A stretch of 33,143 bases of DNA from Akkermansia sp. (GCA_024405455.1 JAKSOT010000014.1:1-33143), one strand, 5' to 3'. Shown: positions 1 to 33,143, counted from the first letter of the stretch. Numbers and translations are program-made. The notes: generated by a model not told the origin, from the letters alone.

Positions 1-1
1 C

Positions 2-3000
2 GCCAACACGCTGAGCATCGGCGAGGGCGGCACCTTCAAGGTGATCGGCAGCCACGACGCCTTCGGCTACAACGCCGGTGCCACCAAGGCAATCGTCATG
101 GAAGGTACGGAAGACGCCCATGCCACGCTGGCGCTGGAGCAGAACTCCACCAACAGCGTGACGATGACCACCAACATCGCGCTGCACGGCTACTCCCACA
201 TCACCGTGAAGGACGGCGGCAACGGCTTCAACACCTACGGCTGCAGCATCACCGTTGACGGCGTGGAGAACACCATCGCGGTTATCGACCTGCGCAACGC
301 CGTGTCCATCAACGTGGGCAAGGGCGAGCTCTCCGTGGGCAAGTTCACGCGCAACGGCACCAGCACCGCCGCCGTGACGAAGACCGGCGCGGGCATCATG
401 ACCATCGAGGAAGCCTCCACGCTTCCCGGTGCGCTGAACATCAACGAAGGCACGGTTGCCATCAAGGCCGACACCACCGTGGCGGGACTCAACATTGCCA
501 CCACGGGTTCTCTGACGGTTGCCGGCGGCACCACCTCGGTGAGCGGCAGCACGAACGTCATCGGCAACGTCATCGAGCTGGAGGCGGGCACGCTGTCCCT
601 CGCGGGCGCGTATGATATCAATTCCCTCTCCTCCTCCTCCGAGCCCCGCTACATCGGCGGCGACGGCATCGGCGAGGGCAGCGGCTTCAAGGAGGCCAGC
701 GGCGTGGTGCAGGTGGTGAACATCACCGACGGCGCCACCCTCACGCAGGTGGAAGGCGTCACCTTCACCTACGGTGCGGATTCCGGCACCCTCAACGAGC
801 AGGGCGCGTTTGAGCTGAGCGGCGCGGTGGACTACACCACGCTGTACGTGAACAACGCCGAGCCCGTGAGCTACACGTCCGCCTGGGACCTGGCCCAGGG
901 CCAGGGAGAGGAAATCTCCTCCGTGGTGCTGGCCGACGGCACCGCCATTAATGCAGACATGGAGGGCGCGTCCATCGCCCTGTCCCTCACCGGCGCCACC
1001 GGCACGGTGAACGCAACGGAGGCCACCACCATCGGCAGCGTCTCCGGCTGGAGCGGCAACAAGCTCATCATCACCGGCGAGGCTGACGTCAGCCTCATGC
1101 CCGGCCGCGACATCGTCATCGGCGCGGGCTCGTCCCTGGAGGTGGGCACCGCCGTGGCCGCCCAGAAGATCCAGCTCAACGGCGACGGGGCCAACCTCAC
1201 GGTGGCCGCGGAAGGCGAGCTGAGCCTCTCCAACAACCTGACCCTGACCAACGGCGTGGCCGATGTCTATGGCACGCTGAACGTGGGCCATGAGGTTGAC
1301 CTGAGCAACGGCAACAAGGCCACCGGCACGCTGCACATCCATGGCGGCGGCGAAGTCACCGTCAAGGACGGCATGTGGATGGCTCCCAGCGCCGCGGGCG
1401 TGCTGCTGGATGAAAACGCCACCTACGCCATCACCGGCAAGGGCGTGTCCTTCACCGGCAAGAACGGCGGCGGCTCCATCGTGGCTCAGAAGTCCGAGGT
1501 GAACTACACCGCCAACAACGCCAACGCCGCCATCAGCAACGTCACCATGACCGCCACCGCCGACATCACCATCGGCAACACGCTCTCCGACGTTGACGTG
1601 TACACCGGCGAGCACGCCGTGTCCCTCAACGCCGCGGCCGACAGCGTGACCGTCGGCACCGAAGGCTCCATCAGCTTCGGCACCTCGGGCTCCACCTCCA
1701 GCATCACCGTTGAGGACGGCGGCGCCATCGGCAGCTACACCAAGACCAACGAGGGCGAGACCACCATCACCAGCGTGGGCACCGCCATCCTGGCCGACAC
1801 CATCAACCTGCAGACCGGCAAGATCACCATGACCGGCAAATACGACATCGACTCCCTGGACGGCGATGTTGAAATCACCGGCTATGATGGCGGCGCGGTT
1901 GACGGCAACGGCTTCGCCCATGAAACCGGCACCGTCCAGGTGGTGGCCATCACCGAGGGCGCAACGCTCGATGCCACCGAAGGCACGTTCATGCGCGGCG
2001 GCAGCGAGCTGACGCTGACCGACGGCGCGACCACGGTGGATGGCACCAACTACGCCGGCTTCTACATCAACTCCGGCGAGGAAACGCTCACGCAGGCCAA
2101 GAGCGAAGAGACCGCGCACGGCCCCCTCTCCTTCATCTATGTGAAGGATGGCGGCACCCTGCAGGTGGACGATGATATGGACGGCGAGCTGGTTTACGGC
2201 GAAGGCACCGGCATCGTGCACATCCAGGAGGACAACACCGTGACCGGCGCCATGGAGGGTGTCACCCTCGCCGGTAAGGGCACCTACGACCTGGGCAGCA
2301 CGGCCTCCCTGGGCACCGACACCACGCTGGGTCAGGACTGGATGGGCGTTGTGAGCCTCTCCAACCTGACGAAGGCGGACGGCAACTCCGCCTGGATCAA
2401 CGGCCTGGCCCAAGGCGACTCCTGGGTTGAGTTCTCCAACTTCACGGGCTATGACCGCGCGTGGGCCAGCACCTTTGTGCCGGCTGTCACCGCCAACATC
2501 ATCCTGACGGACGATGGTGAGCATGCCGCCTGGAACCTGACCTCCTTCGCTTCCTCCACCTACACGATGGTTATCTCCGGCGATGTGAAGGGCGACGGCA
2601 CGTTCAAGACATCCGGCGGCACCGCCGCCCAGTCTCAGGCCATCGAGTTCCGCGGCGACATCTCCAAATGGGAAGGTGCCTTTGAGGCGAATGCCAACGG
2701 TATGCGCCGGGTGGTATTCACCGGCGATGCCTCGACCGTGAACGCCAGCATCACCAAGGCGGGCGCGGGTGCGCTCAACCTGGTTGTGGGCAACGGCTCG
2801 GATCCGTTCGATGCGGTGTTCCACGAGGAAGTCAGCGTCACCTCCGTCGAGGTGAAGGCCAACGCCTCCGCAACGTTCATGGGACAGCTGACCACCTCGA
2901 CCGTCACCAACGCCGGCACGGTAGAGTTCAATGCTCTGAGCGGCCTCACCCAGGCCATCACCAACAGCGATACGGTGATATTCAATCAAGGCTTTGAGGT

Positions 3001-4201
3001 GTCCGGCTTCCAGGTGACTGACCGCGAGTTCGGCTACTACGACACGGAGGGGAACTTCTCCGTCGATGGCAACGGCTACGCCGGCTTCTCGGCCAGCTAC
3101 ATCACCATCGTGAATGGTGGCAGTGTCAATGCCGACGAGATTACGGTGACCCAAGAAGGAACCGTGTATACCATGAACAACAGCGGCAGAGCGCTGGCGG
3201 ATGACGACGAGGTTCAGCACGAAACCTACTTCGTGAGGACCGATATGGTGGACATCTCCGCCATTCAGGCCGATGGACAAGCCTCCAAGGTCGAGGTGGC
3301 GGGCGGCACGCTGAATGTTGACCAGTCCACGGACCTTGACATCACCGTGACCGGTGAGGCCACCGTGACGGGTGAGGCTCTGGATGTCGCGGGAGTGGGT
3401 ATTGCGAATGAGGCCACGGCCAGCTTCGGCGATACGCTTGAAATGAGCGACGACGGAGTTGTGTTCCAGGCTGCCGAGGGTGAAAGCGTCAGCGTCTACA
3501 ACGGCGGGGAAACCGCAGCCTACGACCTGACAAATCAGAACTTGGTGGTGACCGCACAGAGCATCGTGAAGACCACCGGTGAAGATGCCACCGTCTCCAA
3601 CTTGCTGAACGTTGACGAGATTGTCAACGTGCAGGGCAACAGGCTCACGCTCGACGGCTTGAGTGACGTCATGACGGTGAGCAAGATCACCGTCGGCCCG
3701 GACTCCGCCGTGGAGCTCCTCGACAACCAAACGAGCGAGGAAATCACGGTCACCGTCTCGGAAGAGCTGGCTGCCGGCAACGGCACGCTGCTCGCCAACC
3801 TGGTGATGGACAACGACTCCGCCCTGCTCGTTAACGGCGTGGAGAAGGCCCTGCACGTGGGCAGCACGCTCACCATGGGCTCGAATATCGCGCTGGACGG
3901 CACCACGCTCCAGGCGCTGGACGGCTTGGCTGTCGGCGACTACTTCTGGCTGATCGATGCCGCGGAAGGCCGTGAGCTTGTCTACGAGGGCCCGACCGGC
4001 GACGACGCCTGGTACGACAGCGTGTTCTCCCGCTTTGCCTCTGATGGCGACTACGAGCTGGAGGGCGACTTCAACATCGTGTTCAGCGAGACCGACGGCT
4101 TCGGCCTGAAGAAGTTCAGCAACACGCCGGAACCCACCACGGGCACGCTGAGCTTGCTTGCGCTTGCCGCCCTGGCGGCAAGGCGCCGCAAGCACAACTA
4201 A
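2..4201 (+). CDS. Giant PEP-CTERM repeat surface protein, 5'-truncated by window edge
   Basis: The reading frame is open from base 2, so the true start and signal peptide lie upstream; about 1399 codons are visible. The protein is rich in Gly, Thr, Ser, Asn and Val with short beta-strand repeats (for example stretches like SLTVAGGTTSVSG), as in right-handed beta-helix passengers. The C-terminus is a PEP-CTERM sorting signal: PEP at 4127-4135, a short hydrophobic segment (LSLLALAALAA), then RRRK before the TAA stop. By family knowledge such proteins are exported, processed at the PEP motif by an exosortase and retained at the cell surface; an exosortase gene is at 21736. It carries three copies of a ~90-residue module (about 611-890, 1841-2099, 2981-3250) and one larger module (about 2353-2800) also found in the next gene. 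No catalytic domain was recognised; adhesion or surface-layer function is inference. Confidence 0.85.
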   Translation, partial: ANTLSIGEGGTFKVIGSHDAFGYNAGATKAIVMEGTEDAHATLALEQNSTNSVTMTTNIALHGYSHITVKDGGNGFNTYGCSITVDGVENTIAVIDLRNAVSINVGKGELSVGKFTRNGTSTAAVTKTGAGIMTIEEASTLPGALNINEGTVAIKADTTVAGLNIATTGSLTVAGGTTSVSGSTNVIGNVIELEAGTLSLAGAYDINSLSSSSEPRYIGGDGIGEGSGFKEASGVVQVVNITDGATLTQVEGVTFTYGADSGTLNEQGAFELSGAVDYTTLYVNNAEPVSYTSAWDLAQGQGEEISSVVLADGTAINADMEGASIALSLTGATGTVNATEATTIGSVSGWSGNKLIITGEADVSLMPGRDIVIGAGSSLEVGTAVAAQKIQLNGDGANLTVAAEGELSLSNNLTLTNGVADVYGTLNVGHEVDLSNGNKATGTLHIHGGGEVTVKDGMWMAPSAAGVLLDENATYAITGKGVSFTGKNGGGSIVAQKSEVNYTANNANAAISNVTMTATADITIGNTLSDVDVYTGEHAVSLNAAADSVTVGTEGSISFGTSGSTSSITVEDGGAIGSYTKTNEGETTITSVGTAILADTINLQTGKITMTGKYDIDSLDGDVEITGYDGGAVDGNGFAHETGTVQVVAITEGATLDATEGTFMRGGSELTLTDGATTVDGTNYAGFYINSGEETLTQAKSEETAHGPLSFIYVKDGGTLQVDDDMDGELVYGEGTGIVHIQEDNTVTGAMEGVTLAGKGTYDLGSTASLGTDTTLGQDWMGVVSLSNLTKADGNSAWINGLAQGDSWVEFSNFTGYDRAWASTFVPAVTANIILTDDGEHAAWNLTSFASSTYTMVISGDVKGDGTFKTSGGTAAQSQAIEFRGDISKWEGAFEANANGMRRVVFTGDASTVNASITKAGAGALNLVVGNGSDPFDAVFHEEVSVTSVEVKANASATFMGQLTTSTVTNAGTVEFNALSGLTQAITNSDTVIFNQGFEVSGFQVTDREFGYYDTEGNFSVDGNGYAGFSASYITIVNGGSVNADEITVTQEGTVYTMNNSGRALADDDEVQHETYFVRTDMVDISAIQADGQASKVEVAGGTLNVDQSTDLDITVTGEATVTGEALDVAGVGIANEATASFGDTLEMSDDGVVFQAAEGESVSVYNGGETAAYDLTNQNLVVTAQSIVKTTGEDATVSNLLNVDEIVNVQGNRLTLDGLSDVMTVSKITVGPDSAVELLDNQTSEEITVTVSEELAAGNGTLLANLVMDNDSALLVNGVEKALHVGSTLTMGSNIALDGTTLQALDGLAVGDYFWLIDAAEGRELVYEGPTGDDAWYDSVFSRFASDGDYELEGDFNIVFSETDGFGLKKFSNTPEPTTGTLSLLALAALAARRRKHN
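2353..2800 (+). repeat. Shared ~150-residue passenger module, copy in PEP-CTERM protein
   Basis: The encoded segment contains FTGYDRAWAS, AAWNL, FAS(S/T)TYTMV, GDGTF, QSQA and GMRRV in order. The same series is encoded at about 7300-7750 in the autotransporter, with near-identical stretches at DNA level (for example GACCGCGCGTGGGCCAGC in both). This indicates a duplication or exchange between the two neighbouring genes. Confidence 0.85.
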
Positions 4202-4255
4202 TTTACAATTTACGATTTACAATTGACGATTTTGTAAGTTAGGTGCCTTCGGCAC
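4201..4255 (+). repeat. Composite repeat copy 1: heptamer array plus small hairpin
   Basis: Four 7-base units (ATTTACA, ATTTACG, ATTTACA, ATTGACG) occupy 4201-4228. The first base is the final A of the upstream TAA stop codon. They are followed by ATTTTGTAAGTTAGG and a hairpin GTGCC-TTC-GGCAC (4243-4255). Similar elements are at 15622 and 18783 and, inverted, at 4348. Confidence 0.8.
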
Positions 4256-4264
4256 AAGATTACC

Positions 4265-4297
4265 AAGGCCCGTCTGGCATGCTGCCAGACGGGCCTT
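4265..4297 (+). terminator. Hairpin terminator after the PEP-CTERM gene
   Basis: A perfect 15-bp stem (4265-4279 with 4283-4297) and a TGC loop lie 64 bp past the stop codon. The stem ends in TT followed by CTGTT, so the U-tract is weak. Its strength and position support transcription termination; the symmetry means it could work in either direction. Confidence 0.7.
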
Positions 4298-4347
4298 CTG
4301 TTACCAACCCCGCCCCACACCGCGCCCACAGGCGCGGCTGTTTGCTC

Positions 4348-4399
4348 CGCACGCTGCGCGTGCGCGAATTTCCCACTTTGTACATTGTACATTGTACAT
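4348..4399 (-). repeat. Composite repeat copy 2, inverted
   Basis: On the plus strand this reads hairpin CGCACGC-TGC-GCGTGCG (4348-4364), then CGAATTTCCCAC, then three exact TGTACAT heptamers (4379-4399). Read on the minus strand it is heptamer array (ATGTACA x3), then GGAAATTCGCGC, then hairpin, the same order as the copy at 18783, where GAAAATTCGCGC joins array and hairpin. The shared junction and the same 7-base period argue for one family. Confidence 0.6.
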
Positions 4400-4406
4400 T
4401 TTTCTC

Positions 4407-4423
4407 AACGCGCCGCGTTTTTT
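4407..4423 (+). terminator. Short intrinsic-terminator-like hairpin
   Basis: A 5-bp stem AACGC/GCGTT with a GCC loop is followed directly by T residues (4420-4423). It sits just before the autotransporter promoter and could insulate it from upstream transcription. The stem is short, so this is tentative. Confidence 0.35.
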
Positions 4424-4426
4424 GGC

Positions 4427-4454
4427 TTGCGGCGCGGGGGGAAAGTGGTACAAT
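4427..4454 (+). promoter_or_regulatory. Putative sigma-70-type promoter of the autotransporter gene
   Basis: TTGCGG (4427-4432) and TACAAT (4449-4454) are separated by 16 bp, leaving a leader of about 60 bases before the ATG at 4523. The same box sequences and spacing (TTGCAG-16-TACAAT) precede the ClC gene on the minus strand. The -35 box overlaps one arm of an inverted repeat (4429-4435). Identified by eye only. Confidence 0.5.
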
Positions 4455-4522
4455 TCCTTTGAATATGGCGGGAGTACTGTACCCCGCGCACTTCTCCACA
4501 ATAAATCAACAATACATCCGAT

Positions 4523-7500
4523 ATGAAATTACACCTCCCCAAGGGACTTCGCGCGGCGCTCATCGCCGCTATCACCGCGTTTGGCTTCACCCTGCCGCAG
4601 ACGTACGCGGCCACCGTTGACACAACGATGACGACCACGTTCAGCAACTGCGCGCAGTCGGACGCACTGAGCGTGGGCACAGCGAACGCGTTCGGCAATA
4701 CCGACGTGCTCAACCCGCCGAGCTCAAGCATCACCGCCCTGTACGAGACGGGCACGAGCAACACGGTCGGTTTGCAGACGGGAGGCGCGGCCGGTCCCGT
4801 GGCCGATTTCCTGACGCCGAACACCAACGTGGGCAACGACCACCCGTGGACAATGGAGATGAGCTACACCGGAGCAGAATCGGTGCAGAGCATCACGGGC
4901 ATGACCCTTTCCGTGGGCCTGTTCAACGCGAGCGGCGCGTGGCAGGGCAGCGGCGCCACCTGGACGGGTGACGTAACCTTCACCGCCACCATTACGGCGG
5001 GAGGTCAGACCGCCACGTACACGGGGCTTCTCTTCAACGGATCCGGCGGCGGACACGGCCAGGGCGACACGAAGTTTGCCGTGACCCTGAGCGGCGACAC
5101 CATCGACCTGAGCGACGTTTCCGAATACACGCTCAAGCTGGAACTGACCGAGACCCTGCAATCCGGCACGTTCGTGGGCCTGCAGAACATCGGCTACAAC
5201 GTGGTGGCGAGCTTGCCTGAGATTGGGGAGTACACCTGGGAGGGAACCTCCGGGGAGCACGCATGGAGCGCTGCCGTGTGGAATGACGGCGAGTCCTCCG
5301 GGCAGAACTTCTCGGACGGATCCGATGCCATCTTCGGCGCCGCCGGACACAAGGAGGTGTCTATCACGAACTCCCCCACCGCACGCTTCATCAGCGTGAA
5401 CGCCGACGGCTACACCTTCAATGTGGAGGGAGGGCAAACGCTTTCCGGCAGGTCGCTCACCATAGCGGACGGCTGCACGCTGACCGTGACAGGCGAAGGC
5501 GCGCTGGACATCACCGAGCAGCTGGTGGGCACAGGCGCGCTGGCGCTGGGCAATTCCCTTTCCGCCACCGCGGGCTCGCTGGCCATTGCCTCTGGCAAGA
5601 CGTTCTCGGTGAGCGGTGAAAACGCGCTGCTCTCCGTGAACACCCTCACCAACGCGGGCACGCTGGGCATTGGCGAAGGCACGCGCGTGACCGTGAGCAA
5701 CAACATCTCCGTTGCCGGCGGCAGCACCTTCACCACCTCGGGCAGCGGCATGCTGGCGGTCAACACCTTCGCCGTTTCCGGCGGCACGGTCACCATCGGC
5801 TCCAACCTGAAGGTGACGGGCGGCGAACCCGGCACAGGGGCCACCGCCCGCAAGCAGGGTCTCTACATCACCAACGCGGCTTCCGATGTGAAGCTGCTCG
5901 GCACGCTCACGAACATCACCGGCGCCATGTACGCGAATGCGGGCACCGTGACCGTGGGCGACGGCACGCACGCCGCCCGCGTGGAAACCAACCGCATTGA
6001 GTTCGGCGATTCCCAGGGCGGAGAGGTTTCCTCCCTGAACATCATGAAGGAGGCCACGGTGCACGTGAAGGGCGCGGACAGCACGGATTTCGGCACCACG
6101 GGCCTGCTGTTGGGCGAGTGGGCCGCCTCCTCGGAGGCCAACATCCACGGCAAGCTCTACGGCGACAACACCACCGCCTACGTGGGCGACATGCAGGCGA
6201 CCATCAACATTGAGGACGGCGGCGTGATGGCCGTCAAGGGCATCGGCATCACCGCCAACAAGGGCGGCAAGAGCCAGATCCTCATCGTGAACCTGAACGA
6301 TGGCGGCAAGCTGGTGCTCGGCGAGAATGGTATGACTAGTGAGAAGCCGCTCACCGCCACCTTCGGCGATGCCGAGGTGGGTGTTTCCGCCTCCAGCGTG
6401 GAGATTGGCGCGGCCATCACCCTGAACGGCACCACCGGAACCACCTTCAACACCGCCATGTACACCTGGACGGGTCAGGACGACACCCTGGAGCTGGCGG
6501 CGGGCGAGGAAGCAGCCACTCTCACCGTGAGCGGCAACATCACCGGCGGCGGCACCATCATCAAGACCGGCGACGGCACGCTGATGCTCGCCGGTGACAA
6601 CAACGCCCTCACCCACACCATCAACCTGCAGAAGGGCACGCTTGACGTCACCACCGCCGTGCTGGACATTTCCAACATGGGCGGCATCACCGTCAAGGAA
6701 TACTCCGACGGCAAAATCTCCGGCAACGGCTTTGCCACCATGGGCGGCACCGTGGATGTGGTGGCCGTGGGCGACGGCACCACCCTCTCCCATGAGGGCG
6801 TGCAGGTGACGTTCAACGGAACGGATGTCACCATGGACGACAACGGTGACGTGACGCTGGAGGACATGAAGTCCCTGACCACGTTCTACGTGAACGTCGA
6901 CGGCTCGACGGAGAGCCTGGCCAACGCCGTGACCAAGGGCGGCGGCGAGCTCACCACCGTGAACCTGGCCAACAACACCAAGCTGGCGGCAGACCAGGCG
7001 GCAGACCTGGGAACCCTGGTGGTGCGCGCGGATGCCTCCGCGGATGTGGAGCTTTCCAAGGATGTGGCGTTTGACACCCTCACCGTCACCACCAAGGACG
7101 AGGTGCTGACCCTCACCGGCGCGGGCACGCTGTCCGCGGGTGTGCTGAACGGCCCCGGCACCATCTCCATCGGCGACGACGCGGTGCTGTCCGTCACCAC
7201 TGCCACGGTGGGCACCGCCAAGCCGGTTGTCACGGGTGGCGGCACGCTCGCCGTCACCAACGGCACCCTGACCGCAGAGCTGGCCGAGGCCTGGACCGGC
7301 ACCGTGCGCGTGGCCGACACCACGAGGCAGGACGGCAACAATGCCTGGATCGACACGCTCGCAAACGAAAACTCCCTGGTGGAGTTCATCCACTTCACGG
7401 GATACGACCGCGCGTGGGCCAGCTCCTATGTGTCGGAGATTGCCGCCGACATCAAGCTGACGAGCGACGGCACCAACGCCGCCTGGAACCTGTCCGCTTT

Positions 7501-10500
7501 CGCATCCACCACCTACACCATGGTGCTCACGGGCGACTGGCAGGGCGACGGCACGTTCCTGATGGCCGGCGGCAGCGCCGGGCAGTCCCAGGCCGTGGAA
7601 TACAAGGGCGACATCACCAACTGGACCGGCTCCATCGAGGCGAACGCCCCCGGCATGCGCAGGGTCACCTTCTCTGAGAACGCCACCAATGTGAACGTCT
7701 CCCTGGTGCACAACGGCAGCGGCGCGTTCGAGCTGGTGGTCAACAACGCCGCCACCTTCTCCAAGGCGGTGGACGTCTCCAAGCTCACCGTTGAGGCTGG
7801 GAAGTCCGCCACCTTCCAGGCCGACACCACCGTGGGTCAGCTGGCGGGTTCCGGCTCCATCGTGAAGACCGGAACGGACACCACCATGACCGTGACCGCA
7901 GCCGCCGGCACCGGCACGGCTGTCACGGCGCTGGATATCTCCGTGAACGAAGGCACGCTCAAGGCCACCGCCGCGGGAGCGCTGGGCAGCGGGCCCATCA
8001 CCGTGGCAACCGGTGCCGTGCTCGACCTGGTGAACGGCGGCGCCCTCGGCACCCTGCAGACCGTCACCAACAGCGGCAACGTCATCATCCACAGCACGCT
8101 CACCAGCGGCACCGTGAACGGCGGTGTGCTCACGCTGGCTGACGACTTCGCCGTGGACGGCGACCTTGTGGACGTGGAGGACAGCGACACCGGCAACGGC
8201 TTCAGCCAGGGCGGCGTGATGCACGTCTACGACACCGATCACGCTGAGCTCACCGGAATCACCGACATTGTCCACGGCGAGACCCACTACACGCTCGAGG
8301 ATGTGAACCCGGACGGCGACATCAGCATGAGCGGCGCGGACTGGACCACCTACCAGCTCAACGGCGAGGCCCAGTACGCCGTGCAGGCCATCATGGACTA
8401 CGCCGCGGAGCACTCCGGCACGCTGGCGCACATCATGGTGAACGCCGACGGCCTCGAGCTGACCAACGACAGCACCACGCTCAAGACCTCCATGCTGGGC
8501 GGCGAGCACCTGGCCACCTTCTCTGTGTACATGAGCGGCACCTCCAACCTGACTATAGACAGCGACTGCGCTGTCGACATTGGCACGAGCGCCGGAGCCA
8601 ACGCAACACTCACTCTGGAGAAGGATGCCACGGTGGGAGACGTGGCAGCCGCGGACCAGGATAACATGGAGGCCGTGCAGCTCACCATCAAGGGCAAGGG
8701 GCACACGCTGAAGATAGACGGCCTGGGCGTGGCTTTCGACGGCACGCTCACGATCGACGAGGGCGTGAAGGTGGAGATGGCGCCGCAAGCAGCCTTCTCC
8801 ACTATCGGCAATGCCACCATGGAGCTGAAGGAAGGCTCCTCCCTGGCGCTTGGCGAGGTCACCTTCGCCACCGTGGACGGCGGCACGGAGGCCTCCATCG
8901 TGGTGACCTCCGATGAGCCCCTGCCGATGTACAACCCCGCGTTCGCGGAGTACAGCGTCACCGGAATGCGCATCACCTTCGACACCACGGCCGCCTACAA
9001 CCTGGGCCACGTGATTGACGCCACCAGCCAGATTGTGAACGCCGGAACCGGCTCGCTCAACGATGTCTCCTCCAATGCGGAGTACGCCGAGCTGAACGCT
9101 CAGGGCGGCAACATCTACATCTCCACGCCGGTGGACTCCGGCACGGACACGCGCGAGCTGAAGGTGGGCAACCTGACGCTGGCCGCCGGCCGCACGGTGG
9201 GCGAGGACACGGGCAAGGCCGTTATCATCACCGTGACCGGCGAGGCGAGCTTCGGCAGCGGCTCCACCGTGAGCAGCGCGCTCACCATGGCGGGCGGCTC
9301 CACGCTGGATGCAGACGGACCCGTCGCCCTGGGCACCAACGCGCTCTCGCTGGAAGACGGCATCAACATCTCCGACGACCTGTGGAGCACCCTGAGCGGC
9401 TTGACGTCCCTGGAGAGCACGAACCTGTTCACGGGCGTGAGCGCGCTCACGCTCGCGGGCGAGGAGTTCACAGAGGAAGTGGACCTGAACTCCATCTTCG
9501 ACCACGCCAGCCTGAAGGACAGGAAGTTCAAGCTCGGCTACAAGGACGGCAACGTCATCGTCACCAAGCTGGCGGACAACAACCGCTACTGGCAGGGCGG
9601 GGACGGCAACTGGGACTACACCGCCACCGTGTGGACGAATGACGACGGCGAGCCCGCCACGTTCTCCAGCGGCTACAACGCCTACTTCGCCAGCACCAGC
9701 GGCGGCACCGTCACCTTGGGCACCGACATCACAGCCGACAGCATCACCGTCTCCGGCGCGGACTACATCTTCGCGCCCGGCGGCCACACCCTCACGGTGA
9801 ACCAGTTTGTGGAGGCGGACGGCCACAAGGCCACCTTCAACATGGCCCTGAGCGGCGCCGGGCTGAAGCTGGTTGCCAAGAACGGCGGCACCATCACCCT
9901 GCAACAAGACAGCAGCGTGAAGGATGTGCAAGTCGGCGCGGACGGCATCATCAGAACCTCGGGAACCCTGACCGTGACCGACGGCTTCACGAACACCGGC
10001 AAGCTGGTGCAAGCGGACACGCTCACCATCCAGAAGGGCACTGCGGCGGGCGGCAATGTCACCGCGGTCACGACGCTGAACCTCACCAGCGGCCAGTCCT
10101 ACACCTTCGGCAACCTGACTGCCGGCACCATCAGCGGCACCGGAGCCAACCTGACGATAGGCTCGGCGAACACGCTGGCGGTGAGCAACAACTCCACCGT
10201 GGCGGGCCTGACCCTGGGCGATAATGCCACCGTGGCGGGAACCGGCACCCTGAACACCGCCGGCGTGACGCTGCAGGGCGATGCCACCGTGAGCGGCAAG
10301 CTGACCACCGGCACGCTCGCCGGCTCGGACAGCACGCTGAAAATCAATGGCGGCACGCTTACGGCCTCCTTGCTGGGCAGCGAAGTCAACCTGGCCACCA
10401 GCGGCACCTCCACCATCGCCTCCGCCGGCCTCAAGCTCGTCTTGAACGGCACCGTGGACAACACCGCCACCGGCACGGTGACCTTCGTGGGCAGTTTCGA

Positions 10501-13500
10501 TGTGGGCAACTGCACCACCATTGACGGCACCGCCACCTACGTGGGAGGCGACAGCACCGCCAACGGCTTCAAGCAGGCCCAGAAGATTGTCTCCGTCATC
10601 GACGAGGGCACGGCCAACGGCGAGGGTGCCACGCTCACCTACAACGGCACGTCCATCGGCCAGATGGGCACCAACGGCAAGGTGACCTTCCAGGGTGACA
10701 CGGAGTACGACAAGTTCTACGTGAACAGCGGCTCCGAAAAGGCCAGCAAGGCGCTGGAAAACCCCGACCAGAACCTCGGCACCTTCGAGCTGGCCGCGGG
10801 TACCACGCTGGTGGTTGACACGAACATCTCCATGGGTATGGTGAACACCGCAGGTGCCGCCAACATGCAGATTGACGCGGGCAGCACCGTGACCACGGAC
10901 GGCACCGCCAAGAACCTGACGCTCACAGGCGCCGGCACGCTGGAGGTGGATGAAGGCAAGACCTCCACGGGCGTGACGCTGGGCGGCACATGGGCCGGCA
11001 CGGTCTCCTTCACCGAGGCCCAGCTCACCACGCTTGGCGGCTCTTGGAAGTCCGGCTCCACCGTGAGCCTCACCGGCGTCACGGGCAGCCTGGGCAGCGA
11101 CCTCATTGAAGGCAAGGTGGTCCTGAACAAGGGCACGGGCGACTGGGGATTCGGCCAGACCGAAACCTCCGGCACCCAGTACACGAACCTGGAAAACACC
11201 CTGACCGGTGACGGCAACCTGGGCGTGAAGAGCGGCAGCGTGGACAGCACCTTCAACCTGAACGGCAACATCGACGGCTGGACCGGCAACTTCATCGTGG
11301 CCACCGATGCCGACACCGATTTGAACCTCGGCGGCAGCGGCACCAAGACCGTGCACGGCACCGTGAGCGGTTCCAACCTGGCGGTGAACGTGAACGCCGA
11401 CACCACCTTCGAGAGCGCGCTGAACGTTGCCGAAATCAACGTGAACGACTCCAAGACGGCCACCCTGAAGTCCGCCAGCACCGCAGACCGGGTGAATGCC
11501 TATAGCGGCTCCCTGAAGGTGGACAACGGCACGACGCTGACCGTGACCGGCTTCACGGGTCCCGAGGGTCTCAAGCTGGGTGCGGGAGCTTCCATCGTGC
11601 TGCAGGGCACCGCCTACATGGGCGGTGAGGATTACGGCTACGTGGGCGGCACCGTTGCGAACAGTGAAGATACCGACCAGGCCGTGAAGAATGACAACGC
11701 CAACATCACCGTGACGGGCACCACGCTGCGCGTGAACGGCGGCTCGGGCTTCACCGTGGACAACATGCTGGTGAACGCCACGCTCGCCGTAAAGAACGGC
11801 CTGCCGTCCACCGTGACCCTGAACAACGTGCAGGATTCCCTGGAGGTTGCGGGCAACCTGGAAATCGGTCCCGAAGGCTTGCTCAAGGTGGCCCAGAACA
11901 ACGGCACCGCCAAGCAGACGCTGAACATCAGCGGCGGCACCACGCTGACGCTGGCCAACGACACCACGCTTGACGCAGACCTGACGCTCAACCGCGGCGC
12001 GACCCTGAGGCTGGACTACAACATGGGCACGCCTGTGGCAACGACGCTCAACGGCGGCGGACTGACGCTCTACAAGGGGCTGACGCTTTCCGGCGACCTG
12101 TACGAGACGCTGAAGGGGCTCTCCACGGAGGGCGAATCCGTGACGCTGTTCAGCAACGTGGGCACGGTTGTGTTCGACGGTGCCACAACCACCACCGTGG
12201 ATGCCAGCACCTACTTCACCAACCTGCTGGACCTGGAGGGCGACTACACGTTCAACTACGGTGACGGCCTGCTGTCCATCGTGTACTCGGAATCCTCCTC
12301 CCGCCAGCTGGTGTGGAACGGCACGGAAACCGAGCACCGCTGGGTGGCGTACGAGCCTGAGGCCATCGACCCGGAGGTGAAGGACTGGTACCAGCCGAGC
12401 ACCGGGCAGGGGACCTACTTCGCCAACGGCGACACCGCCACCTTCGGCTCCGCTGCGGAAACCAAGATGGTGAACCTCTCCGCCGGGGAAACCGTTGCCA
12501 AGATGGTGACGCTCAAGGAATCCGCGGACTACGAGTTCGTGGCCGACGAGGCGGGCAGCAAGCTGAGCGCCACACGCTTCGAGGTGAAGGAGGGCGCCAC
12601 GCTGAACAAGTCCGGTGCCGGCACGCTCATCCTGGAGGTCGGCGAGAATGTCACCGTGGACGCCGCGGGCCTTTTCGTGGACGAGGGCGAACTCGTCATC
12701 GGCACGGCGGAAATGCCCGGCACCCTGGCGCTTGACAACGGCGTCATGGAGGTGGCGGAGGACGCCACGCTGCGTGTGGCCAAGATTCAGGACAGCGAAG
12801 GCTCCACCATTGCGGTGTGCGGCACGCTCAACGTGGCTTCCGGCAGCCTCCACGCCATCCACGCGCTTGAACGCAGCACGCTGGTGATTTCCAACGTGAA
12901 CGGCGTTGCCGCCGGCACGCTCTCCATCGACTCCGACACCACGCTCCACGGCTTGGAGAACCACGGCACGCTGGACGTCGGCACGCACAGCCTCACGCTC
13001 ACGGAGGCCGCCGCACAGGGCGGCAACGTGACCGCGGGCGTCCTCAACCTCGCGCAGAACGGCAACGCCTTCGGCAACCTCAAGGTCAACACCATCCACT
13101 ACGCCTACGGCACGCTGGATGTGGCCGACCCGAATGTGACCGTGGACACCATCACCGCCAACGGCGGATTCCCGGTGATCACGCTCGACCTGGCGGACAC
13201 CATGGGCGCCGGCGGCTCGCTGGCACCCACGCAGCGCACGGGCGAGGCGACGACCTACACGCTCATCCATGCGGACGGCCAGACGCTGAGCACCTCCAAC
13301 TTCATGCTGGGCGGCAACACGCTGGCCCTGCTGGTGCAGAACGGCCTCATCCACGAGGGCGCGGGCCTGGAGACGGACGGCAGCAACATCACGCTCACCG
13401 TCGGCGGACAGGATGTCACCTGGAACACCGACAAGGACGTGACCGAATGGGGCTACACCGTGGTTTCCAACGACCGCATCACCGCCGGCGGCAACACGTT

Positions 13501-15622
13501 CAACGGCGTGGAGCACCTGGTGGTGGACGCCTCCCGCAGGATTGACGTGACCGGTGCCGGTTCCGAACCCGGCCTGCGTGTGCGCAACATCACCGGCCTG
13601 GACGGCCGCACCATCACCTTCACCGGCACGGAGGACGACACCGTCAACCTCGTCACCAACGAGGAGACCGCCAGCAACGTCAACGTCGCCGCGGAGAACA
13701 TCACCCTCAAGGTGGGCCTGGACGAGCTGGACGAGATGGATCCCGTGGACTACAAGGACCTGCGCGTGGGCAATGTGAACCTCACCAGTGCCACGCTGGA
13801 CGTGCATGACCACGAGGGCCTGGACGACGCCTTCACCGTGAACTCCCTGAACGGCGACTCCGGCTCCGTGCTGAAGGGCACGCTTATCGTGGAGGGCCAG
13901 GGCGGCGCCTACAACGGCGGATACGGGGACGCCAAGGTCATCCTGCATAAGGCCGCCGACCAGACGCTGGCCGCCGACAGAGGGCTCACCGTGATGGGGC
14001 TCGGCCTGGCACGCATCACCTACAGCGGAACCGAGACCCACATGGACGGCATCGAGGGCATCGGCCTGAGCGTCATGCTCAATGACGCGGGCACCGACAA
14101 CTCGCACAGGACGCTCACGCTCGACAACGAGTACTCCTACATCGTGAACGGCGCCTTGGGTGTGGGCCTTTCCGCCATCGAGAGCGGGCTCACGCTGGAT
14201 TCCGCGGAGGCACCGGTTCTCCTGCAGGCCAAGCACCTGGATATGAGCGGTTCCAGGCTCTACATCTACCAGGCCGGTGACGAGGGCACGCTGGTGATGG
14301 ACGTGAACGACGGCGGCTACAAGCGCGGCCTGCTGCTCGCCCGTGTGGGCGCAGAGGACACCACCGCGGAAACCGTGCAGCTGGTGGGCAACCTGTTCTT
14401 CAAGTACTACCAGAACCCCCGCCTGGAGAACGGCAGGGTGCTGGTGGACCGCCGCACGGACTACTTCACCCGCGTCACCGAGCCCACGTCCGAGAACGGA
14501 CAGGCCGGTGCCGGCATGCTGGATGACGCCCTGCTGTACAACAACCCGCAGCGGACCCAGCAGGGCGGCGACCTCGCCACCGTGATGACCGAGCTGGAGC
14601 AGGGAGGCTATTCCCATGCCCATGCCGACAAGGTGATGGCCGCCATGAGCGGTGCCTCCCAGGCCGCCATGGGCGCCGCCTGGAACCGCGACGTGGACCG
14701 CCAGCTGCGCGCCATCCGCAACCGCACCACCCAGATGGGCCTTGCGGAGTGCACGCACCATGAGGGCCTGCCCTACTTCAACGCCTGGATCAACGCCGAG
14801 GGCGACTACGCCAAGCTCAGCGCGGACGGCACGCTCGCCGGGTACAAGCTCACCAGCTGGGGCGGCACCCTCGGCGTGGATGTGGACTTCACCAGCCGCT
14901 TCACCATGGGTGTGGCCGTCACCGCCATGAGCGGCGACTTCACGGCCAACTCCGCAGAGTCCGCCCAGGGCGACCTGGACCGCCTGTACGTGTCGGTCTT
15001 CGGCCGCTACACGCGCCGCGCGTGGACCCACACGTTCGTGGCCACCCTGGGCATGGCGGACACCAAGCTGAAGCGCACGGTGGACTACGGCTACGGCAGC
15101 TACAACACCGACTCGTCCACGGACGGCAAGGCGTTCGGCCTCATGTACGAGGTGGGCTACGTGACCGCTCTCAACGAGGATTCCTCCACCTGCCTGCAGC
15201 CGGTGCTCAACCTGAGCTACCGCCACAGCTCGCTGGACGGCTGCGGTGAGCACAGCGCCAGCGACGCCGCGCTCCGTCTGGGCAACGCCGATGCCAACGT
15301 GTTCACCGCGGCCATCGGCGCCCGCCTGCAGAGCGCCGTGGGAACCAGCGTGTACAACCGCACCTCCATCTTCGAGGGTCGCGTGATGCTGAAGTTCGAC
15401 ACGGGCGACCGCGATGTCGCCGCCAACAACTCCTTTGTTGGCGTGCCGGGCGGCCGCGATGCCAAGAGCACGGAAGCCGGCTTGTTCGGCGTGGAGGTGG
15501 GCGCAGGCCTGACCATCCCGCTGAGCGAGAACGCCGGTGCCATCTTCTTCGATGTCTCGGGCGACTTCCGCGCCAAGGACACCGAGGTGAACGGAACCGT
15601 GGGATACCGATACAACTTCTAA
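4523..15622 (+). CDS. Giant autotransporter (3699 aa) with beta-barrel C-terminus
   Basis: The ATG at 4523 begins a classical signal peptide: MKLHLPKGLR, a hydrophobic stretch, then a likely cleavage after QTYA near residue 29. The passenger (to about residue 3300) is a Gly/Thr/Ser/Asn-rich series of short beta-strand repeats, consistent with a beta-helix. Three W-rich restart modules (about 5230, 9583 and 12301, e.g. RYWQGGDGNWDYTATVW) divide it into units. The C-terminus, from about residue 3418 (YFNAWINAEGDYAKL) to the terminal YRYNF, has alternating strands, several YxV/FxV strand motifs and a terminal Phe, as expected for an autotransporter beta-barrel inserted by the Bam machinery. A helical linker (WNRDVDRQLRAIRNR) precedes it, typical of the segment that plugs the pore. 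It shares modules with the upstream PEP-CTERM protein but has no PEP motif. No protease or other enzyme motif was seen in the passenger. No Shine-Dalgarno is visible. Confidence 0.92.
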   Translation: MKLHLPKGLRAALIAAITAFGFTLPQTYAATVDTTMTTTFSNCAQSDALSVGTANAFGNTDVLNPPSSSITALYETGTSNTVGLQTGGAAGPVADFLTPNTNVGNDHPWTMEMSYTGAESVQSITGMTLSVGLFNASGAWQGSGATWTGDVTFTATITAGGQTATYTGLLFNGSGGGHGQGDTKFAVTLSGDTIDLSDVSEYTLKLELTETLQSGTFVGLQNIGYNVVASLPEIGEYTWEGTSGEHAWSAAVWNDGESSGQNFSDGSDAIFGAAGHKEVSITNSPTARFISVNADGYTFNVEGGQTLSGRSLTIADGCTLTVTGEGALDITEQLVGTGALALGNSLSATAGSLAIASGKTFSVSGENALLSVNTLTNAGTLGIGEGTRVTVSNNISVAGGSTFTTSGSGMLAVNTFAVSGGTVTIGSNLKVTGGEPGTGATARKQGLYITNAASDVKLLGTLTNITGAMYANAGTVTVGDGTHAARVETNRIEFGDSQGGEVSSLNIMKEATVHVKGADSTDFGTTGLLLGEWAASSEANIHGKLYGDNTTAYVGDMQATINIEDGGVMAVKGIGITANKGGKSQILIVNLNDGGKLVLGENGMTSEKPLTATFGDAEVGVSASSVEIGAAITLNGTTGTTFNTAMYTWTGQDDTLELAAGEEAATLTVSGNITGGGTIIKTGDGTLMLAGDNNALTHTINLQKGTLDVTTAVLDISNMGGITVKEYSDGKISGNGFATMGGTVDVVAVGDGTTLSHEGVQVTFNGTDVTMDDNGDVTLEDMKSLTTFYVNVDGSTESLANAVTKGGGELTTVNLANNTKLAADQAADLGTLVVRADASADVELSKDVAFDTLTVTTKDEVLTLTGAGTLSAGVLNGPGTISIGDDAVLSVTTATVGTAKPVVTGGGTLAVTNGTLTAELAEAWTGTVRVADTTRQDGNNAWIDTLANENSLVEFIHFTGYDRAWASSYVSEIAADIKLTSDGTNAAWNLSAFASTTYTMVLTGDWQGDGTFLMAGGSAGQSQAVEYKGDITNWTGSIEANAPGMRRVTFSENATNVNVSLVHNGSGAFELVVNNAATFSKAVDVSKLTVEAGKSATFQADTTVGQLAGSGSIVKTGTDTTMTVTAAAGTGTAVTALDISVNEGTLKATAAGALGSGPITVATGAVLDLVNGGALGTLQTVTNSGNVIIHSTLTSGTVNGGVLTLADDFAVDGDLVDVEDSDTGNGFSQGGVMHVYDTDHAELTGITDIVHGETHYTLEDVNPDGDISMSGADWTTYQLNGEAQYAVQAIMDYAAEHSGTLAHIMVNADGLELTNDSTTLKTSMLGGEHLATFSVYMSGTSNLTIDSDCAVDIGTSAGANATLTLEKDATVGDVAAADQDNMEAVQLTIKGKGHTLKIDGLGVAFDGTLTIDEGVKVEMAPQAAFSTIGNATMELKEGSSLALGEVTFATVDGGTEASIVVTSDEPLPMYNPAFAEYSVTGMRITFDTTAAYNLGHVIDATSQIVNAGTGSLNDVSSNAEYAELNAQGGNIYISTPVDSGTDTRELKVGNLTLAAGRTVGEDTGKAVIITVTGEASFGSGSTVSSALTMAGGSTLDADGPVALGTNALSLEDGINISDDLWSTLSGLTSLESTNLFTGVSALTLAGEEFTEEVDLNSIFDHASLKDRKFKLGYKDGNVIVTKLADNNRYWQGGDGNWDYTATVWTNDDGEPATFSSGYNAYFASTSGGTVTLGTDITADSITVSGADYIFAPGGHTLTVNQFVEADGHKATFNMALSGAGLKLVAKNGGTITLQQDSSVKDVQVGADGIIRTSGTLTVTDGFTNTGKLVQADTLTIQKGTAAGGNVTAVTTLNLTSGQSYTFGNLTAGTISGTGANLTIGSANTLAVSNNSTVAGLTLGDNATVAGTGTLNTAGVTLQGDATVSGKLTTGTLAGSDSTLKINGGTLTASLLGSEVNLATSGTSTIASAGLKLVLNGTVDNTATGTVTFVGSFDVGNCTTIDGTATYVGGDSTANGFKQAQKIVSVIDEGTANGEGATLTYNGTSIGQMGTNGKVTFQGDTEYDKFYVNSGSEKASKALENPDQNLGTFELAAGTTLVVDTNISMGMVNTAGAANMQIDAGSTVTTDGTAKNLTLTGAGTLEVDEGKTSTGVTLGGTWAGTVSFTEAQLTTLGGSWKSGSTVSLTGVTGSLGSDLIEGKVVLNKGTGDWGFGQTETSGTQYTNLENTLTGDGNLGVKSGSVDSTFNLNGNIDGWTGNFIVATDADTDLNLGGSGTKTVHGTVSGSNLAVNVNADTTFESALNVAEINVNDSKTATLKSASTADRVNAYSGSLKVDNGTTLTVTGFTGPEGLKLGAGASIVLQGTAYMGGEDYGYVGGTVANSEDTDQAVKNDNANITVTGTTLRVNGGSGFTVDNMLVNATLAVKNGLPSTVTLNNVQDSLEVAGNLEIGPEGLLKVAQNNGTAKQTLNISGGTTLTLANDTTLDADLTLNRGATLRLDYNMGTPVATTLNGGGLTLYKGLTLSGDLYETLKGLSTEGESVTLFSNVGTVVFDGATTTTVDASTYFTNLLDLEGDYTFNYGDGLLSIVYSESSSRQLVWNGTETEHRWVAYEPEAIDPEVKDWYQPSTGQGTYFANGDTATFGSAAETKMVNLSAGETVAKMVTLKESADYEFVADEAGSKLSATRFEVKEGATLNKSGAGTLILEVGENVTVDAAGLFVDEGELVIGTAEMPGTLALDNGVMEVAEDATLRVAKIQDSEGSTIAVCGTLNVASGSLHAIHALERSTLVISNVNGVAAGTLSIDSDTTLHGLENHGTLDVGTHSLTLTEAAAQGGNVTAGVLNLAQNGNAFGNLKVNTIHYAYGTLDVADPNVTVDTITANGGFPVITLDLADTMGAGGSLAPTQRTGEATTYTLIHADGQTLSTSNFMLGGNTLALLVQNGLIHEGAGLETDGSNITLTVGGQDVTWNTDKDVTEWGYTVVSNDRITAGGNTFNGVEHLVVDASRRIDVTGAGSEPGLRVRNITGLDGRTITFTGTEDDTVNLVTNEETASNVNVAAENITLKVGLDELDEMDPVDYKDLRVGNVNLTSATLDVHDHEGLDDAFTVNSLNGDSGSVLKGTLIVEGQGGAYNGGYGDAKVILHKAADQTLAADRGLTVMGLGLARITYSGTETHMDGIEGIGLSVMLNDAGTDNSHRTLTLDNEYSYIVNGALGVGLSAIESGLTLDSAEAPVLLQAKHLDMSGSRLYIYQAGDEGTLVMDVNDGGYKRGLLLARVGAEDTTAETVQLVGNLFFKYYQNPRLENGRVLVDRRTDYFTRVTEPTSENGQAGAGMLDDALLYNNPQRTQQGGDLATVMTELEQGGYSHAHADKVMAAMSGASQAAMGAAWNRDVDRQLRAIRNRTTQMGLAECTHHEGLPYFNAWINAEGDYAKLSADGTLAGYKLTSWGGTLGVDVDFTSRFTMGVAVTAMSGDFTANSAESAQGDLDRLYVSVFGRYTRRAWTHTFVATLGMADTKLKRTVDYGYGSYNTDSSTDGKAFGLMYEVGYVTALNEDSSTCLQPVLNLSYRHSSLDGCGEHSASDAALRLGNADANVFTAAIGARLQSAVGTSVYNRTSIFEGRVMLKFDTGDRDVAANNSFVGVPGGRDAKSTEAGLFGVEVGAGLTIPLSENAGAIFFDVSGDFRAKDTEVNGTVGYRYNF
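7300..7750 (+). repeat. Shared ~150-residue passenger module, copy in autotransporter
   Basis: This is the counterpart of 2353-2800, with FTGYDRAWAS, AAWNL, FASTTYTMV, GDGTF, QSQA and GMRRV in the same order. A more distant third version is encoded at about 10978-11460 (W-G-T-V, then GDGNL, then GNIDGWTGNF). Confidence 0.85.
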
Positions 15623-15683
15623 TTTACAATTGACAATTTACGATTGACGATTTTGTAAGTTAGGCGGCTTCGCCGCGAATTTC
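15622..15683 (+). repeat. Composite repeat copy 3: heptamer array, hairpin, GAATTTC box
   Basis: ATTTACA, ATTGACA, ATTTACG and ATTGACG occupy 15622-15649, again starting on the last A of the TAA stop. The next 15 bases (ATTTTGTAAGTTAGG) are identical to copy 1. A hairpin GCGGC-TTC-GCCGC (15664-15676) and GAATTTC (15677-15683) follow. Confidence 0.8.
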
Positions 15684-15717
15684 AAAGCCCCGTTCGGCTG
15701 GTGCCGGACGGGGCTTT
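15684..15717 (+). terminator. Hairpin terminator between convergent genes
   Basis: A 15-bp stem with one G-T wobble (15684-15698 with 15703-15717) and a TGGT loop is followed by CTTAATCTT. It lies between the autotransporter and the convergent small secreted-protein gene and could serve both directions; the T-run is short on each side. Confidence 0.7.
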
Positions 15718-15747
15718 CTTAATCTTAATCCTAATCTTAATCCTAAT
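15718..15747. repeat. Tandem hexamer array (CYTAAT x5)
   Basis: Five consecutive 6-base units read CTTAAT, CTTAAT, CCTAAT, CTTAAT and CCTAAT. The array ends 4 bases before the stop codon (15752-15754) of the minus-strand gene. It is AT-rich against a GC-rich background, and its period differs from the heptamer arrays. Confidence 0.85.
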
Positions 15748-15751
15748 TCAG

Positions 15752-16117
15752 CTACAGGGTGCGCTTGTAGGAGCCGTCGATGCCGTATATCTCCACGCGG
15801 CCGTTCTGCTTGGTGAGAGCCACGGTGTCGCCGCTGAGTTGGACGCCCACCACATCGCCGGAACCGATGGTGCGCATGTAGGAGCCGCCGCGGCTGTAGA
15901 GCTCCACGCGGCCGTTTTGGCGCAGCAGCGCCACCTCCCGGCCATTGGTGGAGGCCTGCACCACATCGTTGGAGCCGAGGGTGCGAACGTAGCTGCCGGA
16001 GACGGTGTACACCTCCGCGCGCCCGTTGTTGAGCTTCACCAGGACGGGCTCGTCGTTCCCCGCAAGGGCGAACGAGGAAAGGCAGGCCAGCGCGAGTATG
16101 GTACGGAATATTTTCAT
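15752..16117 (-). CDS. Small secreted three-repeat protein, 121 aa
   Basis: The ATG at 16117 is chosen because it starts a clean signal peptide (MKIFRTILALACLSSFALA, cleavage before GNDEP). In-frame codons further upstream would run into the divergent promoter region and give no signal peptide. The mature part is about two and a half copies of a ~37-residue repeat whose core reads NGR-(A/V)-E-(V/L/I)-Y, then GSY-x-RT(L/I), then GS-(N/D)-DVV. Such blade-like beta repeats resemble single beta-propeller blades, but too few are present for a propeller in one chain. It is divergent from the GH110 gene with 103 bp between starts. I do not recognise the family; a secreted or periplasmic location is inferred from the signal peptide. 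Confidence 0.75.
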   Translation of the reverse strand: MKIFRTILALACLSSFALAGNDEPVLVKLNNGRAEVYTVSGSYVRTLGSNDVVQASTNGREVALLRQNGRVELYSRGGSYMRTIGSGDVVGVQLSGDTVALTKQNGRVEIYGIDGSYKRTL

Positions 16118-16127
16118 GATGGAGTAT

Positions 16128-16155
16128 TCTTTACCGCAGAGGCGCGCCAAGGCAA
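16128..16155 (-). promoter_or_regulatory. Putative promoter of the small secreted-protein gene
   Basis: On the minus strand TTGCCT (16155-16150) and TAAAGA (16133-16128) are 16 bp apart, so transcription would begin only a few bases before the ATG at 16117. The match is moderate; found by eye. Confidence 0.35.
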
Positions 16156-16184
16156 GCCTTTTCTTTAGGGCGGGGCAAATTCGT

Positions 16185-16213
16185 TTGACGCGCGGGTGGG
16201 GTGCAGGTAGAAT
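16185..16213 (+). promoter_or_regulatory. Putative strong promoter of the GH110-map unit
   Basis: TTGACG (16185-16190) and TAGAAT (16208-16213) are separated by 17 bp. A start about 7 bases after the -10 box falls at or next to the ATG at 16221, implying a leaderless or near-leaderless message. The alternative in-frame ATG at 16212 would lie inside the -10 box, which argues for 16221. Confidence 0.6.
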
Positions 16214-16220
16214 GGGTGAC

Positions 16221-17975
16221 ATGGATAAGATTGCGCTTTCTGCGGTTTTGCTGGGGATTGGGCTGCCGTTGGGTGCGGCGACCTATTGCGTGGATCCCGT
16301 GAACGGGAACGATGCCGCCAAGGGCGACGAGGCGGCGCCGTGGAAGACCTACGCCCCGGTGAACAAGCTGGAGCTGCAGCCGGGAGACGTGGTGGTGACC
16401 AGCCCCGGCAGGATCGTGACCACGCTGGCCCCCAAGGGCAGCGGCAGCTCGGAAAAGCCCATCCGGCTCGTCTTCAAGCCGGGACGCTACGAGTGGCAGG
16501 CCGCCACGCTGGACGGCCGCAAGCTCATGCTCTCCAACACGAACGACCGCCCGGACGACGAGAAGAAGCTGGGCATCGAGCTGGCGGGCGTGCAGCACTA
16601 CCGGCTGGAGGGCAACGGGGCGGACATGATCTGCATCGGCAAGATGATCATGGTGCATTTCGAGAACAGCCACCACATCATCGTGAAGGACATGAGCTGG
16701 GACTACGCGCGCCCCACCGTCTCCGAGTACACCGCCGTGAGCGTGGGCGAGAAGGAGGCCGTGTTCACCATCCACCCGGACAGCCGCTACCGCGTGCAGG
16801 ACGGCAAGCTCACCTGGGTGGGCGACGGCTGGGAGCTGCCCGCGGACATCCATGTGCAGCAGATGGTGCGCGAGCCGCGGCTGGAGGTGTGGCGCGGAGG
16901 CCCCACGCTGGCCCAGGGCACGGTGGAGGAGATTGAGCCCAACAAGGTGCGCGTCACCTACGACCAGAACCCCGGCTACCGCGTGGGCACCACCTACCAG
17001 GCCCGCAGCACCGTGCGCGAGTGCGCCGGCATGTTCGCCGACCACAGCAGCGACATCCACTACCACAACGTGCACCTCTATTTCGTGCACGGCATGGGCT
17101 TCCTCTCCCAGATGAGCAAGGACATCTTCTTCCAGGACATCTCCGTGGCCCCGCGGGAGGGCAGCGGGCGCACCTGCTCCGCGTGGGTGGACATGCTGCA
17201 CTTCTCCGGCGTGGGCGGCGATATCCGGGTTGAGAAATTCTTCTTCTCCGGCGCGCACGATGACGCCATCAACGTGCACGGCATCCACATGCGCATTGTG
17301 AAAATCCTGGACCCCACGCATGTGCGCATGCGCTTCATGGAATGCCAGACCTGGGGATTCCCCGCCTACCATGCGGGGGACGAGGTGGACATCATCGACG
17401 CCGAGAGCATGCTGCCGCGCGGCACCACCAAGGTGGTGGCGGCCAGGATGCTGGAGGACCCGCACGAGATGGAGCTGGAGCTGGCGGACCCGCTGCCGGA
17501 GGGCACGGTGGAGAACTCCGATGCGCTGGAGAACGTGACGTACACGGCCTCCCTCACCGTGAACGACGGCGATGTGCAGCTCATCCCCACCCGCGGCTTC
17601 CTCATCACCACGCGCAAGCCCGTGCGGGTGACCCAGGTCCGCTTCCTCAACACCCACATGCACGCCATCCTCGTCTCCGATGACGCCAGCGGTTGGTACG
17701 AGTCCGGCATGGTGCGCGACCTCACCATCCTCAACTGCGTGTTCGACCACTGCGCGGAGCCCGTCATCAACATCCTGCCGGAGAACAGGGTGCACAAGGG
17801 CGCCGTGCACAGCGGCATCAAGATTGTCGACAACACGTTCAACCTCAGGGGCGACAACGCCCTCAACCTCAAGTCCGCCAAGGACGTCGTCATTCTCCGC
17901 AACGCGTTCGACAAACCCGGAACCGCACAGGACTTCACCACCCAAAAGGACACCGAAAACGTCCGGTTCAAATAA
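16221..17975 (+). CDS. GH110 family alpha-1,3-galactosidase, secreted
   Basis: Predicted to remove terminal alpha-1,3-linked galactose, as on blood-group B type glycans, in the periplasm or outside the cell. The 584-residue length, N-terminal signal peptide (MDKIALSAVLLGIGLPLGAA) and right-handed beta-helix character fit family GH110. The most telling motif is HDDAINVHG, with Asp347 and Asp348, in the expected catalytic region; other segments (NSHHIIVKDMSWDYARP, DHSSDIHYHNVHLYF) also fit. No lipobox is seen. The start at 16221 is preferred over 16212 because of the promoter position. It is followed after 13 bp by map, so the two are probably co-transcribed, an odd pairing of a glycan enzyme with a housekeeping peptidase. 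Subfamily A or B cannot be told from the sequence by eye; another beta-helix glycosidase is the alternative. Confidence 0.8.
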   Translation: MDKIALSAVLLGIGLPLGAATYCVDPVNGNDAAKGDEAAPWKTYAPVNKLELQPGDVVVTSPGRIVTTLAPKGSGSSEKPIRLVFKPGRYEWQAATLDGRKLMLSNTNDRPDDEKKLGIELAGVQHYRLEGNGADMICIGKMIMVHFENSHHIIVKDMSWDYARPTVSEYTAVSVGEKEAVFTIHPDSRYRVQDGKLTWVGDGWELPADIHVQQMVREPRLEVWRGGPTLAQGTVEEIEPNKVRVTYDQNPGYRVGTTYQARSTVRECAGMFADHSSDIHYHNVHLYFVHGMGFLSQMSKDIFFQDISVAPREGSGRTCSAWVDMLHFSGVGGDIRVEKFFFSGAHDDAINVHGIHMRIVKILDPTHVRMRFMECQTWGFPAYHAGDEVDIIDAESMLPRGTTKVVAARMLEDPHEMELELADPLPEGTVENSDALENVTYTASLTVNDGDVQLIPTRGFLITTRKPVRVTQVRFLNTHMHAILVSDDASGWYESGMVRDLTILNCVFDHCAEPVINILPENRVHKGAVHSGIKIVDNTFNLRGDNALNLKSAKDVVILRNAFDKPGTAQDFTTQKDTENVRFK

Positions 17976-17988
17976 ACCATCCACCACC

Positions 17989-18783
17989 ATGAGCGACCGC
18001 ATCAACGTCCGCAACCCCAATGAAATCTCCAAGCTGCGCAAGGCGGGGGAGGTTTCCGCACGCATCCTGATGGACCTCATGCCCATCATCAAACCCGGCA
18101 TCACCACCAAGGAGATAGACGACTACGCCGCCGAGCTCTTCAAGCGCGAGGGCTGCGGCAACGCCTTCCTCGGCTACGGCGGATACCCCGGCCAGCTCTG
18201 CATCTCCGTCAACGAGGTGGTGGTCCACGGCATCGGCGACAACCGCGTCATCCACGACGGCGACATCGTGAGCCTGGACGCCGGAGCCATCGTGGACGGC
18301 TGGTACGGCGACAACGCCATGACCGTGCCCGTGGGCAACGTGCGCGAGGAGGCGCTGCGCCTGCTGGCGGTGACGGAGGAGGCGCTCTTCCGCGGCATCG
18401 AGCAGGCGAAGCAGGGCAACCCGCTCAGCGAGGTCTGCGGCGCCATCGAGGACTTTGTAAAGCCGTTCGGGTTCGGCATTGTGCGGGACTACGTGGGGCA
18501 CGGCGTGGGACGCCACCTGCACGAGGACCCGTCCATCCCGAACTACCGCCCGAACTATCCCCTGCCCCGCCTCAAGCGCGGCATGATACTCGCCATCGAG
18601 CCCATGATTACCCTCGGCACCTACCGCGTGAAGGTGCTGGACGACGACTGGACCGCCGTGACCACGGACGGCTCCTGGGCCGCGCACTTCGAACACACCG
18701 TGGCCGTCGGCTCGCACGGCGGCGACATCCTCACGGAACGCCCCCGCATTGCCCTGCCGGAACAGCTGGGAATCATGCTGTAA
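17989..18783 (+). CDS. map: Methionine aminopeptidase, type I
   Basis: Removes the initiator methionine from nascent proteins in the cytoplasm using two divalent metal ions. The ATG at 17989 gives 264 residues, the usual size of bacterial type I enzymes. The expected residues are present: His80 (VVVHGIG), metal ligands Asp97 (SLDAG) and Asp108 (YGDNAMT), His171 (VGHGVGRHLHEDP), Glu204 (LAIEPM) and Glu235 (FEHTVAV). There is no N-terminal SEC-C zinc motif. It lies 13 bp after the GH110 stop codon and lacks a Shine-Dalgarno. The frame stays open well upstream of 17989, but that extension overlaps the GH110 gene and has low-complexity composition, so it is rejected. The TAA stop abuts a composite repeat. 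Confidence 0.96.
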   Translation: MSDRINVRNPNEISKLRKAGEVSARILMDLMPIIKPGITTKEIDDYAAELFKREGCGNAFLGYGGYPGQLCISVNEVVVHGIGDNRVIHDGDIVSLDAGAIVDGWYGDNAMTVPVGNVREEALRLLAVTEEALFRGIEQAKQGNPLSEVCGAIEDFVKPFGFGIVRDYVGHGVGRHLHEDPSIPNYRPNYPLPRLKRGMILAIEPMITLGTYRVKVLDDDWTAVTTDGSWAAHFEHTVAVGSHGGDILTERPRIALPEQLGIML

Positions 18784-18840
18784 TTTACAATTGACAATTT
18801 ACGATTGACGATTTGAAAATTCGCGCATGCGGAGCATGCG
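18783..18840 (+). repeat. Composite repeat copy 4, between convergent genes
   Basis: ATTTACA, ATTGACA, ATTTACG and ATTGACG (18783-18810) are identical to copy 3 and again begin at the last A of a TAA stop. GAAAATTCGCG and a hairpin CGCATGC-GGA-GCATGCG (18824-18840) follow. Read on the minus strand, the hairpin is followed by CGAATTTTC, so it may act as the terminator of the convergent ClC gene. Confidence 0.8.
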
Positions 18841-18848
18841 GGAGATGG

Positions 18849-20576
18849 TCAATCTTTCGCCACGGCCTTGCGGAGGAGGAGGATTCCGGTGCGGTAGAGC
18901 TCTGTGCGGGAAACGATGCCGCAGAGGGCGCCGTTGGCGGGGTTCACCACGGGGAGGGAGTTAAGCGGGGTGGATTGGAAGGCGTGCAAGGCCTCCGGCA
19001 GGCCGTCGGCGGGTGAAAGGACGGGTGCGTCCGCATGCATGAGGTCGGCCGCGGTGGCGGCGGCATCGTCCGGGGTGTCGGGAAGTTCCGATGCCAGGAT
19101 CAGCCCGGCGTAGCGGCCGTTGTCCTCCACCACGGGCACGTTCTCGTCGGGGTGGCGGAGCATCTGGTGGAGTACGCGGTCCAGCGGGGCGGAGGTGTGC
19201 ACCTGCAGGGGGCTGCGGCGCATGACATCCGCCACGCGGAGGGCGGAGGGCGGGCCGTCGAACGCGGTGGAGTCGGGTGCGCGGTCGTAGAGGGAGCCGG
19301 CGGGCAGGAGGCGGGCCACGCCGTATGCCACGGCCACGGCTAGCATGAGCGGGAAGATGAGCGAGGCGTTCATGGTGAACTCAATCACCAGAAGGAGTGC
19401 GGTGATGGGGGCGCGGGCGGCCACGCCGAAGAAGGCGGCCATGCCCACCAGGGCGTACGGCAGCGCACCGCCGCCCAGCCCCAGGGATTCCGCGCCCGCG
19501 CCGAACAGGGCGCCGATGAAGCAGCCGATCATCAGCGTGGGCATGAGCATGCCGCCCATGGTGCCCACGCCGAACACCACCGCCACCAGCAGGACCTTGC
19601 AGCACAGCAGCGCCGCCGCGTGCGGGGTGGACAGGCAGCCCGCCAGCAGGGCCGCAATGGCCTCCTGCCCGTTGCCCACGATGAAGGGGTCTTCACACGC
19701 CACCAGCCCCACCAGCAGGCCCGCCGCGGCCATGCGCACGGGCAGCCACGCGGGGCGGCCGTCCAGCCGGCGGCGCATCCATTTGGCGAACCACACCCAT
19801 CCGCGCCCGCAGAGGGCGGCGGCCACCGCCAGCACCGCGCAGAGCAGCACCTGCGGCAGGGAGCCGAACACCACCTGCGCCGCGTCCGCCGCGAAGATGG
19901 CATCCGTGCGGCCCAGCAGCCACAGCAGCGCGTACGATGCGCACGTGGCCGCCAGCAGCGGCGCCATGTAGCCGATGCTGAAGGTGCCCACCAGCACCTC
20001 GCACACGAACAGGCAGGCGCTCAGCGGCGTGTGGATGGCCGCGGTCATGCCCGCCGCCGCGCCGCAGCCCACCAGCAGGCGCAGGCGGGAGGGCGACACG
20101 TGCAGCGCGCGCCCGGCGGCGGATGCCGCCACGGCGGAGGCCTGAATGATGGCGCCCACCTTGCCGATGCACGCGCCGCTGCCCATGGAGAGCACGGCGG
20201 AGAGGCTGCGCAGGAAGCCCTGGCGGCGCGGCAGGCGTCCGTCCCCCAGGGAAAAGGATTCCATGTACTCCGGCATGGGGCGTTTGTCCACCCGCATGGC
20301 GAACAGCAGCACCAGCGCGGCGGGAACGGCGCCCGCGGCGGGCAGCAGCACCCGCGCCCAGTCCGGCAGCTGCATGAAGCAGTCCACCCGCGTGCCCGCA
20401 AACCCCGTGTACACCCACTGCACCGCGTCGATGGCCGCATCAAACGCCAGCGCGGCAACCGCCCCCGCCAATCCCAGCAGAAGCGCCTGCACCAGCACCG
20501 CCTGCCGCTGCCCGATGCGCAGCGCGCGCATCACCCGCAGCAGAAACATCCGGCGCTGGTACGCAGAGCGGTTCAT
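18849..20576 (-). CDS. ClC-family chloride channel/transporter with CBS pair
   Basis: A 575-residue inner-membrane protein. Residues about 25-440 form the ClC core with many hydrophobic helices; recognisable motifs are the GSGACIGKVGAIIQ segment (residues ~132-145), TPLSACLFVCEV (~183-194) and GVGTMGGMLMPTLMIG. Residues about 460-560 are two CBS domains (starting VADVMRRSP and AADLMHADAP), which in this family bind nucleotides and regulate gating. Oddly, the position of the external gating glutamate (GREGP in Escherichia coli ClC) is Val140, and the internal proton glutamate position (second E of IEEM) is Val194. Loss of both suggests a passive channel rather than an H+/Cl- exchanger; this is inference. 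The ATG at 20576 is chosen for its fit to the promoter and the hydrophilic N-terminus. A terminator separates it from prs upstream, so it is transcribed alone. Confidence 0.88.
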   Translation of the reverse strand: MNRSAYQRRMFLLRVMRALRIGQRQAVLVQALLLGLAGAVAALAFDAAIDAVQWVYTGFAGTRVDCFMQLPDWARVLLPAAGAVPAALVLLFAMRVDKRPMPEYMESFSLGDGRLPRRQGFLRSLSAVLSMGSGACIGKVGAIIQASAVAASAAGRALHVSPSRLRLLVGCGAAAGMTAAIHTPLSACLFVCEVLVGTFSIGYMAPLLAATCASYALLWLLGRTDAIFAADAAQVVFGSLPQVLLCAVLAVAAALCGRGWVWFAKWMRRRLDGRPAWLPVRMAAAGLLVGLVACEDPFIVGNGQEAIAALLAGCLSTPHAAALLCCKVLLVAVVFGVGTMGGMLMPTLMIGCFIGALFGAGAESLGLGGGALPYALVGMAAFFGVAARAPITALLLVIEFTMNASLIFPLMLAVAVAYGVARLLPAGSLYDRAPDSTAFDGPPSALRVADVMRRSPLQVHTSAPLDRVLHQMLRHPDENVPVVEDNGRYAGLILASELPDTPDDAAATAADLMHADAPVLSPADGLPEALHAFQSTPLNSLPVVNPANGALCGIVSRTELYRTGILLLRKAVAKD

Positions 20577-20588
20577 GGTTGCCCCGTT

Positions 20589-20616
20589 ATTGTACCATGC
20601 CCCCGCCCCACTGCAA
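20589..20616 (-). promoter_or_regulatory. Putative promoter of the ClC gene
   Basis: On the minus strand TTGCAG (20616-20611) and TACAAT (20594-20589) are 16 bp apart. Transcription would start near 20582, leaving a leader of only about 6 bases before the ATG at 20576. It matches the autotransporter promoter in spacing and in 11 of 12 box bases. Confidence 0.55.
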
Positions 20617-20661
20617 TCCCCAATGTTCATGGATACACGCCAAGGCTGAGCGGGCGCGCAC

Positions 20662-20699
20662 AAAAACCCCGCCGGGGCCCGGGGTGGGCGGCGGCGGGG
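20662..20699 (-). terminator. Intrinsic terminator after prs
   Basis: Read on the minus strand, CCCCGCCG (20699-20692) pairs with CGGCGGGG (20674-20667) around a GC-rich loop and is followed at once by five Ts (20666-20662). It lies 25 bp past the prs stop codon. Confidence 0.75.
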
Positions 20700-20723
20700 T
20701 GGGGAAGGGGTGGAACGGTTGGG

Positions 20724-21653
20724 TCAGATCTCGAAGAGATGGGTGACGGAATCGTTGTTGTGGATGTTCGCGATGGCCTGGGCCAGAAGGGGTGCGATGC
20801 TGACGGTGTCCACGTTCTCGCCGTAGGCCATGGGGACGGAGTCCGAGGTGAGGAGGCACTCGATGGGGCTGTCCTTGAGGCGTGCGCGGGCGGCATCGTT
20901 GAGGACGCCGTGGGAGACGCCGGCGAAGATGCGGGCGGCGCCGTGCTCCTTCAAAATCTTGGCGGCGGCGCAGAGGGTGCCGCCGGATTCGGTCATGTCG
21001 TCGATCATGAGGACATCCTTGCCCTCCACGTTGCCGATGACGGCGTGTGCGTCCACCTCTGTGGCGGAGATGCGCTGCTTGGCGACGATGGCGAGTTCCG
21101 TACCAAGGACGTTGGCGTAGCTCTTGGCGTTCTTGACGCCGCCGATGTCCGGTGAGACGACCACCAGATTGCTCATGTTGTGGACGTACTTCTCCTTGAG
21201 GTGCTTGACGAGCACGGGGAGGGAGTGGAGGTGGTCCACGGGGATTTCAAAGAAGCCCTGGATTTGTGCGGCGTGGAGGTCCATGGCGAGGACGCGGTTC
21301 ACGCCGGCGGCGGTGAGGAGGTTGGCCACCAGCTTGGAGGTGATGGGCACTCTGGGCTTGTCCTTGCGGTCCTGGCGGGCATACCCGTAGAAGGGCATGA
21401 CGGCGGTGATGCGGCTGGCGCTCGCACGGCGCACGGCATCCACCATCACCAGCAGCTCCATGAGGTTGTGGTTGGTGGGCGGGCAGGTCGGCTGGATGAT
21501 GAAGGCGTCTGCGCCGCGGATGGATTCCTTGATCTGGACAAAGCTTTCACCGTCCGGGAAGGTGTTGACGGTGGCATCGCAGAGGGGCAGGCCCATGACG
21601 TCTGCAATGTTCTGCGCCAATTGTGGATGAGCGGTACCGCTGATGAGTTTCAT
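20724..21653 (-). CDS. prs: Ribose-phosphate pyrophosphokinase (PRPP synthetase)
   Basis: Makes phosphoribosyl pyrophosphate from ribose 5-phosphate and ATP for nucleotide, histidine and tryptophan synthesis in the cytoplasm. The 309-residue length is typical of class I enzymes. Motifs seen: PDGE near residue 33, PFYGYARQDRK (87-97), DLHAAQIQGFF (125-135), VVVSPDIGGVKNA near 164-176, and the PRPP-binding loop VLMIDDMTESGGT (214-226), a variant of the usual DDMIDTGGT. The ATG at 21653 matches the family N-terminus (MKLISGTAHPQLA); the longer upstream frame crosses the promoter region and is rejected. It is divergent from the exosortase gene with 82 bp between starts and overlapping promoter signals. 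No Shine-Dalgarno. Confidence 0.96.
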   Translation of the reverse strand: MKLISGTAHPQLAQNIADVMGLPLCDATVNTFPDGESFVQIKESIRGADAFIIQPTCPPTNHNLMELLVMVDAVRRASASRITAVMPFYGYARQDRKDKPRVPITSKLVANLLTAAGVNRVLAMDLHAAQIQGFFEIPVDHLHSLPVLVKHLKEKYVHNMSNLVVVSPDIGGVKNAKSYANVLGTELAIVAKQRISATEVDAHAVIGNVEGKDVLMIDDMTESGGTLCAAAKILKEHGAARIFAGVSHGVLNDAARARLKDSPIECLLTSDSVPMAYGENVDTVSIAPLLAQAIANIHNNDSVTHLFEI

Positions 21654-21675
21654 AATGGTGCAAGGTTGCCCCTCT

Positions 21676-21703
21676 ATTCTTGACAATTTGGCAAAAATTG
21701 CAA
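21676..21703 (-). promoter_or_regulatory. Putative prs promoter overlapping the exosortase promoter
   Basis: On the minus strand TTGCAA (21703-21698) and AAGAAT (21681-21676) are 16 bp apart, each matching the consensus at four of six positions. It occupies almost the same bases as the plus-strand promoter at 21680-21707, so the two could not be bound by polymerase together. Confidence 0.4.
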
Positions 21704-21707
21704 TACT
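21680..21707 (+). promoter_or_regulatory. Putative promoter of the exosortase unit
   Basis: TTGACA (21680-21685) and AATACT (21702-21707) are 16 bp apart, followed by a leader of about 20 bases that contains AGGAGG at 21715-21720. The -35 box is perfect; the -10 box is moderate. Confidence 0.5.
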
Positions 21708-21735
21708 AAAGTGCAGGAGGACGGCAAATTTCACG

Positions 21736-22695
21736 ATGGATACTGAGCCGGAGACAAATACGAAACAATGGTGGCGGCTGGGGCTGCCCGCCTGGATTGG
21801 GCTGGGCGTGTGCCTGGCGCTGCTGTGGTGGTACTACTTTTCCCTTACCGCGTACGTGGAGGGGTATGAGACGGCGTTCAGTTGGCTGAAGCAGGCGTGG
21901 AACCCAGAGAACGACTTTGAGCACGGGTGGATGGTTCCCCTGCTCTCCCTGTACCTGCTGCACCACGCGTGGGGGCAGATGAAGGGCGTGGTGTTCAAGC
22001 CGAGCCTGCACGGGCTGTGGATGCTGGGGTTCGGTGCGCTGCTGGCGCTGCTGGCGGTGCGCACGCACCAGGGGCGCATAGCGATAGGCGCGCTGCCGTT
22101 CATGCTCACGGGACTGGTGTGGTGCTACTGGGGCGGCAGGGCGGCAGCCAAGTGCGCGTTCCCGTTCTTCTTCATCTGGCTGTGCATTCCGCTGCCTGGG
22201 TTCCAGCAGGCCACGGTGGGCATGCAGCTGCTGGCCACCAAGGCGGCGCACTGGGGGGCCACGCTCTGCGGCGTGCAGACCGTGGTGGAGGGCACCAACA
22301 TAGCCTCCGCCACCGGCAACTGGGATGCCTTCAACATAGCGGGCGGCTGCTCCGGCATGCGCTCGCTCATGGCGCTCATCATGATTTCCACGGCCTGGGC
22401 GTACCTGGCGTCCGGGCTCTCCCTGTGGAAGCGGGTTGTGCTGGCGCTGAGCGCCATCCCGCTGTCCATCCTGGCCAACGGGTTCCGCGTGGCGAGCATC
22501 TTCGTGTTCGCGGAGTACGTGAACCCTGCTTTCGCCAGCAAGACGTGGCACGATTGGTCGGGCCTGCTGTTCTTCTTCCCCGCGAGCCTGGTGTGCCTGA
22601 TGCTGCTGCACGGGCTGCTGGCGGGTGAGCTGCCGTTCCTGAAGAAGCGCAAGGTGGTACGCCGCATCAACAACGGAAAGGAGGTGCAATCATGA
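21736..22695 (+). CDS. Exosortase/archaeosortase family transpeptidase
   Basis: A 319-residue polytopic inner-membrane protein of the exosortase family, which processes PEP-CTERM proteins during export. The three family-invariant catalytic residues are visible in context: Cys205 (AGGCSGMRS), Arg251 (LANGFRVASI) and His272 (TWHDWSG). About eight hydrophobic segments span the chain. AGGAGG at 21715-21720 is 15 bases before the ATG, longer than ideal. The gene overlaps the EpsI gene by four bases (ATGA), so the two are coupled. The PEP-CTERM protein at 2-4201 is a plausible substrate. I do not assign a lettered exosortase type. Confidence 0.93.
   Translation: MDTEPETNTKQWWRLGLPAWIGLGVCLALLWWYYFSLTAYVEGYETAFSWLKQAWNPENDFEHGWMVPLLSLYLLHHAWGQMKGVVFKPSLHGLWMLGFGALLALLAVRTHQGRIAIGALPFMLTGLVWCYWGGRAAAKCAFPFFFIWLCIPLPGFQQATVGMQLLATKAAHWGATLCGVQTVVEGTNIASATGNWDAFNIAGGCSGMRSLMALIMISTAWAYLASGLSLWKRVVLALSAIPLSILANGFRVASIFVFAEYVNPAFASKTWHDWSGLLFFFPASLVCLMLLHGLLAGELPFLKKRKVVRRINNGKEVQS
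22677..22685 (+). promoter_or_regulatory. Strong Shine-Dalgarno of the EpsI gene
   Basis: AAAGGAGGT lies 6 bases before the ATG at 22692, inside the end of the exosortase gene. It stands out because most genes in this window have no Shine-Dalgarno sequence. Confidence 0.75.
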
Positions 22696-23390
22696 AGGCG
22701 TGGATATACGGACTGCTGCCGGCGCTGCTTCTGGGCGCGGTGTTCTCCCTGGTGGAAATCATGCCCTCGCAGGACGCCCTGGTGGAATCCGCCATCCGCC
22801 CGGATTTGCCGCTGGGCGTCACCGCCGGAACCTGGCGCGGCGAACGCGAGCAGGAATCCGAGGTGGAGCGCGTCACCCTGGCCGCCGACACCAAGTTCAG
22901 CAAGGCCGTCTACCAATCCGTGAGCGTGAACCCGTTGCCGCCCCTGTTCGCATCCATCGTCTATTCCGGCAGCGATATGAACACCTCCATCCACCGCCCG
23001 GAGCGCTGCCTGCCCGCCCAGGGGCACTACGACCTGGTGACGGAGCCGGTGCAGCTCAAGCTCAAGGACGGCCGCGAGCTCACCTTCACCCGCATCCTCT
23101 CCAAGAGCTCCCAGAAGCTGGCCAACGGCAGGGAAATCACCCTCCAGCACGTCAACTACTACGTCTTCATCGGCCACAACGCCATCATCTCCAGCCACCT
23201 CATGCGCACGTTCCAGGACATGTACGACCGCGTGGTGCACGGCTATGTGGAGCGCTGGGCGTACTACCAGGTCGGCACCTACTACGGGGAGACCCTGCGC
23301 GTGAGCCGCGAGGACGCGGAGAACAACCTGCGCGCGTACATCTCGGAAACCCTGTCGGACCTCATCGACTGGGACATGCTGGAGAAATAA
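22692..23390 (+). CDS. EpsI-family exosortase-associated protein
   Basis: A 232-residue protein with an N-terminal membrane anchor (residues ~5-22) and a periplasmic EpsI domain. The diagnostic motif is IHRPERCLPAQG (residues 100-111), the conserved His-Arg-Pro-Glu-x-Cys of this family. EpsI proteins occur next to, or fused to, exosortases, and their exact role in PEP-CTERM processing or exopolysaccharide export is not settled. Here it overlaps the exosortase gene by ATGA with a strong Shine-Dalgarno, so the two products are probably made together. The usual EpsI-type partner arrangement supports the exosortase call. Confidence 0.87.
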   Translation: MKAWIYGLLPALLLGAVFSLVEIMPSQDALVESAIRPDLPLGVTAGTWRGEREQESEVERVTLAADTKFSKAVYQSVSVNPLPPLFASIVYSGSDMNTSIHRPERCLPAQGHYDLVTEPVQLKLKDGRELTFTRILSKSSQKLANGREITLQHVNYYVFIGHNAIISSHLMRTFQDMYDRVVHGYVERWAYYQVGTYYGETLRVSREDAENNLRAYISETLSDLIDWDMLEK

Positions 23391-23394
23391 ACCC

Positions 23395-24282
23395 ATGGGC
23401 GGCACCAAGGACATGACCAGCCAGCTTGAGGAGGCGCGCGCGCACCGCCAGAGCGCCTATGCCGTGCCGGAGCCCGTGGCGCACCTGGCGCAGGATTTGC
23501 TGGTGACCGCGTGGGAGGGCATCCGCCCCGCGGAGCGCGCGCTGGGCAACGCCCTGCACCGCCTGGTGAGCGACGAGGCCACGCGGCAGTTCGTGACCAC
23601 GCTCTGCACGCATGTGCTGATGACCACGGACCCCGCGCTGCAGATGTCCACGCTGCGGGAGCTGGCGGGGGGCAAGAGCGAAATACCCGCCATCTTCAAC
23701 AGGGCGTTGCAATGGCGGCTGCGTGCGGCGGCCATGCTGCCGGAGCGTCTGGCGGCGTATGCGGTTCGGGAGGCGCACCGGGCGTTCCAATCCGTGTTCG
23801 GCGGGCTGGTGCTGCCGGCGCATGTGCGCCGCCTGATGCTGCGCGTGCACCAACTCTCCACAGACGGCCAGGGCGTGGCGCTCAACCCGCTGGTGCCCGT
23901 GGTGCGCGGCAACAAGGGCGCCGCGCAGTACATGAAAAACCTGGAGGCCGTGCTGGAGCGGCAGGATGCCGCCGGAGTGGTGGTGCAGCCCTGGCGCCTC
24001 TGCCCCAACCTTTCCCCGTACGCGCCCGCGGAGGGTGTGCGCACGCTCGCCGCGCGCCTGCACAAGATCTTCCGCCTCTCGCTGGCCAAGGGGCGCACGC
24101 GCCCCGTCATCGTGGAAAGCGGGCTCTCCCCCACCGCGCACATGGTGGCGGAGGCCCTGACGCTCGCCCTGCAGGGGCAGGACTTGAACCGCGCGGACGT
24201 AGCCATCGAGCTTCCCGCGTACCTGGCGGGCACGCCGGCCATCCTGCGCGGGCTGGCCACGTGGGCCGGGCGCCGCGCCGCC
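23395..24282 (+). CDS. PutA-like protein, N-terminal part before a frameshift
   Basis: Starts 4 bp after the EpsI stop, with GGAG at 23381-23384. The ~296 residues before the frame change look like the helical N-terminal arm and first half of the proline dehydrogenase (FAD, TIM-barrel) domain of bifunctional PutA; GNKGAAQYMKNLEAVLER, PVIVESGLSPTAHMVAEAL and ELPAYLAGTPAILRGLATW fit that fold. The frame stays open to 24822, but after about 24282 the translation turns into Arg/Ala/Gly-rich low-complexity sequence while the family sequence resumes one frame over. So this is one half of a broken or miscalled gene. Confidence 0.7.
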
Positions 24283-24284
24283 GC
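24271..24284 (+). other. Frameshift site in putA-like gene
   Basis: Within the GC repeat CGCCGCGCCGCCGC the family-like sequence moves forward by one frame (ATWAGRR before, PQLLLVKGAH after). There is one base too many or two too few for an intact gene. A sequencing or assembly error in a GC-rich run and a true mutation both fit. Confidence 0.7.
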
Positions 24285-26824
24285 AGCTGCTGCTGGTGAA
24301 GGGCGCGCACCTGGACGAGGAGCGGGAATGCACCGCCCGCCACGGCTCCGCCAACGCCGTGTGCCGCACCAAGGCGGAGACGGACGCCCGCTACAAGCAG
24401 ATGGTGCACGCCGCCATGGCCGCGGACCCGCGCGCCGTCACGCCCGTCATCGGCTCGCACAACCTTTTCGATATCGCCTTCGCGCTGGAGGACTGGGCCG
24501 GCAGCGGCCGCCCCGGCATGCCGCCGTTCTGCCTGGCGGGCGGGCTCGCCAACCACGTGGCGCGCACGCTCGGCGAGCTGGGATGCCGCGTCACCCTCAC
24601 CTACGGCGTGACCCCCGCGGGGCAGGACGCCGCCGCATCCCGCCACCTGCTGGACCTGGTGCACAGGCTTTCCCGCCCCGGCAGCTTCTTCGCCGCCGGG
24701 TACGACATCGACCCGCAATCGCTCACCTGGGGGCGCCTGCACAGGGAGTTCACGGAGTCCCTGACCCCGCCGGAGGAACAGCCCGCCGACGAAGCCGGCG
24801 GCATGTTCCACCCCACACCTAGGGCGCGCATGTTCGACCGCAAGAGGCTCACCGCCCTGCGCCACGCGGGCGAGCGCGAGACCAACCGCTGGCAGCGCCC
24901 GCTCGTGGCCGCGGACGACGGATTCCCCGGCAGCGAGGAGCTGCCCTGCGAGCGCATCTCCACCTACAACACGGAACACGTGGACTACCGATTCCTCGCC
25001 ATGGACGACACGACGCTGGAGAGCCTGGTGTCCGCCGCAGCGGAAGCCGCAGCCGCACCGCCGGAGCCGTGGGAGGAGCGCCGCGCGCACCTGCTGCGCC
25101 TGGCGGCGGAGCTGGAAATGAAGGAGTCCACGTTCATCGGCCTGCTCATTCGCGAGTGCGGCATCACGCTGGAGGAGGCGGAGCGTGAAATCATCCTGGC
25201 CATGGATGCATGCCGCCTGCACGTGGAGACCGCTGAACCCACCGAGACCGGCCACGGCGTGGTGGCGGTGATGCCCGGCGACGCGCACCCGCTGGCGGAC
25301 GCCGTGGGCGGCATCGCCGCCGCGTGGGTGACCGGGAACGCCGTGGTGTACCGCCCGCCGTTCGGTTCCGTGATGCTCGGCGTGCGCATTGCAGAGTTCT
25401 TCAAGCAGCAGGAGTTCCTGCCGCCGCGCCTGCTCACCGCCATCTGCACGGACGATGCCGCCGTGCGCCTGGCCGCCAACCCGCGCATCACCGCCGTGCT
25501 GGCGGTGGCGGATGCCGCGCGCAGCGCCGCCCTCTGCACCGCCGCCGCGGGCAAGCCCGTTATCGGCGGGTGCTGCGGCAGCTCCAGCGTGTACCTGGCC
25601 GCCACCGCCAACTGGCACGCCGCCGTGCGCGACATCGCGCAAAACGTTTTCGCCCACGCCGGGCAATGCCCGGAAATGCCCCACATCGTCATCGTCCACG
25701 CCTCCGTGTACGACAACCAAGAATTCCGCAACGAGCTGCAGGACGCCGTGCGCTCCATCGCCTGCGGCCCCGGCTGGGTGGAGGGCGTGCGCATGGGGCT
25801 GCTCTCCGCCGTGCCCACGCGCGAGCAGGAGCTTCTGCTCACCGCCATGGATGCGGACGAGACCTGGCTGGTGCAACCGCACCGCGCAGGGAAGGAGATA
25901 GCGCTGTGGTCGCCGGGCGTGCGCGCGGGCGTGGAGGCGGGGGGATTCTTCACCCAGGCCGCGCAGAACGTGCCCGCCATCGGCCTGCTGCGCGTGAAGA
26001 CCGCGGACGAGGCCTTTGCCCTCCAGCAGAAACTGGCGGAGGGACAAAACGCCGCCATCTACTCCCGCAACGAGGAGGAAATCCACCTGTGGGAGCGCCA
26101 TGTGGACGCCTGCAACCGCTGCGTGAACTGCATCTGCCACCCCTACCCCGGCATCCAGCCGCAGGGTGACGGCCAGCTCAGCACGCCCATGACGGGCGGG
26201 CGGCAGCTCACCGCCGCGCTTTCCGCGCCGCGTGATGCGGACGCCGCCGCGCTGTTCGGCGTGGAACCGCAGCTGCCCGTGAAACCGTGGCTCACGCTGC
26301 AGCCCGCGCCCTCTGCGGAGGATGCAGAGCGCATGTTCACCGCCGCAAAATCCATCACCGCGCAATGGGAGGCGGAGTTCGGCCGCGAGCACGTGCTGCG
26401 CGAGAACGCCATGTTCCGCACCGTGCTCTCCCACCGCCCGCTGCAACTCGCGCTGCGCGCGGAGCGTGACATGAGCGATGCCGACCTGTGCATCATGCTG
26501 ATGGCCGCGCTGGCGGCGGGATGCCGCGTGCAACTGAGCACCGCCACCATGCGCCCGTGGATGCAGAACATGCTCTACCCCGTGGGCGTGGACATCACCG
26601 TGGAGACGCAGCAGGCGTTTGAAAGCCGCTTCGCCACGCTGGCGGGGCAAGGCATCTGCGTGCGCCAGCCCGGCGCCACGGAGGAAACGCGCCGCGCCGC
26701 CGGCATCTGCCGCCTGGAGCTCATCACCCGCCCCGTCACATCGGATGGCCGCTCGGAGCTGCTCTGCTGCACGCAGGAGCAGGTCGTCACCCGCCGCGGC
26801 AACGCCCCCGCGGACATCCTGTAA
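24284..26824 (+). CDS. PutA-like protein, C-terminal part (PRODH end plus divergent aldehyde dehydrogenase)
   Basis: Continues the upstream gene in the next frame; joined, the two give about 1143 residues, usual for bifunctional PutA (proline to glutamate via pyrroline-5-carboxylate). It opens with the PRODH motif LLLVKGAHLDEE, followed by KAETDARYKQM and VIGSHN, all expected in order. The YLVRRL-type helix is weak (HLLDLVHRL). From about 24960 an aldehyde dehydrogenase-like domain follows. Its active site is poorly conserved: a Cys is present in AHAGQCPEM where AGQRCSA is usual, the ETGGKN segment reads VIGGCCGSS without the glutamate, and the KP-x cofactor lysine is Arg (VVYRPP). Proline dehydrogenase activity is uncertain because of the frameshift; dehydrogenase activity of the second domain is doubtful. 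Confidence 0.7.
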   Translation, partial: QLLLVKGAHLDEERECTARHGSANAVCRTKAETDARYKQMVHAAMAADPRAVTPVIGSHNLFDIAFALEDWAGSGRPGMPPFCLAGGLANHVARTLGELGCRVTLTYGVTPAGQDAAASRHLLDLVHRLSRPGSFFAAGYDIDPQSLTWGRLHREFTESLTPPEEQPADEAGGMFHPTPRARMFDRKRLTALRHAGERETNRWQRPLVAADDGFPGSEELPCERISTYNTEHVDYRFLAMDDTTLESLVSAAAEAAAAPPEPWEERRAHLLRLAAELEMKESTFIGLLIRECGITLEEAEREIILAMDACRLHVETAEPTETGHGVVAVMPGDAHPLADAVGGIAAAWVTGNAVVYRPPFGSVMLGVRIAEFFKQQEFLPPRLLTAICTDDAAVRLAANPRITAVLAVADAARSAALCTAAAGKPVIGGCCGSSSVYLAATANWHAAVRDIAQNVFAHAGQCPEMPHIVIVHASVYDNQEFRNELQDAVRSIACGPGWVEGVRMGLLSAVPTREQELLLTAMDADETWLVQPHRAGKEIALWSPGVRAGVEAGGFFTQAAQNVPAIGLLRVKTADEAFALQQKLAEGQNAAIYSRNEEEIHLWERHVDACNRCVNCICHPYPGIQPQGDGQLSTPMTGGRQLTAALSAPRDADAAALFGVEPQLPVKPWLTLQPAPSAEDAERMFTAAKSITAQWEAEFGREHVLRENAMFRTVLSHRPLQLALRAERDMSDADLCIMLMAALAAGCRVQLSTATMRPWMQNMLYPVGVDITVETQQAFESRFATLAGQGICVRQPGATEETRRAAGICRLELITRPVTSDGRSELLCCTQEQVVTRRGNAPADIL

Positions 26825-26839
26825 CCCCCTTCCCCACCC

Positions 26840-27685
26840 ATGAGAAACCGCATCTTCCTCGTCTGCCTGGTTCTGGTGCTCATCTTGGCACAAGCCATGC
26901 TGCGCAGCGTGGAGACCAACTACCTGACCGCCGCGCCCGCGGACACGGTGTTCTGCGCGCCCACGGACTGGGGGATGGCGTGGAGCAAGGCGTCGCTCAC
27001 ATTCAGCCTGCCGTTTGCGGTGTTCACGGCGGGCGCGCTGGTGGCGGCGCTCGGCGCGGGCGCGGAATGCATCGCCGGAATCTATGACAAGTTCGGCGAG
27101 AGCGAGCCGTGCGACGGCATCTACTCGCGCCTCTCCACCTGCGCGCTCTGGTGCGGATGGCCCGTCATGGCCGCCTGCACCGCCTCCATCTTCGGCACCT
27201 TCCCGAATGCCGCCACCGGGGCGGACTCGCTCGCGCACAGCTCCCTCTTCATCCTGCTGGCGGTATGCGCGGGCGTGGTGGTGCTGTGCCACTGGCTGGC
27301 GCGCCGCTTCCAGGAAACCCCGGTGGCACCGTGGGCGTGCTTAGCCGCGTTCATCACGGTATGGGACATGGGCAAGGATTTTTTATTGTGCGGCGGCGTT
27401 TTCTCCCACGCCTTGACCCCGGCGGCGCTTTCCTACCCGCTGGCGGGACTGGCGCTGGCGTACGGCGTGCGGAAACTGTGCGGCGGCACGCCTGCATCCC
27501 GCGTGACAGGCGCGGTGCTCATAGCGGCGGCGGTGGGCTGCGCGTGCCACTTCTTCGGGCACGGCTACCTCTTCCTCACGGACATCCCGTTCTTCGGCGC
27601 GCCGTGCTACATCTACACCGCCCTCACGCTGGCGGTGCTGGCCATCCTCATGTGGCTGAAATACCGCGCCCTGGCGAGCGCCTAG
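26840..27685 (+). CDS. Polytopic membrane protein of unknown function, 281 aa
   Basis: The ATG at 26840 lies 15 bp after the PutA-like stop, so it is probably the last gene of the exosortase unit. About eight hydrophobic helices are visible (roughly residues 4-24, 52-80, 102-124, 137-157, 163-183, 190-210, 218-243, 253-275). Cysteines are frequent, and two polar patches, GIYDKFGESEPCDGIYSR near residue 80 and CHFFGHGY near 232, could be functional. I recognise no family. Its stop is 4 bp from the stop of the convergent trigger factor gene, with no terminator between them. Confidence 0.8.
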   Translation: MRNRIFLVCLVLVLILAQAMLRSVETNYLTAAPADTVFCAPTDWGMAWSKASLTFSLPFAVFTAGALVAALGAGAECIAGIYDKFGESEPCDGIYSRLSTCALWCGWPVMAACTASIFGTFPNAATGADSLAHSSLFILLAVCAGVVVLCHWLARRFQETPVAPWACLAAFITVWDMGKDFLLCGGVFSHALTPAALSYPLAGLALAYGVRKLCGGTPASRVTGAVLIAAAVGCACHFFGHGYLFLTDIPFFGAPCYIYTALTLAVLAILMWLKYRALASA

Positions 27686-27689
27686 GAAG

Positions 27690-29009
27690 TCACGCCTCCT
27701 TCTTTTCCTCAACCACCTTGGCGTTCTTCGCCAGCAGGTCAAGCACCTTGGAGGTGATGACGGAGAGGCGGACGCCGGTCATGCGGTTCTCGCGGTAGAG
27801 CTTGCGGATGAAGGCCTTGATGTTGGTCTCGCGCGACTGCTTGGCGAGGCGCACGATGGCGGAGTAGAGCTCGTTCTCGGAAACACCGATGTTCTCCTTG
27901 CGGGCAATCTCCTGCAGGGCGAAGTACACGCGCAGGTTGCGCTCGGTCTCCGTGCGGCACTCGGCCTTGTACTCGTCGCCCTTGGACTTTTCAATCGCGT
28001 CGTACTCGCCCTTCTGGATGGACTCGTAGACCTTGCGCTGGACGGTGTTCTCGTTCTCGCGCTCCACGAGGTCCTGCGGCAGGGGGAAGGAGAGGGCATC
28101 GGCCAGCTTCTCGGAGATCTGGTCGGCCTTGGCCTCGTTGATTTCCTGCTCGCGGCGGTCCTTGAGGTTGCCGCGCACAATCTCGCGCACCTCGTCCAGA
28201 GACTTGCCGGGCAGCACCTCCGCAAAGAGTTTCTCGTCAATCTCCGGCACGTGCTTCTCCTGCACCTCCTTGGCGGTGCAGTGGAAGACGACCTCCTTGG
28301 AGGCGAGCTCGGCGATGGGGAAGTCCTCCTTCATGGTGAGGGTGATGTCCTTGGAGTCGCCTGCGGAGAGACCCACCAGGCCCTCTGCGAGGCCGGGCAT
28401 GAAAGCGTCCTCCTGCATGTGGACGGGATGGCCCTCGCGGCCCTCCATGAAGCCCACGGGCTTGCCGCAGAACTCCGCGGTGGGCTTGCCCTCCACCGTG
28501 GTCTTGAAATCGATGAGCACCATGTCGCCCATGGCGGCGGCGCGCTCCACCTTGTCGTACGTGGCGGAGGATTCCGCGAACTGCTTGAGGGCGTCGTTCA
28601 CCTCGTCGTCGGTGATGTCGGCGGTGGGAACCTTGACCTCCAGGCCCATGTACTCGGGCAGCTCGAAGTTGGGAACGATGGTGAGCTTGGTGGCGAACTT
28701 GTATGAGCCGTCCTCCTGGAAGGAGGCCTCCGGCTCGCCGAAGTCCAGCACCTTGAGGTCCTCGTGCTCCTGCAGGCTCTTATCCTGGATATCAGACTTG
28801 AGGCGGTACTCCAGCTCCTCCTTGATGGAGTCGGCGTAGCGCTTGGCGACCACACCCTTGGGTGCCTTGCCGGGGCGGAAGCCGGGAATGTTGGCGTTCT
28901 TGCTGTAGGTTGCGGTGATGGAGTCGCGGATGGAAGCGACCTCCTCTGCGGAGGCTACGGCGTTGAGGGTGGCTTCGCACTCGCTGGTCTTGTCAATCGT
29001 GATATCCAT
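27690..29009 (-). CDS. tig: Trigger factor (ribosome-associated chaperone)
   Basis: Binds near the ribosome exit tunnel and helps nascent proteins fold; also a peptidyl-prolyl isomerase. The 439-residue chain has the three family domains: an N-terminal ribosome-binding domain with the signature GFRPGKAP (residues 43-50), a central FKBP-like isomerase domain (about 150-245, AAMGDMVLIDFKT onward), and a helical C-terminal chaperone domain. The ATG at 29009 gives the expected N-terminus (MDITIDKTSECEATL); upstream in-frame codons cross the promoter. It is not followed by clpP-clpX as in many bacteria. It carries its own promoter-like signal and no Shine-Dalgarno. Confidence 0.96.
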   Translation of the reverse strand: MDITIDKTSECEATLNAVASAEEVASIRDSITATYSKNANIPGFRPGKAPKGVVAKRYADSIKEELEYRLKSDIQDKSLQEHEDLKVLDFGEPEASFQEDGSYKFATKLTIVPNFELPEYMGLEVKVPTADITDDEVNDALKQFAESSATYDKVERAAAMGDMVLIDFKTTVEGKPTAEFCGKPVGFMEGREGHPVHMQEDAFMPGLAEGLVGLSAGDSKDITLTMKEDFPIAELASKEVVFHCTAKEVQEKHVPEIDEKLFAEVLPGKSLDEVREIVRGNLKDRREQEINEAKADQISEKLADALSFPLPQDLVERENENTVQRKVYESIQKGEYDAIEKSKGDEYKAECRTETERNLRVYFALQEIARKENIGVSENELYSAIVRLAKQSRETNIKAFIRKLYRENRMTGVRLSVITSKVLDLLAKNAKVVEEKKEA

Positions 29010-29040
29010 GGTTGAGAGGTGGTAAATTTGCGTGGGCGGG

Positions 29041-29069
29041 ATGATACATGAAACTTCCCCAAAAGGCAA
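29041..29069 (-). promoter_or_regulatory. Putative tig promoter
   Basis: On the minus strand TTGCCT (29069-29064) and TATCAT (29046-29041) are 17 bp apart, giving a leader of about 25 bases before the ATG at 29009. Confidence 0.55.
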
Positions 29070-29099
29070 GGGCGGAGTGGGGAAATGACGAATTTCCCT

Positions 29100-29942
29100 T
29101 TAGAAGATGAAGAAATCCACGGAGCGGAGACGCACGGAGCCGTAGAATTTCTCATGGATGAGGCGGACGCGCTGGCGCTGGTAGGCCTCGGCGGCGGCGC
29201 GGAGCTCGCTGGTGACGGATTCCGGGGCGTGGTTGGCCAGCAGGCCGCTCTGCTGCAGGTAGGCGATGGCGGCGAAGGTGGCGGGCACGGCTGCTTCCGC
29301 TGAGGGGGCGTCCTGAATGGCCTCGTAGCGCTTGGCGAGCCCGTTGAAGATGCGGACGAGCTCCGCGGTCTCCTGCGCGGTGTAGGGCTTGGATACGGCA
29401 TCCGCGGGCAGCATGCGGAAGAGCACGGGCATGGGCAGCCAGGTGATGATTTTCTCATACTGCTCCGCGGGGATGTCGGCATACTGCGCCATCACGCCCA
29501 TGGTGGGCACATCGATGCCGAAGAGCTCCACCCAGTGTTCCAATGCCTGTTCCGCGGCGTAGCTTTGGGCGCCGCTGAGGTTGCCGTTGCCCATGGCCTG
29601 CAGCAGGTCGGTGAACGCGGCGGGGCATCCCAGCGAGCGCGCGAACCCGGCGGCGGCGAAGTTGTTGGCGTCGGTGATGCGGCCGGCGTCCGCCTTGCGC
29701 TGCAGCTGGCGCAGCAGCAGCACGCTCTTGATGGCGGTGGACTGCTCCAGGCGCTGCAGCGGGGGCAGCGCCTTCACCTGCGCCTCTGTGGGCGGCAGGG
29801 GGAAGTGCGCGGCGGCCACGGTGGCATAAGGTTCCACGCCGTTCACGGCAAGCATCCACGCGGGCATGCTTGCGCACGGCCCCTCCTGCGCGGCCAGCGG
29901 CAGCGCGGCCAGGGCGGCCAGGATGAGCGTGCGCGGCGTCAT
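29100..29942 (-). CDS. Secreted protein of unknown function, 280 aa
   Basis: The ATG at 29942 starts a signal peptide (MTPRTLILAALAALPLAAQ, likely cleavage near residue 19-20); longer forms would overlap tyrS. The mature protein is mostly predicted alpha-helical (Ala/Leu/Gln-rich, e.g. PLQRLEQSTAIKSVLLLRQLQRKAD) with Cys in GPCASM and LGCPAA, and ends in SVDFFIF. No catalytic motif or known domain was recognised. It starts 8 bp after the tyrS stop and is likely co-transcribed with it. A hairpin GGGAAAT-GACGA-ATTTCCC (29080-29098) follows its stop, without a clear T-tract. Confidence 0.75.
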   Translation of the reverse strand: MTPRTLILAALAALPLAAQEGPCASMPAWMLAVNGVEPYATVAAAHFPLPPTEAQVKALPPLQRLEQSTAIKSVLLLRQLQRKADAGRITDANNFAAAGFARSLGCPAAFTDLLQAMGNGNLSGAQSYAAEQALEHWVELFGIDVPTMGVMAQYADIPAEQYEKIITWLPMPVLFRMLPADAVSKPYTAQETAELVRIFNGLAKRYEAIQDAPSAEAAVPATFAAIAYLQQSGLLANHAPESVTSELRAAAEAYQRQRVRLIHEKFYGSVRLRSVDFFIF

Positions 29943-29950
29943 GGAAACAA

Positions 29951-31174
29951 TCAGGCGATTTCGCCGAAGTAGAACTTCTTCTTGCCGCGGCGGATGATGA
30001 GCACGGAGCCTTCCAGCGCGCATGCGGCGTCCACCGTGAAGGCGGGATCCTTCACCACCTCCCCGTTGATGGAGATGGCACCGTTGCCGATGAATTCGCG
30101 GGCCTCGCGCTTGGAGGAGCAGATGCCCGCACCCACCAGCACATCCGCCAGCGGGCCGGGGGTGATGCCCACGTGCGGCACGTTTTTCATGCCGGCCTTG
30201 ATGTCCCGCAGGCTCAGGCTCTTGAAATCCCCGGCGAAAAGTTTTTCACTAATTTTCACGGCGTGGGAGTATTCGTCCTCGCCATGGAGGTCGGTGATGA
30301 TTTCGCGGGCGAGAGCCTTCTGGGCGATGCGCTGCTCCGGGTGCTCCGCGTGCTGCGCCTCAATCTCGGTGATTTGCTCCGGGGTGAGGAAGGTGAGCCG
30401 CTTGAGGTAGGAGATGACGCAGCTGTCCGCCGTGTTGATGAGGAACTGGTAGAGTTCGTACGGGCTGGTCTTCTCCTTGTCCAGCCACAGCGCGTTGCCC
30501 TCGCTCTTGCCGAACTTGTTGCCCTGGGAGTCCGTCACCAGCGGCATGGTCAGCGCGTACACCTCGTCTCCCGTGGTCTTGCGGATCAGCTCGATGCCCG
30601 TGGTGATGTTGCCCCACTGGTCGCTGCCCGCCACCTGCAGGTCCACGCCGCGCGTCTCGTGCAGGTGCTTGAAGTCGATGGCCTGGATGAGCATGTACGA
30701 GAACTCCGCATAGGAGATGCCGCTCTCCATCTGCCGCCGCACGTGGTCCTTGGTGAGCATGTAGCCCACGTTGATGTACTTGCCGTAGTCGCGGAAGAAG
30801 TCGATGACGTTGAGCTCCTTGATCCAGTCGTAGTTGTTGACCACCTCGAAGCCGAAAAGGCGCTCCACCTGGGCCTTGAGGGCCTCGTAGTTGCGGATGA
30901 CCTCCTGCTTCTGCTTGAGCTCGCGCTCCACCGTGCCGCGCGGGTCGCCTATCAGCCCGGTGGCCAGCCCCACCAGCAGGATGGGCGTGTGCCCGGCACG
31001 CTGCATGCGCCGCGTGATCAGGAAGCTCGAATAGTGCCCCAGGTGCAGGCTGTCCGCCGTCGGGTCCGTGCCGATGTAGAACGTCATCCCGCCCTTGTTG
31101 AGCTTCTCGATCAACTCCGGGCTGGAAATCTGGTTCACCAGCCCTCGCCATTGCAGTTCTTCGTAAAAGGTCAT
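29951..31174 (-). CDS. tyrS: Tyrosyl-tRNA synthetase
   Basis: Charges tRNA-Tyr with tyrosine in the cytoplasm. The 407-residue class I enzyme shows the HIGH-type motif HLGH (residues 44-47), the KMSKS-type motif KFGKS (220-224), the tyrosine pocket region GSDQWGNI (183-190), and a C-terminal S4 RNA-binding domain (about 345-405, with SSKREAREFI). The form with HLGH and KFGKS is the common bacterial TyrRS type. The ATG at 31174 (MTFYEELQWRG) is the family start; a long upstream extension is rejected because it crosses the promoter at 31209-31237 and the divergent gene. Leader of about 28 bases with no strong Shine-Dalgarno. Confidence 0.97.
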   Translation of the reverse strand: MTFYEELQWRGLVNQISSPELIEKLNKGGMTFYIGTDPTADSLHLGHYSSFLITRRMQRAGHTPILLVGLATGLIGDPRGTVERELKQKQEVIRNYEALKAQVERLFGFEVVNNYDWIKELNVIDFFRDYGKYINVGYMLTKDHVRRQMESGISYAEFSYMLIQAIDFKHLHETRGVDLQVAGSDQWGNITTGIELIRKTTGDEVYALTMPLVTDSQGNKFGKSEGNALWLDKEKTSPYELYQFLINTADSCVISYLKRLTFLTPEQITEIEAQHAEHPEQRIAQKALAREIITDLHGEDEYSHAVKISEKLFAGDFKSLSLRDIKAGMKNVPHVGITPGPLADVLVGAGICSSKREAREFIGNGAISINGEVVKDPAFTVDAACALEGSVLIIRRGKKKFYFGEIA

Positions 31175-31208
31175 AGCCGTGCGTTTCCTTGTCCTTGGAA
31201 GTGCGCGC

Positions 31209-31237
31209 ATGTTACCACACGCGCGCGAAACTGTCAA
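31209..31237 (-). promoter_or_regulatory. Putative tyrS promoter
   Basis: On the minus strand a perfect TTGACA (31237-31232) and TAACAT (31214-31209) are 17 bp apart, close to the ideal sigma-70 arrangement. The start would be about 28 bases upstream of the tyrS ATG. Confidence 0.7.
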
Positions 31238-31279
31238 AGCGAATGCGCGCCCGCACGGGAAGCGTGACGGAAAAACAAC

Positions 31280-31308
31280 TTGCATCCAGTGCACAAGCGG
31301 GGTAGGAT
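31280..31308 (+). promoter_or_regulatory. Putative promoter of the SH3-like protein-xer unit
   Basis: TTGCAT (31280-31285) and TAGGAT (31303-31308) are 17 bp apart. The predicted start near 31315 is about 2 bases before the ATG at 31317, so the message would be leaderless or nearly so. Confidence 0.55.
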
Positions 31309-31316
31309 ACGCGCGT

Positions 31317-32063
31317 ATGAAGCCCTGCATCGCCATCGCCTCCCTGTGCCTTTGCCTGTTCGCCGTGCCCTGCTGCAAGAGCACCGGCAAGATTGTGGCC
31401 ACGCCCGCATACCTGCAGGCGGACTCCCCCGACGACCCGCCGGGGATGCGCGCCGCACGCGCCGCGGAGCGCGCCAAGCGCGTGAAGGACGGCGCCTACA
31501 AGCCCGGCGAGCAGCTCGACGTGCAGGGCGGCAAGGTCTTCGTCTTCCGCCGCAACCCGGATATCGACAAGGAGACCAGCGGCGGCATGGTCAGCGCAGA
31601 GAAGGCCACCATTGTGGTCTGCGAGGGCATGTACTACTACGTGGAGCTTGACGACGGCAGCAAGGGCTACATCCGCGAGACGGATTTGGTGAACCCGCTG
31701 CGCCTGGTGCAGAAGGGCCTGATGCCGGAGCTGGGGCCGGACGGCATGCCCCTGCCGGGCGGCGGCGTGCTCTTCCCGGAGGAGACCGCCGTGCAGGGAC
31801 AGCCCATTGAGCTGGACCAGAACCAGAAGCTCATGACCAACTCCGCCGGACGCACCGTGGTGGTGTCCACCAAGACCACCGAGAAGGGCGACGCCTTCGA
31901 GGCACGCAAGCGCGCCATGATGGGCGAGGGCGCCGACCAGCCGCAAGGCAAGGACGCCTCGCTGCCGGAGCCCAAGCCGGAGCAGGACGCGGGACAGCCT
32001 CCCCTGCCCTCGCCGGACGACATACCGGACCTGCCGGAGTCCAACGCGGCCCCGGCCATGTAA
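31317..32063 (+). CDS. Secreted SH3-like protein, 248 aa
   Basis: The N-terminus (MKPCIAIASLCLCLFAVPC) is a signal sequence ending in a Cys pair; the lipobox is atypical (AVPC), so lipoprotein status is uncertain. The central part (about residues 90-120, VCEGMYYYVELDDGSKGYIRETDL) resembles a bacterial SH3-like beta-barrel, which often binds peptidoglycan or other cell-wall ligands. The C-terminal third is Pro/Glu/Gln-rich and probably disordered (EPKPEQDAGQPPLPSPDDIPDLPE). The ATG at 31317 is chosen because it opens the signal sequence and sits at the predicted transcription start; the frame remains open upstream into the tyrS promoter region, which is rejected. xer follows 6 bp after the stop. 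Confidence 0.75.
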   Translation: MKPCIAIASLCLCLFAVPCCKSTGKIVATPAYLQADSPDDPPGMRAARAAERAKRVKDGAYKPGEQLDVQGGKVFVFRRNPDIDKETSGGMVSAEKATIVVCEGMYYYVELDDGSKGYIRETDLVNPLRLVQKGLMPELGPDGMPLPGGGVLFPEETAVQGQPIELDQNQKLMTNSAGRTVVVSTKTTEKGDAFEARKRAMMGEGADQPQGKDASLPEPKPEQDAGQPPLPSPDDIPDLPESNAAPAM

Positions 32064-32069
32064 CGCGAC

Positions 32070-32981
32070 ATGCCCACGCGCCCCTTCCCCGCCCTGATTG
32101 AGGAGTTCCTGCTGCACCTGGCGGCGGAACGCGGGCTGAGCGCCAACTACCGCATGTCCGTGCGGCGCAGCCTCGCGCGCCTGGCGGAGTGGTGCGGAAC
32201 GCAGGACATCACGCCGGAGCAGCTCACGGAGCCCCTGCTGGCCGCCTACCACCGCTCCATGCGCGCGGACGGCCTGGCCGCGTCCTCCTGCCGCGTGGCC
32301 ATGGTGCACCTGCGCATCTTCTTCCGCTACCTAGCCGCCACCAAGGCGCTGCCGGAAAACCCCGCCGCCCTCCTGGTGGCCGGCGGCGTCCGCCGCACCA
32401 TCCCGGAAACCCTCACCGCGGAGCACGTGAGCAAGCTGCTGGAAAGCATCGACCCCGCCGACATCCCATTCGGCGCGCGAGACCGCGCCATGCTGGAGAT
32501 GCTTTACGGCAGCGGCCTGCGCGTCAGCGAGCTCGTCGCCCTCCGCGCCGACCAAATCGACTGGGAGGAGATGTTCCTGCGCATCACGGGCAAGGGCGGC
32601 AAGACGCGCTACGTGCCGCTGGGCGGCGTGGCGGCGGACGCCCTGCGCAACTACCTGCGCGAGGGCCGCGCCAAGCTCGCTCGCCAAGGGAAGCGCACGG
32701 AGGTGCTGTTCCTCTCCAACCGCGGCGGGCAGCTCACGCGCGAGCGCATCCGCCAAATCATCAAGGCCCGCGCCGCCGCCGCGGGGCTCCCGGAAAACGT
32801 CTACCCCCACATCATGCGCCATTCCTTCGCCACCCACCTCCTGGAGAACGGCGCAGACCTCCGCGTCATCCAGGACATGCTCGGCCACGCAGACCTCGCC
32901 ACCACCCAAATCTACACCCACGTGGAGCAGAAGCGCCTCGTCAACCTCCACCGCTCCTTCCACCCCAGGGGGAGGAAATAA
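32070..32981 (+). CDS. Xer-type tyrosine recombinase (XerC/XerD-like)
   Basis: A site-specific recombinase of the kind that resolves chromosome dimers at dif during cell division. The 303-residue size is typical. The N-terminal SAM-like core-binding domain spans residues ~5-95; the catalytic domain follows with all expected residues: Arg151 (GSGLRVSEL), Lys175 (TGKGGK), His247 and Arg250 (HIMRHSFATHLLE), His273 (LGHADLATT) and the nucleophile Tyr282 (QIYTHV). XerC and XerD cannot be told apart here, and no mobile-element context is seen, so the housekeeping role is favoured over a phage or integron integrase. It is translated in a tight unit with the SH3-like gene. No dif-like site was identified in the window. 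Confidence 0.93.
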   Translation: MPTRPFPALIEEFLLHLAAERGLSANYRMSVRRSLARLAEWCGTQDITPEQLTEPLLAAYHRSMRADGLAASSCRVAMVHLRIFFRYLAATKALPENPAALLVAGGVRRTIPETLTAEHVSKLLESIDPADIPFGARDRAMLEMLYGSGLRVSELVALRADQIDWEEMFLRITGKGGKTRYVPLGGVAADALRNYLREGRAKLARQGKRTEVLFLSNRGGQLTRERIRQIIKARAAAAGLPENVYPHIMRHSFATHLLENGADLRVIQDMLGHADLATTQIYTHVEQKRLVNLHRSFHPRGRK

Positions 32982-33143
32982 TTGGCGTGCAATGACGGGT
33001 GGCAACGGGTGTGATTGGTAGGCAATGCCCAACCACCACCCCTATTCGCGACAATCAAAATCACCCGGAGGACGCGTTGCGCCCATATTCCTTGGCAATG
33101 CCGTGGCGGCGCCGGCCCACGCGCCCTCACGCCGTGCCGCGCG

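Follow-up and report, generated by a model that had tools for sequence, protein, structure and literature searches.

Cyanobacteria such as Calothrix carry short tandem heptamer units, known as STRRs, dispersed in intergenic DNA, and we know of no report of STRR heptamers forming fixed four-unit ends coupled to a hairpin. REPINs are short mobile units that pair two hairpin-bearing modules in inverted orientation, and the mobility of REP and REPIN sequences needs the RAYT transposase (Y1_Tnp). Passages of PMC3116915 link REPINs and REP sequences to RAYT transposases. The cyanobacterial STRR heptamers are mentioned in passages of PMC4692102 (PLoS One 2015), which also describe heptamer repeats of Xanthomonas (GGGAATC) and Nostoc (GGGGA(C/T)T) that are G-rich and have been read as G-quadruplexes. 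Heptamer repeats of the form TAACTGA occur in Beggiatoaceae, cyanobacteria and Bacteroidetes (PMC4679880), and in Porphyromonas gingivalis the MITE BrickBuilt holds an internal minisatellite, with a 23-bp unit between leader and tail and 19 copies (PMC4596501).

Here, we follow up an initial annotation of a window (the whole stretch of DNA analysed, 33,143 nt) that carries tandem heptamers of the form ATTKACR at gene ends and is contig 46 of a MAG (2.35 Mb, 93.5% complete) of a gut bacterium of the genus Akkermansia. So far as passages of PMC4692102 describe them, the Xanthomonas GGGAATC arrays, like those of Akkermansia, have four units, lie close to stops or antisense starts, form convergent pairs and drift in sequence while keeping their loci. 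Heptamer arrays, a four-unit preference, gene-edge proximity and convergent pairs, all marks of the Xanthomonas/Nostoc type, were found here, but the ATTKACR and AKKTACT units are without the run of three G that G-quadruplexes call for. None of those passages mentions a linker of fixed length leading to a GC hairpin, an element with two ends or the replacement of arrays in place, as seen here in Akkermansia. Xanthomonas-type GGGANTC arrays were also seen in viral contigs, in one suggestive case (L494) as array, 16 nt and GC hairpin, which is too slight a basis for a comparison. The TAACTGA repeats are likewise intergenic heptamer direct repeats, patchy across phyla and in some cases lying over stop codons, but they mostly stand just 5' of start codons on the sense strand, with a proposed role in translational control (PMC4679880), whereas the Akkermansia unit differs and its arrays, in 52 of 71 cases, stand behind a gene on their own strand. 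BrickBuilt and the Akkermansia element are both short, intergenic and non-coding, with tandem repeats and inverted-repeat ends, but BrickBuilt lies 49-591 nt from the nearest genes and the Akkermansia arrays abut genes (PMC4596501). The element resembles a REPIN in its two inverted hairpin modules, but Y1_Tnp is absent from several array-rich Akkermansia genomes; the STRR likeness is that the arrays, too, are short tandem heptamers dispersed between genes.

In the window, the three plus-strand arrays of the initial annotation, at 4201, 15622 and 18783, are where it had placed them, each with four ATTKACR units and a first A that closes a TAA stop (Table 1). Its further statements that the last two are identical, that the copies at 4201 and 15622 share the linker sequence ATTTTGTAAGTTAGG and that a hairpin with a 3-base loop lies downstream of each array are borne out as well. 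The inverted minus-strand copy, ATGTACA x3 with its own hairpin, also exists, and together with array 1 it probably makes up the two ends of one two-ended element. It had been credited with the same junction to its hairpin; AAATTCGCG is indeed common to it and copy 3, but the full junctions, GGGAAATTCGCG and GAAAATTCGCG, are not identical.

Table 1 Arrays, hairpins and genes in the window
Feature	Position	Strand	Remark
Gene upstream of array 1	2-4201	+	TAA stop ends on the array's first A
Array 1, ATTTACA ATTTACG ATTTACA ATTGACG	4201-4228	+	First A is the end of the upstream gene's TAA stop
14-nt linker of array 1, ATTTTGTAAGTTAG	4229-4242	+	
Small hairpin after array 1, GTGCC-TTC-GGCAC	4243-4255	+	
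Central 15-bp stem, AAGGCCCGTCTGGCA-TGC-TGCCAGACGGGCCTT	4265-4297	+	Lies where the two-ended element has its terminator-like core
Hairpin of the inverted end, + strand CGCACGC-TGC-GCGTGCG	4348-4364	-	
Inverted heptamer array, ATGTACA x3	4379-4399	-	150 bp separate it from array 1
3699-aa gene ahead of array 2	4523-15622		
Array 2	15622-15649	+	First A is the last base of the 3699-aa gene's TAA stop
Linker of array 2, ATTTTGTAAGTTAG	15650-15663	+	
Hairpin of array 2, GCGGC-TTC-GCCGC	15664-15676	+	
Terminator-like stem-loop, 15 pairs, 3' of array 2	15684-15717	+	
map gene	17989-18783		Stop adjoins array 3
Array 3, sequence as array 2	18783-18810	+	First A completes the map TAA stop
13-nt linker ATTTGAAAATTCG and hairpin CGCATGC-GGA-GCATGCG after array 3	18811-18840	+	

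Two-unit matches with up to two mismatches number 12 in the window against 0.5 expected, and an Rfam search of the window matched no family. As to the genes, map was named correctly (matches to TIGR00500 and Peptidase_M24). The PEP-CTERM protein does have a visible PEP-CTERM-like tail, but its profile support is a sub-threshold MYXO-CTERM match, and the name 'autotransporter' for the 3699-aa protein found no Pfam or NCBIfam match.

A scan of the window's genome for two or more units found 78 ATTKACR arrays and none of the reversed pattern, and the architecture was read from the stretches around nearly all 78. Exactly four units are present in 62 of the 73 arrays with at least three exact units, and these 62 comprise 36 distinct sequences. 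Their first unit is almost always ATTTAC. In units 2-4, T and G are about equally frequent at position 4; at position 7 the preference for A or G varies from unit to unit, and units inside one array mostly differ from one another at these two positions. The hairpin coupling seen in the window holds genome-wide: of the 62 four-unit arrays, 42 lead into a perfect stem of 5 bp or more, after a linker of 14 nt in 33 of the 42 and of 13 nt in four, so that in most copies the stem starts 42 nt (6 x 7) past the array start. Stem and loop sequences differ from copy to copy, and longer stems (at least 11 bp) lie downstream of 26 of 69 arrays, compared with one in shuffled sequence. Several of the genes concerned are PEP-CTERM-like paralogs with a common 3' module, so some copies are not independent. 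ATTKACR arrays are present in 37 of 76 Akkermansia genomes, and the composite element was also found on the Akkermansia-named contigs L121, L132, L157 and L168, which is the ground for placing the window's MAG in this genus.

After near-identical duplicates had been taken out, 71 arrays were placed relative to genes. The genes were called with a hexamer model for which these contigs were themselves the training set, and the calls are approximate. A same-strand gene lies on the 5' side of 52 arrays. Of these, 24 sit at exactly -1, with the first A serving as the final letter of a TAA or TGA stop, and almost all of the rest lie no more than 16 nt from the gene end. The mean position of the array 5' end in intergenic space is 0.04 (KS p = 1.7e-42). 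In the other 19 arrays the 5' neighbour is on the opposite strand, and for eight of these its start codon is 3-16 nt away; taken with the stops, these make the rule one of an array whose 5' end abuts the edge of a coding sequence, most commonly a stop. No array breaks a called gene from inside, either in the window's genome or at the G050 outer ends described below. TAA accounts for 39 of 65 stops with an array nearby and 105 of 283 in other genes, an excess that arises in part because the array provides the last A. In relatives without the element the gene stop is at an unchanged place (L071, L061, L084, L069 and map), hence native gene ends are kept. The stop-codon registration noticed at three genes is therefore a genome-wide spike, and the absence of a genome-wide stop preference, which the initial annotation had named as the outcome that would count against it, was not what we found. 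In other phyla, at least 116 stretches carry ATTKACR arrays of at least four units. Among the matches listed, a same-strand stop lies within 20 nt on the 5' side of 45 arrays and on the 3' side of 13, with crude ORF calls and some negative distances forced by TGA within ATTGAC units; the asymmetry is thus wider than Akkermansia, and the -1 spike is, among these matches, confined to it.

The two-ended form is seen in high copy in the Akkermansia genome G050, which has no ATTKACR arrays and 506 overlapping AKKTACW-type matches. The terminal sequence ACAAAKGRGRATTTGTMG is present there in 150 copies, and at least 75 two-ended copies are near-identical with differing flanks. In a complete copy, the terminus ACAAAKGRGRATTTGTMG is followed by four heptamers, the linker and a GC hairpin; a terminator-like stem of 14 bp comes next, and beyond it all these parts recur inverted. 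In most copies read the element measures 164 bp from array to array, with 108 bp between the inverted arrays in most copies. The window's genome has five convergent array pairs, four of them with 109-111 bp between arrays, and its linker classes (AAGTTAG/TTCG and AATAGAG) are those of the left and right ends in G050, although most of its array copies are single ends. The same array-linker-hairpin module stands behind other outer sequences elsewhere in Akkermansia, ACACGTGTCCCAAAGATTTGGGACACGTGG in G015/G032 and CATCATGNAGCATAAGCCNTTGGTT in G063/G068/G069. Terminal inverted repeats, in G050 and the five pairs, and a short, dispersed, multi-copy form with no room for a transposase gene, in G050 and the window's genome, are traits of a MITE; neither the surroundings of seven G050 copies nor the insertion at L059 showed an evident target-site duplication. 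Among 31 different outer ends in G050, none lies inside a gene; nine have a stop of their own strand in the range -8 to +20, and the others are farther away from one. The suggestion that the element targets TAA-TTT contexts is not supported, since recent G050 copies sit anywhere between genes and eight arrays of the window's genome adjoin antisense start codons. Stop codons were rejected as the insertion target on the same spread over intergenic space.

Upstream pieces of 37 loci of the window's genome were placed in three close relatives and the loci then compared. The array is present in all four genomes at eight loci and varies in presence at others. At L059, the element is found in the window's genome and G051, while G052 and G053 are empty; in G053, the stop and the next start codon are one base apart where the other two hold the insertion. 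At map, the window's genome and G051 have it, whereas G052, G053 and all further relatives in which the map 3' end was read in gene orientation lack it. Presence and absence at orthologous sites (L059, L038, map) is a further MITE trait. The initial annotation had asked whether orthologous loci carry ordinary inherited 3' ends, and the answer is divided: many loci are inherited alike by close relatives, and others show clear presence/absence. Its proposal of a small mobile element is the best-fitting of its ideas, given the two-ended G050 copies, the spacing of the pairs and the L059 insertion.

Where the element is retained, it also changes. The map stop junction reads TGAGG|ATTTAC in G051 and TA|ATTTAC in the window's genome, and the hairpin of the map array is CGCACGC-TCC-GCGTGCG in the G051 ortholog, a compensatory stem change with an inverted loop. 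Between the window's genome and G051, divergence per site is 0.27 at heptamer positions 4 and 7 (K/R), 0.018 at the other five positions and 0.17 at fourfold-degenerate sites of the adjoining genes, with G053 it is 0.24, 0.025 and 0.13, respectively, and in both cases the set comprises arrays chosen for their fit to the pattern on the side of the window's genome, with orthologs that are neither lost nor strongly altered. Five conserved positions and two that change freely would fit recognition by a protein. At L069-, L070- and L075-, the whole array switches type from ATTKACR to AKKTACT or ATGTACA with the same flanks, for example from ATTTACAATTGACGATTGACGATTTACA in the window's genome to ATGTACTAGGTACTAGGTACTATGTACT in G053 at L069-, where hairpin and terminator are unchanged. 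Array length is constant whatever the heptamer type, and G051 has a mosaic array, ATTTACG AGGTACA ATTGACG ATTTACA.

On balance, we hold it somewhat probable that the arrays form the ends of short mobile elements, non-coding and MITE-like, that make up one family. Each end would consist of four heptamers, the 14-bp linker and the small GC hairpin, and a full copy of two inverted ends about a terminator-like stem, the copies in the window's genome being mostly half ends. The heptamers may be tandem binding sites for a putative protein that acts on DNA in double-stranded form, most likely the element's own mover or possibly a host protein that has adopted the sites. Insertions would survive between genes only, and deletion may, in this lineage, have removed the sequence that separates element and gene as far as the last tolerable base. 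Because the array begins with A, TA|A and TG|A stops would stay intact even when the two touch, giving the -1 spike. Loci such as map, judged from its two junction sequences, hint at the deletion step. The spike (24/52) is sharper than deletion alone obviously predicts, and may alternatively reflect a genuine preference for the junction, or selection that favours TAAT or TGAT. Other observations go against the MITE reading: each of three candidate movers (see below) is missing from array-rich genomes, no clear target-site duplication was seen, most copies of the window's genome are single ends, many are at the same site in relatives, as for inherited host sequence, and whole-array replacement with intact flanks (L069-, G053) is unlike a normal MITE.

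A rather unlikely but substantial alternative is that stop, array, hairpin and terminator form a conserved host 3' UTR and terminator, with a host protein that binds the array and a spread by gene-end duplication or conversion, not transposition. The packing of array 5' ends against gene ends, the strong stems behind 26 of 69 arrays, the many loci common to several species with the same stop, the 3' module repeated in several PEP-CTERM-like paralogs and the slow change of heptamer positions 1, 2, 3, 5 and 6, below the fourfold rate, are all in keeping with such a module. It sits poorly with the variable presence at orthologous loci, the recent, high-copy, two-ended elements of G050 in unrelated flanks, the arrays at antisense start codons, and the finding that arrays fold with their own linker no better than with shuffled ones. 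For the latter, an array-linker RNA hairpin was rejected at 62 loci, where 118 of 200 linker shuffles fold as well and swapping arrays between loci is harmless (149 of 200 as good). Nor do the two kinds of upstream bases, T[AG] and G[AG], go with one or the other of the linker classes TTA and TTC (Fisher p = 0.13). The folds predicted for 4199-4310 (z -7.2) and 15620-15725 (z -6.4) look strong, but both take in the downstream stem. Long perfect outer hairpins flush with the array, with the stop codon inside, occur at L042, L047-, L055, L072, L076 and L075, but were rejected as a universal part as they are absent from array-bearing orthologs (L075 in G051 and G053).

The type switches invite another account, which we regard as improbable, in which an enzymatic system writes or rewrites four-unit arrays in place at gene ends from a lineage- or species-specific template. 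The switches with unchanged flanks, the species-specific dialects (such as AKKTACT without ATTKACR in G050) and the equal length of all array types would follow from it, but reverse transcriptase is absent from the genomes concerned, mosaic arrays such as that of G051 also fit recombination or stepwise change, and re-insertion or recombination with other strains could swap arrays. Equally doubtful is polymerase slippage, an origin proposed earlier for bacterial heptamers (cited in passages of PMC4692102), which would favour 7-bp units and leave arrays only where they are harmless, because the heptamer arrays of many sequences in many phyla and the long perfect ATTTACG arrays of some relatives (e.g. 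G031) are set against exactly four units in 62 of 73 arrays, a fixed 42 nt from array start to hairpin, inverted pairs of fixed spacing and units mostly unlike at positions 4 and 7.

For the mobile-element reading, three candidate movers were rejected, as each is absent from array-rich genomes. Y1_Tnp (RAYT/IS200) has five matches in the window's genome and none in G050, G063, G068, G069 and G070, despite many arrays there. Reverse transcriptase (RVT_1) has no match in the window's genome, G050-G053, G063 or G068-G070, and DDE_Tnp_1 none in the window's genome, G050, G052, G053, G063 or G070.

The heptamer repeats of Xanthomonas, cyanobacteria, Beggiatoaceae and Bacteroidetes have no accepted origin or function, and the Akkermansia arrays are a further case of this scattered, unexplained class. 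Given that ATTKACR arrays have the same architecture and cannot form G-quadruplexes, the published G-quadruplex reading is not general for heptamer arrays, and once it drops out the 7-bp period and the layout of the element come to the fore. For annotation, such arrays matter in that they break assemblies and mark gene ends. The two-ended copies of G050 provide a mobile unit to follow, the array offers a DNA probe for a candidate binding protein, and orthologous loci can time array replacement.

Long perfect hairpins lie flush with the heptamer array at six loci of the window's own Akkermansia genome (L042, L047-, L055, L072, L075 and L076) and, in the close relative G051, at the L059 locus. 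The loop or stem of these hairpins contains the stop codon of the gene, and the 3' arm is the coding end copied in inverted orientation. Since the hairpin is also missing where the element is missing (L059 and L042 loci), these structures suggest fold-back copying at the time of insertion.

Other repeats adjoin the elements. A second small hairpin repeat, approximately CCGTCTTCGCC...GGCTACGCCGAGACAAG(C), sits inserted within heptamer arrays and their GC hairpins, both in the own genome (L051, L069, L086 and L066) and in G050 (L392 and L393) and G015/G032 (L465 and L456), and is possibly a separate, very small mobile element. The repeated sequence ATCATTGCCATCCCATA(G/A)CGCTC...GAGCGC directly joins short ATTKACR arrays at own loci L032, L040, L043, L079, L086, L087 and L089, and looks like a further repeat family with heptamers at its edge. 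The hexamer repeat (YTAATC)n tabulated below also stands behind other array elements, at L037 and L042.

Features beside array element 2 in the window
Feature	Position	Strand	Location
Hexamer repeat (YTAATC)n	15717-15749		Immediately past the array 2 terminator
Short protein matching the IceA2 (Helicobacter pylori) domain	15752-16150	-	In the interval separating array element 2 from the next gene

Many contigs of G000 and of G050, a relative with many two-ended copies, end within or beside arrays; these MAG assemblies therefore probably break at the repeats, which makes the array-element copy numbers lower bounds.

Several own PEP-CTERM-like paralogs, namely the gene at array 1 (window 4201) and those at L046, L049, L050, L056, L068, L073, L082, L086 and L087, have in common one 3' module of stop codon, array, linker, hairpin and terminator, so the 3' ends of this family have been spread or homogenised jointly with the element.
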